A stretch of DNA of 64,000 nt, from the IMG/VR virus record IMGVR_UViG_3300044640_002737, positions 248,001-312,000 of that record; one strand, 5' to 3'. The DNA is from a virus. Position numbers and translations under genes: made by a program. Below, in pieces: positions 1 through 64,000 of this stretch. The number at the start of each line of letters is the position of its first letter. The first letter of the stretch is position 1. The notes below the pieces were generated by a model, which was not told where the DNA came from, did not search any database, and saw nothing but the letters and a program-made list of their open reading frames with translations.

Positions 1-599
1 TCCATAACTTCTCCAGCATCGTTAACATCCAATACCATTCTACGTATTGCTAATATAGCAGCAAGTAACCAGTTTCTATGAGCTGATTTATATTTACTTT
101 CAGATGTTTTGTAGTCAGGTGAATAGTAGATAAACTTTGCCCATTCCATATCAGCAACGGGTATTAAATCAAGCTGTACAATTCCGTTAGTTTGATCACC
201 GTTTATAGGCCATCCTATACTTACTATATTTAGTCCCTTCAAATAATTTATTTCAGGTTCGAATCCCAATTTGCTTGTTAGCTCTTCCGATCCACTTAAT
301 ATCGAATAAATATATCCAGATACCTCCTTTAGTGGCACATTGAATAAATTAGAATCAAGTCCAAGATCAAGATCACCCGATGTATCATCTGGATTTTTCT
401 TTTTCCCTATGCTTCCAATAACGATGTATTCACCAGCAGATGAATTGGGATTTACACCAATAATCGGCAACAATATGCTCTTTATTGAGGCTAGTGTTTC
501 TTCAAACTCATCCTCCCTTATTCTTCTAGATGTTTTAATAGCGGCACCACCCTCTAATAAAATTACAAAGTTATTAAATGATAGCGTTTTATTGTGCAT
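1..599 (-). CDS. Nucleotidyltransferase-fold protein (C-terminus beyond window)
   Basis: Reading from the ATG at 599, the frame stays open for 199 codons to the window edge, so the C-terminus is missing. Residues 60-83 contain a Gly-Ser pair (62-63) followed by an Asp-Leu-Asp pattern (D76, D78). A third acidic residue (D144) sits in a hydrophobic strand, VQLDLIP. This is the carboxylate arrangement of the polymerase-beta-like nucleotidyltransferase superfamily, whose members transfer a nucleotide to RNA, protein or small molecules. The substrate cannot be inferred. The N-terminus (FNNFVILLEGG) resembles a T4 capsid-targeting peptide. The start overlaps the end of the upstream 183-residue gene by 11 bases, suggesting translational coupling. 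The fold call comes from motif reading only. Confidence 0.6.
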   Translation of the reverse strand, partial: MHNKTLSFNNFVILLEGGAAIKTSRRIREDEFEETLASIKSILLPIIGVNPNSSAGEYIVIGSIGKKKNPDDTSGDLDLGLDSNLFNVPLKEVSGYIYSILSGSEELTSKLGFEPEINYLKGLNIVSIGWPINGDQTNGIVQLDLIPVADMEWAKFIYYSPDYKTSESKYKSAHRNWLLAAILAIRRMVLDVNDAGEVM

Positions 600-1140
600 T
601 GCTTGTCTTTTTATAATACCTCTCCATTATACCATTCATATAATCGGCGTACATTTCCTCTTCCTTATTCTTAGGGTTTGCTGGATCAAAATCCTTCCCG
701 AAGTATTTTTTACCCTTGATCACTCCAGATTTATAGAACTTTTCAGCATCAGCATCGGTAACTTTTTTATCACCAATATTATCCCTTTCCCATTTATTAA
801 GGATTTCAGTCTTTTTAGCTTTTAGTTCGTCCTTAGTAAACTTATTTGAACTTTTCTCCTCTTTACTTGATCCTTTAGGTGTTAAGAAATCTGCAACAGC
901 AGCTCCAGCTCCGGTAATTAATCTAAATACATTAGGAATTAGGTTGGTTGCTCTTCTTGCAGCTTGATATTTGTCATCAGAATCATAATAACTAGAATAG
1001 TAATTAGAATCCTTCATATCATCACCAACTCTCGTGTTCATATCTCTAAGCCATCTACTAAATGTAGTCTTCCCTGTGCTGCCCTCGGAGCTAGCTTCGG
1101 ATACATTGTTAGTAAATTCAGTAAATGATTTCATTATCAT
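589..1140 (-). CDS. Hypothetical protein with capsid-targeting-like N-terminus
   Basis: This 183-residue protein has no recognised domain. It starts Met-Ile-Met; the second ATG at 1134 would give MKSFTEFTNNVSEA, which resembles the T4 internal-protein signal MKTYQEFIAEA, with VSE at the place where the T4 prohead protease cuts after Ile/Leu-x-Glu. The middle (about 65-92) is mildly hydrophobic with Gly/Ala (ITGAGAAVADFL). The second half is strongly charged and Lys-rich. A GATATATA octamer lies 18 bases upstream of the ATG, so the gene probably has its own promoter, separate from uvsW. It overlaps the nucleotidyltransferase-like gene downstream. A head-internal role is inference from the N-terminus alone. 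Confidence 0.7.
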   Translation of the reverse strand: MIMKSFTEFTNNVSEASSEGSTGKTTFSRWLRDMNTRVGDDMKDSNYYSSYYDSDDKYQAARRATNLIPNVFRLITGAGAAVADFLTPKGSSKEEKSSNKFTKDELKAKKTEILNKWERDNIGDKKVTDADAEKFYKSGVIKGKKYFGKDFDPANPKNKEEEMYADYMNGIMERYYKKTSNAQ

Positions 1141-1157
1141 AATTAAAATGTTTTCTG

Positions 1158-1165
1158 TATATATC
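1158..1165 (-). promoter_or_regulatory. GATATATA promoter-like octamer
   Basis: GATATATA on the minus strand, 17 bases before the ATG at 1140. One of nine exact copies found in short intergenic gaps, all oriented towards the downstream gene. Likely a phage-specific promoter core. Confidence 0.6.
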
Positions 1166-1175
1166 CCAATGAAAA

Positions 1176-2732
1176 CTAAAGTTTAACTTTGTATATTTTA
1201 TAATCGAAAGATTCCTTCTTGTATATCTCCATTCTCTCCAGACTATGTTTCATTAAATAATTCAAATAATTTTTGGTACTAAAATCGTCAACGAAATCTA
1301 TAATATTTACTTTGTCCTTTCCTTCCATTTTACGCATACCCCTACCTAAACTCTGCTTAATTAGAACTTCACTCTTATATGATTCAACAAGAAATATATT
1401 ATGCAGATTATTGATCGAAATACCGGTAGAGAATGTTCCATAAGTTGCTATAAGGACCTTATTTTCACCCGAGCTCATTCTTGTTTTATATTCCTCTCTT
1501 AGAGCTTCATTTGTTCCACCTTCGACGTAGAAAACCTCCTTGTCCGAGTTTTTCTCTCTTAGTAAATTCCATATCTGCTTTCCGTATTCATCCTTAACTG
1601 ATTGAAATAGTACTAGTGAATTCTTAGAACTTTTACTAATGAAATCAACTATGTAATTAAGTCTTTTTCTGCTTTCTATAACTAACTTTCTTTCTATGTT
1701 ATAAAACTCATTTCCTTCTATTTTTTTATCCGATGATTTATTCGAATTGTTAAGTTTTATGTCAGCAAGTTTTTGTTTATAGCTATCTTCAAGCCAATCC
1801 ATAATAACAACCTTTATCGAAACAGGTGTTGCATAGTTATTATCAAAAAGATAGCTTGGCGGGATTTCAACAACAAGTGGACCTAAAAATTGCTGTATTG
1901 TCATATAATCAGCGGTTCCTTTCTTTGTCAATGTTCCGGTTAGACCAAATCTCCATCTAGAGTGCATGCAATTTGCAACTATCTTCTTTATGGACATGGA
2001 ATTCGTATGGTGTGCTTCATCAACAAAAACAACATCAACATCAGCAAAAAATTCTGGTTCCTTCTTCACCAGTGATTGGAAAGTACCCATAATGACATCA
2101 CAGCCTTCCCTGAGCTTACTTCCTCCACCGATTTGCTGAATCTTAACTCCTAATTTTTCTATTCCATAATCCTCGAAATCGTCGCTCCCTTGAAAAACAA
2201 GATTATTATTGGGAACTATCATCATATATTTTTTAATGAGTCCCTTGGATTTCAAATAAGCAAATATCATAAATGATATTAATGTCTTACCTGACGAAGT
2301 GGCTACCTCAGAAATAGAATATCTGTATCTTATAATCTTCCAAGCCGTTTCTATCTGATAATCTCTGGGTTTCTTATCGGGATCACCACCTATACCATCC
2401 TCAAAAAATTCATTCACCCATGTAGTAAAATCCTCTAGTGTTATGTCCCTTATAATAATCTCCTCTATGCCTTTTATTTGCATCTCGATTTTATACTTCT
2501 CACCTATCTCAAGAACCTCTCTCCATAATCCAATAGGAACCTTCCACATATTTCCTTTCTTCTCTATAAAGCATATGTTTCCGTCCCATATCTTCTTCTT
2601 AACCAGTGGATGGAAATAGAAGTTATGGATCTTTTGCGTTAGTGATATATCTAGTTGTTTTTTCTCGACCTCGTCCAGGGATTCAATTAATATCATCCAT
2701 TGTTGGTCTTCTGAAACTTGAAATTTTAACAT
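1176..2732 (-). CDS. uvsW: UvsW-like superfamily 2 DNA helicase
   Basis: This 518-residue protein is about the length of T4 UvsW, a helicase that unwinds D-loops, R-loops and branched recombination intermediates and helps switch from origin- to recombination-dependent replication. The N-terminal ~110 residues match the small accessory domain of UvsW in placement. The helicase core shows a Q-motif-like KPRDYQ (about 121-126), Walker A ATSSGKT (144-150), DEAH (238-241), a LTGT motif III and a C-terminal QSLGRGMRK motif VI with the arginine finger. It follows the UvsY-like gene by 15 bases, the same neighbourhood as uvsW-uvsY in T4. No promoter octamer lies in front, so it is probably cotranscribed with the primase and UvsY-like genes. 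Confidence 0.9.
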   Translation of the reverse strand: MLKFQVSEDQQWMILIESLDEVEKKQLDISLTQKIHNFYFHPLVKKKIWDGNICFIEKKGNMWKVPIGLWREVLEIGEKYKIEMQIKGIEEIIIRDITLEDFTTWVNEFFEDGIGGDPDKKPRDYQIETAWKIIRYRYSISEVATSSGKTLISFMIFAYLKSKGLIKKYMMIVPNNNLVFQGSDDFEDYGIEKLGVKIQQIGGGSKLREGCDVIMGTFQSLVKKEPEFFADVDVVFVDEAHHTNSMSIKKIVANCMHSRWRFGLTGTLTKKGTADYMTIQQFLGPLVVEIPPSYLFDNNYATPVSIKVVIMDWLEDSYKQKLADIKLNNSNKSSDKKIEGNEFYNIERKLVIESRKRLNYIVDFISKSSKNSLVLFQSVKDEYGKQIWNLLREKNSDKEVFYVEGGTNEALREEYKTRMSSGENKVLIATYGTFSTGISINNLHNIFLVESYKSEVLIKQSLGRGMRKMEGKDKVNIIDFVDDFSTKNYLNYLMKHSLERMEIYKKESFDYKIYKVKL

Positions 2733-2747
2733 ATAAATTAGTTATTT

Positions 2748-3194
2748 CTATTTCACCGTAGATCCTCTTAGATAATCCTCCAACGATATTCTTTGGCGAA
2801 CCCCGTATAGCATGTGATCGGTGGTTTGTATTGTTTGGTCTATGAATTTTCTATGTCCTTCAACCAATTCTATCTTTTCTGATATCTCGCTTAAATCTCC
2901 CTCGATCAACACTGTTTTCTCATTAGATCCGTATCTAACATCACTTCTTTCAGAATAATCCTTCATCTTTCTGGATTTTTCAGTTCTGTATTTAGAATTA
3001 AGTTTGGATACAATTGATGCCAGTTTATAACTATATTCAAGCAGTACCTGTCTCTGACTAAATAGATCAATCTGAGCCTTAGCTAGAGTCTGTATATCCT
3101 TCATTTGTATTGCTATTACTTGGACCTTTTCTCTCCATTCGTTTCTCTCTGTTTCGAAGATTTTATTAAAGTCGCTTTTTTGCTCTGTAGACAT
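2748..3194 (-). CDS. uvsY: UvsY-like recombination mediator
   Basis: The ATG at 3194 sits one base after the stop of the upstream 82-residue gene and gives a 148-residue protein; an upstream in-frame extension overlapping that gene is less likely. The protein is all-helical and highly charged, as in T4 UvsY (137 residues), which loads the UvsX recombinase onto gp32-coated ssDNA. The arrangement Lys/Tyr-rich helix, EK-TVL-IEGD segment and C-terminal helix with the RQRISLEDYLRG end resembles UvsY. Its place directly before uvsW supports the call. Sequence similarity is at family-feel level only, so a structure-based comparison would be needed to be certain. Confidence 0.6.
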   Translation of the reverse strand: MSTEQKSDFNKIFETERNEWREKVQVIAIQMKDIQTLAKAQIDLFSQRQVLLEYSYKLASIVSKLNSKYRTEKSRKMKDYSERSDVRYGSNEKTVLIEGDLSEISEKIELVEGHRKFIDQTIQTTDHMLYGVRQRISLEDYLRGSTVK

Positions 3195-3195
3195 A

Positions 3196-3444
3196 TTAGA
3201 ATAGATTTGTTTTTGTTTTTTGTTTTTTCTTGCCAGATAAATCAACAACTCTTACGTTTTTTGATATCTCGTTTTTACCTTCAGTTTTAGGGTCTGCTAT
3301 TTTAGGTTCAGAGAATTCTGTATTTACTTCATATAAATCGGACTCTATGACCTTTATTGGAAATTTTATCTTGCTAGTCGATCTTCGAGTAACCTCTTTT
3401 TCCCAATCATCGGTGAGATCTATATGTATATTAGAATTATCCAT
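3196..3444 (-). CDS. Small hypothetical protein in recombination operon
   Basis: An 82-residue, highly charged protein with no recognised motif. The N-terminus is acidic (DLTDDWEKEV), and the C-terminus is basic (GKKKQKTKT). Its start overlaps the end of the primase gene by 8 bases, and its stop lies one base from the UvsY-like start, so the three are almost certainly translated from one message. That position suggests a small replication or recombination accessory factor, but nothing in the sequence shows a function. Confidence 0.65.
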   Translation of the reverse strand: MDNSNIHIDLTDDWEKEVTRRSTSKIKFPIKVIESDLYEVNTEFSEPKIADPKTEGKNEISKNVRVVDLSGKKKQKTKTNLF

Positions 3445-4501
3445 TTATAAAATATCCAAGATCTAAAATGTCATTGGTAAAATAGTTATCAAGCCTTTTA
3501 ATTTTCTTACCGGTGGTTCTTAAATGTATAACTAAATCATTAAGATCCCATTTTTTATTTTTATTTATATTATTCTCCTCCAGAAATTTACCCCAGTTGA
3601 AAACAGTGTGTCCCTTGCTTAGTAGATCCATTGTTTTTTCTATACCTGATTTATCCCAATCATACCAATACCTAACATTGTCAACCTCAAATGGAAATTT
3701 GTTTTCTAAAGAACATAAGCCAACCGAATTATTCCAAAAGAAAGAATCCATTGGTCCTTCAAATACTGTTATATCTGAGGAAAAATCCAAATTACCTATC
3801 CCAAAAACATGGGATATTGGATCTACAGCTCGTACCTTATCTATGAAATCCTGGTCCGTTACCTTAAGTAATTTTTCATATATTCCACTTAGTTTATATG
3901 TAAGATATTTGGCTGATCCCTTAATAGAATTCATATTTCTAACTTGGAGACCTAATATTTTATCATCGGGTGTTAAATTAAAAAGAAATAGTCTTTCCCA
4001 TTTACTATCCCATGCAAACTTTTTATCTAGCTTCTGGTGTCTCCTTGTAACGTATCTTTGTATACTAGATCCGTACACTTCAACCAATTTCATTTTGGAC
4101 ATAAATGTTTCCCTCGGAATTAATAGATCAGTGATGTCATTATCAAAGAAGTAGCTTATATCAACTTTACCATATACGGTTCTTCTTGTTCCCCTAACTT
4201 CCTCTAATACGCTTCTTATTTCATCCCTTTCAGTACCATTTAATTTACCATGTACAGCAAAATCCTTAAAGAAGCTGATAGCATCCTTGAATATTCCACA
4301 TCCACCATTATAGCATTTATACCCAAGGGTATCTAAATAGAAGTTTCCCCTTTTTTTCTTAGAGTCGTGTGAATCACCACAATACGGACAAGAGAAATTA
4401 AGTCGGTTACCCGCCTTATAAACTATTTGTTTATTTGGGTCTCTGGCAAATTCCTTTGCCAATACCGATCTTACTAAATCTTCTATTTTTCCTTGTTGCA
4501 T
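3437..4501 (-). CDS. DNA primase, zinc finger plus TOPRIM (gp61-like)
   Basis: The primase makes RNA primers for lagging-strand synthesis alongside the replicative helicase. From the ATG at 4501 the protein has 354 residues. A CHC2-like zinc ribbon is formed by C38, C41, C63 and C68 (CPYC and CYNGGC). The TOPRIM core shows the catalytic Glu in FEGPMD (E248, D252) and the metal-binding DWD (281-283). Length and layout fit T4 gp61 and other DnaG-related phage primases. An upstream ATG at 4525 is possible, but it would read through the terminator hairpin between gp32 and this gene, so 4501 is preferred. It is the first gene of a run primase, small protein, UvsY-like, UvsW. Confidence 0.9.
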   Translation of the reverse strand: MQQGKIEDLVRSVLAKEFARDPNKQIVYKAGNRLNFSCPYCGDSHDSKKKRGNFYLDTLGYKCYNGGCGIFKDAISFFKDFAVHGKLNGTERDEIRSVLEEVRGTRRTVYGKVDISYFFDNDITDLLIPRETFMSKMKLVEVYGSSIQRYVTRRHQKLDKKFAWDSKWERLFLFNLTPDDKILGLQVRNMNSIKGSAKYLTYKLSGIYEKLLKVTDQDFIDKVRAVDPISHVFGIGNLDFSSDITVFEGPMDSFFWNNSVGLCSLENKFPFEVDNVRYWYDWDKSGIEKTMDLLSKGHTVFNWGKFLEENNINKNKKWDLNDLVIHLRTTGKKIKRLDNYFTNDILDLGYFING

Positions 4502-4504
4502 AAT

Positions 4505-4546
4505 AAAAAGAAGGGAACAACCCAAGAAGGATGTTCCCTTTTAGTT
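4505..4546 (-). terminator. Hairpin terminator after gp32-like gene
   Basis: A 9-bp stem (AAGGGAACA at 4511-4519 pairs with TGTTCCCTT at 4532-4540) is followed on the minus strand by CTTTTTAT. It lies directly between the ssDNA-binding gene and the primase ATG and would end most gp32 transcripts, keeping the primase operon at a lower level. Confidence 0.8.
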
Positions 4547-4555
4547 TTTAATTTA

Positions 4556-5533
4556 TTAAAGGTCTGCGTAAAGATCTTCTAATGAAGAACTACTATTGCT
4601 TGAAGGAGCGGAAGATTCAGTTCTTTCAACATGTCCAGCAACTTTAGTTTGAGATACCTCAGCGTATAAATCACCAGATGTAGACTCTTGTTCCATTACT
4701 GGAGCTGGAGCTGATTGAGCTGGCGCAGTTCTTGCAGGAGCAGAAGCAACACCACCAACGATCTCGTTAACCAATCTTTGATCAGGAACTGTGTTTCTGA
4801 TTACACTCATAACTTTCTCAGTCATATCATCATCCCAGTCCTTATAATCAAAACTTGATAAGTTTTTAGGTCCATCGTTTAAATAATCGAGAATTTTTGC
4901 CATATCCTCCTGAGATTTTTTCATAGAAACCCCATCGATCTTAATTGCATTTTTTTCACCCACGAATGAGCAAAGATCGTAGTTATTCCATTCACCAACT
5001 TTTCTAACACTTAATGCGAATTCTCTACCTTCGAAAAGATCGAAAGGATTACAAGAATCACCGTATTCTGGTTTAAGTTGTGCCTCGATCATATCATTCA
5101 ATTTTTTACCAAATTTGAAGATCATGATCTTTCCTTCCAATTCAGGTTTGTTTTTATCCTGAACGATTTGAACTAACGAATAGAAATCCTCTTTTCTTGA
5201 GAAGCTCTTAGCTAATTCCTGGTCTGCAGCAGAATGTGAATTCTTTAACTTCCAGAACATGTCTTTAAGAATTGATTTCTTACCAACAGTTGATGGACAA
5301 TCGGCTGAAAATCCGTCTCCTGATACTGGATCATTCAAATACACATAATATTTGTGAACCTTAGATACCGCTGGATCTGCTGGATTAGGCACAAATCTAA
5401 TTAAAGATTTATAAACTCCATCCTTACCGTTTTCAGGATATGGCTTATAAAATTCCGAATCTTTTGATTCTACTGCGTTTGCTTTCGTTACGAACGCCTC
5501 TGCGTCCAAATTGAAAATGTCTAAATTACTCAT
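4556..5533 (-). CDS. gp32-like single-stranded DNA-binding protein
   Basis: This 325-residue protein binds and protects ssDNA during replication and recombination. It has the gp32 layout: a short N-terminal segment for self-association, an OB core rich in aromatic and basic residues (about 25-230; for example KPYPENGKDGVYKSLIRFVPNP and FWKLKNSHSAADQELAKSF), a Ser/Ala/Pro linker (260-285) and an acidic C-terminal tail ending LEDLYADL, the usual protein-docking tail. The T4 zinc knuckle (His plus three Cys) is absent, with only two scattered Cys in the core. A strong hairpin terminator follows. The A-rich leader without Shine-Dalgarno is typical of this window. It is surrounded by replication genes. 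Confidence 0.85.
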   Translation of the reverse strand: MSNLDIFNLDAEAFVTKANAVESKDSEFYKPYPENGKDGVYKSLIRFVPNPADPAVSKVHKYYVYLNDPVSGDGFSADCPSTVGKKSILKDMFWKLKNSHSAADQELAKSFSRKEDFYSLVQIVQDKNKPELEGKIMIFKFGKKLNDMIEAQLKPEYGDSCNPFDLFEGREFALSVRKVGEWNNYDLCSFVGEKNAIKIDGVSMKKSQEDMAKILDYLNDGPKNLSSFDYKDWDDDMTEKVMSVIRNTVPDQRLVNEIVGGVASAPARTAPAQSAPAPVMEQESTSGDLYAEVSQTKVAGHVERTESSAPSSNSSSSLEDLYADL

Positions 5534-5594
5534 AATTTTTCTTTTAATTTTAAATTTTACTTTTTTGTTTACTTTTTGTTTCTCTTTATTGATT

Positions 5595-6194
5595 TTATTT
5601 CATTCCCAATTGGCGCTCTATCATATCAATCAGGGAATGTATTATTTTGATATGTAGTTCTTGCGTACGATCCGCATATTTATTTACTGGTGTTAGTATG
5701 ATATTATCGATAAGGTGGCTAAAAAGCATTCTTACGTCGCTTTCTGGGCGGTCTGATGTGAGTATGACAACCTTCATCCCCATTCTCTTGGCAGTAACCA
5801 GAGCACGAGTGATATTATTAGAATTTCCTGAAGTTGTTATACCGAAAAATACGTCGCCTTCGTTTCCAACAGCTTCAATATATCTAGAAAAAATCTGGTC
5901 GAAGCCATAATCATTTCCAACACAAGTTATGTGACTAGGATCAGATATGGAAACAGCGGCTAAAGCTTCCCTGTTCTCACGATACCTCCCGCTAAGTTCC
6001 TCTGCAAAATGCATAGCATCGCACATGGACCCGCCATTTCCTGCAGAAATTATTTTATTACCGTTACTTAATGATGTGATGATTGTTTCGGCTGCCTCTG
6101 TTACGGAGTTTAGATACTCGTCGTTATTAATGAAGTCATTTAGAATGCTAGAGGCTTCCTGTAGATGCGTTTTTAATATTTCCTTTAATTCCAT
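5595..6194 (-). CDS. gmhA: Phosphoheptose isomerase GmhA
   Basis: GmhA converts sedoheptulose 7-phosphate to D-glycero-D-manno-heptose 7-phosphate, the first step of ADP-heptose synthesis for lipopolysaccharide. The 199 residues match the full length of bacterial GmhA. The SIS-domain motif AGNGGSMCDAMHFAEEL (51-67) and SGNSNN (122-127) bind the sugar phosphate. The zinc ligands known from the E. coli enzyme are all present as H62, E66, Q178 and H186, so it looks active. The gene overlaps the end of the RuvC-like gene by 47 bases, and no later ATG would keep the zinc site. It could alter host or virion surface sugars, fitting with the glycosyltransferase at 35.7 kb. The surface role is inference. 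Confidence 0.92.
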   Translation of the reverse strand: MELKEILKTHLQEASSILNDFINNDEYLNSVTEAAETIITSLSNGNKIISAGNGGSMCDAMHFAEELSGRYRENREALAAVSISDPSHITCVGNDYGFDQIFSRYIEAVGNEGDVFFGITTSGNSNNITRALVTAKRMGMKVVILTSDRPESDVRMLFSHLIDNIILTPVNKYADRTQELHIKIIHSLIDMIERQLGMK

Positions 6195-6855
6195 AAAATT
6201 CCTTTAATTCTTCCTTTAAATATAAATTAATCCAAGTTGCGTCAACAATATCGTCGATTGGTTTATTAACAACCTTTTTACCGGTTATCCATTCTTCCTT
6301 ATTGCTTTCTAGTATTCTAGAGAAGATGAATAAATTTGTTTCATCCTCGATATAATTACATAACGCATGGTAAAGTTCGTCCTTCTTAGCATTTCCCTTT
6401 ACCGCATATTTTTTAATTGATGTTGGTGAGAATACATGAAAGTTATCAACGCCAATATCATTAATTATTCTTTCCCTTAACAGTGCAGTTGCCATTGAAA
6501 TATCAATTAGCGAATTACCATTAGACGAAAAACTTAAACCCTCCATTGCAACATGGAATGGTTCTTTTCCCATTATAGATATTATAGATTTCCATAGGGT
6601 ATCAACTATATCTAAGAAATAGGTTATCTTAATTCTTTCTCTTTCCGAATAATTTTCGGGAAGATCCTTTTTTTCTAAGAATATCAATTTGAAAGCATCA
6701 TCACAACTTAATATGTGATATGGTTTCTTGATGTTCTTAGAAAGGGATTCCTCACTTCTATCTGATCTTGTTATAGATCCCCAGGTGTATTTGCCATCAA
6801 CCAAACAACAGAAAGCGGGGGAGTTTATAGAAAAGTCTATTCCGACTAAATTCAT
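6148..6855 (-). CDS. RuvC-like Holliday junction resolvase
   Basis: A 235-residue protein with an RNase H/RuvC fold. The first strand carries D7 (VGIDFS), the second acidic residue is E105 (AMEGLSF), and the C-terminal helix has DDIVDA with D201, D202 and D205. These are the positions of the RuvC catalytic tetrad. SPTSIKKYAVKGNAKKDE (143-160) corresponds to the segment preceding the last helix in RuvC relatives. The enzyme would resolve branched DNA before packaging, the task done by endonuclease VII in T4. It lies four bases after a small gene and overlaps gmhA downstream. No frameshift is seen. A different RuvC-like nuclease activity cannot be excluded. Confidence 0.8.
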   Translation of the reverse strand: MNLVGIDFSINSPAFCCLVDGKYTWGSITRSDRSEESLSKNIKKPYHILSCDDAFKLIFLEKKDLPENYSERERIKITYFLDIVDTLWKSIISIMGKEPFHVAMEGLSFSSNGNSLIDISMATALLRERIINDIGVDNFHVFSPTSIKKYAVKGNAKKDELYHALCNYIEDETNLFIFSRILESNKEEWITGKKVVNKPIDDIVDATWINLYLKEELKEFYGIKGNIKNASTGSL

Positions 6856-6858
6856 ATA

Positions 6859-7095
6859 TTATATACTAGGAGCGATCTTCTGTCCAGTGCTACCTGTATA
6901 ATTATAAACTTTGGAAAGTTTATCGAAGCACTTCTTCATCTGATCCTCTGTTAAACAATCAACAATATCGTTTAAAACTCTCTGGTCGTTACCAGAAGCT
7001 GCAACTAATAAGTTCTTCATGTGGTCTTTTTCACTGTAAAGTGGCTGACCGTATTTCATTTCGTTAATCTTTTTTAGATCTGTGAATGTCTTCAT
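6859..7095 (-). CDS. Small hypothetical protein with targeting-like N-terminus
   Basis: A 78-residue protein without known domain. It begins MKTFTDLKKINEMKYG, which resembles the T4 capsid-targeting peptide, and INE would fit the Ile/Leu-x-Glu prohead-protease site. The remainder is predicted helical (CLTEDQMKKCFDKLSKVYNY). It follows a GATATATA octamer and ends three bases before the RuvC-like start, so it probably heads the transcript leading into the resolvase and gmhA. Function unknown. Confidence 0.65.
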   Translation of the reverse strand: MKTFTDLKKINEMKYGQPLYSEKDHMKNLLVAASGNDQRVLNDIVDCLTEDQMKKCFDKLSKVYNYTGSTGQKIAPSI

Positions 7096-7113
7096 ATCTT
7101 GTTTTTATTTATG

Positions 7114-7121
7114 TATATATC
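7114..7121 (-). promoter_or_regulatory. GATATATA promoter-like octamer
   Basis: Minus-strand GATATATA, 18 bases before the ATG at 7095 and directly after the stop of the tail-tube-like gene. It marks the switch from structural genes to the replication block. Confidence 0.6.
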
Positions 7122-7670
7122 TTAATTCGATTCAAAAACTATATCTATATAGTTAGCTTTGAATCCAACATTAAATGTTGCATCCTGTGCAGCATTTGAT
7201 GTATAGTTTAATTCAAATTCGGAAAATGAGGTAAGCGTAACCTCCTTAAAAGTAACTGAGACCACTATGTTTCCATCGCTGTCCATGATCCTTATTGGTA
7301 AATTCTGTATAAATATTTGTTCGTTTGCAAAATTTAAAAAATGCAGAATCGTGTCCATCATTATAAAATAATTAATGAACCCATCAACCAATCTAAACTG
7401 AACACTGAAATCCTTTGAAAATAGTTCCTGAACTGGGGTTGAACTTTTATATGTTATTTTTTTACCTAATGGTCTAACTTGTTCAACTGAATCTATTGAC
7501 ATTCCAGGGAATCCTATTGATTGTATCGTACTATTTACATAATTTTGTATAGTATCATAAGGAATAGGTTGTTTCTTTATATAGGGAAGATATTTATTAA
7601 TAACCTTCTCCGGAAAGAAGCCCTTAGGAAATACGAAATAAAAACTATTCTGCTTTGAATTTAATAACAT
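7122..7670 (-). CDS. Tail tube-fold protein (gp19/gp54-like)
   Basis: This 182-residue protein resembles the T4 tube-fold family (gp19, gp48, gp54) in its pattern. It has a PGMSIDSV segment (about 55-62), an FSVQFRLVDGFINYF strand-helix (about 88-103) matching the FLVDEDF-NY motif of those proteins, and a beta-rich C-terminus ending in FKANYIDI. Such proteins stack as hexamers in the tail tube or cap the baseplate hub. Whether this is the major tube protein or a minor tube initiator is unclear. It is the last structural gene before the replication block and ends directly at a promoter-like octamer. The assignment is by pattern rather than clear identity. Confidence 0.5.
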   Translation of the reverse strand: MLLNSKQNSFYFVFPKGFFPEKVINKYLPYIKKQPIPYDTIQNYVNSTIQSIGFPGMSIDSVEQVRPLGKKITYKSSTPVQELFSKDFSVQFRLVDGFINYFIMMDTILHFLNFANEQIFIQNLPIRIMDSDGNIVVSVTFKEVTLTSFSEFELNYTSNAAQDATFNVGFKANYIDIVFESN

Positions 7671-7688
7671 TTCTAATCTATATTTTTA

Positions 7689-10004
7689 TTATTGCCCTGA
7701 AATTGAAGATATGCTAGCTGGTGAAAGTATACCATCAGCAGCTTTAACAAAATCAGACTTAGTTAAATTAGGATATTTGATATATCCGGGTTTACCTGGA
7801 TTTAAGAAATATTGCATTACTGTCGAATCAGCCCAACCTATTGCTTTATATCCAGCCATTTCAGCGCTTAAAGCAGAGATCAAAATATTACCCCTCAATG
7901 ACTGCGATGTATTTGCTCTCGGAGTTGTTATAGCCGAGGCCTGTCCGGATGTAATAAATGCAGGAGGTATGGATTTAACTATTGATCTGGCAGGGGCCAA
8001 GGTACCTATTATTCCAGTTCCACTTGTTCCGCTTCCTGACGTTGTTATGATAGGAGCAGGAGCAGCAGTTGGACCCGTTACAAAGTCAGCTTCCCCATCT
8101 TTTTTCCAATAACCCCAATACATAACGGAGCTGGTATTACCAACGGTACTGGCTAAGGTAGATCCTCCTATACTTACGCTATTACCCACACTTGATATCG
8201 ATTGATTCTCGTCTCTCCTTGTTGCGACTACGCTTTCTATTCTCTTCTCCAGAACATTACTGCTTACCCCTGATGAAACCTTTATTGTCTCACTTCCAGT
8301 AACAGAACCTGTTGCTGGACTTACTGTGGTACCATTAGTTATAAAAAATCTTCTATCGGTTATCTGTAATATCTGCATGGATATAGATTCATCTATCTTA
8401 AATGCTAATTCTCCAGATAATGGATTAGCTATACCTTTATCGTCCAATGATGGTATCTGTATTTTATTACCCTTTGGATTAACAAAAGATAAATTAAATT
8501 TACCGGAGCTACTAAGATCTATTGCAACTGGATCTCCAGATGGACCACTTTTAATGAACTTAAATTTATAGAAATTATCAAAAGGAGATATCGCTATGGT
8601 TAGTTTTCCCGTACCATATGCTGTACTATTTCCTGCCCCATCAATATTACTCAAAGTATTATCAACGAAATTTAGATTATTTATAGTTGCAGTAACATAA
8701 TTTTGATCTATAAAAACATTGCTGTATTTAATTATTTCCCTTATCTTATTCTGATTATTATTACCCAATTTAATATCAGCCTGCGAATATATCCTATTAT
8801 AGATCTTCTGAACCTGTGGAAAATTACTAAGTGATATTGGTGTTATATTAGTTCCCCATTGTGAAGGATTGGATGATGTATATGTTGATATTCTTATTGT
8901 TCTATTTTGATTAACATTGTTAACCAGCGACATGGTATATCTCAACGTAAAACTAGCAGCAACACCAGCATTTCTAACTATGGGTCTATAATAATTAGGT
9001 AGATCGTATGCGGTAGTTTGTATTGATTGAAATTGTGACGTCTGTATAAAAGCTGCCCCAATTTGTTCAAGAACTTCTATTTCATGACTTATATAGTATG
9101 AATTACCAATTGAATTCTGGAAAAGAACAAAGTCCTCTATAAATCCCTCATTATCGGTTGCATAATATTCAAAGAATTGACCCTGGTCAGATTCTTTTAT
9201 TGTTGCTCCTATATTAGAAAATGGATCCTCCTGCTCTAATGATAAAATAGATATCAGGGAAGAATTATACCTTTGATATCCATTAAAATCAACGGTATTC
9301 TGAATTTGCCAAGCGCTTATTCTGATGGGGGAACCGTATATAAATCCTTCTCCACTGGAGCTTATTAGTGATGCGAGTGTCTGTGGTTTAAAAACATTTG
9401 ATGCAGTTAAATACTTATCACCCATATCTTTTAAATTTGGTACTTTTATTTCAAAATACTTATCATAGATATTAGATCCTATGGTAACTGGGCTAGGATT
9501 CAAATAATAGTCCTGCTCCGTTCCTTTTTTTATAAGGATTTGTGAAACCGTAACAAACTCCAAGTTCTGATCCTGGTATTCTATTCCCATTATAATACCA
9601 TCTATATTATTTAGGTTATAACCGGCCCTAATGTGATATCTAACAGTATCGTAAACAACCTGTATGTTCGATGGAAATGTTATAGGTAGATCAACAGTAT
9701 TAGTTAATTCATCACTATAGTCATTAAAAGGTATTATCAGATTCGAATCTAAAGTAACAAATGAGCTTTCCCCTATTCTCACCACACTATTCTCCGTGGT
9801 ATTATGTGTTATTGAATAATCAGATTCGCTATTAAATACCTGCACGTTATTATTCATGTAGTCATTTACCAACTTATCGTACCCCACAGTAACAGGTCCG
9901 TTATTAACAAAATATGTCTCCGGGGTTGGTTCATCAGCGTACATATACTCCATTAGGAGGTATGGTGTTATCTGAACAAATTTAGATGTAGTTGTAAATG
10001 CCAT
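7689..10004 (-). CDS. Large beta-rich virion protein
   Basis: A 771-residue protein with no family I recognise. It is rich in Ser, Thr, Asn and Ile with very few Cys and no membrane segment, as in tail or baseplate structural proteins. The N-terminal ~200 residues alternate strands (VTVGYDKLVNDYMNN, VVRIGESSFVTLDSN). A Ser/Thr/Gly-rich linker follows around 580-690, and the C-terminal ~80 residues look globular (ALSAEMAGYKAIGWADSTVM). It starts nine bases after the membrane-anchored protein gene and precedes the tube-like gene. A virion role is inferred from composition and neighbours only. Confidence 0.6.
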   Translation of the reverse strand: MAFTTTSKFVQITPYLLMEYMYADEPTPETYFVNNGPVTVGYDKLVNDYMNNNVQVFNSESDYSITHNTTENSVVRIGESSFVTLDSNLIIPFNDYSDELTNTVDLPITFPSNIQVVYDTVRYHIRAGYNLNNIDGIIMGIEYQDQNLEFVTVSQILIKKGTEQDYYLNPSPVTIGSNIYDKYFEIKVPNLKDMGDKYLTASNVFKPQTLASLISSSGEGFIYGSPIRISAWQIQNTVDFNGYQRYNSSLISILSLEQEDPFSNIGATIKESDQGQFFEYYATDNEGFIEDFVLFQNSIGNSYYISHEIEVLEQIGAAFIQTSQFQSIQTTAYDLPNYYRPIVRNAGVAASFTLRYTMSLVNNVNQNRTIRISTYTSSNPSQWGTNITPISLSNFPQVQKIYNRIYSQADIKLGNNNQNKIREIIKYSNVFIDQNYVTATINNLNFVDNTLSNIDGAGNSTAYGTGKLTIAISPFDNFYKFKFIKSGPSGDPVAIDLSSSGKFNLSFVNPKGNKIQIPSLDDKGIANPLSGELAFKIDESISMQILQITDRRFFITNGTTVSPATGSVTGSETIKVSSGVSSNVLEKRIESVVATRRDENQSISSVGNSVSIGGSTLASTVGNTSSVMYWGYWKKDGEADFVTGPTAAPAPIITTSGSGTSGTGIIGTLAPARSIVKSIPPAFITSGQASAITTPRANTSQSLRGNILISALSAEMAGYKAIGWADSTVMQYFLNPGKPGYIKYPNLTKSDFVKAADGILSPASISSISGQ

Positions 10005-10012
10005 TTTTTATA

Positions 10013-10858
10013 TTATTTTCCGAATTGTAAGAACTTAGGTGAATATTGTAAACCGATACCTATATAAAACCCAGGTGTTATACCGGAATTTGATCCAGAA
10101 AGACCGTATCCCAATTGAGCACCAAACCCAAATTCCTTTCTAGCAGCTTTTAGCGCTTTTCTGGTATCTGGACTATCCGTTATGTCAAATGAATTTATAT
10201 CATTAAAAGTAAGACCCGGATATGTTGTACTAACCCTCGTCATCATTCTTTTAGTTTTTGGGTCTCTATAGATTCCAGTTGTTATATCTATATTCTGCTC
10301 CATTATTAATGAGGTAAGACCTGGTATAACGGATGCTATATACTTGGTAGAATCTGTTGGATCTACACGTATTTCCACAACATATGGAGTCTTACCATCG
10401 ATTTTTAATTTATTATTCCCTGGCATCTGCGGATTATGTACAAATGTTATTGATTCTGCTCCATTTGGGTCCTTTACAATAGTGGATGCTACATTAATGC
10501 TATCTCTAATCTCGGCTATCATATTGATTACTGAGTTTGGAGTATCACCCCTACCATTTGATTTAAGTCCTAGTTGCTGAATTAAATTCTTTTGCTCCGC
10601 AGAAAGCTCAGAAGCTTTTAATTCATATGTTGCTTTCTCCTGTATTAAATGACCCATGTCATTTTTGATTGTTCTTACACTATCCAGTGATGCTAGATAA
10701 TTATTATGCTCTCTCAATGCTTCAGCTTTAGCATTATCTGCTTCGCCACATTGTCTAAGTAATAACAGAACCAATACAACCAGCATAGCTAGCATAAAAA
10801 ATCTGCTGGTAACTATATTACCAACTTTTGAAACCGTCTCCTTGCTAAAGTACTTCAT
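10013..10858 (-). CDS. Membrane-anchored coiled-coil protein
   Basis: This 281-residue protein has one N-terminal transmembrane helix (residues 20-35, FFMLAMLVVLVLLLLR) preceded by a short basic stretch, so most of it would lie outside the cytoplasm. Residues 42-95 are predicted helical and charged (coiled coil). The C-terminal ~45 residues (EFGFGAQLGYGLSGS and PGFYIGIGLQYSP) look like amphipathic strands with alternating aromatic residues. This resembles anchored proteins of Bacteroidota phages and, loosely, inner-membrane spanins. The only membrane protein seen among the tail genes, it overlaps the preceding 87-residue gene by 14 bases. A lysis role is speculative; no holin or endolysin is adjacent. 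Confidence 0.65.
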   Translation of the reverse strand: MKYFSKETVSKVGNIVTSRFFMLAMLVVLVLLLLRQCGEADNAKAEALREHNNYLASLDSVRTIKNDMGHLIQEKATYELKASELSAEQKNLIQQLGLKSNGRGDTPNSVINMIAEIRDSINVASTIVKDPNGAESITFVHNPQMPGNNKLKIDGKTPYVVEIRVDPTDSTKYIASVIPGLTSLIMEQNIDITTGIYRDPKTKRMMTRVSTTYPGLTFNDINSFDITDSPDTRKALKAARKEFGFGAQLGYGLSGSNSGITPGFYIGIGLQYSPKFLQFGK

Positions 10859-11108
10859 TTACTAATTCTTCTTTTTTCCATGCTAAATTAATAGCGTCCA
10901 ATGAACCCTCGCCATATTTAGAAGAAAGTGACTGTGTGAAATCACATTCTCTTTCCCTGCAATCTTCCAATTTGGCAATTAATTCGGAAGATAACTCCTC
11001 CAATCTTTTAATCTCTTTTTCTACTCCCACTATCTCCTGGTGAATTTCAACGAAATTTCTGGATAGATTGAGTATTTCTGATTTTTCTTCTGTTGTTAAG
11101 CTTATCAT
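10845..11108 (-). CDS. Small coiled-coil protein
   Basis: An 87-residue, Glu- and Lys-rich protein in which residues 15-60 look like a continuous coiled coil (EIHQEIVGVEKEIKRLEEL). No signal peptide or catalytic motif is visible. It ends inside the start of the membrane-anchored protein gene (14-base overlap), suggesting coupled translation and possibly a functional pair. Two Cys near residues 50-56 are separated by acidic residues and do not form a known metal site. Function unknown. Confidence 0.6.
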   Translation of the reverse strand: MISLTTEEKSEILNLSRNFVEIHQEIVGVEKEIKRLEELSSELIAKLEDCRERECDFTQSLSSKYGEGSLDAINLAWKKEELVNEVL

Positions 11109-11126
11109 ATTATATTACATTTATAT

Positions 11127-13238
11127 TTATGGTTCAATTGTTAATGATCTTACTATCTTGTTATGAGATATGATACTATCAATAACATATGTATGAGCAT
11201 CTTCTATTTCTATTTTTAGTACCTCACCATTTCCAATAGCATGCACTGATTCAAGTATTGAAGTTCCGTTCATCGTTTTTATTTCGGATCCTATTTCAAT
11301 TTCACTAACAGAAACATAATCTCCCGAACTTAATAAAAATTTATGCGTATCAGAAACAGTTAATATTTTTCCTCCTATATTTACAGAAACTATAGGCTGT
11401 ATCGTAGTTTCTATATATGAGACTTTATAATAACCCCATTCGTTACTAATTTCATGTATGGTATATATTTCATCCCCGATTTGAAGATCACCAGCAAATA
11501 TACTTAATTCCGGACTTATCATAATAGGCATATCAGGAGTCGGACATCCACCTCCACCCGGAGAAGATCCACCGCTAGTAGGAACGGTACCCCCAGCAGT
11601 TCCACTAGATGGAGGTGGTTCTACACCAACTGAATATAGATTAGTCAGATCTAAATATCCTCCCCTGCCATCGCATGTTTTCCAGAATAACCTGGTATTA
11701 GCGTTATTTGCATTAGCGTATGCTAACCAGGTAAGATCAACATATTGACATGTTGTCGAAGGGAATTGGACGTAAACTTTTACCACCGTACCTATACTGG
11801 AAATAAATTGACTAAAGTCTACAATAAGACCAAGTATATTTCTACCCGTTGGATTGGTTTCAGTATTATCTAGCATCACTCTAAATGTTCTGGATCTATT
11901 ATAGGAATATATTGGATATATGCTCTGCGTATAATCGGCTGGAACATATAAATAAACACCGCCGGCCGAAGTATAGGAAAGCGGAGTAACCACTATAACA
12001 TCAGATTCCCAAAATGTGAGATTTCTTATATCAAAAACATTTGTTAGATTTGCCGTTGAGCCAAAGGTAGCACGATATAAGGTAACATTATTTACATTTA
12101 TGGTGTTTTGTCTTATTTGCTGTAGTCTTCTGACATGATATGAATATGGACCACCAGTTCCACCAGTGGCTCCTCCCGTTGACCCAAATATAGTTTGCGA
12201 AAAATTACCACTTGAAACTGTTCCCTGAGGTTTAGCAGAAAGTATATTACCTCCACCTATACCGGTAAATTCAAATATCGAGTTATTTAAGCTACTTACT
12301 TCCAGCTCGATATTACTTCCCGCAAATGCCGTTGTAGGTGTATTATTTAATAAATAAGATCCAGTTGCAGCGGATATTACAATTGAACCAAGATGATCAT
12401 AAGCTAGCTGATTGAAGACCAAATTTGATGCATTAACATTAAAGAAAGTTCCTGCACCAATCGTGTTATTCGATGCTATAGTAAAATCACCTACACCAGA
12501 TAAGCTATAATTAAGGGAGGTTGAATTTATTCTGTTACCTGATATATTTAATCTTGAAGTGCCGGTATTTATAGAAGTATCAAGATACGAGCTTATCCTA
12601 AATATTCCACCTGATCTGAATTCTAAATCACCCAGAATTCCAGTATTTTTCCAATAGAAAGATGGTCTCGAGTTCGATATAGCACCGGACTTAGAAAATC
12701 CCATCACTGGCAAATTTATCTGATCATCAGTAGAAATTAATACCTTGGAGTTGTTTGGATTTATATCAGATATACTCATATCAGAATCACTTATTACCAG
12801 GTTGGTATATGCTGCTGATGCACCGACATTATTTAGACCAATGACATATTTATCTGTTACCCCGGCCGGTCCCTGTATAAACTCATAAGATTTAAAGTAT
12901 AGTGAACTAAAAAGTCTATATCCAGTATCGGTCCAAGAACCGGTTGAGCCCTTCTGATTAACAACTCCGTCCGCAGTATTGGAATCTATCCATAAATCAT
13001 ATTGTTGACTTCCGGCAGGTTGAGCTGATTGGCTATACCATTTACTTGCTCTATTACCAGTAGTTCCGCTAATTCCCTTGAATCCAGCTGGCCCATATAT
13101 TCCGGTAGCTCCTTTAGCACCCTGGTGACCATTAGGACCAACACCAAAAGAAACTATCTGATCAAAGTTGTAATTAATCTTAGCTAAGGCTTCACTTTTT
13201 GAGTCACCTTGAAAAATATATTTAGTATTGAAGTGCAT
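11127..13238 (-). CDS. Collagen-like tail fibre with C-terminal Hint domain
   Basis: A 703-residue protein in three parts. The N-terminus (1-31, with INYNFDQI) and a Gly-x-x collagen-like stretch (about 33-63) are shared with the next two proteins and probably anchor and trimerise the fibre. The middle is a beta-rich, Ser/Asn-rich shaft and head. After a Gly/Pro/Ser linker, residues 565-703 form a Hint (intein/hedgehog-type) domain: C565 follows GGG, a SDTH block-B-like motif falls about 68 residues later, and SHNK near the end carries the His-Asn pair. The residue after Asn is Lys, not Cys/Ser/Thr, so protein splicing is unlikely, while self-cleavage or attachment is possible. Nine residues follow HNK. 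Confidence 0.75.
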   Translation of the reverse strand: MHFNTKYIFQGDSKSEALAKINYNFDQIVSFGVGPNGHQGAKGATGIYGPAGFKGISGTTGNRASKWYSQSAQPAGSQQYDLWIDSNTADGVVNQKGSTGSWTDTGYRLFSSLYFKSYEFIQGPAGVTDKYVIGLNNVGASAAYTNLVISDSDMSISDINPNNSKVLISTDDQINLPVMGFSKSGAISNSRPSFYWKNTGILGDLEFRSGGIFRISSYLDTSINTGTSRLNISGNRINSTSLNYSLSGVGDFTIASNNTIGAGTFFNVNASNLVFNQLAYDHLGSIVISAATGSYLLNNTPTTAFAGSNIELEVSSLNNSIFEFTGIGGGNILSAKPQGTVSSGNFSQTIFGSTGGATGGTGGPYSYHVRRLQQIRQNTINVNNVTLYRATFGSTANLTNVFDIRNLTFWESDVIVVTPLSYTSAGGVYLYVPADYTQSIYPIYSYNRSRTFRVMLDNTETNPTGRNILGLIVDFSQFISSIGTVVKVYVQFPSTTCQYVDLTWLAYANANNANTRLFWKTCDGRGGYLDLTNLYSVGVEPPPSSGTAGGTVPTSGGSSPGGGGCPTPDMPIMISPELSIFAGDLQIGDEIYTIHEISNEWGYYKVSYIETTIQPIVSVNIGGKILTVSDTHKFLLSSGDYVSVSEIEIGSEIKTMNGTSILESVHAIGNGEVLKIEIEDAHTYVIDSIISHNKIVRSLTIEP

Positions 13239-13240
13239 AT

Positions 13241-14911
13241 TTAGGCTGTTGCATTATATGTTGTTAGTACACCACATTGGTTTGTTGTTAATCCACCTCC
13301 CCATGCTGAATAATATACTTTGAACCATCTTCTGTTACCCGCAGTTGATCCGGTTCCTTGTATATTAACTATTGTTATGTCTATTGTAGATGCTCCAACC
13401 CCATTAGATGCAGATAAATTAATAAATGAATAGTTTGAAGATGGTGTATTATTAGGTGCATCTCCCTGATTATTTGAAGTATTTAGTCCAATGAATTTAA
13501 AATTATCGGTACTAGAAGTTCCTGAATTGCCACTATGAACTCTAAAGTTTATCGATTCACCATTTTCCAATAATTTTAGCCACCCACCATTTCCACCAGG
13601 TGCTCCACCAGTGGCAGGAGTCCATAAACATAATCCTCTCTGGTTTGCAGTAGATGTTGGTTTTGTTACAACTAAATCCATTCCATTATTCGACCATACA
13701 TAATTGCCGGTTGACGTTAATGAGATAGAGGGAAGAACTGTAACCCAATCTATCTGTGTTCCTGCAACTACCGATGTCGTTGTTGCAGTTACAGATTGTG
13801 CATTCTGTATGGAATTAACTCTTTTATTAAAATAAAATAATCCAGACCCATCTACATAGTTTATAATAGATCCAGATTGAACACTTCTAAATAGATTTAT
13901 TAGCTTAGTTCCAGTGGATGGATAAACATATCTAATATTTCCAGTATTAGCCGACGCTGAAGCCAACCTCATCGTTGGAATAACACTATTACTTTGGGTA
14001 GAAGAATATATCGGGGTTTTAAAAGAAAATAATCCACCTGAGAAACTTATATTACTGGTCGAGAATATGGCTGAACCTGTCGAAAAATTAAATGTAATTC
14101 TCGATGTTGCATTTATACCGAATGGTAAAGTACTAGGCGTTGTCATATTGATTCCAGTTGAGGTTAAATTAATACCTGACGAAATGGAAGCAATATATAA
14201 ATCGGAAGAAGTGTTTATATCGAATCTATATCCACTAAGCAAGCTAAGTCCATAATTTCCTCTTGCTGATGTCGCTCCCTGAGTCCAATAAAATCTGGGT
14301 GTTTTTTGTGTAAATGCTAAATTCGAAGAATACTGGTGTTTACTAAACTCCAGTATATTCTTATTCGGATTAAGTCCATCGGTGGATATAACGAATTTAC
14401 TATACTGCGGATTTGGTATCGCATTAGGGGAACTGGTGCTTGATCCACTTGTTATCTGGACGTCACTAATTACTGTTGTATAACTTAAGGGAAGAGAAGA
14501 TGATATGTAATAACCCCTTTTAGTACTGTTGCCCGATGATGTTATTACTGGACCATCAACATAAAATAAATCCCTGGATCTTACGTTTATGCCACTCAAT
14601 GCCCAAGAATTTCCGTTGAACTCGTATATATTATTAAATTCATCAGTGTTCATCCAATAATCTGATAAATATACGTTATTTCCTTGGGGTTGTGTCGGAC
14701 CAATGTTCCATATACTACCTCTCCTTCCGAGATCCCCGTATGAACCCACCGGGCCAGTAGCTCCCTTATTTCCATCAGGTCCAATTTTACCTATCTTTCC
14801 ATAAGGGCCTCCACCGAAGTCAATTATACCGGTAAAATTATAATTAATTTTATCAATTATATTATTCTGAGAATCCCCTTCTTCTATTCTAAGTAACTGT
14901 AACTCTGTCAT
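13241..14911 (-). CDS. Collagen-like tail fibre protein
   Basis: This 556-residue paralogue of the two neighbouring fibre proteins shares the N-terminal motif GDSQNNIIDKINYNF, a Gly-x-x stretch (about 34-63) and a following segment with QPQGNNVYLSDYWMNTD. The remainder is a Ser/Thr/Asn-rich beta-structured shaft and a C-terminal head with many aromatic residues (RRWFKVYYSAWGGG). No enzymatic motif is seen, and it lacks the Hint domain found in the 703-residue paralogue. A GATATATA octamer lies 21 bases upstream, so the two downstream fibres can be expressed apart from the 518-residue gene. Likely a receptor-binding or decorative fibre; the exact place on the virion is unknown. Confidence 0.75.
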   Translation of the reverse strand: MTELQLLRIEEGDSQNNIIDKINYNFTGIIDFGGGPYGKIGKIGPDGNKGATGPVGSYGDLGRRGSIWNIGPTQPQGNNVYLSDYWMNTDEFNNIYEFNGNSWALSGINVRSRDLFYVDGPVITSSGNSTKRGYYISSSLPLSYTTVISDVQITSGSSTSSPNAIPNPQYSKFVISTDGLNPNKNILEFSKHQYSSNLAFTQKTPRFYWTQGATSARGNYGLSLLSGYRFDINTSSDLYIASISSGINLTSTGINMTTPSTLPFGINATSRITFNFSTGSAIFSTSNISFSGGLFSFKTPIYSSTQSNSVIPTMRLASASANTGNIRYVYPSTGTKLINLFRSVQSGSIINYVDGSGLFYFNKRVNSIQNAQSVTATTTSVVAGTQIDWVTVLPSISLTSTGNYVWSNNGMDLVVTKPTSTANQRGLCLWTPATGGAPGGNGGWLKLLENGESINFRVHSGNSGTSSTDNFKFIGLNTSNNQGDAPNNTPSSNYSFINLSASNGVGASTIDITIVNIQGTGSTAGNRRWFKVYYSAWGGGLTTNQCGVLTTYNATA

Positions 14912-14932
14912 ATTATTAAATGGTAATTACAC

Positions 14933-14940
14933 TATATATC
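14933..14940 (-). promoter_or_regulatory. GATATATA promoter-like octamer
   Basis: Minus-strand GATATATA overlapping the last codon of the 518-residue fibre gene and 21 bases before the ATG at 14911. Would drive the 556- and 703-residue fibre genes. Confidence 0.6.
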
Positions 14941-16495
14941 AAATAGTAAAAGATCCTCCAGATCCGCCATTAATTCCATATGATCTATAAAAAACCGTTA
15001 TATAATCTCCGGTAACACCTCTAGCTATGGTTAGATCCAATGAGGATGCTATATTAGAAAGTTCAACCAAGCTAGTAATGTTACCGGAGGTAGTTCCCTT
15101 TCCTATAAATGTTATTCCGTTACTGGGATATACCAGATCATTGGGACTTACAAGAACATTTATATCTATAGATTCACCTCTATTAATACCACCAGTAGTA
15201 CCTAATGAATAATCGGATCCTGTATAAATACCAATCCCTATAAATCCACTGGTAGGAACAACTGGGTTTATGACCATAGTGTTACCATCCTGTAGGACCG
15301 ATGAATCTATCGGAGTTCCTGTCCTGGTTAACATATACCAGTTAGTATTTGCTGTATATGGAGATGTTATAGCACTCGTTACATCAGTGGTAGTATTAGC
15401 ATATGATATACCTGTTTCAGTTTTCTTGGTTCTAATTTTACCCCTTGTATCTATAAAGAAGTCTCTTTGTCCTCCATTTGATGACTCCAAACTAATATTA
15501 TAAACGGAATGGGATAGAGTAGAAAAGGTATCTCCAGATCTGGTAGTTCTTAGTGCTGGTGCGGTTCCACCGCTATATAAATAAGTACTAAAAACACCAT
15601 CAGGTAAGCTTGGATTTAATTGAACCGGAGCTGATATTGAGGATGTACCCCCGGTAATGCTTATATTTGAACTCAGTATACTAAATTGTCCGCTGGGAGC
15701 ATTAATCTCAAATCCACCAGTGGAGTATATTCCTGATCCGGAGGTAGTACCATAATTAAATGATATTGTACCTGGTGAATTCATTATAAATTCATTGAAT
15801 TTTATATCAGATCCACCAGATGCTCCTATTATAAATGATCCCCCTGGTATTTCTAATACCAAGCCATCGTCGGTCGGAGTAAAATTATTCCATCTAAATA
15901 TTGGATGTTGTGAATAGTCAGCTATATTTCCATCCTCAATATTAGTTTTTGAGAATTCCAATATTGGCGAATCATTTACTGTGGTATCAGTCGATAATAA
16001 AAATTTAGCTAGATTCTGATTTAAAACCCCAGAACCTGGTGTTTTATCGGCTACTATGACCAGATAATCGGATGGTGTTATCTGATTTAATGATATTGCT
16101 GATCCGGTAATACCAGTGGAGAATATGGACCCCGAATTTTTAAATATGGAATCTCCGTCGGATAAGCTATATCCAGTAGGTTGCCATCCCAATGAAGTAA
16201 ATATATTAATAATACCAGAATCTCTATTAACCCAATAATCACCATAAATAACAGTGTCACCTGGCCCGGAAGGCTGAGAAATATCAATAAACCATCTATT
16301 TCCTCTGACTCCTGTATTTCCAGTAGGTCCAGGCTTACCTCTATCACCGATGGCTCCATCACCACCAGTAGGTCCTATCCTACCTTGCGATCCCCCATGT
16401 ATTTCGATAATCTCATCAAAATTAAGATTTACCTTATCGAACATTTCCGATTGGGAGTCCGAATATTCTAAAGATTGTATATTTATATTTGGCAT
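14939..16495 (-). CDS. Collagen-like tail fibre protein
   Basis: This 518-residue protein is the first of three tandem paralogues. Residues 1-33 (with FDKVNLNFDEIIEI) match the N-termini of the two downstream proteins. Residues 34-66 are Gly-x-x collagen-like (GRIGPTGGDGAIGDRGKPG), and the next ~40 residues again match (QPSGPGDTVIYGDYWVNRD). The C-terminal ~300 residues are beta-rich and different from the paralogues, as expected for variable receptor-binding heads. It begins two bases before the end of the giant 1822-residue gene, so it is probably part of that transcript. Fibre role inferred from architecture. Confidence 0.75.
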   Translation of the reverse strand: MPNINIQSLEYSDSQSEMFDKVNLNFDEIIEIHGGSQGRIGPTGGDGAIGDRGKPGPTGNTGVRGNRWFIDISQPSGPGDTVIYGDYWVNRDSGIINIFTSLGWQPTGYSLSDGDSIFKNSGSIFSTGITGSAISLNQITPSDYLVIVADKTPGSGVLNQNLAKFLLSTDTTVNDSPILEFSKTNIEDGNIADYSQHPIFRWNNFTPTDDGLVLEIPGGSFIIGASGGSDIKFNEFIMNSPGTISFNYGTTSGSGIYSTGGFEINAPSGQFSILSSNISITGGTSSISAPVQLNPSLPDGVFSTYLYSGGTAPALRTTRSGDTFSTLSHSVYNISLESSNGGQRDFFIDTRGKIRTKKTETGISYANTTTDVTSAITSPYTANTNWYMLTRTGTPIDSSVLQDGNTMVINPVVPTSGFIGIGIYTGSDYSLGTTGGINRGESIDINVLVSPNDLVYPSNGITFIGKGTTSGNITSLVELSNIASSLDLTIARGVTGDYITVFYRSYGINGGSGGSFTI

Positions 16496-16497
16496 AA

Positions 16498-19400
16498 TTA
16501 AATTTTAATAATTCCTAGGTTAAATAATATTGAATAGTTATAGCTTTTCTCCAGATTATACTCAAAATTATAAATTAAATCCGTATTTCTAGTTAATTTA
16601 TAATTACTATCGGGATAGTATCCCATTTTAAATCTTTCCGATTGATTTATATCACCTCTAACCTCATAATCAACTATTTGTGATCCGGACGATTGAGAAG
16701 TTTTATTAACAAAAAGATCAAATACATTTCCCTGAAATAGAGGGGAAACGTTAAGATCTATATAGTCATTAACATCATCGTCTATTGAATCAGGATTACC
16801 CACTCCAAAATCTGATATTATATTGTCTATGAACGTTTGTTTTATACCAGAATTAAGAAGATATCTTCTCAACATCCTATCAAGTCTAATTATACCGCTT
16901 ATTTTATTAACCAATGGAAAATATTGCCATATAATTTCAGCATTCGGAAATATAGATATATCCAATTTATTATAATCAACACCAGATAGGTAAGGTCCAA
17001 CATTTCCTATACCAATACCTGAATCAGATGGAGATATATTCTGGACTGGTTTACTATATCCAAGTATTGCGTTATTTATATCATTTATATTTGTTGATCC
17101 GGAAGTTCTCGATATCTCTAATGTTATATAGTTACTGAAATCAAAGTTACCCGGGGTTTTCATAATTTTGGAAGCAAGGAAAGATTTATTTTCCTTCATG
17201 CTTCTTGTTCCAGCAACCTGATTATATGTGGTTGGGCCATTGAATTGGTCATAGTATCCAGGATCCCAACTTGAAGAGAATATATTGAAATTCTTTTTCC
17301 ATATTGGAGATTGGCCAACCAATGGATATACCGGACCCTCAGGCAGATCTTTACTCAGACTTAATATATTATTGCCCTTATCAACCTTAGTAAATGGAAG
17401 ATTTCTAAGAATTCCAAAATATTCTTTATTAGGAGCGAAATTGCAGTTTCTGAATGATAAATCTATACTATTATCACCGCTTATGGTATCGGTCTTATCA
17501 TAATCAAAATACACAACCTTTCTGAATAAAGGTGAATATCCACCAGAGTATCTCAGTAAGGAGGACGGAAGGTCCTGGTTAGGTTGTATTATATATGATG
17601 TCGGAACAGATTCACCTATTGTCTGAGGCCCACCATAAAATTTGGTTGTTCTTGATCCATTACCCTTATATAGCCTGGATGGTTTTTCCATATACAACTC
17701 AAATGAATTTAATGATTCTTTTGTTGTTAGTAAAACAGGATCCCAGTAATAAGTTTTATATTTTATATAGGGAGAACTTCCGTTTATTCTGCTTAATATA
17801 TCAGCAGCTGATGTTCTTTTTAATATGAAATTATAATACTCCTCACCTCCTTCAACTTGAAAGACCGGCTGATTTTTATAAACCGAAGAAGGCCCCACTG
17901 GCACTGTGACTGGATCAGATGCAGAGAATTGTATATCAAATGTATATTCCGCGCCACCCGTTGCAATTTTACCAAATTCTATATAGCTAGGTCCAACGCC
18001 AATCGGCCAGGGATATGTTGAATTTATGGAATTTACATAGAAACTACCGGCACCTATAGGACTTGGTCCAGCTGTTGCACCTGCAGTATTGGGAGAGAAT
18101 ATTGTGTTTATTTCCTCTCTAAGGTCAGTATCATAATCAGGATTTAATATCGAATTAATTATGCCAGGTACAGCGGTCGTATTTACCACACTACCAGATG
18201 ATAGCGATAAGTCCAATGCAGCACTTAATTTGATGTCACCTATTTTATAAAATGGTTCGTTATTAACAAGAGGATAATTTAACTTCTCCTTATTACTAAG
18301 GGAATATAAAAGTGTATAATCCAATATAGGATCTCCACCGGTCAATCCCGAATAACCAAGCTCCTGTGACTTATAATCGTTAATAAGAACGTAACATACG
18401 AACAAAACAAATTTCTGTTGTTCATTCTCTATTATTTCATAAGATACCGGTGATTGTATTGATGTTGAATTCTCATCTACAACCCTAATAATAGCAGAGA
18501 ATTTATAATCTTCATAACCTCTGTATAATCTAATATATTTATCAAGAGAATCGGCATTTGAATTTGATAAATTTGATCTTTTCTTCAATACAACTTTTAT
18601 TCCCCTAAATAATGTTTCATAATATCCACTAGATTCATTAAAACTAAAAGGTGTAAATAATTCCTTAGTATATGAACTTAGATCCCTATATTCTGGTGAA
18701 TAGTCAGAAGGATCCACAGTAAATACGGACGACAGATACAGAGCATCCGCTGGATCAGAGCTTCTAGCCATATCTAGATCAACCATACCTGGTAAATAGC
18801 TATTCTGATTTTTCATCTCACTTATCGGAAAATCTCTAGGTGGCTTCTCTAATATTAGCCACTCATGGGTAAGGTATCGGGAATCAGATTCGTTCCTATC
18901 TAAACTAGGCGAAAAGTTAGTTGGTGAAAAGGCTGGTGTTGAATTTAATCTATATAAATTTCCTCTAGAGTCCGTTCCTGATGTGTATGCCCATTTATTT
19001 ATATAAGGAACTATTCTGGAAATATTAGCTCTCGATGTTGTATAGTTTTCCTCCAGGTAATCATATTCACTACTAAGTTTTCCCCTGTTAAATACTTCAA
19101 GTTTAGAGGCACTAGAATTCAAAGATGATGGTGTTAATGATTGGATTCCAATAAATCCATTAAACGCATCTAAATCGACGTTATAACCTATGTCCGATCC
19201 ATAGTTGGTTGTTGAACTATTATATGTAACTGTTGAATATTGGGCTGGAAATACTATGAGATCCTTCTGATCAGGATTTGCACTAGTAAACAATGTAATT
19301 CCACCAGTTCCATAAAATATTGAACCCTGATCATATTGTACATTATTATATATTATTTGTCCTCTCTTTACCAAGTAAGGTATACCATTATTTATAGATC

Positions 19401-21966
19401 CGGTTACTCCTGGCTGTATTTGATAGTACTTATAAGTTTCTGCAGTTGGCGTGTATGAATAATTCGAAGTAAAAAAATCAAAATCGAATTCCTTCATATC
19501 AAAGAAGCTGAATACCCCTATATTTAGGTCCACTGATTTATATGAATTGAACGAGTTAGAAGAACCGAGATCAACCTCCGCAAATTCATCCTCTAATATA
19601 GCCACTCTGCTATACGTAAAGTTATCAAAACCAGTAACTATATTAGTTTGAGTATCCCTTACTGGCTCGTCGGTATACTTTGAAACCTCCATAACTCTAC
19701 TTTTACCGGTTTTGGTTACTACAAAATCATTTACGTTAACAAATCCCTCGTACGATGAGCCGAAAATAAGCCTATTTCCGCTATATCTGGTACCCCCAGT
19801 AAAGTTAATAGTTCCTGATATCTCGTATGCATCAATGCCATTAATTTTAACATATCCGGGATAAGTGAAGGTGTCGTATTTATTCCATCCCGCAGATATT
19901 GGATTGAGATTAAAGTTACCTGATGATGGAGCATTTATAATTGAAGCTGTTGTGTAATAATATCCATCATATTTAACTATATCATTAACCGAATAGGAAC
20001 TAGTATTGTCCCATATCCCCTTGTATCTAGATTCAAAATCGCTATAATTACCAAATATACTAATCGAATATAAGTCATTACCAAAGGTACCGGAATCTCT
20101 AAGTCGTATAACTGAAGAATTAAGATTTACCCCGCTTTCAACAGTAACCTGATCTATATTCTTTATTATATTGGAGAATGAACTAGCAATTTTGGATAAG
20201 TCATCACCATAAGCATTAAAATAATGCGTATTACCAGTACTATAAAAAGATCCATCAACCCAGGGTATAATTGCTGATAGATCAGCGGACTCTACCAGAT
20301 CATATTTTTCGGATCCATCATAAAGTGATCCATTTGGCCAATATAATTTAAAATATATTGGATTCACTAGATCCGATTTTTTCAAGAACTCAACCTCACA
20401 ATATGCTCTACCTGGAGAATCTGCATTCTTTGCAGGTATACTTGCCACCTTATTACTAGTTCCTGTGAAATTGTGCAGATCCGTTTTTTTATTCTGTATC
20501 ACTACATTTCCAGATGTTGATCCAGTTGATCCAGTTGCTGAGAATAAACCAGTCGAATAATCATATGGACCATAATTAGGACCGGTTGATCCTCCATAGA
20601 ATTCGGACCTGCTTAAGCTATAGAAATTGCTATCCTTATCAGTAATATAATATAACTTATTACTATCCAATATATTTGTATCATTCGAACCTGGTAAAAA
20701 TCCGCTACCATTCTCATAGAATAGCATTATACCTGATTCTGCCGTTATTGGATATGTTGTGCTATCATAATAATAACCAAAACTATTTCTGCTCGGTTTT
20801 GGTAGATCGTCATTTCCTTCGATGTTTCTATATTTATAGAAGAAATCTCCATTAAGTCTAAGAGAGGCTAGATCATTTCGGGAAACATAAAATCCCATAT
20901 ATCTATTTATTGTATAGATGTCGGAATCATCATCATCAAATAGAAATTCAAGATTTAATAAATTTGGTGATATAATTCCATTTCTAGAAAATCCCGAAGT
21001 TATATAAGACTCAAAATCTATCATCGAATCAGAACTATCACTAGCAAAATAATCGGATAATATCTCACCCTTTCTTGAATATATTCCATCTTTTATAGAA
21101 ACCCCGTTGAAATACGTATATGAACTCGGACCCCAGCTAACATCAACAGGTGATTTTTTGAATTTCTTATCATTGAAAATAGATCTAATATATTTACCAA
21201 TCTTGCTATTCTCCGTAAGATCAAATGTTTTTATTGCAGTAGCATTAGGTAATATCTTATTCTTAAATAAAGTCTCCACATCATCCACAAGATCTATATT
21301 TGCAAGCTCGTCAAATACTACAACTATACCGCTACCTTCTATTATAGTATAATTTGAATATAAACTAGAACCATTAAATATTTCACCGGCGCTATAATAA
21401 ACGGGGTTACCTGAAGCGTCGTTACCATAAGATATTCTAAAGGATACTTCACTGTCATAATTCTGAACCAGTTTATATTTAATACCATCCGATATTATCG
21501 TTTGATTATCAGAATATGAATAACTTAATGGTCCAGGAACTTTAAATATAACAAAATAGTCTGGTATCTCGCTGTTTATCCACAGAGGTGCAAAATAACT
21601 AAAAGATTCATTATAATTCTTATCAGCCAAAGCAGAAGCACCGGATCCATAGAAAAAATCATATTGCTCAGAAAATTGATTCACTGCCTGAAATTCACCT
21701 CTAGTAAACCTAGCGGTCTGAAAAATTATATCACTTGCCAATTGGCCTTTATCAAAAAAGTTATAGACATCCAGCGCGAACGGATTTTCGCCGGTTATAT
21801 TAAAGTTCTTAAATCTGTCATTACTTAATATCCTATTAGCGTCCATCGAGTTAAAAGAAACTGAACCATTAGAACCAACTGTTATTCTTAGATTACCAGT
21901 TAATTTTGGGTTAGTTCTTACAACTGAGAATGATGAATTGTAATCAAAAAGTTTAGCCTCGGCCAT
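16498..21966 (-). CDS. Giant virion structural protein
   Basis: At 1822 residues this is the largest gene in the window. It has no membrane segment and very few Cys. It is dominated by Ser, Asn, Tyr, Asp and Gly in alternating strands, typical of large tail or baseplate-peripheral proteins. The N-terminal ~100 residues look globular (FNITGENPFALDVYNFFDKGQ) and could be the virion attachment part; many repeats of the type GxxYxxND follow. The C-terminus contains a helical patch (RLDRMLRRYLLNSGIKQTF). No enzymatic motif was found. It precedes three collagen-like fibres and follows a 1211-residue gene, so it is likely part of a fibre or baseplate-rim complex. I do not recognise the family. Confidence 0.65.
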   Translation of the reverse strand: MAEAKLFDYNSSFSVVRTNPKLTGNLRITVGSNGSVSFNSMDANRILSNDRFKNFNITGENPFALDVYNFFDKGQLASDIIFQTARFTRGEFQAVNQFSEQYDFFYGSGASALADKNYNESFSYFAPLWINSEIPDYFVIFKVPGPLSYSYSDNQTIISDGIKYKLVQNYDSEVSFRISYGNDASGNPVYYSAGEIFNGSSLYSNYTIIEGSGIVVVFDELANIDLVDDVETLFKNKILPNATAIKTFDLTENSKIGKYIRSIFNDKKFKKSPVDVSWGPSSYTYFNGVSIKDGIYSRKGEILSDYFASDSSDSMIDFESYITSGFSRNGIISPNLLNLEFLFDDDDSDIYTINRYMGFYVSRNDLASLRLNGDFFYKYRNIEGNDDLPKPSRNSFGYYYDSTTYPITAESGIMLFYENGSGFLPGSNDTNILDSNKLYYITDKDSNFYSLSRSEFYGGSTGPNYGPYDYSTGLFSATGSTGSTSGNVVIQNKKTDLHNFTGTSNKVASIPAKNADSPGRAYCEVEFLKKSDLVNPIYFKLYWPNGSLYDGSEKYDLVESADLSAIIPWVDGSFYSTGNTHYFNAYGDDLSKIASSFSNIIKNIDQVTVESGVNLNSSVIRLRDSGTFGNDLYSISIFGNYSDFESRYKGIWDNTSSYSVNDIVKYDGYYYTTASIINAPSSGNFNLNPISAGWNKYDTFTYPGYVKINGIDAYEISGTINFTGGTRYSGNRLIFGSSYEGFVNVNDFVVTKTGKSRVMEVSKYTDEPVRDTQTNIVTGFDNFTYSRVAILEDEFAEVDLGSSNSFNSYKSVDLNIGVFSFFDMKEFDFDFFTSNYSYTPTAETYKYYQIQPGVTGSINNGIPYLVKRGQIIYNNVQYDQGSIFYGTGGITLFTSANPDQKDLIVFPAQYSTVTYNSSTTNYGSDIGYNVDLDAFNGFIGIQSLTPSSLNSSASKLEVFNRGKLSSEYDYLEENYTTSRANISRIVPYINKWAYTSGTDSRGNLYRLNSTPAFSPTNFSPSLDRNESDSRYLTHEWLILEKPPRDFPISEMKNQNSYLPGMVDLDMARSSDPADALYLSSVFTVDPSDYSPEYRDLSSYTKELFTPFSFNESSGYYETLFRGIKVVLKKRSNLSNSNADSLDKYIRLYRGYEDYKFSAIIRVVDENSTSIQSPVSYEIIENEQQKFVLFVCYVLINDYKSQELGYSGLTGGDPILDYTLLYSLSNKEKLNYPLVNNEPFYKIGDIKLSAALDLSLSSGSVVNTTAVPGIINSILNPDYDTDLREEINTIFSPNTAGATAGPSPIGAGSFYVNSINSTYPWPIGVGPSYIEFGKIATGGAEYTFDIQFSASDPVTVPVGPSSVYKNQPVFQVEGGEEYYNFILKRTSAADILSRINGSSPYIKYKTYYWDPVLLTTKESLNSFELYMEKPSRLYKGNGSRTTKFYGGPQTIGESVPTSYIIQPNQDLPSSLLRYSGGYSPLFRKVVYFDYDKTDTISGDNSIDLSFRNCNFAPNKEYFGILRNLPFTKVDKGNNILSLSKDLPEGPVYPLVGQSPIWKKNFNIFSSSWDPGYYDQFNGPTTYNQVAGTRSMKENKSFLASKIMKTPGNFDFSNYITLEISRTSGSTNINDINNAILGYSKPVQNISPSDSGIGIGNVGPYLSGVDYNKLDISIFPNAEIIWQYFPLVNKISGIIRLDRMLRRYLLNSGIKQTFIDNIISDFGVGNPDSIDDDVNDYIDLNVSPLFQGNVFDLFVNKTSQSSGSQIVDYEVRGDINQSERFKMGYYPDSNYKLTRNTDLIYNFEYNLEKSYNYSILFNLGIIKI

Positions 21967-21986
21967 ATTCTATTTATAATTTATTA

Positions 21987-24900
21987 TTATACTGAGGTTA
22001 AACCGCTATCAAAATTTGGAGCAACCAACGTGTCATTTTTATACGATCCCGTAATTTGTACATCAAATGAGAATTGATCCTCATTCTTAACTTGTATATC
22101 AACACCAATCTTTTTAGTGTATGTTATATTTGAAAGATTACCTGATTTTCTCCATCCTCCGATATAACCTGCTTTATCTACCGGTCTGAATTGGAAAATT
22201 AGAGGAACATTTATTGCATTGGAATCACCATTTAATAGCGGCTTAACAGATATCGAAGTTGTACCCTCCACCTGAAGAGATGATGAATTTGTTGGTCCCA
22301 GATATAAATATGCGCCACATGAATATTTACCTATAAGGAATTCATCATTCGAATTAAATCCTAATTTATCAGGGTACATTCTATCGTCTCTGGAAGCGGT
22401 AGCACCCGCTGCAAATGTTATAGGTTCTCTATATGTTTGTTGAACCCAATAGAAATCCAGACTGGTATCTCCCCAGAAAGTTTGCGTATGTCTAAAAGGT
22501 GGATATATCTTGTTCGTAGCCGAATATGGCTTAACGAGATTCTCGTACGTATCAAAAGCAGACTGTGCACCTATTGATATTAAATATGGATGAGCGGTAG
22601 ATATACAGAATTCCGATATATTACCACCTCCGTTAGGGGTTCCTCCTGTAACAGCTGAGAATGTTCCGTTCCATATATTGGATGCAGTAGCACCAGCAAC
22701 TGTACTTGGGGTAACGGAAGGTGAGTATGGAATCATCAAAGTTCCATTTTGCGGATAAGTACCGGATATACCGAAGTTAGTTGTACTTAAACCTCCATCA
22801 TAAGCATACGAAGCACTGAAGTTACTGGAGAAAGATGATCCTAATGATCCACCATTGTATAGCTGCTGATCGTAACCAACCGATTTATATCTAGGATATA
22901 TGTATTGTGCATATGAATTAGCAGAAGCAAAAGGCGGAGCCTGTCTAAAATAAGCATTATTAACTATTGATGAATCAGCTATTGTTAGAGATGTTATGGA
23001 AATAGGACAGTCACCATATCTAAGGTTATCGTCATATCCAGTAGGATATGTTTGAGGTGCTATAGTTGCAGGAGCCTTCTGTGATAAACCACCAGGTATA
23101 ATCGAGGCAAGTTCCACGGCAGAAGCCTTAGCATTAAATAATTGTATACTATACGTAGAGGATGCTATTTTACCAGCGTCAGTTGTTAAAGGATTACTAT
23201 AAATATCATTAAAGAATCCAGCAGTTATTTTTACAACTGATCCTCTAGAGACTTTTATTTTATTATTAGATGAATCCACTACATAAACCTCCAATGTTCC
23301 TTTTGCCTGAGTTATCTGTGCAGACAATAGAGAAACTTGATTCTGTAATTCGACCAGCTTGTCAAAGAGATTTATAACGCCCCCTGCTGTATTATAAAAA
23401 CCACTGGAAATTCCTACTGCATCGTGATAATAAGTTTTATCTCCGGAAGTAAACTGTTGGGATAGATGACTAGGTAAACCCTGTGCATCAAGATTTCTTT
23501 GAACCTTAACGACAGCAGCATCCTCGTTATTTGTTACCAAGGTATCGGCAATTCCATTAACACTAAGATCATCAGGAAATGTTACAGTAACTGATTCCGA
23601 ATAATCGGATATTTGCGGATTTTCTGGCCAGCCAGCTTCCGAGATTGAGGATATTTGTATTTCCACCCTCTCGCCTTTGGTTATCGCTATATCCAATTGG
23701 TTTATATTCTGTACATCAGAATCGGATGTTATCTCATCAGCCCAAACATAAACTCCCTTATTAGAATCATAAACTTTTTTTCTAATTTCAGTCTTATATT
23801 CCGTCCAGTTGGAGAAAGCTGCATTTTTTCTTAGACCATCATTATCAACAAATTCTATCTGATCTGATGGTTGTGCAGCACCGGAATCACTAAGATATCT
23901 GTATCTTACTGAGAATTGTATAACCTGTTGTTTACCAGTCTGCGGATCTTCCTTTGGAGCAGGTATTGGCCAAAATCCTCTTACTCTATATTTTGGTGGG
24001 GTTACTATCTGCGGCACATCCTTAACAAGCACGCTTACCTCATCAACTAAAGAAGCATATAATTGAACCTTTTTTGTTCTCTCATCGATTAAACTATTAA
24101 GATTTGCTCTTATGGATTGTATATTTACACCTCTAGGAGAAGTGCTAATATTGCTTCCAAATATACCAGATCGTCTACCAAAATCACCAGCATCATCTGC
24201 TGCTGTTATGAAATTTCTTCCTGAAACAGAGTTATTACCAGCTAATCCTGTATTTAATTCAAGTCTAGCATCATTAATAGCCGAATCTAGAGAGTCAATC
24301 TCACTCTTAAGAGAAGTTTTAAGGTTTAATTTATCATCAACAACCTTTATCGAGGTTGATTGTGTTACTTGTCTATTTATTTGTACAACTTTAAAGCTAT
24401 CCGTAGTAACTAATGGTGCATCAGGTTTTAGTCCCTGAATGGCAGTTATTTTATTTTCTTTAGCAGCTCCAAGAAAAACTTTTCCAAGATCAGCTACCTC
24501 ATTCAAATAATAATTCTCAAGTGTTACTATTTCGCCATCAGAATTTTTAGTTTGTAGCTCGCTACTCCAAAAAACAACACCGGTTGACCAAGTTGCACTA
24601 ACTATATTAAAGTTATCATCTATAGTCTTAAAGAAAATTCCCTGTCTCTCATTATAACCCACATTAACCTGTACCAATCTAGCACCAAAATCGGTGGATG
24701 ATATAGATAGCGATTTTGCGCCTATTTGAATTGGCTGATATCCAGAAACTCTTTTAGCTTGTATTGATGCCTGATCGTTATCTATTGAAGTTATCTCATA
24801 TAAACTTCCGTCCTGAGTAGCAACCTTATCCTTAACATTTAATGTTTTACCGTCTATAACATTAGTAACGGTGTCAGTATAGTTTAGCTTATCTAATTTA

Positions 24901-25622
24901 TAATTTCTTCTTATTTGCTGTACCGGATTTCCAAATTGATCGTTCCTTGTCGTAGTATCGTCATAGTAACTAAGAACTCCAAAATCACCAATGTATCTTA
25001 TTGTTCTTAATGGTAATTGTACAATATCCTCATCAACGAAATATCCGATACCATTATCATCTAATAGTTGTATAAATGATTCATACGATAAATCATTTCT
25101 ACCTTTAAGCTGTAGATCAAAATATTCCTTCTGAGCATCGGTAGTCGTATTAGCAATTATTCGCTTTACCATTATTCTATCAGCATTATCTGATATTTGG
25201 CCGGTTACATTTATGTTTATATAAAGTAATGGACTTAGAAAACTTTCAAAAAACCAATTGTCCTTAACAGCAAATGTGCTAGGAACAGTAAGATTGACCA
25301 ATCTGGATGGTTCCTTTAGTGTATTGACCTTAAATACCTGCGAATATGTTCCATCAGGATTTCTTACCGTCGATGAATTTTCTCCTATGCCGGCAAGTGA
25401 TTTTATATTATTGTCTATTCTTTGTATCTCACCTCTTAAATAACCATATGATGGTATATTAGCATTCTTTGGTAATCCAGCCTCGTCAAGTACCTCTATG
25501 CTTACAGTATCATTTGTTGAAACTGCTGCCTCATTAAGACCATTTAAAATCTCTAATGAATTTTTTTGTAGTCTCAGAAACTGAGCTAATAAAGAACTTA
25601 TACTATTTTGTGTTCCTGCCAT
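21987..25622 (-). CDS. Large tail protein with fibronectin-III-like segment
   Basis: A 1211-residue protein. The N-terminal ~60 residues are helical (SSLLAQFLRLQKNSLEILNGLN), resembling a trimeric attachment helix. Two further helical stretches (about 440-540 and 775-795) contain heptad-like patterns. Around residues 570-690 a strand pattern (FSVRYRYLS, ERVEIQISSISEAGWP, SESVTVTFP) looks like a fibronectin type III fold, as seen in tail-tip and fibre proteins. The C-terminal third is Ser/Tyr/Gly-rich with long beta stretches. Spacing to the neighbouring large genes is short (about 20 bases), and no promoter octamer is present between them. A tail-fibre or tip role is inferred. Confidence 0.65.
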   Translation of the reverse strand: MAGTQNSISSLLAQFLRLQKNSLEILNGLNEAAVSTNDTVSIEVLDEAGLPKNANIPSYGYLRGEIQRIDNNIKSLAGIGENSSTVRNPDGTYSQVFKVNTLKEPSRLVNLTVPSTFAVKDNWFFESFLSPLLYININVTGQISDNADRIMVKRIIANTTTDAQKEYFDLQLKGRNDLSYESFIQLLDDNGIGYFVDEDIVQLPLRTIRYIGDFGVLSYYDDTTTRNDQFGNPVQQIRRNYKLDKLNYTDTVTNVIDGKTLNVKDKVATQDGSLYEITSIDNDQASIQAKRVSGYQPIQIGAKSLSISSTDFGARLVQVNVGYNERQGIFFKTIDDNFNIVSATWSTGVVFWSSELQTKNSDGEIVTLENYYLNEVADLGKVFLGAAKENKITAIQGLKPDAPLVTTDSFKVVQINRQVTQSTSIKVVDDKLNLKTSLKSEIDSLDSAINDARLELNTGLAGNNSVSGRNFITAADDAGDFGRRSGIFGSNISTSPRGVNIQSIRANLNSLIDERTKKVQLYASLVDEVSVLVKDVPQIVTPPKYRVRGFWPIPAPKEDPQTGKQQVIQFSVRYRYLSDSGAAQPSDQIEFVDNDGLRKNAAFSNWTEYKTEIRKKVYDSNKGVYVWADEITSDSDVQNINQLDIAITKGERVEIQISSISEAGWPENPQISDYSESVTVTFPDDLSVNGIADTLVTNNEDAAVVKVQRNLDAQGLPSHLSQQFTSGDKTYYHDAVGISSGFYNTAGGVINLFDKLVELQNQVSLLSAQITQAKGTLEVYVVDSSNNKIKVSRGSVVKITAGFFNDIYSNPLTTDAGKIASSTYSIQLFNAKASAVELASIIPGGLSQKAPATIAPQTYPTGYDDNLRYGDCPISITSLTIADSSIVNNAYFRQAPPFASANSYAQYIYPRYKSVGYDQQLYNGGSLGSSFSSNFSASYAYDGGLSTTNFGISGTYPQNGTLMIPYSPSVTPSTVAGATASNIWNGTFSAVTGGTPNGGGNISEFCISTAHPYLISIGAQSAFDTYENLVKPYSATNKIYPPFRHTQTFWGDTSLDFYWVQQTYREPITFAAGATASRDDRMYPDKLGFNSNDEFLIGKYSCGAYLYLGPTNSSSLQVEGTTSISVKPLLNGDSNAINVPLIFQFRPVDKAGYIGGWRKSGNLSNITYTKKIGVDIQVKNEDQFSFDVQITGSYKNDTLVAPNFDSGLTSV

Positions 25623-25638
25623 TTCTTTAAGTTATTAT

Positions 25639-27840
25639 TTATACGTTGTTAGTTAAGCTTTTGCCAACTAAATCAACTTGGAATTTTAATGTTTTCTCGT
25701 CAATGCAAACTATATCAAAAACTGGTAAATAATCCTGAGATGCAAATATTGCATCATCGAGGGTAATTATATTTGTTGAATAGTCAACATTAGTTGGGTT
25801 TGCTAGCGGATATTTTCCTAGTGAGTTAGTTAATATGTTTATATTAAATACTCCAGGATAAACCTCATCACCAAATGATATTCTATATCTTTGTCCAGTT
25901 TTCCAGTTTATTACCGAATCTTTCAATCTTATAGTTAAATCGCCGGTTAATGTTAATGGATTACCGTTATTTACATGTTTAAAGTAATTTGAAAAATCAA
26001 TTAAGACTAATTCATTAAGACCACTTTGTGTTAAAGTGCCCTTACCCAGATTATCTCCGACATTAAAAGTCTGATTTGAATTTTTTACAGTAACCTCATT
26101 CGGGACACTTCTATCCAGTAGTATACCATTACCTTGTTTTAATAAATCAAGATTATATGAAATTTCAACACTTGTATTATTATTTATAATTGATCTAACC
26201 AGGTCATAGTTTTGATTGATTAGTCCCATTATCGATTGTGTATTATTAAAAAGAGCCTGATTGGCAGCAAAAGATTGTTCCAAATTGGCTATCTTTAAAC
26301 CTAAATCTATAGAAGTTTGGGAAGATAAAGTTATATTTTCCAAGTTAGTAACTCGGTTACTTAAATCTATAAATTGTGAAGATGCGTTATTCAATGTTGA
26401 ACTTGCATCCTGTAACACATTCATAGCATCCATAAACATAGATAATGAAAATGGCGAATAATCATTTATTGCCTGTTCCACACCAGTTTGGTCTATATCG
26501 GTATCAAATTTAACGTTTATTTTAAATCCATAGGAGTTACCATTTAATTTGGTAACTGGATTCGGTCTATATTTCTGTAATCTAGGAATAAATATATCAC
26601 CACTCGAAGTATTAACGTCATCCAGGAATAAAACACCATATAAATTGGTAGCTGAATCAGCTAGATTAGCTGGATCATAAACATCATAATATAGCAGAAC
26701 CGCATTAAATTCAAAATCAGCAGCATCAGCAGTTGAATTAAATTCCTCCAGCGTACTTATATTTGGGTTTGTTAATATTTCCTGATATGAATTTGGATCG
26801 AAATCTATACCTATTGAATCAAGTTTACTTCTAACATATGTAAGTGACTGAGAATTATCGGTCTTTGTTAGTATGTAATTGGATGGATCAACAAAAGAGG
26901 AATCAGTAAAATATGTATTAGCAGTATCTCTTGGTGAGTACCAATTTCCAGCAACGCTCGATGTTGATAATCCAGTGTCTATATAGCTAGCTGAAGGTGA
27001 CCCTAAAACATCGTCATCAAAGATTGCTAAATTTGTTAAACCACTAGGATTGGTTTCATCATAGTTTCGTCCAAATAAATATTCATCATTAAGTGGATTA
27101 GCTGGATCATTAGACCATTGGTAATCAGGGTAATAATTCTGATCAACTAAATTTTTAAATAAAACATATGGTGTATTACCGTCCTTAGTGGGAACATATA
27201 CATAAACTTCAGAATAAGTGTTTGTTGAATTCTTTACTGAATTTACTATATCTAAATTACCAATATATTGAACGACCCTATTATATGCAGCACCAGTCAT
27301 ACCATATGCTCCGGTTGTTCCAGGAGATGCATTACCCTCGGTATATCTTTTTTGTGTTACCGGTAAATCATTAACAGTAACAACGGAATTTTGATCCAAT
27401 GAAGCCGAAACTTCAGTAGATGTGGAGGGTCTAAATCTAATGGCTCCTATTTCTCTAAGCCATTTAAAGAAAATTCTTTCGGATATATTCTGCTTAAGAT
27501 CTGAGTTATACTCATCGGTGCCAGTTATAGTTGACTCCAGATTTAAACAATAACTCTGAAAACTTTGAGAAAAGTCTATATTAGCATTACCCGTTATTAT
27601 TTGCTGTGTATTATTTGCCCAATCCAAGAATGCACCATCGGGACCATTAAGTCTTACATAGTTAGTTTCGGAATTTGAGCTATTGTCTATATCAGGTATA
27701 TTCAATAAGGCAAATTTAGAGAATCTAAATTTATTAACTGAATTATTGAAAGTAAAAGATAAATCCTCAGCAGATGATGAAAAAGTATAGAAAGTACCAC
27801 CCTGTATTTGTAGGGGTCTTATAAATGGGGTTTTTGCCAT
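25639..27840 (-). CDS. Tail or fibre structural protein with coiled coil
   Basis: A 733-residue protein with a beta-rich N-terminal two thirds and a coiled-coil region around residues 465-555 (LSNRVTNLENITLSSQ, LGLKIANLEQSFAANQ), followed by a compact C-terminal beta domain. This resembles trimeric phage fibre or baseplate-attachment proteins. The start codon is preceded by an A-rich leader containing repeated AAAAT units. It lies between the 301-residue fibre gene and the 1211-residue gene, in the same direction, and probably shares their promoter at 28.8 kb. I cannot name a T4 counterpart. Confidence 0.6.
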   Translation of the reverse strand: MAKTPFIRPLQIQGGTFYTFSSSAEDLSFTFNNSVNKFRFSKFALLNIPDIDNSSNSETNYVRLNGPDGAFLDWANNTQQIITGNANIDFSQSFQSYCLNLESTITGTDEYNSDLKQNISERIFFKWLREIGAIRFRPSTSTEVSASLDQNSVVTVNDLPVTQKRYTEGNASPGTTGAYGMTGAAYNRVVQYIGNLDIVNSVKNSTNTYSEVYVYVPTKDGNTPYVLFKNLVDQNYYPDYQWSNDPANPLNDEYLFGRNYDETNPSGLTNLAIFDDDVLGSPSASYIDTGLSTSSVAGNWYSPRDTANTYFTDSSFVDPSNYILTKTDNSQSLTYVRSKLDSIGIDFDPNSYQEILTNPNISTLEEFNSTADAADFEFNAVLLYYDVYDPANLADSATNLYGVLFLDDVNTSSGDIFIPRLQKYRPNPVTKLNGNSYGFKINVKFDTDIDQTGVEQAINDYSPFSLSMFMDAMNVLQDASSTLNNASSQFIDLSNRVTNLENITLSSQTSIDLGLKIANLEQSFAANQALFNNTQSIMGLINQNYDLVRSIINNNTSVEISYNLDLLKQGNGILLDRSVPNEVTVKNSNQTFNVGDNLGKGTLTQSGLNELVLIDFSNYFKHVNNGNPLTLTGDLTIRLKDSVINWKTGQRYRISFGDEVYPGVFNINILTNSLGKYPLANPTNVDYSTNIITLDDAIFASQDYLPVFDIVCIDEKTLKFQVDLVGKSLTNNV

Positions 27841-27862
27841 TGTTCTATTTTATTTTATTTAA

Positions 27863-28768
27863 TTATAATGTAACGTTGGTACCACTTATAACTATCCAAG
27901 ATCCATTTTGTGTTGCTTGTCCCTGTCCAACTCTAGGTTCCCACTGAAGAGTAACCGATGATCTGTATGCTGAATTTTGATTCATTACTATACCTCCTGA
28001 AGGGTATCCGCCATATAATGCAGCAGTATTAAATCCGGTATAATATTGGGTGGATCCGGTTACACCTGTATGTATATAACCAGTAGCCGATGTTGTATTA
28101 ACTATGGTTACTCTTGAACCTTGAGGTAATGAAGGTAGTGTTCCACCTACTGGTGAAACCCCATCAACCACTTTAATATAAAATCCGGTTGGGCCACACT
28201 CAGCATAAATAACATCCTCCAGTCCAGTTATAGCATATGGTGAATTTACAGTGGATGTTCTACCACCACCGCCAGAGGTATTTGCTGGAAATGCTGTTCC
28301 TGCAGTAGCACCACTAGCATATGTAGTGTTCTGACTTACCACATGACCTTGTGTTCCTAGATATACTGCAGAGTTTGCAGTTAATCTACCGTTAAACTCC
28401 GATGTTCCGTTAGAAACAAAAGTAGATAAACCACCAAATGTAATATTTGATGCTGCAGTTATAGCTCCAGATGCAGTGAATGTCGTTGTGGTTACACTAG
28501 CAAATGATGCTTGTCCAGAGCTATTAACGGATGCAGTTGCAGTCCCTAACGCTGGTAATGATATGGTATCAAATCTACCAATTTTAGCTTGAACTCTTCC
28601 AGTAGATGCTGCTGAAAGATCTAGTATCCCGTTTATAGTGTCGATACCAAACACATTAACATAACCATTTATCCAGTTTTGTAATATTAAAAAATTGGAA
28701 TTTATGGTTATTCTTGAGCCCGATATTGAATCAGAACCTAAAATTTCGTTGATGTTTACAGTTGCCAT
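27863..28768 (-). CDS. Short tail fibre-like protein
   Basis: A 301-residue protein. Its N-terminus (SRITINSNFLILQNWI) looks like a shorter version of the attachment motif of the collagen-like fibres further down. Residues 50-150 are a repetitive Ala/Thr/Ser shaft (SVTTTTFTASGAITAASN), and the C-terminal ~130 residues form a Gly- and aromatic-rich head ending VISGTNVTL. Such composition is common in short tail fibres. It is the first minus-strand gene after the phoH region, and a GATATATA octamer lies 29 bases upstream, so it likely heads the transcript for the large tail proteins. Confidence 0.65.
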   Translation of the reverse strand: MATVNINEILGSDSISGSRITINSNFLILQNWINGYVNVFGIDTINGILDLSAASTGRVQAKIGRFDTISLPALGTATASVNSSGQASFASVTTTTFTASGAITAASNITFGGLSTFVSNGTSEFNGRLTANSAVYLGTQGHVVSQNTTYASGATAGTAFPANTSGGGGRTSTVNSPYAITGLEDVIYAECGPTGFYIKVVDGVSPVGGTLPSLPQGSRVTIVNTTSATGYIHTGVTGSTQYYTGFNTAALYGGYPSGGIVMNQNSAYRSSVTLQWEPRVGQGQATQNGSWIVISGTNVTL

Positions 28769-28797
28769 TTTCTTTTTTTATTTGTTTTTGAACTGAA

Positions 28798-28805
28798 TAT
28801 ATATC
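28798..28805 (-). promoter_or_regulatory. GATATATA promoter-like octamer
   Basis: Minus-strand GATATATA, 29 bases before the ATG at 28768. It probably serves the whole run of tail genes down to about 15 kb. Confidence 0.6.
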
Positions 28806-28828
28806 ATTGTCACAGACAACACTTAAAT

Positions 28829-29011
28829 ATGGGAGGACAAAAAATTAAACTCAATAAAAAGGATTTTAAAGATATATCTTTAAGCGCAAAATCCATAAAT
28901 TATTCCACCCAATTAAAGCAAAATCCATTAAAATTTATAGATGCACAGATAATGACTTCTATTTCCAGCCTTTTAGCTGTTAATAGAAGTCATTATTGTA
29001 ATATTTATTAA
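28829..29011 (+). CDS. Doubtful small ORF in phoH leader
   Basis: A 60-codon frame in the 278-base gap before phoH. It is Lys/Ser/Ile-rich with no motif. Its second half coincides with a long hairpin and its first half with an 18-bp palindrome, so selection here may act on DNA or RNA structure rather than on a protein. It could be a leader peptide. Listed with low confidence. Confidence 0.25.
   Translation: MGGQKIKLNKKDFKDISLSAKSINYSTQLKQNPLKFIDAQIMTSISSLLAVNRSHYCNIY
28866..28883. promoter_or_regulatory. 18-bp perfect palindrome upstream of phoH
   Basis: TTAAAGATATATCTTTAA reads identically on both strands. Its centre, GATATATC, differs from the promoter octamer GATATATA only at the last base. 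It may be an operator or a bidirectional promoter. Confidence 0.5.
28949..28996 (+). promoter_or_regulatory. Long hairpin in phoH leader
   Basis: AATGACTTCTATT (28951-28963) pairs perfectly with AATAGAAGTCATT (28982-28994), extended by two A-T pairs outside. Inside, after a 2x2 loop, CAGC (28966-28969) pairs with GCTG (28976-28979). No T-run follows on either strand, so it is not a standard terminator. It lies 50 bases before the phoH ATG and could regulate that message or be a small structured RNA. Confidence 0.55.
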
Positions 29012-29046
29012 TTTATGGAAAATAAAAATAAAATAAAATAAACTCT

Positions 29047-29796
29047 ATGGCTAACAGAAAGAAGAGAATTTCGGATGAAGAATTTTACGACGTGTTTCCG
29101 CCGACACAGGTGGCAAATCCATTAAAATTTGATCTACAAAAACTAAGATTGGATTACAAGCATAAAAACGAAAGTCAGAAAAAACTAATAAGCCTGATAA
29201 GCGACAATAAAATAACCATAGCAGCTGGACCAGCAGGAACGGGAAAGACTTATTTAGCATGTGCTCAAGCATTAAAATTATTAAAGACCGAGCAGAGATT
29301 TAAAAAAATTATTTTAGTAAAAAGTGTAACGGTATTAGAAGGAGAGGAAGTTGGATTTCTTAAAGGAGATTTAAAAGAAAAAATGTTACCCTTTACAATA
29401 TCATTCCTGGACAACTTCCATAAGTTAATCGGTGAGGGTTTAACTAACATTATGCTAGATCAAAAATTAATAGAGGTTCTACCATTGGCTTTTATTAGAG
29501 GGAGGTCCATAGACAATGCTATAATCATCGTAGACGAAGCTCAAAACATAACCAAGAAGAATATGAGGTCCACGATGACTCGTATCGGTACGGATACTAA
29601 AATGATCATTACGGGAGACACTAAACAAATTGATATGAAAAACCCCAAGCTTTCGTCTCTTGATCTCGTGGTTAAGTTATTTGACGGGAAACCCGATATA
29701 GGAACAATGAGCTTTGGAGTAAATGATATTGTTAGAGATCCTATAGTAAAAATTATAGAGGAAACGTTCGATGAATGGGACGAAAATAACGGATAA
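29047..29796 (+). CDS. phoH: PhoH-family ATPase
   Basis: PhoH-like proteins are P-loop ATPases common in phages. The bacterial family is linked to phosphate stress and RNA metabolism, but the phage role is not settled. The 249-residue protein has Walker A GPAGTGKT (61-68), Walker B IIIVDEAQ (159-166), the family-typical SVTVLEGEEVGFLKGDL (93-109) and a sensor-like TGDTKQID (189-196), so it covers a complete PhoH domain. It is one of only two convincing plus-strand genes in the window and sits alone between two minus-strand tail blocks. It has a structured leader with AAAAT repeats just before the ATG, and a hairpin terminator follows. Independent control is therefore likely. Confidence 0.92.
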   Translation: MANRKKRISDEEFYDVFPPTQVANPLKFDLQKLRLDYKHKNESQKKLISLISDNKITIAAGPAGTGKTYLACAQALKLLKTEQRFKKIILVKSVTVLEGEEVGFLKGDLKEKMLPFTISFLDNFHKLIGEGLTNIMLDQKLIEVLPLAFIRGRSIDNAIIIVDEAQNITKKNMRSTMTRIGTDTKMIITGDTKQIDMKNPKLSSLDLVVKLFDGKPDIGTMSFGVNDIVRDPIVKIIEETFDEWDENNG

Positions 29797-29807
29797 TGAT
29801 AAAATGG

Positions 29808-29835
29808 ATGAATAACACCTAAGGGTGTTATTCAT
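29808..29835. terminator. Hairpin between convergent phoH and tail gene
   Basis: A 12-bp stem, ATGAATAACACC paired with GGTGTTATTCAT around a TAAG loop, lies just after phoH and overlaps the stop of the convergent minus-strand gene. It can act in both directions, though the T-runs on either side are short. Confidence 0.65.
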
Positions 29836-32800
29836 TTCTAAATGTCGCATCCGGATTATTCTCTATAACGATACCAGTACCAAAACTTTGGTTAGAATTA
29901 TTAACATCGAAAATTTCCTGTTGCTGTTTCTCCATATCCTTGGCTAATTTAGCAGCCTCATAGTCTCTACCAGCAAAAGGTTCAGGTTCACCATAATCAA
30001 AAGAATCAACTATATCTGGATTATTATCATCAGGTCTTTTCGCCTTATGATCTATAATTTCAATATATCCAGGTTTGGTTACAAAATAAACATTACCTGC
30101 TGAATCTTCTACGCTATTGTATATGGTATATTTACCAACTTCGCTAAATGTGTATATGAAATATGGAGTTGCTTTAACATTAAGCAATTCATTTCCTGTT
30201 ATTGCATCGCTAAGTATCCAGTTATTGTTTTGTTTTCCGTAAATATTAGATGCATAGTTGCTAAATATAACTGTCGAAAGAAGTGGTATTTGCATTCCCT
30301 TATCTGTCGAATGTACATCACACCAGGTCCAAGCTCCAGAACCAGCTCTCGATATAATATTACCAAGATTTATACCCAGATTAGGATTATATTGTGGTGA
30401 TAATAACGAAACCCCTGATGTAGATCCTATATTATAATATCCGCTAGCTCCAGTTGCTCCGTAATTAAATCCGGTAAGAAATATATTATCTGACTGGTCC
30501 ACAGAAAATGATATGCTATCGCTTTTTTGATTAACGGGTATTAAATTGTTTTTATAATCAGCATCCATCGAAACACTATCAAGGATCTTATTCTTTCCGT
30601 TACTTTTTATCATAAAGATATTATCATCAGATGCAAATGAGAGTTCGGAATAAGCTATAAAATACTGACCATTCGAAAGATTCTCCGAATTTAGCAGCTG
30701 TATGAAGTTAGATTCAAATCCACTATAAACTACATCGGTTGAAATTGGAACCCCCTGCTCAGTTATTCTAGCAGTTAGTAAATAATTACCCGTCGTACCT
30801 GCTACATAATCATTACCAAAATAGCTACCAGATCCACCAAAATTAGTTGTTACGTAATACGTAGATTCGTCATTTGATGCTTTAGGATATTGTCTATATC
30901 CAGTGGCTCCACCTATGAATCCACCAGTTACCCCGGTACCGTCGCTATTTAATATTATATAATATGGGATATACACAGAATTTATTCCAGTAAGTCCAAT
31001 TCCACCAAAATTAAAATTCTGATCTGAGTTACCAGTTATTAAAACAGTATTGTTATCCGGAAGAGATTTTATATCAGATATTTTTCTATTCGCCGAGGTT
31101 GGACCTACACCAGGGTATATGCTGTTGGAGGTGGATGTAGTCAATAGGGAAAGATTATCAGACGATAATCTCACATAAGATATCACAGAATCGCTAAGCC
31201 AATTCTGTGATATCTCCTGTGTAGACCCTAATATAATATCTGATGTTTCCGGGTAATCATTAGTTCTATTCCATGCATTTTTAAGAGTCGATAGATCTCC
31301 AGTCGATGAATTTGGAGTAAAGTATATTCCTGATTCAAGACCAAGATTTATGGAATATCTACTCAACGATACATTGGAGTTCTTAATATCACCTGAATTT
31401 ATATTTTGTTCATATTTAGCTGGAAAATTTCTGAAATCCAATCCCCTATAAGAGGTTCTAACGTCACGAGAAAATGTACCATTTATACCAAGATCAGTAA
31501 AGGTTGATGTGTTACCCAAATCCCTGCCAATTTTAGCAACGAATATCGAATTTGCAGAAACGTCATTATTATTCCAATAGGTCCCTCTAGAATTAACATT
31601 TTGTACCAATGGATATGAGGTGTCGGTATATTCATAAAAATATATTCTGAATGGCGTTGAATTAGTGAAAAGGAAAAGACCCGTAGTACCGGATGCATTA
31701 TAATCATAGGTAACGTTGAATTCTATCGAATTTAGATTTAGCACAGTAACCGAATTAACTCTATAGTTGGCAGCGGATCCGGATGGTCTCAAACGTATGG
31801 TATTCGATGTCATAATATCTCCTAATGGTCGGGAAGATGGGACCGTATCAACGTAATTTATTCTTATCTTGGTTATATTCTCCCAGGAATAAGAACTCCC
31901 ACTCTCAACATCTACCGAAAAAATTCCAGATCCAGGGGGATTTGCTCCATATGTATAATTCCATGTGCTATTAAAAATATCTCCGGTTGATCCATATATC
32001 CAGGGATAGTCTCCACCAGTAACACCAGGAACATTTATATTAGTAACACCCGCTGGTGCACCAATTGGACCATTTCTATAAGAATTCTCCGTCTCTAGTG
32101 AATCCCATACATATGGTCCACTTTCAATGAATCTATTAAAAATTCCGGAAGCAACTATATAATCACCATCCTCAGATGCCTTTATGTCCTGTATTCTTGT
32201 TCGGTATCCTCTAAATGGTAATACTGAATCGACAAATCCAGACTCGTTATACGATGCTATAAAACCCATCTCTCCGTTATCTAAAGAAGAACCCCCTATC
32301 AATGAAGTATCTGAAATCCCACCTATCGTAGGGTTTTGATTGGTTAAAGTTGCTAGTTCTGTTTCGTCGTAATAACCAAGGTCCACACTAACATTTCCCT
32401 TCAGATATCCTCCAATATAATATTTTATACCATCCTCCGTTTTTATCGTGGTTGATGATGTTATCTGGACAGTTCCAGCAGTAACCCCTAATTGATTAAG
32501 CTGAATATCAGATATCCACGATGGAGCGGATATTGATTCACTCAATACTGAATCCTCATAAGTCGGTATTGGATAATTGTCCCAATATTTCTGCTCACCA
32601 GCTTTACCATTAGCTATGTCGCTTAGCTTAGTTGTAAGAAATAGATTTCTAGGATCCATACCAGGAAATTTCAATGATGTATAATAATCATCATATATTC
32701 TCCATTCCGGATAAACCCATGTGTACTTATCAACCTTAGCCAAAGGTGCAGTTCCACCAGTAGCTGTAAAATATGTAAAATTCCATCCAGTTGCTCCCTC

Positions 32801-33895
32801 ATATTTAGAAGATCCATATACATGAGGAATATCATAATTAAACGAAACAATCTCGTTTAAGCATAAAACCCATAATGAGTTATCATATATTGTTAGGTCC
32901 TCTTGGGTTACGTTTTTACCAACTAATTTAATATCAAGTACATTATCATTTGGTATATTTGAATTGCTAGAATCGAATTGTGTGTGTACGGTACCATTAA
33001 AATGCCATAGACCACTTCCCTGTCCAAGTTCACCATCACCAAGCGAATAGAATACATGCCCATTTGGTCTTGATATAACTCTCGTAACCGGGCCGGGAGT
33101 AGGATAATTCCAAAATTGATCACCATCAAAGAAAGATAATCCCAGAGATGTACCAATCCAGATATTATCATTCTCATCCCTATCCAATGAATATACATAA
33201 TCAGATATAATGCCGCTGGTTTTTGTATTATAAACCCTAGCCTGTTCTATTATAAGCTCTCCCCCAATTAATTCAGTTGCTTCCAATTCACCCTGGGGAA
33301 CAGCAAATAGTCCTTCCGCTGTGGCGATATAATAAAAATAATCCTTACCATCAATTCCCTTGGACTTTACGTCATATACATGAGGCCAGGTGTATCCAGG
33401 TACAACTTCAAACCAATTATCGATCTTAGTCTGATAACAGAAAAGTCTACCTCCAGTAACCCCATTAATCTCAGTATATCCAGTAGCTCCTGTACCGCCT
33501 ATACCATTAAGCGGGGTTGAAAAAGCATGTACATAATCGCCATATCTACAAGCACATATGGTTGATATTTCCTGTGGCTCGTTAAAAGTACCAAGATCAG
33601 AAAAATTCCAGTTTTCGCCAATTTCGATATTATCCGAATTTATATAGAATACAGCAACCTCATTTAATCCAGGAATAGGCCCTTCCGCAACACCAGTCCA
33701 TACTTTATCATAAGGATCTATAGATATAGATCTAGTATCTAGAAAATATGGTATTGAACTAGGAACAGCAGAATTTTGGTAATTGTAATACTCCCAAGAT
33801 GATCCATTGAATCTTCTAAGATCCTGCCCAGATGCCCATACGAAGAAATCGCTGTCCGTATCTATTTGATTTATGCTAATTCCGTAACTTGCCAT
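29828..33895 (-). CDS. Giant fibre protein with beta-propeller-like N-terminus
   Basis: A 1355-residue protein. The N-terminal ~350 residues show repeats of the type DKVWTGVAEG, NIWIGTSLGLSFFDGDQFW and SLWVLCLNEIVSFNYD, the pattern of two-component-regulator-type beta-propeller blades used for binding. The middle is long, Ser/Tyr/Gly-rich and beta-structured. The last ~60 residues are charged and helical (AAKLAKDMEKQQQEIFD). A propeller at one end of a large phage protein would suit receptor or glycan recognition. It follows the 583-residue gene by 14 bases and ends at a hairpin shared with phoH. No enzymatic motif was found. The propeller call is by repeat pattern only. Confidence 0.65.
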   Translation of the reverse strand: MASYGISINQIDTDSDFFVWASGQDLRRFNGSSWEYYNYQNSAVPSSIPYFLDTRSISIDPYDKVWTGVAEGPIPGLNEVAVFYINSDNIEIGENWNFSDLGTFNEPQEISTICACRYGDYVHAFSTPLNGIGGTGATGYTEINGVTGGRLFCYQTKIDNWFEVVPGYTWPHVYDVKSKGIDGKDYFYYIATAEGLFAVPQGELEATELIGGELIIEQARVYNTKTSGIISDYVYSLDRDENDNIWIGTSLGLSFFDGDQFWNYPTPGPVTRVISRPNGHVFYSLGDGELGQGSGLWHFNGTVHTQFDSSNSNIPNDNVLDIKLVGKNVTQEDLTIYDNSLWVLCLNEIVSFNYDIPHVYGSSKYEGATGWNFTYFTATGGTAPLAKVDKYTWVYPEWRIYDDYYTSLKFPGMDPRNLFLTTKLSDIANGKAGEQKYWDNYPIPTYEDSVLSESISAPSWISDIQLNQLGVTAGTVQITSSTTIKTEDGIKYYIGGYLKGNVSVDLGYYDETELATLTNQNPTIGGISDTSLIGGSSLDNGEMGFIASYNESGFVDSVLPFRGYRTRIQDIKASEDGDYIVASGIFNRFIESGPYVWDSLETENSYRNGPIGAPAGVTNINVPGVTGGDYPWIYGSTGDIFNSTWNYTYGANPPGSGIFSVDVESGSSYSWENITKIRINYVDTVPSSRPLGDIMTSNTIRLRPSGSAANYRVNSVTVLNLNSIEFNVTYDYNASGTTGLFLFTNSTPFRIYFYEYTDTSYPLVQNVNSRGTYWNNNDVSANSIFVAKIGRDLGNTSTFTDLGINGTFSRDVRTSYRGLDFRNFPAKYEQNINSGDIKNSNVSLSRYSINLGLESGIYFTPNSSTGDLSTLKNAWNRTNDYPETSDIILGSTQEISQNWLSDSVISYVRLSSDNLSLLTTSTSNSIYPGVGPTSANRKISDIKSLPDNNTVLITGNSDQNFNFGGIGLTGINSVYIPYYIILNSDGTGVTGGFIGGATGYRQYPKASNDESTYYVTTNFGGSGSYFGNDYVAGTTGNYLLTARITEQGVPISTDVVYSGFESNFIQLLNSENLSNGQYFIAYSELSFASDDNIFMIKSNGKNKILDSVSMDADYKNNLIPVNQKSDSISFSVDQSDNIFLTGFNYGATGASGYYNIGSTSGVSLLSPQYNPNLGINLGNIISRAGSGAWTWCDVHSTDKGMQIPLLSTVIFSNYASNIYGKQNNNWILSDAITGNELLNVKATPYFIYTFSEVGKYTIYNSVEDSAGNVYFVTKPGYIEIIDHKAKRPDDNNPDIVDSFDYGEPEPFAGRDYEAAKLAKDMEKQQQEIFDVNNSNQSFGTGIVIENNPDATFRNE

Positions 33896-33909
33896 TTATA
33901 TCTTTTTAA

Positions 33910-35661
33910 TTATGCTATTGATCCGCCTATTTCCCATCCCTTTTTATAATTAGTATGATTTACTGCATTATTGGGATATCCAACTTTTAACCTCATACCG
34001 GTAAATGAACTACCGGTGTCACTTGCAAATGGGTATGTTAATGGGCCGGACGTTAGTCCTAGACCATTTACGTCAGATAGATATGAAGCATCCCATACTA
34101 TTTCCACTCTGCCTATATAAAGTCCGGTTGCCGAATGTAAAGGATCAGTTATATGAACTGCAATTCCCTGAAAGATGGGAGTATCCGTTACATTCTCGAA
34201 TGGACAATAGAATCTTGATGCCTCGAATAATATATTATTGGCAAATGTTGTTGAAGATGTTGTTGAATTAAATATACTGGCTAAACCTGAACCAGATCCA
34301 TATCCTGCATCATTCGCTGTTATTAAAAGAGTATCGGGACTATTTCCAATACCTCCACCGCCACCGGAACTTATCACAACGTTATATGAGCCTATTAGGT
34401 TATCACTTCCTTCTCTATAAACATTAACATTAACATTAACATTTATTACAACGCCGAACTTAGTGAAAAATAACCTGGATGAAGGTATAGCTACACCAGG
34501 CCTAGTACCAAGGGTTATTGTATATCCACCAGTCCAATCTATGCTATAATATGATGATAAGTACATCTCAGTATTTGCTACAAGATACGATATACCATCA
34601 GCATGCTTGGATGATGCAGATAAATAATACTTATTCTCCAAAAATTTATTAATGGCCCCGTTTGTCCATCCCCTTGATGTTTTTAAATTATAGAAAGTTA
34701 AGGATGTTCCCGTTGTCGTATAATCAGTTAGATATAAATTATCTTGCAGGGTGGTGTTTATACCTCCAGCTAATATATAGCTACCTGTACTAAATTGTGA
34801 ATTAGGATTAACGCCAGCTCCCATAATAATAAACGCGTTCTTGTTTATTATTAATCTAAGTCTAATCGGATCCATACTAGTATATACATCGGAACTATTT
34901 GGCAAATAATATGCAACCTCGTCAGTTGAATGTGAATATAAATTATTTATAGGTGCATATAAACTGGATGCTTGATCAATCTTTATAACTAAACCAGATC
35001 CACCAAGACCTATATCATTAGAAGTGTATGCTGTTACTGATGGTGTATAATAAGGTCCACTAGCAGTTGCCCCATATAAGTCATTATAATAGAATCCCTC
35101 AGCAGGTCCCATTTTATAGAATGTAACATTCGTACTTGAGTTTACCACGTTACCCACATTACTAGTAACAGTTAAAGTAGCGGTAGCAACATATGCTGAA
35201 TTAACAGAGCCTACGTAAGTATTAGCCAGATTATACCAATCCAAGTTTGCATATGTTACATTACTTAAATATATTCCCGATGTTGCACCAAGACCAGGTA
35301 TGCTCCACACGTATCCGGTCAATCCACTTCCCGCTGTAGCTGAAGAACCATAATAAACTGTATCGTCCATTAAAACATTAACATTAGATGCGGTTACTGC
35401 GGCAGATATATTTTCCGGAGTTACAACGATTATATTATTCTTGGTAGTTGTAGCAACAACGGTTGCTGCGTCGGTCACAGTTAAAGATGTGGAATATCCA
35501 TTTGTATTGACACCATTATAAGTTACTGCGGGTCCATAGGATGTAGCACCGGTTGGTGTTCCACCTTGGAAACTCCAATCTCTTTGCACAACATCACCTA
35601 TGCTCGTATCATAGTAATAAATGATGTCCCCCTGTTCTATACCTAGTATTACGTCTGCCAT
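33910..35661 (-). CDS. Fibre-like structural protein
   Basis: A 583-residue protein, Ser/Thr/Val/Tyr-rich with no Cys-rich or membrane part. Residues 30-190 show two strand-rich units (SLTVTDAATVVATTT, ATLTVTSNVGNVVNSS) compatible with Ig- or PKD-like folds. The C-terminal half contains DTLLITANDAGYGSGSG and further long strands. Its start follows a GATATATA octamer by 20 bases, so it may be transcribed with the giant propeller protein as a unit. Like its neighbours it is probably a tail or fibre component; I do not recognise a specific family. Confidence 0.6.
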   Translation of the reverse strand: MADVILGIEQGDIIYYYDTSIGDVVQRDWSFQGGTPTGATSYGPAVTYNGVNTNGYSTSLTVTDAATVVATTTKNNIIVVTPENISAAVTASNVNVLMDDTVYYGSSATAGSGLTGYVWSIPGLGATSGIYLSNVTYANLDWYNLANTYVGSVNSAYVATATLTVTSNVGNVVNSSTNVTFYKMGPAEGFYYNDLYGATASGPYYTPSVTAYTSNDIGLGGSGLVIKIDQASSLYAPINNLYSHSTDEVAYYLPNSSDVYTSMDPIRLRLIINKNAFIIMGAGVNPNSQFSTGSYILAGGINTTLQDNLYLTDYTTTGTSLTFYNLKTSRGWTNGAINKFLENKYYLSASSKHADGISYLVANTEMYLSSYYSIDWTGGYTITLGTRPGVAIPSSRLFFTKFGVVINVNVNVNVYREGSDNLIGSYNVVISSGGGGGIGNSPDTLLITANDAGYGSGSGLASIFNSTTSSTTFANNILFEASRFYCPFENVTDTPIFQGIAVHITDPLHSATGLYIGRVEIVWDASYLSDVNGLGLTSGPLTYPFASDTGSSFTGMRLKVGYPNNAVNHTNYKKGWEIGGSIA

Positions 35662-35681
35662 TTTCTAATATCTGATTAATG

Positions 35682-35689
35682 TATATATC
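35682..35689 (-). promoter_or_regulatory. GATATATA promoter-like octamer
   Basis: Minus-strand GATATATA, 20 bases before the ATG at 35661, overlapping the stop region of the glycosyltransferase gene. Confidence 0.6.
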
Positions 35690-36656
35690 AATGCAGTTTA
35701 GATCTCATTTCTTTAGCATATAATATGGCCTGTACATAATTATAAGAATTGGCATCGGGACTTATTGTGGATAGATCAGCTTCCCAAGGAGAATTATTTA
35801 TATAATCTCCTTTATAAAACATCTTCCCGTTCCCATTATCTGTAACTCCGGCATTGTGTAATATTTTATGTTTATTCCATTCTGTTTGCCCCCAGCTAGA
35901 TCCCCAGCTAAATCCAAGTTCATCAGATAATCTAACCTGACTTCCCCTTTTAAGTCCACACCATAATACCGCCCACATATCTGCGCACCATTTCTGTATT
36001 GGGTTGTAAGAAGATAACTGCTCTTCAGATAGAGTTTTCCTCTCCTCCACCTCAGCATCAAGCATATATTTATACAGATTGAGAGCAACGTATTTAACGT
36101 CCCTCCAGAATAGGTGATCTATATTTTTCATAAGATATTGCGCACCTCCTGAATTTGGATTGTTAGCTTCAACAAGATCCCTGGAAACTCCAGCTATGTC
36201 ACACATATCTTCCAAAATTTGCTCGGATTTACTTTTAATATAATCTGATCCTATATAGGAAACCGTGTCACTTAGATACCAGACATCATCATTAATCAAT
36301 GAATTAAAGTCAGGAAGTTCTCTAAAGATGATATCAGAATCATGATAGAATATATTATCATCTGAAAGACCAGGATATTTAAGAAAATGCTGTTCCAATA
36401 TATCCGGTCTTAAAATTGGAATATATCCGTAGTTTTCAACCGGAGTTTTCTTGTAGAAAAAAAATCTAACGTATGGGTATTTTTTAGCCAACTCAGATCC
36501 CTCTGGTGATATTGACTCATCATAGGCAAATAGAATTTCTATCCAATTGGGATTTATTCCACTTTTCATAAAATTATGGATTAGTACCTCCACTTGCCAA
36601 TGAAAATAAGGCACATCCGGCTGTGCGCAAATAAAGGTTATTTTTTTGTTTATCAT
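35688..36656 (-). CDS. GT-A-like glycosyltransferase
   Basis: A 322-residue protein starting at the ATG at 36656 (MINKKITFICAQ); a TTG two codons upstream is less likely. The N-terminal strand-helix pattern, the spacing to a DxD-type motif YHDSDIIF (104-111) and the following WYLSDT fit a GT-A fold, in which the aspartates hold a metal and the nucleotide sugar. NPNSGGAQYLMKN (in the middle third) resembles the acceptor-side loop of such enzymes. The C-terminal part carries many Trp and a conserved-looking LHNAGV. Placed among fibre genes, it could glycosylate tail proteins, or host surface sugars together with GmhA. Substrate unknown. Confidence 0.65.
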   Translation of the reverse strand: MINKKITFICAQPDVPYFHWQVEVLIHNFMKSGINPNWIEILFAYDESISPEGSELAKKYPYVRFFFYKKTPVENYGYIPILRPDILEQHFLKYPGLSDDNIFYHDSDIIFRELPDFNSLINDDVWYLSDTVSYIGSDYIKSKSEQILEDMCDIAGVSRDLVEANNPNSGGAQYLMKNIDHLFWRDVKYVALNLYKYMLDAEVEERKTLSEEQLSSYNPIQKWCADMWAVLWCGLKRGSQVRLSDELGFSWGSSWGQTEWNKHKILHNAGVTDNGNGKMFYKGDYINNSPWEADLSTISPDANSYNYVQAILYAKEMRSKLH

Positions 36657-36713
36657 ACCCAAATTTTTATAATTATACTCTCCTAATAGTAATAAATTCC
36701 ATCATGTAATTTA

Positions 36714-37913
36714 TTATTTGTTATGAGTTAATGTATCATTTGCAAAATATAAATTACTGTTATTCACATCAATATCATATACAGTTATTGGTGCATTTAC
36801 AACAACCAATGAGGTAATTTCAAATTCGTTGTTATCTATATCCAATAACACATCACCAACATTCAATTCGAATGTTGTTCTAATGTACCATACGTCATTT
36901 TGCTTAACTACGTGGTTATGGGTGTAGGTTGCAATTAATTTACCGTTATTAATGTTTATTACGGAATCAAATTCATGGATTGATACACCGATCACAGTTG
37001 ATGTGGAATTTATGTAATCCAATATATCACTGCTCCAATGATACCATTGATCCGGTGCCAGAGGCATTCCTGCCACATCAAGGGATTTCAATACATCGCC
37101 AACCTGTATATCCTGTATCAATTTAGTTGTCCCGTTAGATAATGTTATTAATGTGTCAGCAACTAAACATCCAGTACAAAGAGTACATCCGGTAGTAAAT
37201 GTTGATCCATCCCAATATCTATAGTTTGTTCCATCTCCATAATATCCTGCAGATGCAGGTGTAGTAAGACAATTCTGGTTAAAATCAGAATCTGTCAATA
37301 CTGTTGCGGTACATATATCATTTGTATCAGCACAAACAGACACAAGCTGCGGATTGTTACAAACTGTGCTAATATTTACACCATAACTAAGATCCATTGG
37401 ATTACTAGTACAGCAATTAAACAGTGACACGTCCCAGCCAGCGAGTTCGTCACCACCGGTTATTATAATACTGTTTTCTTGAGCACAAACATCAACGGGG
37501 TAACCTTCTGATACTATTGTATTCACGGTAAGTCCCGAACAATCAATATATGAGTAATCCGTTGTACCAGTATAAAATTGTGGAGGTGGAGGGGGTCCAG
37601 TATAAACCACTGTATAACATACACATAGCACCGGAGGAGTTGTTGTCGTTGTTGTTGTTGATGTTGATGTCGTGGTTGTGGTAGTTATACCTGATACTGA
37701 CAAATCTATATAATTTGTACACTGTATACTTGTGGACTGAACCCTAATTATAGTTGTTCCATTATAAACCAATGATGTTGTATATCCAGAAACCAATAAT
37801 GATTTATCAACACCAGTTTCAAATGGGGTAACATATCCATCAAAATCGGAATACAGATCAAATGGTCCTGTTCCAGTTCCCGCAGTGGTTAAAGTTATAG
37901 TAGCTGTAGCCAT
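36714..37913 (-). CDS. Cys-rich tail protein with C-terminal Hint domain
   Basis: A 399-residue protein. Residues 1-75 are beta-rich. Residues 76-93 are a Thr/Ser run, and the stretch to residue 249 contains about a dozen Cys, unusual for phage tail proteins. From C249 (in TGCLVADTLITL) to the end is a Hint domain: GDVL after ~23 residues, THNH (331-334) as block B, a second VGDVLLD and a final THNK. The His-Asn pair is followed by one Lys and the stop, so there is no C-extein to splice. The domain resembles bacterial intein-like (BIL) or hedgehog-type domains. It lies between the large wedge protein and the glycosyltransferase. Possible role: autocleavage or covalent attachment during tail maturation. 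Confidence 0.75.
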   Translation of the reverse strand: MATATITLTTAGTGTGPFDLYSDFDGYVTPFETGVDKSLLVSGYTTSLVYNGTTIIRVQSTSIQCTNYIDLSVSGITTTTTTSTSTTTTTTTPPVLCVCYTVVYTGPPPPPQFYTGTTDYSYIDCSGLTVNTIVSEGYPVDVCAQENSIIITGGDELAGWDVSLFNCCTSNPMDLSYGVNISTVCNNPQLVSVCADTNDICTATVLTDSDFNQNCLTTPASAGYYGDGTNYRYWDGSTFTTGCTLCTGCLVADTLITLSNGTTKLIQDIQVGDVLKSLDVAGMPLAPDQWYHWSSDILDYINSTSTVIGVSIHEFDSVININNGKLIATYTHNHVVKQNDVWYIRTTFELNVGDVLLDIDNNEFEITSLVVVNAPITVYDIDVNNSNLYFANDTLTHNK

Positions 37914-37938
37914 TTTTATATTTTATATTTTATATTTT

Positions 37939-37946
37939 TTAATATC
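37939..37946 (-). promoter_or_regulatory. Variant promoter-like octamer GATATTAA
   Basis: Minus-strand GATATTAA, 25 bases before the ATG at 37913, followed by three TATAAAA-like units. It differs from GATATATA at two positions but has the same spacing. Weak candidate. Confidence 0.3.
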
Positions 37947-37967
37947 ATTGGATCATTAGCAACATTA

Positions 37968-40900
37968 TTATGCACACGCGGTTCCTTGCTGTTCTAGTGT
38001 TATTGTTATAGTTGGTGCTGTTGATAAATCTACCATCGAGAATACTACGAACCCTGCAAACGGATCAAGTAAAAGACAATCTGTATATCCAGTACTTAAT
38101 GATAGATTTACGGCCGTATACATTGTCACCGCACCAACACTTACTTCTATCTGGGAAAGTCCTGGTATCCCGTATCCGTAACTGCCTACACCGGTTGTGT
38201 TTGGTAATACCGGGAATGTTCCTGGACTTACCAGAATAGAATTCGAATTCACCTGCACATCCTCAATAGTTCCGGTATTATCTAGATTATTCATAATAAC
38301 TTGTCCTATGGGTACCGTTGTTGTTGTTGTTGTCGACGTCGTGGTTGTCGTAGTCGGATAAATCATTACAGCATTACCAGCAAGTAAACAAGGATCTATG
38401 GTCGTTGTTGTAGTCGTTGTAGGTGCCGCTGTGGTCGTTGTTGTTGTCGACGTCGTGGTTGTCGTAGTCGTGGTTGTCGTAGTGGTAGGAGCTATTGTTG
38501 TCGTCGTTGTCGTAGACGTTGTTGTTATAGGAGTACCTCCAGTGTAACCGAAATTAGGTATCAATACATTACTACCTCCTATTAGTGAAGGCGGAGCTGG
38601 GTATGTACTAACAGGGACCGACGCATTAGTAAGATCCAGATTAATAGGACCGGTTATTGTGCTTAATGATCCGGTATCGCTAGGTATAGGTCTATAGTAA
38701 AAATTAGTTATATGCGTTTCGCCAGAACTATTTAATTGATCAGCAACTTCTTGTACAGTCATCGAACTTCCAGGACTGGTTAATGTAACACCAACTGGGA
38801 ACGGGTATGTTGAATTACCAGTACTTACTTTGACGTGGTCACCGGGTAATATTGTATGTAATTCATATCCACCTAACCAATCGTTATTAAATTCGAAATC
38901 ATACCAGCTATGTGCATATCCATCATTCCAGCTAGTCTCATTAAATATTTGCCAGTCCAGATTTTTAGTTCCCCAAAATCTTAGATTATCATTGGGGTAG
39001 ATTTCTGAATTTTCAGACCAATAAACATATGTTTCGGAAGGACTTACTCCATTCTCCAGAGTTCCAGATATGGAACTTAGTGATAATGTTCCCGTTACAG
39101 TAGCAGATAGCGGAACACCATTCTGATCGGCTCCTAATTCATCAGGAGCATATATTATAATAGAGACAGGATCCGTACTAGGATTCAGACAAGATGCAAA
39201 ATAGTCCGGGTATGTTCTTAGTGAGTTTATCGAAGAAGTTATTGCATTTGCAGTGTGATATAATGTGTCACCTGCATCAGCACTTCCAATTTCTCTATTA
39301 TTTACATAGACCTTTATTAAACCAGCTCCAGTAATTTTTTGTGTCGTGTATATAGTTGGATCTATAACATATCTATTTACCGGGGTTGTCTCGAGAACAA
39401 CACCGTTCCATGAATTTGAAATTACGGAAGGTATAGTAAATACAGTAGGGGAAACTATATTTGCTGTCCATCTACCATCTATTTCAGGTATACTTCCTAT
39501 TATTGTTAATTCATCACCATCATTTAGTCCATGAGGTGTTATGGTAGATACCGTGGCTGATCCGTATTGACCAGTAAATATCTGAAGTGAATATATCTCA
39601 TCTATCGCTACAACATTCTGAGATAATAATATCTCACCGGTTGCTCCGACAGGATCTAGATTAGTTTTAACATATAAACTCTGACCCTCTTCGGCTTTAT
39701 TCCCATACGTAGCAAATTTCAGAATCTCAGAAGGTATTGTTTTTTCTAGAACCTCTATACTATCTCCCTCTGCAGGATATTCCCATATTGATTTATATGA
39801 GTCCCATCCTCGATCAACATTATCCCATATATAATTTTCAACCTCTCTGTATCTAGTCCAAGAATCGATATCTATGGTTTTTGGTTGAACCTTGATTATA
39901 GAATTCTTAATGACAGTGCTTTTAGCATTAAAGGCATCATATACATTGCACGTAATCTTATAATCTCCGCTGTATGGTAAGAAGTGTGCCATTTTATAAA
40001 AGTCCGCTATAGGACCTCTAAAATTGAAATTATAAGGCGATCCTGACTGAGTGGTGGTTTTATCGACTATCCACTCTATCTCCATCGCATTCGAAAAATC
40101 TATATTACTCCAAGTTAATAATAAAAATACCTGGGTTGTTGCAAATAGTTCCATCTCACCAAACTGTGTCGTTATGTTGTAAGGTGGATCTAGAAGGACA
40201 TTATATTGGCCCGTCGAGTAACTAACTCCAACAACTGTACCGAATGATGGGACAGATGGAACCTCAACTCTATCGCCTACCCGATATGCAGGTATCATTA
40301 TGGAATCCCAGCTAGTATTAAGTTCGTTCCATGTCCAAATATCAGGAAATAGTTCAAGTATTACTGGCATTCCAATAGGAACGTCGTACTGCTGTCCAGT
40401 ATTTGGATCTATGTATGCAACAGGATCGTATTTATCGTCACCCAATTCTATTATTTTCCCCTCCTGCTTAAGCTTATAGAAATTATCTATAGCACTTAAC
40501 ATCGATTGATTCTGTTGGCTATTATAAATTTGTTGTGAATCTAGCGGATTCACTATGTTTCCTAAATCAGATAATATAGGGGGTAGTATATTAATAGTAC
40601 CCAGCAATAATGAAGGATTTACCGAAGAATAATAATATACTGGTGAAGTTTGGCTAGGTTCTACGTACCATGTAATTGAATTACCTCCGGTTGCACCATT
40701 ATTAATTATTCCGAGTGGATCTATCTGTGTTAAATTCGGATCGGTTGTAATTATAAGATCATAACCATAGGTGGAAGTATCGGAAACGCTAAATTCGTAT
40801 GTTTGACCTATGTATAGGTTTAATATAGGATTAGGTCCAGTAGATCCATTCGGTAGATTTCCACTAAAATAAATGGCACTTCCAGTACCACCTAGAAACT

Positions 40901-42728
40901 GAACAGTTGAAGAATAATTGTTATTATATGAACTAGGACTTTGTATAGCACCAGCTAATGGTCGTGTGGAAAAGTTTCTTAGATCTTCTAAAAAACCGAA
41001 ATCCGGATTAGGATAGAAATCAAACTCGAAGCCTGAATCAAAATCGGATCTTCCCATTATATCAGTCCAGGATTTGGTATTATATACACCAAAATAAATA
41101 CCCTCACCAGTTATATCTATAATTCTGGCGTTTAATGGTAGATAATCCCTCTTCAATCTTTCCTTCAGAGCAAATATTTTAATAAGTACTTCCTCTTGTG
41201 TGAATTTAAAAGCGTCCTCTACTATCGGTAAATTAAATTCGTCTTCCTCACCGGTTACTTTATTAAGATCATAATAAAGTCCAAATAGTGACGTTTTTTT
41301 GTATGTTCTACTTGGTACTAATGTATCCTCCGATGTAACATCCAGAACATATTCTCCATTTTTATTAGGTCCGTAGGTTTGAGTAAGCTTATATTTACCA
41401 GAATTAGGGTTGTCCAATATATCACCAATCTGATATGACATATTATATCCCTGCGATTGCTGTTTATTAATAGCATTTAAAAAATTCTTATTCTGCTGAA
41501 TAGGCGATTCTACTCTTAGTCCATTATATTTAAGATTTAACCAGTATTCTTTTATTCTAAGATCCTGATAACCAAAAAACTTAAGAGCATTAATAAGACC
41601 CTTATAACTACCAATATAAGGAAATATTTCCTCACCAGCTACCATAAGCTCTTTTCTCTTCTCGTTTATCTCTAAGTAATTAGGTAAAGGTTCTGCAGGA
41701 TCATGATCTCTAAGTATAACTGAATCACTATTATAAAAAGATCTCCCCAGATTTGCTAAAAGCACTTTAAATCTCTCGTCCTCACCTATTATTTGTCCAT
41801 AGTAATCAACCTCCAATATTTTCTCTGGTGTTCCAGTTGATATATCATCAATTATAAGTTTTCTCTCATAAATATTTTCCGCACCCTCTGGTCCATTTAA
41901 GGCAACATTTATTGGGAGTGCACTGGAATCAATGGATGAAGTTGTTGTATTGACGTATCCATTAGAATAGAAATCGTTAGGATCAACATCAACATCAAAA
42001 ATCATGTTAGGGTAGCTAACTATTAATGGCTCACCATCACCACCATCCAATTGATCAGATATTGAATAAGTGAATATTATTTCCGAAACGTCAGTTTCGC
42101 CATAATTATCATTGTACCATCTACTTCTCCATTGTGGTGAAGCAGTAGCTCCTGTTGCGCCGGTATGAGGAAGTCCATATGTAATTTGTGATGTAGTTAC
42201 GTTATAAAATTCCTGTACAACAAATATTTGCTCGTTCTCGTATAGATTAGCAGATACCGGATCAAAATAAATATTTCCCTTAAAATATCCACCGGGTCTA
42301 TTTTTATAAGGTGTGGTAAAGTATATCTGATTATCTGGACTGATTATACTTTGTCCAGAATAATAGTCACTAGGTATAGTTATCGTTAATTGGTTACCTA
42401 ACAGATTAACAGCTGATATTTTTCCTCTGAAGTCATTCTGACCAGCAACAGATCCTTCAAGATATATTTCGGTACCTCTATCTAAGCAATAAACAGCTTC
42501 AGTATACCATGAGGTCATATCAAATGCATTAAGATCCTCAGCATTGAATAAGAAATTATAATATGTTGGAAATTCTGTGATATCAAGATCACCAGGATTA
42601 CTAGCACCCGATATGGATGTACGGTATGTAAATTTGGAATCTAAAGGATTAGCTCCGGTTGGTCCAATATAATCGAAATTTAATGGATTACCCTCCTTAT
42701 TGAAAAACTTAAGTCTTATATCTGCCAT
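37968..42728 (-). CDS. Large baseplate wedge/tail protein with poly-Thr tail
   Basis: A 1586-residue protein lying immediately after the gp25, gp6-like and 176-residue genes, where T4 has its wedge genes. The segment from about residue 345 to 400 (with EEIFPYIGSYKGLINALKFF) is helical and aromatic-rich and may contact neighbouring wedge subunits. The central part is beta-rich with several FSVSDTSTYGYDL-type Ig-like units. Residues of the last ~170 include three long runs of Thr broken by Ser, Ala and Pro, then a small beta domain ending in EQQGTACA. A gp7-like role is plausible from gene order and size but not shown by motif. Confidence 0.55.
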   Translation of the reverse strand: MADIRLKFFNKEGNPLNFDYIGPTGANPLDSKFTYRTSISGASNPGDLDITEFPTYYNFLFNAEDLNAFDMTSWYTEAVYCLDRGTEIYLEGSVAGQNDFRGKISAVNLLGNQLTITIPSDYYSGQSIISPDNQIYFTTPYKNRPGGYFKGNIYFDPVSANLYENEQIFVVQEFYNVTTSQITYGLPHTGATGATASPQWRSRWYNDNYGETDVSEIIFTYSISDQLDGGDGEPLIVSYPNMIFDVDVDPNDFYSNGYVNTTTSSIDSSALPINVALNGPEGAENIYERKLIIDDISTGTPEKILEVDYYGQIIGEDERFKVLLANLGRSFYNSDSVILRDHDPAEPLPNYLEINEKRKELMVAGEEIFPYIGSYKGLINALKFFGYQDLRIKEYWLNLKYNGLRVESPIQQNKNFLNAINKQQSQGYNMSYQIGDILDNPNSGKYKLTQTYGPNKNGEYVLDVTSEDTLVPSRTYKKTSLFGLYYDLNKVTGEEDEFNLPIVEDAFKFTQEEVLIKIFALKERLKRDYLPLNARIIDITGEGIYFGVYNTKSWTDIMGRSDFDSGFEFDFYPNPDFGFLEDLRNFSTRPLAGAIQSPSSYNNNYSSTVQFLGGTGSAIYFSGNLPNGSTGPNPILNLYIGQTYEFSVSDTSTYGYDLIITTDPNLTQIDPLGIINNGATGGNSITWYVEPSQTSPVYYYSSVNPSLLLGTINILPPILSDLGNIVNPLDSQQIYNSQQNQSMLSAIDNFYKLKQEGKIIELGDDKYDPVAYIDPNTGQQYDVPIGMPVILELFPDIWTWNELNTSWDSIMIPAYRVGDRVEVPSVPSFGTVVGVSYSTGQYNVLLDPPYNITTQFGEMELFATTQVFLLLTWSNIDFSNAMEIEWIVDKTTTQSGSPYNFNFRGPIADFYKMAHFLPYSGDYKITCNVYDAFNAKSTVIKNSIIKVQPKTIDIDSWTRYREVENYIWDNVDRGWDSYKSIWEYPAEGDSIEVLEKTIPSEILKFATYGNKAEEGQSLYVKTNLDPVGATGEILLSQNVVAIDEIYSLQIFTGQYGSATVSTITPHGLNDGDELTIIGSIPEIDGRWTANIVSPTVFTIPSVISNSWNGVVLETTPVNRYVIDPTIYTTQKITGAGLIKVYVNNREIGSADAGDTLYHTANAITSSINSLRTYPDYFASCLNPSTDPVSIIIYAPDELGADQNGVPLSATVTGTLSLSSISGTLENGVSPSETYVYWSENSEIYPNDNLRFWGTKNLDWQIFNETSWNDGYAHSWYDFEFNNDWLGGYELHTILPGDHVKVSTGNSTYPFPVGVTLTSPGSSMTVQEVADQLNSSGETHITNFYYRPIPSDTGSLSTITGPINLDLTNASVPVSTYPAPPSLIGGSNVLIPNFGYTGGTPITTTSTTTTTTIAPTTTTTTTTTTTTSTTTTTTAAPTTTTTTTIDPCLLAGNAVMIYPTTTTTTSTTTTTTVPIGQVIMNNLDNTGTIEDVQVNSNSILVSPGTFPVLPNTTGVGSYGYGIPGLSQIEVSVGAVTMYTAVNLSLSTGYTDCLLLDPFAGFVVFSMVDLSTAPTITITLEQQGTACA
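38317..38527 (-). repeat. Thr-coding repeats with 34-bp exact duplication
   Basis: Low-complexity DNA encoding Thr runs at the C-terminus of the wedge-like protein. Positions 38323-38356 and 38437-38470 are identical over 34 bases, including a TCGACGTCG core, spaced 114 bases apart. The use of ACG and ACC codons makes this stretch richer in G+C than its surroundings. Confidence 0.85.
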
Positions 42729-42734
42729 CTTAAA

Positions 42735-43265
42735 TTAAAAAACTCTTTTATTATTTCTATTTACTGTATAATTGAAGAAATTTTTAATCTCCTTCGTTGA
42801 TTCAATCAATCCATAAACCACTCTCTGAAAATAATTCAATATCCCCTCCTTCACCGGGTCCTTGTATATAACATTAGATAAACTTCTTCTGAGTATTTGA
42901 TCCTCGTATGCAAACCCATTATATAGATTATCGTTGAAGCTATTCATTACATCATAAATATTTTTATCCGGATCGAAATCATAGTATCTTCTTTCTACTG
43001 TAACTTTGGATAATTCTTTCATTATTTTTTTATATTCCTGTACATTCGAACAAGGAGCATATTTATATTCCCCATTTGCATTGGTGATTGTTGCTCTGTA
43101 ACCAGAACACCCTATGTTATTTGCTCTGATTAGAGCAAGATCCGAAGATTGGTACACGTCTCTATTATTATAGAAAGTTGTATTAGACGTTTTTGGTTTT
43201 ATTCCAGCAACGGTATAATTTATACTTTTATCCTCGCCCTCGAAAAATGGAGTGTAATTTTGCAT
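42735..43265 (-). CDS. Hypothetical baseplate-operon protein
   Basis: A 176-residue protein between the gp6-like and the 1586-residue wedge proteins. It has an aromatic, Asn-rich N-terminal half with three Cys, and a helical C-terminal half (IYKDPVKEGILNYFQRVVYGLIESTKEI). No known domain is seen. The tight spacing (6 and 15 bases to its neighbours) puts it in the baseplate operon, so it is probably a small wedge or connector component. I cannot match it to a T4 protein. Confidence 0.6.
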   Translation of the reverse strand: MQNYTPFFEGEDKSINYTVAGIKPKTSNTTFYNNRDVYQSSDLALIRANNIGCSGYRATITNANGEYKYAPCSNVQEYKKIMKELSKVTVERRYYDFDPDKNIYDVMNSFNDNLYNGFAYEDQILRRSLSNVIYKDPVKEGILNYFQRVVYGLIESTKEIKNFFNYTVNRNNKRVF

Positions 43266-43280
43266 TATTTCTTAAAATTT

Positions 43281-45005
43281 TTAGCTTCCCTGATTAATTA
43301 TTTGGCTCTTCATAGAGGTGTTTAAATCCATTCTAAAAGATTTAGGAACTATGGATGCTATTGTTACATTGAGTGGACCTGGTTTTCCGTCAACAAAATC
43401 CTCTGTGTACGATGTTCCGTTTCTATCTGTCCAACCACCTCTCAAAAGAATCAATTGATTTCTGCCTATAATTATATCACCAAATTGATCCATCCCAATA
43501 ACCTCGTCCAGTTGTGCCTGCGAGACATTATCCAGATCCTGGATGTTTATTTGATTCTGTTCATTAGCCTGCCCAATAAAGTAGAAAGAAACCGAATCAA
43601 CGCCAGGTACAGATTCTATTAATGCTATTATGTCAGATTTTGGTATTTTATCTCTTCTTTTCAGATTTAACATATAATCTGAAATTTTCTTTCTCACTGC
43701 CTGTCTTATTGTCTCCGGATCTGAGCCTTCAAATATACTTAATATAGCATTTCCAACAAATTTAGTTATTACTGGTTGTACAATTTTAACAACAGTTGTT
43801 GCTATCATAGAACCAGAATCCTCTATAAGATTAAGTACTCTTGCCTTTTGTGCATTACTTAGAAAGAAGTCAGAAACAGGAACACTAAAATAATCCTCAT
43901 TAGATGATATATTTAATGTAACGTCAGGGACTAAATATATGTAAACCACGTTATCGTCGTCAAGGTAATCATCATCAAATGTTGAAAATGCCTGTATCTG
44001 AGAAAATATTCCTAATTTATTTAAAAATACCTCGTAGTTATCAGGATTTGCAAAAACAAAAGATCTTGAAGTTTTAGGTGCAACTAGTCTTATTAAATTA
44101 AGAGATTCAGGATTATTACCAAATGCTGGATCTATTTCATTATTAACATCTATATAGAGATTAAGATCAACTGATGCTCCGAATAGATCTGTACCCTGAT
44201 TAGAAAACCTATACGTTAACTGATTATCCTTAGTTGAATTAGCATTACCACTTATTCCATTTGTTTTAAGGTATTCGACTCTTATTCTGGATCCTCTCGG
44301 TGGAGCCATACCGAAATTAGAGTTACCAAAATAAACATCAAGCCCTTCTTGTATACCTGTTCTAACTAGATATCCCTTCCCGTTGAGTGGAATGTCATAT
44401 AACGAATCATATCTTCTCCATTTTTCCTCATTAACATAAACATCAACATAAAACTGATCCAAGAAAGCTCCTGATGTTGAAGGTAAATTATAGCTTTGTA
44501 GTGATTGTCCGGTCCCAGTTAAAAGTGCAGTTTCAAAAGTTCCCTGTACTAGCTTTACTCTAAGATTATTTCCTCTGGTAAGAGGTATAGTTACTTCAGG
44601 ACTACTAAACCTAAGAGAATACGTTTTTCCATTTTCCTGACATCTAATCTGTGTATTGTTTTTTATTATAACTGCTCCTCCACCTACTCCACCTTCTCTT
44701 GTATTCCATTTAAGAGAAACTTCACCCTGAGCAGCACTAGCTCTACCAGAGTCATATCCAGCTATTCTGGCTAAGCTTCTAACTGAATAATCCCTAGTTG
44801 CTTGGTCTATGTTTAATTCAGTTATGGAATCCTCTATAAAATATAGGATCATCTGCGATAGATTTTGTAGCACAAATAATATCTGTCCCCAAGCTGAAGC
44901 AACAGTAAATACGTTTGCTGTCTGATTATATGTTGCCTGCAAAAAATTAAACGTATCACCAAGAAGACCGTTTATTAAAATGTTATTTTTCTTAAAAATG
45001 TTCAT
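43281..45005 (-). CDS. Baseplate wedge protein, gp6/J-like
   Basis: A 574-residue protein in the position of T4 gene 6, directly after gp25. The N-terminal helices (FNFLQATYNQTANVFTVASAWGQ, ILFVLQNLSQMILYFIEDSI) followed by ARDYSVRSLARIAGY-like residues, and a beta domain with EVSLKWNTREGG, agree with the baseplate-J/gp6 layout. The C-terminal region has the J-like segment SDIIALIESVPGVDSVSFYFIG. gp6 dimers form the inner ring that holds the wedges and senses the contraction signal. The length is close to that of T4 gp6 (660 residues). The family call is from pattern and gene order. Confidence 0.7.
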   Translation of the reverse strand: MNIFKKNNILINGLLGDTFNFLQATYNQTANVFTVASAWGQILFVLQNLSQMILYFIEDSITELNIDQATRDYSVRSLARIAGYDSGRASAAQGEVSLKWNTREGGVGGGAVIIKNNTQIRCQENGKTYSLRFSSPEVTIPLTRGNNLRVKLVQGTFETALLTGTGQSLQSYNLPSTSGAFLDQFYVDVYVNEEKWRRYDSLYDIPLNGKGYLVRTGIQEGLDVYFGNSNFGMAPPRGSRIRVEYLKTNGISGNANSTKDNQLTYRFSNQGTDLFGASVDLNLYIDVNNEIDPAFGNNPESLNLIRLVAPKTSRSFVFANPDNYEVFLNKLGIFSQIQAFSTFDDDYLDDDNVVYIYLVPDVTLNISSNEDYFSVPVSDFFLSNAQKARVLNLIEDSGSMIATTVVKIVQPVITKFVGNAILSIFEGSDPETIRQAVRKKISDYMLNLKRRDKIPKSDIIALIESVPGVDSVSFYFIGQANEQNQINIQDLDNVSQAQLDEVIGMDQFGDIIIGRNQLILLRGGWTDRNGTSYTEDFVDGKPGPLNVTIASIVPKSFRMDLNTSMKSQIINQGS

Positions 45006-45013
45006 ATCTATTA

Positions 45014-45385
45014 TTATGTTAATCTTAATGTAACCAATGGGCTTAATTTTCCATCCTGAGGTAATTTAAAGTCTAGTGTTGCTATATCCCTTAATGTACC
45101 AACATAGAATCTAAGATCATAGCTACCGCCAAGCACTGAAAATAATGGAACATAGACCTTAAGGAAAAGATCTAATTCCTTCCTAATACTAGATTCCGAA
45201 AGTTCCAGATTAAATATAAGATCTTCAAGGTTTAATCCAAATTTAGGATCACCTAAAACTTCGCCCTTATTAGTAAGTAGCATCATTTTAAGTTGGCCTA
45301 TACAAATCTCTATTGGATCTGTGACCTCTATTTGATAAGGATTGTAGTTGGGATCAAGCGGATCTCTATTGTAAATCTCTCTCAT
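45014..45385 (-). CDS. Baseplate wedge protein gp25
   Basis: A 123-residue protein of the GPW/gp25 family, which caps the sheath-baseplate junction and nucleates sheath assembly. The family-typical pattern is clear: a helix with IEICIGQLKMMLLTNKGEVLGDPKFGLNLEDLIFN (residues about 26-60), where LLTNKGE and PxFG are the hallmark motifs. It is followed directly by the gp6-like gene, the same order as gene 25-gene 6 in T4. The ATG lies at the foot of a small hairpin and 20 bases after a GATATATA octamer, so this wedge unit may start its own transcript. Confidence 0.9.
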   Translation of the reverse strand: MREIYNRDPLDPNYNPYQIEVTDPIEICIGQLKMMLLTNKGEVLGDPKFGLNLEDLIFNLELSESSIRKELDLFLKVYVPLFSVLGGSYDLRFYVGTLRDIATLDFKLPQDGKLSPLVTLRLT

Positions 45386-45405
45386 GGGAATTTTTTATTT
45401 CCCAT
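45384..45405 (-). promoter_or_regulatory. Hairpin overlapping gp25 start codon
   Basis: On the minus strand ATGGGAA pairs with TTCCCAT around an 8-base A-rich loop (7-bp stem). The second arm includes the first two bases of the gp25 start codon, so folding of the message would partly hide the start. Confidence 0.45.
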
Positions 45406-45413
45406 TATATATC
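45406..45413 (-). promoter_or_regulatory. GATATATA promoter-like octamer
   Basis: Minus-strand GATATATA, 20 bases before the gp25 ATG, in a 32-base gap after the 258-residue gene. Confidence 0.6.
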
Positions 45414-45417
45414 TAGA

Positions 45418-46194
45418 TTAATTCCATTGAAGGAAATACGAAGGAGTGTTCTCACCATTGATCATATCCATGACCTCCTGAAGCTCAGCTTCACCGGTAG
45501 ATCTTATGTCCGATGTGTTAACTTGTATCCCACCAGGCAGGTTATAATTGAAAACTGATAGCATATTAGCTAATGCAATTTTACATTTAGCTATACAGTA
45601 TCTAACGAAAAGTTCGTCATCAAAAAGATATTCATCCGGGATTGCAACATATGCTCTAACTGATACATCTATTCCGCCTACTCCAAATCCCTGTGCGGTT
45701 TGACCTTTACCTGATCTATTTGGATCCCTACCCATTATGGTTAGAAATTTTGTATTCTTATTAAACTTAAAAGCGTACGTATTTAATAGATAGGCCTGGG
45801 CTAAATCAAAATATGAATACATCACCGTTCTATAAACAAGATTATCCCCGACAAAAGGGGAAAGTAATAGTTCAGAACCAAGAAGCTTTGAATCGCTAAA
45901 ATCTCTATCAGGATTACCAGAAATCCCAGATCCTCCCAATTCTCTAACCTCATATACCGATATGATCGGCTGTGGTAATTTTATCTGTCTGGTTTTTTTA
46001 AATTCAGGGTGCTGAAATAGAGAATTAGCAAGAACAAAAACTCTATCCTCCACAGCATATTGATAATTATCATAAAACCAAGCTTTAGCTCTTTTTATAA
46101 TTCTTTCAGTTTCTGCAGCATTCAAATTATAGGGTAATGCACAACTAAATGATAATGCATCCTGTATCTCCTGTACTAATTCCTCTTGTGTCAT
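45418..46194 (-). CDS. Conserved-looking virion protein upstream of gp25
   Basis: A 258-residue protein with a helical N-terminus (EELVQEIQDALSFSCALPYNL; ERIIKRAKAWFYDNYQYAVE) and a mixed alpha/beta body with FKKTRQIKLPQPIISVYEV. The C-terminus is helical and includes CIAKCKIALANMLSVF. I feel a similarity to neck/tail-connector or baseplate proteins of T4-like phages, but I cannot name one. It lies 17 bases downstream of the amidoligase-like gene and 32 bases before gp25, so it is very likely a structural component. No membrane or enzymatic motif. Confidence 0.6.
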   Translation of the reverse strand: MTQEELVQEIQDALSFSCALPYNLNAAETERIIKRAKAWFYDNYQYAVEDRVFVLANSLFQHPEFKKTRQIKLPQPIISVYEVRELGGSGISGNPDRDFSDSKLLGSELLLSPFVGDNLVYRTVMYSYFDLAQAYLLNTYAFKFNKNTKFLTIMGRDPNRSGKGQTAQGFGVGGIDVSVRAYVAIPDEYLFDDELFVRYCIAKCKIALANMLSVFNYNLPGGIQVNTSDIRSTGEAELQEVMDMINGENTPSYFLQWN

Positions 46195-46211
46195 TTTAAA
46201 AAATTGATTTT

Positions 46212-47618
46212 TTAGTAATTCATATTACCAAATCTAGGCTTATTGTATGTATCATTAGAATCTTTAAGCCTCTTATCAGATACAAATCTAAGCATTCTCT
46301 GATCACTAGGATTTTTAACCTTCATTGTCTCCTTGCTTATCTCAGCATTTTCACCTATTATACCAGCTCTAAGAACTCCACCGTCTATTTTGCAATTTAT
46401 ATTCTTACCCTCGCAATCAATAAAACAATCATTTAGGGTGTTCGTATAGTCCACTATGGTTGATTTAACTTTGGACGAAATAACTTTGGTTCCACTAAAA
46501 ATATAAGAATCCTCTATGGAGGACTTCTTGATATCGCAGTTATAAATATTGCAATTTTTTATAACTGCATTTTTAATATCGCACATTATAAGGTCAATAT
46601 CATTTATCCCAAATGCTCCCCTGCTTCTTGCTTCCTTAACTTGATATCTACCATTAGTGGTATCATAATTAAAATAACATGAAGTTATATCGCCTTCAAC
46701 AATTAGATCGAATATTTTATCTCTTATTATAGGGAAATATGTTTTTATATTTTCGTCCCATCCCTTCAGATCAACGAATACGTGGAAGTCCGGATAATTT
46801 TTAAAGAAGAAATCTGGATTACTAAAAGATCTAACAACCTTAGAATATTTACTCATCATCTTTTGTAAAGAAACAAGATCATCCTGGGTATATCCAGTTA
46901 TTCTTCTGCTTAATAGATCGTACATATAGAGAATTATATAATCTATAATTTCTCTAATATCCTTTATCTTTTTCTGATAATCACGATTACCAAGATATCT
47001 AAATTCTATATAACCCTGAGGTATCTTAGTGAAATTAACACCATAATACTTGTCATTAGGAACCTTATACATTTTAGGATCGATCGAAGTTATATTTTCT
47101 AGTATAGAAAATCTATTAACTGGGACGATTTTTTTTATTGATTTAGCATAGACATTTTTTTCTCTGTTACCAAATTTTGAATATATCAGTCCTTCATCAA
47201 GACCAAGTATAAATTTAAGTTTGTCTATGTTTTCTATTTTATCTTTTATGTCTCTTCTAAATTTATCAAAACTTATAGAAAATTGGAATGCACATCTATC
47301 AGTGGTCCATCCATTTTCATCTATCCATTTTAACACCTTTATTAATATTGTTATAGCTTCATTATAAGGTAAAGGTCCTGTTATGAACTCCATCATTTTA
47401 CTTCCACCTGAGTAGTCTGGCTCTAATTTAAAATTAGAGCCATCCACAGGTATATTTGAATGATATTTTTCTGAAACTACTACTTTTTTCTTAAGGAGTG
47501 AAGCAAGCGATTCCGCTGCTTTACCCTTTAGTAGATTTGTATAGAATTCAAATTCGAATCCTATAACGGAAGATTCAAGTGCATTAATTCTATCAAGATG
47601 TGTTCTATTATCTGACAT
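46212..47618 (-). CDS. Amidoligase-like enzyme fused to beta-helix
   Basis: A 468-residue protein in two parts. Residues 15-250 match the putative amidoligase family (COOH-NH2 ligase with a glutamine-synthetase-like fold): GFEFEFY (20-26) with metal-binding Glu, VDGSNFKLEPD (58-68), KMMEFITGPL (74-83) and CAFQFSISF (109-117), where many members have HVHVS, and later YIEFRYLG. Such enzymes form amide bonds on peptides or proteins with ATP. The C-terminal part (about 330-445) has short repeats such as NAVIKNCNIYNCDIKKSSIEDSYI, typical of pentapeptide or right-handed beta-helices. Its start overlaps the S1-like gene by 11 bases. An enzyme inside a baseplate operon is unusual. Catalytic ability is uncertain because the His residues are missing. 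Confidence 0.65.
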   Translation of the reverse strand: MSDNRTHLDRINALESSVIGFEFEFYTNLLKGKAAESLASLLKKKVVVSEKYHSNIPVDGSNFKLEPDYSGGSKMMEFITGPLPYNEAITILIKVLKWIDENGWTTDRCAFQFSISFDKFRRDIKDKIENIDKLKFILGLDEGLIYSKFGNREKNVYAKSIKKIVPVNRFSILENITSIDPKMYKVPNDKYYGVNFTKIPQGYIEFRYLGNRDYQKKIKDIREIIDYIILYMYDLLSRRITGYTQDDLVSLQKMMSKYSKVVRSFSNPDFFFKNYPDFHVFVDLKGWDENIKTYFPIIRDKIFDLIVEGDITSCYFNYDTTNGRYQVKEARSRGAFGINDIDLIMCDIKNAVIKNCNIYNCDIKKSSIEDSYIFSGTKVISSKVKSTIVDYTNTLNDCFIDCEGKNINCKIDGGVLRAGIIGENAEISKETMKVKNPSDQRMLRFVSDKRLKDSNDTYNKPRFGNMNY

Positions 47619-48768
47619 CGATTAATTGAGCGAATATTTTTCCGGAAATTACATCAACCTCATATAATGATACCAATAAGGTATCACCAGCTTTGATGTT
47701 ATTTCCCTTCTTACCCAGTCTATCCTGAGGAACTAAAGCCATTAAACCAAGTTCAGTTATTTCAACTAATGCTCCGTTTTTTCTTTTGTGTTTAACTTTA
47801 GCTTCGTAATTATCCAAGCTTCCTTCAGAAATTCCCTTCTCCAAATCTTGCATGATTACATTCTTCTCCAATGGCTGATCCAAAGTAAGAGTAAGCCTAT
47901 TATTATCTTTTATTTCCTTAACATAAAATTCGATCTCGTTACCAGGAACTAATGTTGTTGAGGAATTGCCATTTTGGAATTCTGTCTTGTGTATCAATCC
48001 AGTATAAACACTGTCCCATTCAACAAACACACCGAAATCGCTAGTACCAGTAACATATCCCTTATATTTTTTGGTTAAGTCAAGCTCCTGGATTTTAGAA
48101 TCCATTATCTTGTTTAGATATTTCTTATAAGAAACTATGAATATGTCTTTTTGGTCAATGTATCCTTCAATCATAACATGTAGTTCTTTTCCTACATATG
48201 ATTCGAAGTTAGTTATTTTATTAGCAGCTGCTAATGATCCAGGTAGAAAACACTTAATTCCTGATAGATCCACGATATATCCACCCTTATTAACACTCTC
48301 TATTCTAACAAGATATGCACTGCTTTCTTTTTTAATTTGTTCAAATAGTTCAACTTTAAGACTCTGTATATAGTGTTCAACAGCTGATCCGATATAACTA
48401 CCGTTAGATTTTCTAACTCTAACGTTAATGGTTTCACCAGGTACGAAATTTAATCCGCCAATACCAAGCTTAATTGCGTCTTTTCTTTCTTTCTTTAGAT
48501 CAAGATAGATTGTTTGGCCCGATCCTGTTTGTGCTAAAGCCTCATCTTCCTTAGCGGAGATAATTTTGCAACCATAAACAGCACCATCAATAAGATCTTT
48601 CGATCCTTCGTCCAATAGATGATAAGTTGAATGATAAAGATCCGCTAATTCCTGAGCATATGGTTCGTGGCAATAAACCTTTGCACCATCAGGAGATTTA
48701 ACTTTATGATTAATTGATAGCCCGTTAGGAACGTCCCAGTCGAAATTATCTAATGCTTCTAATTTCAT
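47608..48768 (-). CDS. Ribosomal protein S1-like, four OB-fold protein
   Basis: A 386-residue protein built from S1-type RNA-binding domains. The third (about 233-298) is the clearest: YKGYVTGTSDFGVFVEWD, then GLIHKTEF and a closing strand RLTLTLDQ, the classic S1 pattern. The second (148-216: GGYIVDLSGIKCFLPGSLA) and fourth (318-385: NGALVEITELGLMALVPQDRL) also fit; the first (60-128) is more divergent. Bacterial S1 carries mRNA to the 30S subunit. A phage copy might favour phage messages, bind phage RNA or act as a replication factor like S1 in Q-beta replicase. It has its own GATATATA octamer 44 bases upstream and overlaps the amidoligase-like gene. The role is inference; the domain call is solid. 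Confidence 0.85.
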   Translation of the reverse strand: MKLEALDNFDWDVPNGLSINHKVKSPDGAKVYCHEPYAQELADLYHSTYHLLDEGSKDLIDGAVYGCKIISAKEDEALAQTGSGQTIYLDLKKERKDAIKLGIGGLNFVPGETINVRVRKSNGSYIGSAVEHYIQSLKVELFEQIKKESSAYLVRIESVNKGGYIVDLSGIKCFLPGSLAAANKITNFESYVGKELHVMIEGYIDQKDIFIVSYKKYLNKIMDSKIQELDLTKKYKGYVTGTSDFGVFVEWDSVYTGLIHKTEFQNGNSSTTLVPGNEIEFYVKEIKDNNRLTLTLDQPLEKNVIMQDLEKGISEGSLDNYEAKVKHKRKNGALVEITELGLMALVPQDRLGKKGNNIKAGDTLLVSLYEVDVISGKIFAQLIDVR

Positions 48769-48812
48769 GTTTTTTTTAGTTTAAAAAGTGATAAAAATGT
48801 TATTAATTGTAC

Positions 48813-48820
48813 TATATATC
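48813..48820 (-). promoter_or_regulatory. GATATATA promoter-like octamer
   Basis: Minus-strand GATATATA in the 86-base gap before the S1-like gene, 44 bases from the ATG, the longest spacing of the set. Confidence 0.55.
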
Positions 48821-48854
48821 TATCTTTAAGTTCCTTTATTATATTTGGAAATTA

Positions 48855-50651
48855 TTAGTAAACTAAAGGTATAAATCCTATCATAGGTATTGGTCCATTT
48901 GGTCCGGGTATACCACCTCTATAGATAAATTTAAGTTCCAATAAATGCATCCCAAATGAATATGCTAGAGCTGATGCAACTAGCTTTGCTGCAATCTTCT
49001 TTTCCTGCTCCCGAGTGAATTTTTTTCCTGTATTGAAAGCTCTTTTTATATTGTTACCAAGCATGGTTTGACTACCGTAATAAATCGGAACATAAAGACC
49101 ACCCTGAGGAGGTGAGAATAAAGCAGGAGGAGCACCGGGTTCATTTGTTAGTGGCTGTTGTCCACATGATTTCCAATAATCTAGAACACCCTTAGCCATA
49201 ACATTGTATGGGTCCTCCGGTTTATCGGGATCTGAACTTTTCCTAGCAGCGTCAGCCAACTCATTTATCCAGCGGATTTTAAGTTCTCTAAATCTATTTT
49301 CTTCCCCGTTATATTCAACCGTCTTATTAAAATCACGTCTCTGTTTGATGAATGATAATTGAAATCCGGTGTTGCTACCAAAAATATTAGCATTATTCCG
49401 AAAAAATGAGGTATTTTTGAATCCATCTTTGGAAAAAATATTGATGATATCATCAGCATAGCTATACGAATCGTCAAAGCTTCTGTTTATGTCATCAATA
49501 GAACTATCAGACAACCCAAATTCTTTCAGCCACTGTTTAAGGTACCCAGCATCATATCTTTTAGAATATGTGAAATGTCTTATAAAACTTGATGTTAGAT
49601 AAGCTGGTATCTTACCGGGATTACTTAAGTGTTGATCCTGAAAAAGTTCCCTAGATATATTTATAGAGGGTAATTTTCCTGCTATATCAGAGATATTAAG
49701 TTTTCTGGTTACCGTACTTGGAATTAATTCTTTTACAAAATTCTTTTCGTAAGTTTTACTGTAATAGGATATTTTTATACTGCTTGTACCTCCCAAATTC
49801 TTTGTTGATATTATCTTTCCCTCAATCAAATCACCTTCACCAGGCTTACTGCTATTTAAAGACGCAATATTATCTATATTAGTGTCACCCTTTATATAAT
49901 TAAATATGTCACTACCGGTCTTTTTTGTTGAATCTGACCACCCATACTGATATCCCTGAGGTGGAGTTGTTGTATATGATGTTTTATCAGATGCAGTGCT
50001 AGCTGTCCATATCTCGGTAATTGTCTTATATTTAGCAAATCCTCTAACGATGTCACCAGGTTGGAAATCCCTCTTAGTCTCAATCTTTATAAGTCTAATA
50101 ACCTCGTCCATTATAAGATTACCCCAATCACTATATGAACCTGTTCTTAATGAATACATCCACTGAAGATATGCTCCAGTTCCATCAAATTGGTGTAATA
50201 TCTTTCTAGCAATCTCAAGTACTGCTTGTTTTCTATCCTTGGGAAAATTTGGATATTGTGAAAAGAATTGTGAATATGTAAAATCGGGTATTGTTGCTTT
50301 ATTCTCCTCGGTCCAATCTCTAAAATCTAACTCAACCTGATCAGCAGCTCCTGATATATCCACCGTGGGTGGTTCAACCTCCAGATCTGCATATGCTGGA
50401 TTTGTTTTCTTCTCTTCAAATGTTAGATCCCCACCTTCATAGAGCATTTTAAATCCCTTCTTAAACCCCTCATACATAATTGCATCCTGTCCCTTAACAT
50501 GGGTTTGACCAAATGGAGATGCTGCTTTACCAACAGTCGCAGAAATATATTCATTCCTAAGAAAGTCTGCCATCTCATCGTATGACCCGATAGACTGGGA
50601 TGTTAATTTGCTACTAACATTAGTTATGAATGTTCCCCAATTTGCTGGCAT
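48855..50651 (-). CDS. Tail/baseplate protein of unknown family
   Basis: A 598-residue protein directly after the gp5-like spike gene (2-base gap). The N-terminal ~150 residues are helical (SYDEMADFLRNEYISATVG, FKKGFKMLYEGGDLTFEE). A central beta part contains PGDIVRGFAKY and GEGDLIEGKIIS, which read like small OB or SH3 barrels. The C-terminal 100 residues include KKFTREQEKKIAAKLVASALAYSF, a helix that could pack on the hub. Charged composition and lack of Ser/Thr-rich stretches set it apart from the fibres, suggesting a core baseplate or tail-assembly protein. No match to a named T4 gene. Confidence 0.6.
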   Translation of the reverse strand: MPANWGTFITNVSSKLTSQSIGSYDEMADFLRNEYISATVGKAASPFGQTHVKGQDAIMYEGFKKGFKMLYEGGDLTFEEKKTNPAYADLEVEPPTVDISGAADQVELDFRDWTEENKATIPDFTYSQFFSQYPNFPKDRKQAVLEIARKILHQFDGTGAYLQWMYSLRTGSYSDWGNLIMDEVIRLIKIETKRDFQPGDIVRGFAKYKTITEIWTASTASDKTSYTTTPPQGYQYGWSDSTKKTGSDIFNYIKGDTNIDNIASLNSSKPGEGDLIEGKIISTKNLGGTSSIKISYYSKTYEKNFVKELIPSTVTRKLNISDIAGKLPSINISRELFQDQHLSNPGKIPAYLTSSFIRHFTYSKRYDAGYLKQWLKEFGLSDSSIDDINRSFDDSYSYADDIINIFSKDGFKNTSFFRNNANIFGSNTGFQLSFIKQRRDFNKTVEYNGEENRFRELKIRWINELADAARKSSDPDKPEDPYNVMAKGVLDYWKSCGQQPLTNEPGAPPALFSPPQGGLYVPIYYGSQTMLGNNIKRAFNTGKKFTREQEKKIAAKLVASALAYSFGMHLLELKFIYRGGIPGPNGPIPMIGFIPLVY

Positions 50652-50653
50652 TA

Positions 50654-51355
50654 TTATTTAGTTTTAGATACTTGACTTAGATGTTGTATGTCAACCATGG
50701 GAATGATGGGAACACCTGAAGGTCCAACACCAGTAGGGTGCGTGTGCTGATTGAATAGTGATAAAAATTTATTACCAAGAACTAGCTTTTCTACAGCTCC
50801 GTCACCCAGCTCTATATTTTCGGATTTAACTATTACTTTTTGTTTACCTCCGCTCTTCTCCATTCTTATCTCATCCTCATTCATTTTCAGAACTATTCTA
50901 AGTTTCTCACTGTCCGTACCTGCATTCTGAGTATCTATCTGTATGGAAGCTTCACCCAACTGAAACAATAAACCTTTACTCCTGGTATAAATCATTTTAA
51001 GAACGCCGGACTCGGACTCACTATCATACAATAGAGAATGTGTACCCTCATATGAATTCTCAGTCTTCAGCTCCTCCTTAAGAACGGGATCCATCTCCTT
51101 GACATAATCATAATAGAGCTTATAATAATTCTCGTTCTCAAAATAAACTGCTACAACAGAATCAATCTTCGGTATGGAAATATTTCCACCACCTCCACCT
51201 CCGCCAAAAGAAACCCCAGGTACCTGTTCAGCCCAAGGCAAATCTTCGGTTGGAATCTCATCAAATACCCCAAAAACACTTATTTTTGCTCTACCCTGGT
51301 ACAGAGGATCCTTATTATCTACTATTTTTCCTAAATAGGTTTTTCTATTTTCCAT
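50654..51355 (-). CDS. Baseplate spike protein with gp5 OB domain
   Basis: A 233-residue protein. Residues 4-95 form the gp5/VgrG-type OB domain: TYLGKIVDNKDPLYQGRAKI, then DLPWAEQVPG, a Gly run and IPKIDSVVAVYFENEN, the pattern by which the spike joins the hub. Residues 115-190 form a beta-rich stalk with SIQIDTQN- and ENIELGDGAVEK-type strands. The C-terminus has FNQHTHPTGVGPSGVP, the His-Thr-His motif frequent in spike-tip and PAAR-like metal sites. The lysozyme domain of T4 gp5 is absent. It lies three bases after the repeat protein gene and is probably the puncturing tip. Confidence 0.85.
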   Translation of the reverse strand: MENRKTYLGKIVDNKDPLYQGRAKISVFGVFDEIPTEDLPWAEQVPGVSFGGGGGGGNISIPKIDSVVAVYFENENYYKLYYDYVKEMDPVLKEELKTENSYEGTHSLLYDSESESGVLKMIYTRSKGLLFQLGEASIQIDTQNAGTDSEKLRIVLKMNEDEIRMEKSGGKQKVIVKSENIELGDGAVEKLVLGNKFLSLFNQHTHPTGVGPSGVPIIPMVDIQHLSQVSKTK

Positions 51356-51358
51356 CTT

Positions 51359-53656
51359 TTAAAAATCAGAGCTCTTTGGATTGAATCCGTCTATACTAAT
51401 ATTATATTTGGTGTCAGGTTTTAAGTTTCCTAGATTCTCATCCGATGTATCGAAATCCCCGCTAACCGATGGATAAACTTTACCTATATCACCTCTTCTG
51501 TATGTTACTTCCGGTCTTGGATAAACTGGTGTTGGTGTTGAATTAAAAGTATTGGAAGGGCTTCTTAATTCACCATTGGATGTTATCTGGGTTTCCGCTG
51601 GATATATCGATTGATTAAGTTCAGCATTACTAGGTGGAGCAGTTACATCAGTATAAACTTGGGATTCACCCAGCGATGCTGATTGCTCAACATCATTATA
51701 AACTCTCTCGGTATTTCCTAGATTTTGGTCTGGACCGGGTTCCGGATAAACACTATCATTAAATACAGGATACATTCTATCAGGAACACCCAGATCTGAT
51801 CCAGGTACATTCGCATATGCATCACCGCCAGGAGCTGGATAAACCCTATCAGGAGCACCCAAATCAGATCCAGGAACATTAGCATACACATCACCCTGAG
51901 GAGCTGGATAAACTCTATCAGGAACACCTAGATCCTCACCAGGTACACCAGAATACGCATCTCCTTGTGGAGCCGGATAAACTCTACCAGGAACACCCAA
52001 ATCAGATCCAGGTACACCAGAGTACACGTCACCCTGAGGAGCTGGATAAACTCTATCAGGAGCACCTAAATCCGCACCAGGAACAGCATTATAAACATCA
52101 CCACCAGGAGCAGGATAAACCCTATCAGGAACACCTAAATCAGATCCAGCAACATTCTCGTAAACGTCACCACCAGGTGCCGGATAAGCTCTCTGTGGCG
52201 GACCACCTAATCCTGTAGATTGTGGGGTTGGAAAATCAGTTTTACTTATACCAGCATTAACTCCACCCAAGCTATCCAGGAATTTCTGAGCATTATTAAA
52301 TGATAGACTGGTTAATATTTCGCCAGGGTTAAAACTATATGCATTACCAAGTGCCAGTTTGTTCAATCCCTGTAAATTTGGTTGTATGAAATTTGCAACA
52401 CCTTCATTAATTAAATCATTTAATGAATTACTAACAAAATTAGTAAGCAATTGGCTTCCTATAGATAATATGTCATCCTGATCCTTAGGATTTTTCTGAA
52501 CAGATGATCTAGCACCGTCCCAGCTATCTCCAAGTACAAGAGGTTTCCCATCCTGTCTAATATTTGGATATTGACTTCTAACTCTGACCCTATCTATATG
52601 GATTTTAAATTTCTGAGTAACTGCTTCAGCTGATGTTCCTATATTAAGTTCATCCGAAATCGGTGTACTTTCGCTAAAATCAAATTCACAGCCTCTACAT
52701 TCAAAAACCATAACAGGTTTTATACCAGATTGATCTTGCTGATTCTTTAGAAGAGATAGATCATTATCAAGGCCCGACTGATTTACAACGTTACCAACAA
52801 ATGAATTAAAAGAACTAGAAGGACTTATATTAGCATTCGGAGCTTTGAAATTCTCGTTCTGTTGTGAATCCACTCCGGTAGAAGCTCCTAAATTAGATCC
52901 CGGATTATTACCAGATCCAAGTAATGTTGATAAATTGTCAATAGCTGTTAATGCTGCCGAAGATCCTATAAGTCTTGAAGTCTTGAAGAAATTTCTAACC
53001 TCCGAAACGAAAATATACATTCTAAATTTTCTAAGGTTTCTAGGTAGCAATTCTCTCATGTTATCATAATCAAATGTTGCTTGATTATATAAATCAGCCA
53101 AAGCAGACATTCTAAGATTTATCGATTCAAGAGTTGATATTTCTAGCATCTTATTAGATGTTCTCTGTGGATTAAATGATCCACCATCGGACTGTGATGC
53201 ATATCCAGGTCTTTCAACCTGTGCTAATTTATCTAGACCCTGTATGGATTGGATAAACCAAGGTGAATTTGTTACTATATCATTGAGAATTAATTTAAAC
53301 TGTCTCAACATATCGGATCTTTTTCCACCATAAGCAAAATCAGCTTCTCTTTCCTCGAGATAACTAGTGGCTGAATAAAAAGCTACCTTACCGTCAGCAG
53401 ATCCAGAAACTGAATCATATTGAGGTTGGCCGAATGGATTTTCTGCAAAATTACTAGCACCAGCTCCGTAGAAATAACTTCTATCCCTGAATAATGGGCT
53501 AGGAGGTAGTCCATCATCAGGTCCAACCGGTAAATTACCGAAATCAAATACTATTTTAAACCCAAGATATGTTGGATCTTCATAATTACCCTGTTTTGAT
53601 AATTTAAAACCTTTTAGAAATAAACTCCTTTGTTGATCTGTTGCTCCGAATGACAT
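51359..53656 (-). CDS. Hub-associated protein with 23-residue Tyr-Pro repeats
   Basis: A 765-residue protein. Residues 1-480 are globular, with a middle part containing VFECRGCEFDFSES and SAEAVTQKFKIHIDRVRVRS, which look like a tail-tube or hub-type beta domain. Residues 489-626 are six tandem 23-residue repeats of the type RVYPAPGGDVYxxVPGSDLGVPD, followed by degenerate copies and a shorter tail. Regular Tyr-Pro-Ala-Pro spacing suggests an extended, flexible fibre or tape-like arm. The gene lies between the gp27-like hub and the gp5-like spike. Function of the repeats is unknown; copy number may vary among relatives. Confidence 0.7.
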   Translation of the reverse strand: MSFGATDQQRSLFLKGFKLSKQGNYEDPTYLGFKIVFDFGNLPVGPDDGLPPSPLFRDRSYFYGAGASNFAENPFGQPQYDSVSGSADGKVAFYSATSYLEEREADFAYGGKRSDMLRQFKLILNDIVTNSPWFIQSIQGLDKLAQVERPGYASQSDGGSFNPQRTSNKMLEISTLESINLRMSALADLYNQATFDYDNMRELLPRNLRKFRMYIFVSEVRNFFKTSRLIGSSAALTAIDNLSTLLGSGNNPGSNLGASTGVDSQQNENFKAPNANISPSSSFNSFVGNVVNQSGLDNDLSLLKNQQDQSGIKPVMVFECRGCEFDFSESTPISDELNIGTSAEAVTQKFKIHIDRVRVRSQYPNIRQDGKPLVLGDSWDGARSSVQKNPKDQDDILSIGSQLLTNFVSNSLNDLINEGVANFIQPNLQGLNKLALGNAYSFNPGEILTSLSFNNAQKFLDSLGGVNAGISKTDFPTPQSTGLGGPPQRAYPAPGGDVYENVAGSDLGVPDRVYPAPGGDVYNAVPGADLGAPDRVYPAPQGDVYSGVPGSDLGVPGRVYPAPQGDAYSGVPGEDLGVPDRVYPAPQGDVYANVPGSDLGAPDRVYPAPGGDAYANVPGSDLGVPDRMYPVFNDSVYPEPGPDQNLGNTERVYNDVEQSASLGESQVYTDVTAPPSNAELNQSIYPAETQITSNGELRSPSNTFNSTPTPVYPRPEVTYRRGDIGKVYPSVSGDFDTSDENLGNLKPDTKYNISIDGFNPKSSDF
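51779..52192 (-). repeat. Six tandem 69-bp coding repeats
   Basis: Six in-frame units of 69 bases encoding 23 residues each, within the 765-residue protein. Units differ mainly at third codon positions and at a few residues (Val/Ala, Gly/Gln, Ser/Ala/Glu). Confidence 0.9.
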
Positions 53657-53689
53657 TTAAAAAAATTATTTATACTATTTATCCCAACC

Positions 53690-55243
53690 TTAGAATTGTC
53701 CACTTTGTATTGATATCGGGAAAGCTTTAGGTAGTGCTCCAGATGAGTTAGCGGTCCATGCTCTTCTGCTTAGATTTAGCTTTTGTCTAAGACCTCCGCT
53801 GGGAGACCAATATATTTCAACCCCAAGAACTACATAATTTCCAGATAGAAATAGGTCTAATGTTGGTGACATAGTTTTATTTGACTCCTTATTTGGCAGA
53901 TTACCTGTATTTTGTTGTCTTGGACCTCCATCAAATGCATATATCGCAACCGGAACGACTTGTCCTTTTATGACACCAGCAAAATATGAGCTCATCTCTA
54001 TTTCAAGCGTTAGCTTATTTACATCCAAAATATTTATAATATTCTGCATTTTAGTGTGATAGTAATTCTTATGAACACCACCATATGTTGGATCAACATT
54101 AATATTAATTGGACCTAGCCATTCTCTTCTGGTTTCATTCTTGTATTCATTATCCCTTGCTCTACCCTTTTGTAAAATCATACCGGTTTCTATATTCTCC
54201 GGAGTTTGTGATTCCATATCATACTTTATGTATTTTTCAGGCGGAGTCTCCACGGTAGTATTCTCATCATAAAATCCAATGGTATTAACATAACCCGAAT
54301 AATTAGAAACGTTTCCTGATTTCGAGGTTAGAGTATAACCATTTATGAAAAATGGTGTTATACCTGCTCCCATCATGTTAGTTAAAACAAATGGGGTTAC
54401 AGTAGGAGCCGCTGAGGCAGAACCAGGTATATTTGCATCTGGCTTAATCCCATCAGATGTATAGCCAGGAATAAACATTACATCCTGCTTAGGATCATCC
54501 TGGAATGCAAACTGTGTACCAAGATTTACAAAATTTACATTATAATATTGATCAACCCAACAATCGAAAAAACTGGTTTCGTCATCCTTATATGATCTTG
54601 TACACACATCGGATATGAAATCATAATATGAATAATTAGGACAAATCCATGTCATCTCATCAACAGTAGCATTTTCATTAGTGGCAAACCCCAAATTAAG
54701 TTCCTGTGAAACCTCCAATAATACATCAGAAGATGATTTGTTACTAAACGATTTTATAACAGGAGAATATAATCCAGGTATGTAACATTCAGCAACTATT
54801 GAAAATTTAAAATTAATACCATCCGGATCAGAACCAGTCGAAGAATATTTACTAGATACTCCACCATCTACGGATAATATTTTATAGTCCATCCTCATTG
54901 GATTATAAAGATCCCCAGGGGATCTAAGATAAACAGACACTATATCTCCATCCTTCGGATAACTAACAGATATAAATAGTGGTTCTATTACATCAAAAGA
55001 AAATCTTATTACAGGGAGAAATCCATTCAAGCTAAGATGAAATTTAGTAAGTCCTTTACTTACCGGATATCCATTAATCAAGATATATGGAGATTCTAAA
55101 CCTATCGAATATTGTGATGTCTCACCAGTATCTCTAAGCTTCTGTACATCCTCCGATCCACCTGATTTATCAACTTTAAGCATCTCATCCAGCTTCATAT
55201 TATTCAGAGCCAATGAAATTATCTTTATATCGTCAATATTCAT
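53690..55243 (-). CDS. Baseplate hub protein, gp27-like
   Basis: A 517-residue protein, somewhat longer than T4 gp27 (391). The N-terminal domain has YILINGYPVSKGLTKFHLSL, a beta-barrel opening like those in tail hub/late-control-D proteins. Next come PKDGDIVSVYLRSPGD and FSIVAECYIPG, the paired barrel domains, then SSDVLLEVSQELNLGFATNE and WICPNYSYYDFISDV, matching the helical insertion of hub proteins. It sits just before the repeat protein and the gp5-like spike, the expected place for the hub that holds the spike trimer. It starts 12 bases after the LysM-like gene. Call from fold pattern plus position. Confidence 0.65.
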   Translation of the reverse strand: MNIDDIKIISLALNNMKLDEMLKVDKSGGSEDVQKLRDTGETSQYSIGLESPYILINGYPVSKGLTKFHLSLNGFLPVIRFSFDVIEPLFISVSYPKDGDIVSVYLRSPGDLYNPMRMDYKILSVDGGVSSKYSSTGSDPDGINFKFSIVAECYIPGLYSPVIKSFSNKSSSDVLLEVSQELNLGFATNENATVDEMTWICPNYSYYDFISDVCTRSYKDDETSFFDCWVDQYYNVNFVNLGTQFAFQDDPKQDVMFIPGYTSDGIKPDANIPGSASAAPTVTPFVLTNMMGAGITPFFINGYTLTSKSGNVSNYSGYVNTIGFYDENTTVETPPEKYIKYDMESQTPENIETGMILQKGRARDNEYKNETRREWLGPININVDPTYGGVHKNYYHTKMQNIINILDVNKLTLEIEMSSYFAGVIKGQVVPVAIYAFDGGPRQQNTGNLPNKESNKTMSPTLDLFLSGNYVVLGVEIYWSPSGGLRQKLNLSRRAWTANSSGALPKAFPISIQSGQF

Positions 55244-55255
55244 AATCGGTTAATA

Positions 55256-55846
55256 TTAATTTGCTGGTTGGGTTAATCCGCCACCTCCGGAATCTGGAGC
55301 AAATATTATAAATCCGTCCTTCTTAATTATTGTTCTCTGACTAGGTTGCATAACATTAGGAGGCAAAGCCATCTCTGGTGCATTTTTTATCTTTGCATCC
55401 AAAAACTTTTTCCTGCCATCGCTAACCTTGAATTTCTTTTGTTCCTGATTATTTCTAAATACCTGATTAGCATTAGTACTAGTATTAGAAGATGCAGCTG
55501 CCTGATTTTTAGCTTTCTTAACATTAAATGTGCTATCTATGGTGCTACTTGTTGGTAGCATCAGAACTCTATTTTGATCTATAGCAAATGGATTACTTAT
55601 ATTATTCAATTTTAACAGTGATCCCATTTTACCCTGATCACCAAATTTGATTGCAGCAATTAAATCGGGTCTCATCTGATAATCATCGCCTACTATGAAA
55701 ACCTCGCTTATCTTAACATTTACGTTGTCATAAGTTATTGACGCTTTAGTTAAATCCCAAATACCATATTTATTTGTATCTAGATCCGGAGATGGATTAA
55801 ATATGGATTTATTTTTTGCTATAGTATCTATTAGAAGAAGTCCCAT
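55256..55846 (-). CDS. LysM-like baseplate protein (gp53-like?)
   Basis: A 196-residue protein. Residues 45-95 (with MRPDLIAAIKFGDQGKM, then LLKLNNISNPFAI and RVLMLP) resemble the LysM-type unit seen in baseplate proteins such as gp53, in which the pattern is arginine-proline-aspartate, a helix, Asn-Gly/Ile and a closing Leu-x-Pro. The C-terminal half is basic, Ala/Asn-rich and probably disordered, ending in a Gly-rich stretch. Gene order between the 621-residue protein and the hub supports a baseplate role. It might bind peptidoglycan during infection or connect wedge and hub. Family call is moderate. Confidence 0.55.
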   Translation of the reverse strand: MGLLLIDTIAKNKSIFNPSPDLDTNKYGIWDLTKASITYDNVNVKISEVFIVGDDYQMRPDLIAAIKFGDQGKMGSLLKLNNISNPFAIDQNRVLMLPTSSTIDSTFNVKKAKNQAAASSNTSTNANQVFRNNQEQKKFKVSDGRKKFLDAKIKNAPEMALPPNVMQPSQRTIIKKDGFIIFAPDSGGGGLTQPAN

Positions 55847-55860
55847 TTTTATTTATTATT

Positions 55861-57726
55861 TTAAGGCTGAGGTATATTAGGTCCTAGCTGATCAGATAAT
55901 TCAGTAGTATATGAATTCATATTCAAATAATTATTTACTGTCTGCTCACTAAGAACATTTCCATTAACATCAGCTTGTGAATTATAAGATTGAGCAGATG
56001 CTGATGTTTCTAAACTAGATTGATAAAGTCTACCATCACCTCTATTGAATATGCTCTCTATTTCACCGCGTTCTCTATCCCTACCATGCAACATCGTAAA
56101 TTTTGCCTTTAATGTAGTTGGGAAATCATCGGGTCCCAATGTATCACCAAAAGATATATCAACACTGTCACAAACAAGATTTCCGATCATTGCTATGGGG
56201 TTACAGGGATTACCTATTGTTAAATGCCATTCACCAATGGGTGCACCAGTAAGTAAACTAGCAGGTGCCTGCCATTTTTCTATAAAATCGGGTAAAACAG
56301 TCAGCTTAAGCAATTTACCAAATCCCTCACCAAATTTACCTGAAAGTTCTTTTATTTTGGAGACGCTTAAACCTTTACCACCTTCAGAGGATTCACTAAC
56401 TATTCTTTCAAACTCTGCTCTTAGATCCTGTATACCATTTCCGTTTGCACCATTCAGTCCAAATCCACCAGTTTCAGAAGCTCCACCAGCAGCTTCAGTA
56501 GCTATTTTTGTGGGATTTGTCAGCTGATCACCATACTCAAGTATAAATTGTAAAGGATCTCTATAGAATGAAGCAAGACCAGCATCACCACCAGGAAATC
56601 CTATTGCTGGAAATGATGAATTATATCTTATATCGGGTGTTAAAAAATTACCATAATTTGTTCCTATTGATAACATGTTACCTAGTATATCAAGCATTGC
56701 TGCCTTTGTATTAACCTCACCTACCGAAGTTAATTCATATTCAAAATTAACAACCAGAGATTCCCATGTGAATTTAAGACCTGTCTCCCTTACCTGTGTT
56801 TGTTTGACAACATCCATAGGTACCCAGATGTATTCGGACAGAAGTCCAGCTGAACCATCCTTTGCTCTATCTCTCAGTCCTCTAACTCTAAGATCATCTA
56901 TGGAAGTATTATTAGGATCAAATGCTATGGCAGAACCCTCTGCGAATGACGATACGCCCTGAGATAATATATCAGTTCCTGTTGCAGTTCTAGCAGCTGA
57001 AGAAAACCATTGGAATGGCAGATCACCAAAGAATCCCTTAGAAAAAGCATCGGATGATTTAATCTCATCCTGAGTTTTTGGTCCCCATTCTAATCCAGTA
57101 GTAAATGATATTAGTTCATTTAAACTATTTCCAGTATTACCACCAAACCATGTTACCGCCTGTGCAACAGGCCTTCCTGCGCCTTCCTTTTTATACGAAT
57201 CTGAATCTTTAATAATAGCAGGTATTGAGAAATTATCTAGTACCGGAGTCGGAAATCTTCTCAGAGTTATCATATAGTTATTAGGTATCGTACCATAATG
57301 CTTAGCATATAAAAAATCTTTCCATGAATATGGAGCTGCTAATCCACCTACTATATCTCTTTCGAAACTAGAACTTAATCCTGCTAGAGTGGAGTCAGCA
57401 CTAGATAGTGAATTCTCCAAACTATTGGTTTGTGATATTAGATATCCCGCTGATGGATTTTTTGATTTTAACGAGGATACTCTCCTGTTATATTGGGCAT
57501 TTTCAGATCTGTAATATGCATCTATGAAATCGTTTTCATTGCTGCCTAAAGAATAAAAAAGAAATTGTCCATATTTACCTGGATTTCTTTTTGCAGCTTC
57601 ATAGAACAAACTTCTTGCGGTTGGACCCTTGAAAGGATTATTGGATCCAAGATTGCTTGCTTTTTCTATGAGGTCCTTTGATATACCTCTCTGTTGTTTT
57701 TCTACTAAATTTGCTGGGCTACCCAT
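55861..57726 (-). CDS. Large tail/baseplate structural protein
   Basis: A 621-residue protein with no recognised family. The N-terminal ~130 residues are helical and Ser/Asn-rich (SRSLFYEAAKRNPGKYGQFL-like). A well-structured alpha/beta body follows with NYMITLRRFPTPVLD (about 147-161) and FTWESLVVNFEYELTS, and the C-terminal third includes a hub-like strand segment, GEWHLTIGNPCNPIAMIG, then DSVDISFGDTLGPDDFPTTLKAKFTM. The latter resembles the beta-sandwich of tube or hub proteins. It heads the baseplate run and is 20 bases downstream of a small gene. Probably a hub- or tube-associated protein; the T4 counterpart is unclear. Confidence 0.6.
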   Translation of the reverse strand: MGSPANLVEKQQRGISKDLIEKASNLGSNNPFKGPTARSLFYEAAKRNPGKYGQFLFYSLGSNENDFIDAYYRSENAQYNRRVSSLKSKNPSAGYLISQTNSLENSLSSADSTLAGLSSSFERDIVGGLAAPYSWKDFLYAKHYGTIPNNYMITLRRFPTPVLDNFSIPAIIKDSDSYKKEGAGRPVAQAVTWFGGNTGNSLNELISFTTGLEWGPKTQDEIKSSDAFSKGFFGDLPFQWFSSAARTATGTDILSQGVSSFAEGSAIAFDPNNTSIDDLRVRGLRDRAKDGSAGLLSEYIWVPMDVVKQTQVRETGLKFTWESLVVNFEYELTSVGEVNTKAAMLDILGNMLSIGTNYGNFLTPDIRYNSSFPAIGFPGGDAGLASFYRDPLQFILEYGDQLTNPTKIATEAAGGASETGGFGLNGANGNGIQDLRAEFERIVSESSEGGKGLSVSKIKELSGKFGEGFGKLLKLTVLPDFIEKWQAPASLLTGAPIGEWHLTIGNPCNPIAMIGNLVCDSVDISFGDTLGPDDFPTTLKAKFTMLHGRDRERGEIESIFNRGDGRLYQSSLETSASAQSYNSQADVNGNVLSEQTVNNYLNMNSYTTELSDQLGPNIPQP

Positions 57727-57745
57727 CTATTATACAAATCTTTTT

Positions 57746-58075
57746 TTAAAGATCTGTGATAGCATACTCGAATTCTTCTGAATATTCTTCTAATAGAATC
57801 TCCAAATTTTCTACAAAATTAGGAGATATATTCTTATAGCATACAAGTATACCGTCACACTTTGTACTATATATTCCTTGTATTATTTTCTTGCGAATAG
57901 TGTAATTTATAATAAATTCTGATTCCACCGAAAGCTCATCTGTGCTATATCCAAGTTCTCTTATTATCTTTGCTATATCAACAACATAAAAATCAGAGCC
58001 ATACGTGGATCTTTTTTTAGCTTCCTTGGGAGAATATCTGGATATGTAGAAATTTATCTTCATTTTACTCTCCAT
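57746..58075 (-). CDS. Hypothetical protein
   Basis: A 109-residue alpha/beta protein (KMKINFYISRYSP at the start, CDGILVCYKNISPNFVENLEILLEE in the C-terminal half). The strand VVDIAKIIRELGYSTDELS suggests a small Rossmann-like or nucleotide-related fold, but no P-loop or catalytic motif is visible. An ATG at codon 5 is an alternative start. It overlaps the preceding 98-residue gene by 11 bases and ends 20 bases before the 621-residue tail gene. Function unknown. Confidence 0.6.
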   Translation of the reverse strand: MESKMKINFYISRYSPKEAKKRSTYGSDFYVVDIAKIIRELGYSTDELSVESEFIINYTIRKKIIQGIYSTKCDGILVCYKNISPNFVENLEILLEEYSEEFEYAITDL

Positions 58076-58361
58076 CTTTTTCTCCTGTATCTAAATTTTT
58101 CCAGTCCTTAGAAGAAAGAAGCGAGGTAAATGCATTATATTCATCCTTGCTATCGTGATAAAAATTAATATTCTCAGAGTTGTCAGAATTACCTGTCCTT
58201 TCTCTATCTTTTTTTAATTGATCATTCTTGATTCTCTGCAAATTTAATCTATGTGTATTCTGGCCTTCCTCAATTCTTGATCCAACCGATGTCTTTTTAA
58301 TCGTATCTAAAAGACCATACTGTCTCAATAATTTTCTTCTCTCTCTTCTATTAGCGCTCAT
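58065..58361 (-). CDS. Small basic hypothetical protein
   Basis: A 98-residue protein with a basic N-terminus (NRRERRKLLRQYG), a helical middle rich in Arg, Gln and Lys, and an acidic C-terminus. No known domain. The basic helix could bind nucleic acid or act as an assembly peptide, but nothing decides it. It follows the Nudix gene by 11 bases and overlaps the next gene, so the three are likely one transcript. Confidence 0.6.
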   Translation of the reverse strand: MSANRRERRKLLRQYGLLDTIKKTSVGSRIEEGQNTHRLNLQRIKNDQLKKDRERTGNSDNSENINFYHDSKDEYNAFTSLLSSKDWKNLDTGEKDGE

Positions 58362-58372
58362 AATATATAAAA

Positions 58373-58957
58373 TTAAATATCTACTGAAAATCCTTTATCC
58401 TTACCAAAAACTGAATCGTCCCTATTATATAGGTCCATACCAACAACAAACTTAAAAAGCTTTAGAAATAATGCTGGTATAAAAACATCCTGCGATTTAA
58501 CAACATCGTTAGCTGGGATAAAAGTAAATTCTGCCATTTTTTCCTGTTTAGAGCCGTCAGTTTCAGCTTCTCCTTTTTTAATATCTGTAACGTTAACAGC
58601 AAAGCATGGATATTCTTTTTGTACGAACTTATTGGATGTAACAGTTCCCAGAAAATACCATTTCGAACTATCTTCAACATCATATCCGGATTCCTCTTTT
58701 AGCTCCCTTTTAGCTGTAGCTAAATAATCAGGATCTTCATCATCACACGTTCCGGTAATTAAACTCGTAGTATTACCACCTTCTCTAAAAAGATTAGGTT
58801 CTTTGATAACCCCTAACATCAGGGGTAAACCTTGATCATCCGAAATGAACGGTAAAATCATAACAGTTTCGACTGTTGAAACTATACCTGCTTTACCCTC
58901 CCTTTCAACAACCTTAAATTTGGGAGCTTCGTAGCAAACTTTATCTTTATTTTTCAT
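58373..58957 (-). CDS. Nudix hydrolase
   Basis: A 194-residue protein with the Nudix core: a Gly (in TGTCDDEDPD), then ATAKRELKEESGY (about residues 82-94), giving the REL-x-EE-x-G signature that binds metal and cleaves nucleoside diphosphate derivatives. The spacing between the first Gly and the REL box is one residue longer than the canonical motif. Strands before and after (VETVMILPFISDD, YFLGTVTSNKF) complete the fold. T4 NudE hydrolyses ADP-ribose and related compounds, but the substrate here cannot be told. It overlaps the end of the upstream 221-residue gene by 11 bases. Confidence 0.8.
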   Translation of the reverse strand: MKNKDKVCYEAPKFKVVEREGKAGIVSTVETVMILPFISDDQGLPLMLGVIKEPNLFREGGNTTSLITGTCDDEDPDYLATAKRELKEESGYDVEDSSKWYFLGTVTSNKFVQKEYPCFAVNVTDIKKGEAETDGSKQEKMAEFTFIPANDVVKSQDVFIPALFLKLFKFVVGMDLYNRDDSVFGKDKGFSVDI

Positions 58958-59612
58958 TGGTGCTATTATTTCTTCTTCTATTTGTTACTATAGGCTCCTT
59001 ATCTGAATCATTAGATTTGCTTGATGCTGTATAATAGGATTTTCTTATTGATTCGCCTAGCGATCTCTTAATGTCATCTATATTAACATCATCCAAAACA
59101 AAATCAACTATTTCCTTCTCAGCATCATCGAATGAAAGACATAGAACACTATATAAATCCTTTGATGGTAAATTTAATTTAAGCTTTATTGAAACCTCAA
59201 CAGCATTTTTTTTCTGCTTTTTTAATAGCTTATATATCGGTGATTCGTCGAATGATACATTTGGCTGATCCGAATATTGGATCGACGTAACCATCGGTTC
59301 TGACTTGGGCCTAGGTAACTCATGATTTACAGTGGGTGGTTCAGGAATTCTAGTATTTGCTGGAAACCATACCATATACTCATCCAGTAAATTCAAATTT
59401 ATTCTTTTACCGCTATTAAAAAGTATAAAAACATCTTCACCATTTGAATTTATGTTCTTGTATGTCTCAGTTACTGACATATCCTCACCTTTTATCCATT
59501 GAAACTCCATTCCGGAGTACTTTGCAATAGCATCTTCCAAAGTTTCCTGACTTATCTCCATTTTTTTCTTTTTATTAGATTTTTTAGAAAAGAGATTTAA
59601 AATATTAATCAT
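58947..59612 (-). CDS. Hypothetical protein
   Basis: A 221-residue protein with a Lys-rich N-terminus, a possible internal start at codon 18 (MEISQETLEDAIAKYSG), a central part with Trp and Phe-rich strands (VFILFNSGKRINLNLLDEY), and a C-terminal helical region (DVNIDDIKRSLGESIRKSYY). The last ~25 residues are polar and likely disordered. No family recognised. The start is preceded by an AAAATAAAAT-type leader. It sits between a 91-residue gene and the Nudix hydrolase. Confidence 0.6.
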   Translation of the reverse strand: MINILNLFSKKSNKKKKMEISQETLEDAIAKYSGMEFQWIKGEDMSVTETYKNINSNGEDVFILFNSGKRINLNLLDEYMVWFPANTRIPEPPTVNHELPRPKSEPMVTSIQYSDQPNVSFDESPIYKLLKKQKKNAVEVSIKLKLNLPSKDLYSVLCLSFDDAEKEIVDFVLDDVNIDDIKRSLGESIRKSYYTASSKSNDSDKEPIVTNRRRNNSTNEK

Positions 59613-59614
59613 CT

Positions 59615-59890
59615 TTATTTTATTTTAGATCTGTTATTGGTATTTGTTTCTATAGTCAGCTCAGTAAATCCAAGGGTTTTATAATATGCGATATGCGATA
59701 TAAGATCATTTAAAGTTATCCATGATGATTCACCCCTTAATTTTTTACGGGAGTCATAATACCAAACCTCTATAATATTATCCATGATAGGATCAGAATG
59801 TCTTCGAATCTCTATTATGCTATATCCTTTAATTTTTTTAATAAATATTACCTGGTTGTATTCAAGGTAAAAATTAAGAGCTAAGTCCAT
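59615..59890 (-). CDS. Small hypothetical protein
   Basis: A 91-residue alpha/beta protein with aromatic strands (NQVIFIKKIKGYSIIEIRRH; IIEVWYYDSRKKLRG) and a helix (WITLNDLISHIAYYKTLGF). No motif. It stops two bases before the next start and is likely cotranscribed with it. Confidence 0.55.
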   Translation of the reverse strand: MDLALNFYLEYNQVIFIKKIKGYSIIEIRRHSDPIMDNIIEVWYYDSRKKLRGESSWITLNDLISHIAYYKTLGFTELTIETNTNNRSKIK

Positions 59891-59928
59891 CAGGAATTAT
59901 AGTCGAAGTAAATACTTTTTGTTTCGTA

Positions 59929-60864
59929 TTATAGATCGGGAGAGATTTCTCGGATTTTTTCGGGAGAAATGTACTCGGCTATTAATTTCTTTATATCCTT
60001 CACATATGATATACCTGCTCTCCCGGAGTCAGATATATTAGGATCCTCAGATTTAGAGTCATTTTTAAAATCAGAATTTATAACTTCAAGGTAATGCGAG
60101 TATAAATTTTCTCTATCCATATTGCTTTCCAACCCAATAGGTCTTTTTAATAGATATCTGTGATATGGATCATTCTTAATTTTTTTGAAATCCGTTTCTA
60201 TTTCTTTTTTGCAGATGCCGGAAATATCAGAAATCAAATTTATACCATCATTTGCTGGTGTTATCTCTATTCCCGGTGTCGGTGAGTTTGTATCCAAGTA
60301 AAATTTGGTTGTACCTATCATATCGCTGTTACTCCTCTTCTTATATGAAATAAAAATACCGGTGTCCAAAGTTATCTCGTATTCATTATCTGATATCTTC
60401 TCAATACTGTTAATTTTAATATCTAGACCAAGCATGTCCAATAAAGTGGATATATCATCGGAAACCCCATCTATAACTCTCTTGTCACCCGAGGAAGTAT
60501 TGATTCTATATGAATCAAATCCCTCTATAAAGTCTTCCACTATAATTCTATTTTCAGGTCGATTAAACCATTTTGAATCCGGTGATATCGTTAATATGTA
60601 GTTATCATCCAATTTTTTTATCTCAATTGCATCCTTGGGTATCCAAATATCACACTCTGTGTCGCCAAAAGACAATAACACGGACGTTCCAGAGTCTTTC
60701 CTAATGAATATCTTACCATTTTCATCTTCCTCTGTGGTGCAATCTAATGCAGATATTTCATACCCATCAGTCATATAAGGTTTTATACCGGGTACATTAT
60801 ATTCTTGGCTCGTATCAGATTCTGATAAATTGAATTGTGAAAATTTTACTACTCTATGTCTCAT
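59929..60864 (-). CDS. Hypothetical protein with capsid-targeting-like N-terminus
   Basis: A 311-residue protein. It starts MRHRVVKFSQFNLSESDTS, in which F-x-x-F followed by LSE resembles the T4 capsid-targeting peptide with a prohead-protease site. Beyond it the protein is acidic and beta-rich (DGYEISALDC, GTSVLLSFGDTECDIWIPKD) with a helical C-terminal third (GRAGISYVKDIKKLIAEYIS). No domain recognised. It lies seven bases after the 143-residue gene that follows a promoter octamer. A head-internal protein is one option; this is inference. Confidence 0.6.
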   Translation of the reverse strand: MRHRVVKFSQFNLSESDTSQEYNVPGIKPYMTDGYEISALDCTTEEDENGKIFIRKDSGTSVLLSFGDTECDIWIPKDAIEIKKLDDNYILTISPDSKWFNRPENRIIVEDFIEGFDSYRINTSSGDKRVIDGVSDDISTLLDMLGLDIKINSIEKISDNEYEITLDTGIFISYKKRSNSDMIGTTKFYLDTNSPTPGIEITPANDGINLISDISGICKKEIETDFKKIKNDPYHRYLLKRPIGLESNMDRENLYSHYLEVINSDFKNDSKSEDPNISDSGRAGISYVKDIKKLIAEYISPEKIREISPDL

Positions 60865-60871
60865 CTTTAAA

Positions 60872-61303
60872 TTATTTTCCGAACTCCACGGTTATTTCAA
60901 AATTCTTAGGATCCGTCGAGTTTCTCATATTGATAGATACATTTGTTGGATATGACGGTATTGTATTTTCCTTGGCATCAATTTTAAGCTGACTAAAGTC
61001 TATAGTTTTACCAGGTATTAGATCTATATCAAACTCCTTGTCTTCGTTTGGGTGATCGTCAACCATAAACTCAAGCTCAACCGAACTAACACTAAAATTC
61101 ATTCCCTCTATCCCAGATTTATTAACAACAAGATCAACTGAATAATCAATAAAAACTTTAGCATCAGAAATATCAGCATACTCCTCCGGTCTATCATATA
61201 TGTCCACGTCAATATACTTTAATTCAACTCCGAATGAGTAATCGTTATATTTAGCACCTTTAGAACTACCAGCGAATGCAGCATAATCATATATTTTAGC
61301 CAT
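60872..61303 (-). CDS. Hypothetical beta-rich protein
   Basis: A 143-residue acidic protein made largely of alternating strands (VELKYIDVDIYD, AKVFIDYSVDLVVN, SVSSVELEFMVDD, NFEITVEFGK), compatible with a jelly-roll or Ig-like fold. No catalytic motif. It has a GATATATA octamer 24 bases upstream and diverges from the plus-strand gene beginning at 61390. Possibly a small virion decoration or scaffold component; not decidable. Confidence 0.6.
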   Translation of the reverse strand: MAKIYDYAAFAGSSKGAKYNDYSFGVELKYIDVDIYDRPEEYADISDAKVFIDYSVDLVVNKSGIEGMNFSVSSVELEFMVDDHPNEDKEFDIDLIPGKTIDFSQLKIDAKENTIPSYPTNVSINMRNSTDPKNFEITVEFGK

Positions 61304-61327
61304 ATTTGAATTTTATTTTAGTTATTG

Positions 61328-61335
61328 TATATATC
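61328..61335 (-). promoter_or_regulatory. GATATATA promoter-like octamer (divergent region)
   Basis: Minus-strand GATATATA, 24 bases before the ATG at 61303, in an 86-base divergent gap. Confidence 0.6.
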
Positions 61336-61358
61336 ATTCGTAACTTTTTATCTAGTCA

Positions 61359-61366
61359 AATATATA
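61359..61366 (+). promoter_or_regulatory. Variant promoter-like octamer AATATATA
   Basis: AATATATA on the plus strand, 23 bases before the ATG at 61390. It differs from the minus-strand octamer by one base and has the same spacing, fitting a divergent promoter pair. Confidence 0.4.
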
Positions 61367-61389
61367 AAATAAGATTCCATTTAAAAGAA

Positions 61390-62115
61390 ATGAAAAATAT
61401 AAGTCCAATTTGGTTCATAAAAGAACCGATCGATCAGGAGCACAAAGAGTATATCCTACTGGATTATCTAAAAGAGCTCAGTAAAAATTTAAACTCTGGG
61501 AATTGCTACTCCACGCTAAGGGAGGTTTCTAGATTACTTAGAATATTAACAAATTTTAAATCAAAAAATTCGGTGGAATTAAAATCATTCAATGGGTGGA
61601 AACCCGAGGATAGAGATATTATAGCCAATTTTAAATTTAATGCCCTTGACGAACCAACTCAGGAGAAGATATTAAATATAGTAGATAGCTCATTGGAAAC
61701 ATTATATGAATATTCAGAAATATGTATGGATATACTAAAGGATGAGGAATCAAAGATAAAAATATTTGAGGTTGAAACGGAAATAGAAAAGAATTCTACC
61801 AAAAAACCAAATTCAGGAATTCTTATAATTAGAAACATGATAAACGATAAAATCATACCTTATCATTGGCAAGGATCATTAACGATGAAAACCGATGATG
61901 GAGACAAGGAAATATGTATATTAAAAAGAATATATTTAAAGAATTCCAAATTTTCTCTAAATTATGAATACATCTATCATGAAATATTGGCTGAGGCTAA
62001 TCTAGAAAAAAAATCATCTCCGAGTCTATATGTAATTCAGATATATGAAAATTTTGAGGAAAATTCAGAAATATATAGATTAGCAAAAGAAAAATTCATA
62101 GAAAAAATATCATAA
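61390..62115 (+). CDS. Hypothetical plus-strand protein
   Basis: From the ATG at 61390 (MKNISPIWFIKEPID) the protein has 241 residues; an upstream frame to 61306 would cover the divergent promoter gap and is less likely. It is helical and acidic, with LLDYLKELSKNLNSGNCYSTL near the start and ETEIEKNS followed by a beta-rich C-terminal third. No recognised domain. It is one of only two good plus-strand genes and has its own terminator hairpin, so it is expressed apart from the minus-strand operons. Confidence 0.65.
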   Translation: MKNISPIWFIKEPIDQEHKEYILLDYLKELSKNLNSGNCYSTLREVSRLLRILTNFKSKNSVELKSFNGWKPEDRDIIANFKFNALDEPTQEKILNIVDSSLETLYEYSEICMDILKDEESKIKIFEVETEIEKNSTKKPNSGILIIRNMINDKIIPYHWQGSLTMKTDDGDKEICILKRIYLKNSKFSLNYEYIYHEILAEANLEKKSSPSLYVIQIYENFEENSEIYRLAKEKFIEKIS

Positions 62116-62149
62116 AAAAGGCTTCGTTTAAAAACGAAGCCTTTTTTTT
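62114..62149. terminator. Strong bidirectional terminator hairpin
   Basis: A stem of GGCTTCGTTT with AAACGAAGCC, flanked by an A-run before and a T-run after (AAAAAAGG ... CCTTTTTTTT), so it can stop transcripts from both sides. It sits between the plus-strand gene and the convergent minus-strand 115-residue gene. Confidence 0.92.
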
Positions 62150-62164
62150 ATACTTATATTAGAT

Positions 62165-62512
62165 TTAAAAATCACTAAGATTTTTTATAAATGAATAGCC
62201 TGAATTGTTAGCGGATTCACTAGTATCCATATTAAAAACATTTCCAAATTGCTGAGCATCTACTTCACCTTGCTTTCCGTCCATATCTATTCTATAAGCA
62301 GGTACATCTATTTTGGATTTATTACCAAATACAGAATCTGCATATCCAACAAAATCAAAAGCTGGTTCTCTTTTTATTACTGAAAGACCCGTTCTATCAC
62401 TGGAATCTTTTTGATTGTCCGCTGCGAAAGGTTTATAGGTATCGTCATGTACTTTACCTAAAAATTGTTTATAATCAAGAACCTCTCTTTTTTCTACGTC
62501 CTGTACGTTCAT
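62165..62512 (-). CDS. Small hypothetical protein
   Basis: A 115-residue acidic protein, Asp/Asn/Ser-rich with little predicted secondary structure. The segment VLDYKQFLGKVHDD at 11-24 shares the F-containing style of the targeting-like N-termini but lacks an Ile/Leu-x-Glu site. No known domain. It is 111 bases downstream of the 220-residue gene and ends in the shared bidirectional terminator. Function unknown. Confidence 0.6.
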   Translation of the reverse strand: MNVQDVEKREVLDYKQFLGKVHDDTYKPFAADNQKDSSDRTGLSVIKREPAFDFVGYADSVFGNKSKIDVPAYRIDMDGKQGEVDAQQFGNVFNMDTSESANNSGYSFIKNLSDF

Positions 62513-62597
62513 ATTCTATAATTTTATTTTTTACATAAACCGAAACAAACAATACCGAAGGTCATTTTGGTTATTAAATTGCAAATAGTTTTCATAA

Positions 62598-62632
62598 TTT
62601 ATTTTATTTTATTTTATTTTATTTTATTTTTT
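62598..62632. repeat. ATTTT pentanucleotide microsatellite
   Basis: Six exact ATTTT units (62601-62630) run from the stop codon of the 220-residue gene into the spacer. The same AAAAT-type unit appears in shorter form before phoH and other starts. Confidence 0.9.
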
Positions 62633-63286
62633 AGCTCCTGCCACAAAACCGTCCCAAATTCCAGATAACGTATCCAATACGCCACCGCCACCATTTTCTT
62701 TTTTATCAGAAGTTATGTTTCTTGCAGAAGCCGATGTTGGATAAGCTTTAGAAGCTTTTTGTAAAAATTCACCCTTAAATGCTTCTTTTTCTTTATCGCT
62801 TAATGATGAGATAGTTTTTGCTCCTATAGGTTCATCAGAAAATGCGGACATGAAAAATGCTGTTAATTTTTCTTTACCTAATTCACCTTGTAGGGATTCT
62901 CTAATAGTTGAGTACATCCATCCGTTAGGTTCCAAACCAAAAGGCTCGATTAGTGAATCCATACCTTTCCTTTGTATATATTCCTGAACAGCCTGAGCTA
63001 GTCTAGGTGCTAGAAATTCTGCATTTGCATTTTCACCAGTTATTAAACCTGGCATTTCTTTAAATTCTATTGAATCTACTAATTCCTGTATAATAATAGA
63101 AAATTTTGAATTTTCCTTAACCCCTATTTTTTCCATTAGCACTGCTGCTAATTTTTGTTTAAGTGTTTTAATAAATCCAGTTCCTAATGAGGGTATAACC
63201 TTACCAAGTATTCCTGAAATATCTATATTCTCATCTAAAGATATAGCATTGCTCTTAAATTGATCTAGTCTAAGTATTCTCTGCAT
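62624..63286 (-). CDS. Hypothetical protein with targeting-like N-terminus
   Basis: A 220-residue, mostly helical protein (LPRLAQAVQEYIQRKGMDSLI-like stretches, KEKLTAFFMSAFSDEP). It begins MQRILRLDQFKSNAISLDENID; LDE could be a prohead-protease site as in T4 internal proteins, although the first residues fit less well than the other candidates. The C-terminus is Gly-rich then ends SGIWDGFVAGAKK. No enzymatic motif. A GATATATA octamer lies 19 bases upstream. The stop codon is part of a pentanucleotide microsatellite. Function unknown. Confidence 0.6.
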   Translation of the reverse strand: MQRILRLDQFKSNAISLDENIDISGILGKVIPSLGTGFIKTLKQKLAAVLMEKIGVKENSKFSIIIQELVDSIEFKEMPGLITGENANAEFLAPRLAQAVQEYIQRKGMDSLIEPFGLEPNGWMYSTIRESLQGELGKEKLTAFFMSAFSDEPIGAKTISSLSDKEKEAFKGEFLQKASKAYPTSASARNITSDKKENGGGGVLDTLSGIWDGFVAGAKK

Positions 63287-63305
63287 CTTATTTTTTTATT
63301 TAAAC

Positions 63306-63313
63306 TATATATC
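63306..63313 (-). promoter_or_regulatory. GATATATA promoter-like octamer
   Basis: Minus-strand GATATATA, 19 bases before the ATG at 63286, in the 51-base gap after the asparagine synthetase gene. Confidence 0.6.
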
Positions 63314-63337
63314 CAATCAGAAAATAATAAACATTCA

Positions 63338-64000
63338 CTAAGCCAGGGAAAGGAAAAGATCCACCGCCTTATATCTGTATGCTATTTTGTCCTGCTTTAT
63401 TTCAGGATTTTTAAGTGCCTCCTTCTTTCTATCCACGATGGACGTCGGTAAAAGAGGACCGAACGTATCCTTCAGTATTTTTTTATCCTTCCTCCATTCC
63501 AAAGGAAGATGCATAGCGAATCTAACTATATCTAGATTTAGGAAAGGACTTCTGAGCTCCAGCGTATGAGCCATTGACATTTTATCGAGTCTTGGTAAAT
63601 GATAAAAGCTAAGTTCCTCGAATATATCTGATTTTTGTGAATCATACTCATGTATTCTTGAGTATCCGCCAAATAATTCATCCGATCCGTCACCGCTTAT
63701 AACAATTCTATAATCGGTATTTTTCTTAATAGCCTCAAATAAATGATACTGCGGGATAACAGATCCTAAATCTATCGGACTTTCATTCCATTTAGCGTAT
63801 ATAAGAGCATTTTTATCGCTATCCATAGAATAGTCCAGAAAATTAACAGGAGTGCTTAAATGGCTGCTTAAATCATTAACAAATGGTGTCTCACCATTCT
63901 CTATACTAAACCATGTTACATTAGCATTCATCTCCTTAAGTATACCGGCTATGATAGCAGAATCCAATCCACCCGAAACTAATATTGATATTGGATAATT
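63338..64000 (-). CDS. asnB: Asparagine synthetase C-terminal domain (N-terminus beyond window)
   Basis: The open frame enters from the right edge; 220 residues are visible. It begins with the PP-loop SGGLDS (in ISILVSGGLDSAIIAG), which binds ATP. SGDGSDELFGGYSRIHEYD and LPRLDKMSMAHTLELRSPFL are the standard AsnB signatures for adenylation of aspartate and for the helical lid. The glutaminase domain, if present, lies outside. AsnB makes asparagine from aspartate with glutamine; AsnB-like enzymes also amidate sugars or peptides. In a phage it may be an auxiliary metabolic gene or modify surface molecules. The lid region is intact, and the C-terminus looks shorter than that of typical bacterial AsnB. 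Confidence 0.85.
   Translation of the reverse strand, partial: NYPISILVSGGLDSAIIAGILKEMNANVTWFSIENGETPFVNDLSSHLSTPVNFLDYSMDSDKNALIYAKWNESPIDLGSVIPQYHLFEAIKKNTDYRIVISGDGSDELFGGYSRIHEYDSQKSDIFEELSFYHLPRLDKMSMAHTLELRSPFLNLDIVRFAMHLPLEWRKDKKILKDTFGPLLPTSIVDRKKEALKNPEIKQDKIAYRYKAVDLFLSLA

Follow-up and report, generated by a model that had tools for sequence, protein, structure and literature searches.

The late promoter of bacteriophage T4 consists of the octamer TATAAATA, used together with gp55, gp33 and gp45. The T4-related phages KVP40, 44RR, S-PM2 and Aeh1 infect hosts other than Bacteroidota, and their late boxes are likewise variants produced by drift of the same box. In the accessible portion of the report on these phages, the Aeh1 box varies at its first two letters, and the octamer described here, GATATATA, is not among the boxes named (PMC2988020). 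On the host side, the Bacteroidota sigma-A box TAnnTTTG spans -12 to -5 in F. psychrophilum, according to the available part of the source (PMC9723704). Relative to the putative start site, GATATATA has the same register as this sigma-A box and differs from it in its letters.

We found that GATATATA is very probably the late-gene switch of a giant T4 relative infecting Bacteroidota-type bacteria. With good confidence, we read it as the late box of a T4-superfamily jumbo phage, recognized by a gp55-type sigma factor, with transcription starting at base 12 and about one in six boxes giving a leaderless message. In the mechanism we propose, the box would be read by sigma region 2 in late promoters of a phage with a Bacteroidota host, and a short gp55-type sigma (119 aa) would bring host RNA polymerase to it with no upstream element. 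The first transcribed base would be a purine lying 12, or in some cases 13, bases downstream of the box's G; most late mRNAs would then carry an A-rich leader of at least about 12 nt, while at the remaining sixth of boxes the start site would be the A of the ATG itself.

The window, that is the whole 64-kb stretch of viral DNA analyzed, contains ten exact copies of GATATATA, all on the minus strand. An earlier sequence-only reading had listed nine copies, 17-44 bases ahead of an ATG. All nine are real and their distances agree: 1158-1165 (17 bases before gene 589-1140, whose 183-aa product has an N-terminus that looks capsid-targeting-like by eye), 7114-7121 (18 bases, gene 6859-7095), 14933-14940 (21 bases, tail-fibre-like gene 13241-14911, overlapping by 2 bases the stop end of the gene before it), 28798-28805 (29 bases, gene 27863-28768), 35682-35689 (20 bases, gene 33910-35661, with a 2-base overlap with the preceding gene), 45406-45413 (20 bases, gene 45014-45385), 48813-48820 (44 bases, gene 47608-48768), 61328-61335 (24 bases, gene 60872-61303) and 63306-63313 (19 bases, gene 62624-63286). 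The tenth copy, which that list had missed, lies at 59231-59238 within gene 58947-59612; it is probably a chance copy or an internal promoter and was left out of the gene-start promoter count. Also as described earlier, the plus strand carries a one-base variant, AATATATA (61359-61366), whose distance to the ATG of gene 61390-62115 on the same strand is 23 bases and which is possibly a weak late box; upstream of starts we found 2 of its 11 copies in the window and 8 of 20 in seven stretches outside it. The remark that C or G usually follows the octamer holds for the window (7/9) and weakens in the wider genome sample (24/38 upstream boxes).

The total number of copies is unremarkable, since dinucleotide shuffles of the window gave 12.6 +- 3.6, and over-abundance is thereby ruled out. 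The expected enrichment near starts is found in the placement. Nine of the ten copies lie within 60 bases upstream of a start, a zone holding 2.0% of octamer positions (P = 6e-15), and by this measure GATATATA ranks best among all upstream octamers in the window. With alternative gene calls (minimum 80 aa) 8/10 copies are upstream (P = 1e-12), and only the A-rich word AAATAAAA ranks higher; all gene calls are our own computed, uncurated ones. Upstream copies in the window were nine in sense and one in antisense orientation, with 0.4 expected from shuffled upstream windows, and the control words GATATATT (0/25) and GATATATC (0/22) were never upstream. Instead of being equally frequent inside genes, copies of the octamer concentrate before starts.

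The same placement was observed elsewhere in the genome, where 23 of 29 copies precede starts (P = 1e-27) in 140 kb made up of seven evenly spaced 20-kb stretches, picked by position after the site list was known. A megablast search with 12 kb gave no near-identical named phage, though records close to it may be missing from that collection. Among 36 non-redundant relatives, obtained after dropping 44 of 80 as redundant or near-identical, 69 of 110 boxes were upstream of starts, and one relative, G001, reached 28 of 34. In a wider sample, sense copies outnumbered antisense copies 38 to 6, against 2.2 when those upstream windows were shuffled, and GATATATA was the best of 280 letter permutations in this test. 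Three loci, L106-L108, were picked mainly for holding short-spacer sites and supply 4 of the 12 genes with a box at distance 12 discussed below, so counts that take them in favor the short-spacer class: these are the 38-box spacing and next-letter counts and the tallies of base 12, sense/antisense orientation, leader words, capsid-targeting motif and N-termini. The 23/29 count, the G001 figures and the upstream-element information are free of them. The low-information top motifs of a home-made EM motif search were disregarded. Finally, TATATATA has no copy in the window or in the seven outside stretches; in G001 it is upstream in 5 of 8 cases, so G is not an invariable first letter across the relatives.

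In its layout GATATATA resembles the T4 late promoter: it is an 8-bp AT-rich box followed by AT-rich sequence, without a -35 element, in a genome that encodes a gp55-family sigma, and virion-type genes are among those downstream. A T4-type late box lies roughly one helical turn ahead of the start site; here the corresponding distance is deduced from base 12. Of 24 TATAAATA sites in some 113 kb of T4, 18 have a start within 80 bases, every one at 21-42 bases. Unlike T4, the phage uses a box differing from TATAAATA at 2 of 8 letters, and TATAAATA was rejected as its main box, with few copies upstream of starts (3/26 in the window, P = 0.02; 5/23 in the seven stretches, P = 0.002). Because T4-related phages vary at the first letters, the mismatch makes an identical box less probable, not a box of the same kind. 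Other gp55-bearing relatives also have boxes of other letters upstream of genes, namely AATAAATA in Lak-A1 (26/57), AATATATA in LR756500 (19/54) and TACATATA in MA9V-2 (6/7). The suggestion of a diverged late-promoter box is thus supported by the T4-type layout, the sigma factor and these relatives, as well as by the tail-fibre-like and gp21-type head-protease genes directly behind boxes.

The gp55-type sigma is encoded at C1:338 kb of the 373-kb genome. It matches phrog_234 (E = 2.5e-16), a model that is not specific to gp55, given that it also matches in 7 of 14 control genomes with E up to 1; it matches T4 gp55 itself both by sequence (E = 1e-5) and by fold, with 7d7c_F as the top hit (TM 0.69, Z 14). 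In contrast to T4 gp55, it has no C-terminal part of the kind that holds the clamp-binding motif, and for gp33 and gp45 the genome gave no match to phrog_223, PF02916 or phrog_254, which distant forms may escape. Two further sigma-70 genes are present, one RpoD-like (61 kb) and one ECF-like (345 kb), so the reading sigma can be assigned in terms of likelihood; of the three, the gp55-type factor is the most likely reader. That the octamer is a phage promoter read by one of the other two is unlikely in our estimate. Both genes recur among relatives (ECF-like in 6/6, RpoD-like in 5/6). ECF and RpoD promoters, however, normally carry a -35-type element, which this box lacks, and the box is only two of eight letters away from TATAAATA. 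Moreover, no ECF-like match was found at E 1e-5 among Chryseobacterium phages, while both a gp55 homologue and a box-like word occur in MA9V-2. Relative G006, whose 270-kb record may be a fragment, likewise has the box but yielded no RpoD-like gene.

The distance between box and ATG is bimodal: 12 of 75 boxes stand exactly 12 bases before the ATG, counted from the G of the box (4 bases between box and ATG), most others at 25-38 and few between. The distance-12 boxes occur in the same genome outside the window. Genome-wide there are 12 boxes with a 4-base spacer, none with 2 or 3 and one with 5, an excess over an even spread with a Poisson P of 2e-6, or 6e-5 once corrected for 30 spacers. In this genome and three relatives, 39 of 215 spacers among the matches listed are of 4-5 bases, 10 of 8-15 and 116 of 16-26, and a further 13 have a spacer of 0 (GATATATAATG), which we take as incidental. 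G001 has four boxes at distance 12, none at 13-22 and 24 at 23 or more. Intermediate distances were seen twice at 14, once at 15 and once at 21 in our genome (n = 38), and once each at 10 and 15 in relatives' loci. The distance-12 class was absent from sampled T4, Lak-A1 and MA9V-2 (one Lak case at 11).

The short spacing is conserved in the orthologs of a few genes. For the best-conserved gene, [G/A]ATATATA lies 12-14 bases from the ATG in 17 of 26 distinct orthologs (9 G, 8 A), several of them close kin, and the spacer letters vary among these while the distance holds; of the remaining orthologs, five have no box, three lost that ATG and one is irregular. Exact distance 12 is kept for three more genes in relatives at 21-57% protein identity. 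These came from a search with 16 short-spacer genes, seven of which had any match, three being informative besides the best; the stretches matched (including L121-L124) were chosen for holding short spacers. We think it probable that this Bacteroidota-associated jumbo lineage of the T4 superfamily employs a single late promoter in two set arrangements, leadered or leaderless (12-13 bases), with intermediates mostly avoided.

A purine at base 12 after the G is the likely start site. Of the 23 leadered boxes in our genome, 22 have a purine at base 12 (20 A, 2 G), and the excess of A is modest against a background of 59% A (P = 0.004). Among relatives' leadered boxes, which are largely orthologous, 59 of 63 have a purine at this base; A by itself (34/63) does not exceed the A background, and G (25/63) compares with 0-9 at positions 9-11 and 13-23. 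In G001 base 12 is a purine in 19 of 24 leadered boxes, no more than at neighboring positions. Boxes near a locus end, and those whose distance to a start was 14 or 15 bases, do not enter the base-12 counts. The bimodal spacing and the purine at the twelfth base, both computed, lead us to predict that some of the late mRNAs lack a leader. Leaderless messages are known from lambda (available text of PMC3160421), and phage transcripts are often leaderless according to the portion at hand of the AR9 paper (PMC5312081). The messages predicted here would share with these an AUG at the 5' end and differ in their T4-type late promoter, fixed box-to-ATG distance and Bacteroidota-type phage. A literature search of open papers, without the octamer letters as a query, found no paper describing this box or leaderless late mRNAs of the T4 type.

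Among the nine genes behind window boxes, PHROGs identified a tail fibre (13241-14911) and Pfam an S1 domain (47608-48768), while gene 45014-45385 had a weak baseplate-wedge match (E = 0.003); the other six had no family match in either. The fibre and S1-like genes named by the sequence-only reading are thereby matched, and its gp25 fits the weak match. Elsewhere, a box lies 34 bases before the ATG of a gp21-type head-protease gene (phrog_207). Ten of the 12 distance-12 genes were compared with Pfam: three exceeded the cut-off (SLT, DUF5661 with IF2_N, UVR), one had a weak FMN_red match and six had none. A capsid-targeting-like N-terminal motif was found in 12 of 38 box genes versus 5 of 247 others, and in G001 in 7 of 28 versus 3 of 192. 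It resembles the capsid-targeting sequence of T4 IPII/IPIII in being a short N-terminus with a hydrophobic or aromatic residue 4 and an aromatic residue 7, the residues on which T4 targeting depends most in the consulted part of PMC9026906. Unlike that sequence, the motif occurs on many genes, whose products would be candidates for packaging; the phage encodes a gp21-type protease, the kind that cleaves the T4 sequence after Glu. No special tie of the motif to leaderless rather than leadered boxes emerged (6/12 vs 6/26 by eye, Fisher P = 0.10).

The promoter might be real and the distance-12 genes nonetheless leadered, with a true start codon further downstream or a transcript starting elsewhere. 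Start codons and start sites are computed only, which leaves this reading some room, but we consider it quite improbable. In none of the 12 distance-12 genes does a further in-frame ATG, if there is one at all, come before codon 18, and the next GTG or TTG is found at codon 15 at the earliest. Furthermore, the shared N-terminal motif starts at the same ATG in distance-12 and leadered genes, and spacing is conserved despite variable spacer letters.

Very little probability remains for the octamer being an RNA element of the 5' leader, such as a ribosome- or S1-binding signal, instead of a promoter. It does lie mostly upstream in the sense strand, with a phage S1-domain gene behind one copy, and we counted in its favor that Shine-Dalgarno signals are absent in flavobacteria (PMC6847099, in the part available). 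Yet two separate distances (12; mostly 25-38) would be unexpected for one element, A-rich words at about 8-25 bases already fill the leader, and such an element would account neither for the resemblance to T4's late promoter nor for the gp55 homologue or the base-12 purine.

Other genes of the same genome are preceded by a second promoter class, ATTTTTTTATC...TATATTTG, of Bacteroidota sigma-A type (TAnnTTTG), with a T-rich upstream element and located 23-46 bases before starts (20-45 in G001); its leaders would, judging by position, measure at least some 8-11 nt. Most TATATTTG copies in the window are not promoters, as only 21 of 73 lie within 150 bases of a called start. The existence of this separate class means that GATATATA does not represent the host -7 element; it has no TTTG and no upstream element, the maximum information being 0.28 bit compared with 1.58 in the host-type class. 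The earlier option of a host-type -10 element is not supported. That the octamer is such an element or a chance product of AT-rich gaps is barely credible, for although the window total is not above shuffles, neither the sense-strand excess nor the separate TATATTTG class fits.

The octamer would serve as a working code for the late promoters of a large group of giant phages not yet in culture: in IMG/VR, relatives of the gp55-type sigma are encoded by 244 stretches, many of them redundant. With such a code available, the DNA alone would reveal late genes, operons and start codons. In Bacteroidota, where messages lack Shine-Dalgarno signals, the bimodal spacing would allow leaderless and leadered translation to be compared in a natural setting, and a region-2-only sigma without detectable gp33 or gp45 would allow one to ask by experiment whether so small a factor is enough for late promoters. 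Leaderless mRNAs make up 5.5% in F. psychrophilum, in the available text of PMC9723704. If the proposed reading is true, these phages would possess a class of late genes transcribed without a leader, many of them encoding capsid-targeting N-termini, served by a sigma cut down to region 2, in hosts with few leaderless mRNAs of their own.

All nine minus-strand sites at which the sequence-only reading had placed the octamer GATATATA were confirmed, and a tenth copy in the window lies within a gene. The count is not raised (10 vs 12.6 in shuffles), yet nine of the ten fall at most 60 bases upstream of a start, a zone holding 2.0% of octamer positions, and GATATATA ranks first among upstream octamers in the window (P 6e-15). 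Under stricter gene calls, eight of ten are upstream and the octamer ranks second by P. Outside the window (positions 248001-312000 of the 373,467-base virus record), seven evenly spaced 20-kb stretches gave upstream placement for 23 of 29 octamers (P 1e-27); in these stretches the one-letter variants GATATATT and GATATATC were upstream in 1 of 25 and 0 of 10 cases, and the variant AATATATA partially so (8 of 20). Upstream windows of the genome, including three stretches picked for short-spacer sites, contain 38 sense and 6 antisense copies against 2.2 in shuffles, and GATATATA is top among all 280 rearrangements of its letters. A 12-kb piece compared with 50,697 phage records gave no near DNA match. 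Among relatives, 69 of 110 octamers are upstream at the loci that surround the gp55 gene (36 loci, non-redundant); in the relative G001 (434 kb), of which 160 kb were covered, 28 of 34 are. Upstream placement of the octamer is firmly established.

The proposal that the octamer would be a diverged late-promoter box also holds, judged from sequence. A second upstream pattern, ATTTTTTTATC...TATATTTG, was found 23-46 bases before starts at 17 sites in the genome and 20-45 bases before starts at 16 sites in G001; TATATTTG matches TAnnTTTG, described as the flavobacterial sigma-A box (PMC9723704). Ten of the 21 copies of this host-type class within 150 bases of a start fall in the 60-80 kb stretch, and these promoters are probably early. 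The form ATTTTTTTATC...TATATTTGC was seen in the same stretch (L012, G000:C1:60001-80000), densely at about 69-79 kb, and also in L014 and L015. By the same measure that gives the host-type class 1.58 bit in the genome and 1.79 in G001, the 45 bases preceding GATATATA reach at most 0.28 and 0.42 bit, with no upstream partner element. A box without a partner is the layout of T4 late promoters, described as having 8 bp of box roughly a helical turn ahead of the start and no -35 conservation (PMC2988020). In a survey of upstream octamers in 90-140 kb of each related genome, T4-like words were AATAAATA in Lak-A1 (top, 26/57), TACATATA in MA9V-2 (fifth, 6/7) and AATATATA in LR756500 (19/54, after A-rich words and ATATATAA); that these are variants of a single box is suggestive only.

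This promoter layout favors a gp55-type sigma as the likely reader of the box. Its gene, at 338 kb, matches phrog_234 (E 2.5e-16), a model that also matches in 7 of 14 control genomes (E up to 1), and the protein's sequence matches that of T4 gp55 in PDB entries 7d7c and 7d7d (E 1e-5). The best of five AlphaFold models (pLDDT 82; remaining four 62-76) had 7d7c_F as its best Foldseek match (TM 0.69 by query, E 1.4e-3). VIA-align gave Z 14.0 for this pair; we attribute the overall rmsd, 10.9 across 113 residues, to a badly placed tail of the model. Other sigma region 2 domains come next (Z 8-10.6). At 119 aa, the protein is without the C-terminal part that holds the clamp-binding motif in T4 gp55; T4 gp55 without its C-terminal region reportedly still supports basal transcription (PMC7892883). 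Family models of gp45 and gp33 gave no match. Further sigma-70 genes are RpoD-like (61 kb; L126:1342-2238, plus strand; in 5/6 relatives) and ECF-like (345 kb; L127:1153-1785, minus strand; in 6/6). Both the lateness of the box genes and their sigma are likely. Since relatives of the gp55-type protein, present in 244 IMG/VR stretches, include LR756500 (462 kb), Prevotella Lak phages and Chryseobacterium phages MA9V-1/2, the host is probably a member of Bacteroidota, with which the host-type promoter class agrees.

Twelve of the 75 boxes in the whole genome stand exactly four bases before an ATG (distance 12 from the first base of the box), none at two or three and one at five, an excess with P 2e-6 against an even spread and 6e-5 corrected for 30 spacers. 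The genome and three relatives gave 215 rows, any ATG at most 30 bases from a box making a row so that some boxes count twice: 39 at spacers 4-5, 10 at 8-15, 116 at 16-26 and 13 at zero, taken as incidental. With called genes, 12 of 38 boxes, a set biased toward this class, lie at distance 12; distances 8-11 and 13 are empty, while two boxes are at 14 and one each at 15 and 21. The evenly spaced stretches plus the window have 8 of 32 at distance 12, and G001 has 4 of 28, with none at 13-22. None of the 12 distance-12 genes of this genome has a further in-frame ATG before codon 18, if it has one at all. Starts followed 18 of 24 TATAAATA sites in T4 stretches, at 21-42 bases; Lak boxes lie mostly at 30-40 (one at 11), MA9V-2 boxes at 25-35, and 1 of 19 in LR756500 at 12. 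That a subset of box genes is leaderless is likely, and it can be tested.

If the A of these ATGs is +1, leadered promoters, those at longer distances, should show a purine for initiation at that position too. Base 12 of leadered boxes is A in 20 of 23 cases in the genome (P 0.004 vs 59%) and G in two. At the relatives' loci it is A or G in 59 of 63, with 25 G against 0-9 at positions 9-11 and 13-23. Three points count against this start site: A alone is not enriched at the relatives' loci, these promoters are largely orthologous, and G001 has A or G at base 12 in 19 of 24 leadered boxes, without excess over adjacent positions. T4 numbering (box -13 to -6) would place +1 one base later, and the flavobacterial sigma-A numbering, given as -12 to -5 (PMC9723704), exactly at base 12; leaders of zero and one base cannot be told apart here.

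Orthologs of the predicted leaderless gene L017:7771-8307 carry [G/A]ATATATA 12-14 bases before the ATG in 17 of 26 distinct sequences (nine with G and eight with A first; several are close kin). Of the other nine, three have ATA for ATG and a start shifted downstream, five have no box and one is irregular. In those three (L064, L067 and L073), an ATG follows a few codons downstream, and the change is a natural loss of the predicted leaderless start. Six of 15 other short-spacer genes tried gave matches, and for three of the six the distance stays at exactly 12 in relatives with 21-57% identity; the remaining matches did not reach the N-terminus or had a different start.

Box genes in the window encode a tail fibre, an S1-domain protein, a weak baseplate match and six products without assigned family; outside it, a gp21-type head-protease gene (E 1.5e-37) has its box 34 bases before the ATG. 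The N-terminus MKH(I/L)xxFExF is common among box genes and resembles that of T4 IPII and IPIII (MKTYQEFIAEA), in which residues 4 and 7 are described as most important for head targeting (PMC9026906). By eye, hydrophobic-x-Glu often follows the IPIII-like form MKHIxxFExF, seen in many late-box genes, for example L106:2587-2988 (plus strand), L013:8547-9020 and window:589-1140 (both minus), and the predicted leaderless gene L106:730-1509 (minus), which also matches DUF5661 and the N-terminal domain of IF2. In this genome, on which it was selected, the pattern M[KRE][HNKTDS][ILVMF]xx[FY] fits 12/38 box genes, 0/23 host-type and 5/224 others; it held up in G001, with 7/28, 0/21 and 3/171 (P 2e-5). 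A tie of the motif to leaderless rather than leadered boxes was not significant (P 0.10). The shared N-terminus suggests that the head packages a large number of different proteins. The S1 RNA-binding domain gene (window:47608-48768, minus strand; Pfam S1, E 8e-17; ATG 44 bases from its box) could have a role in how leaderless or A-rich messages are translated.
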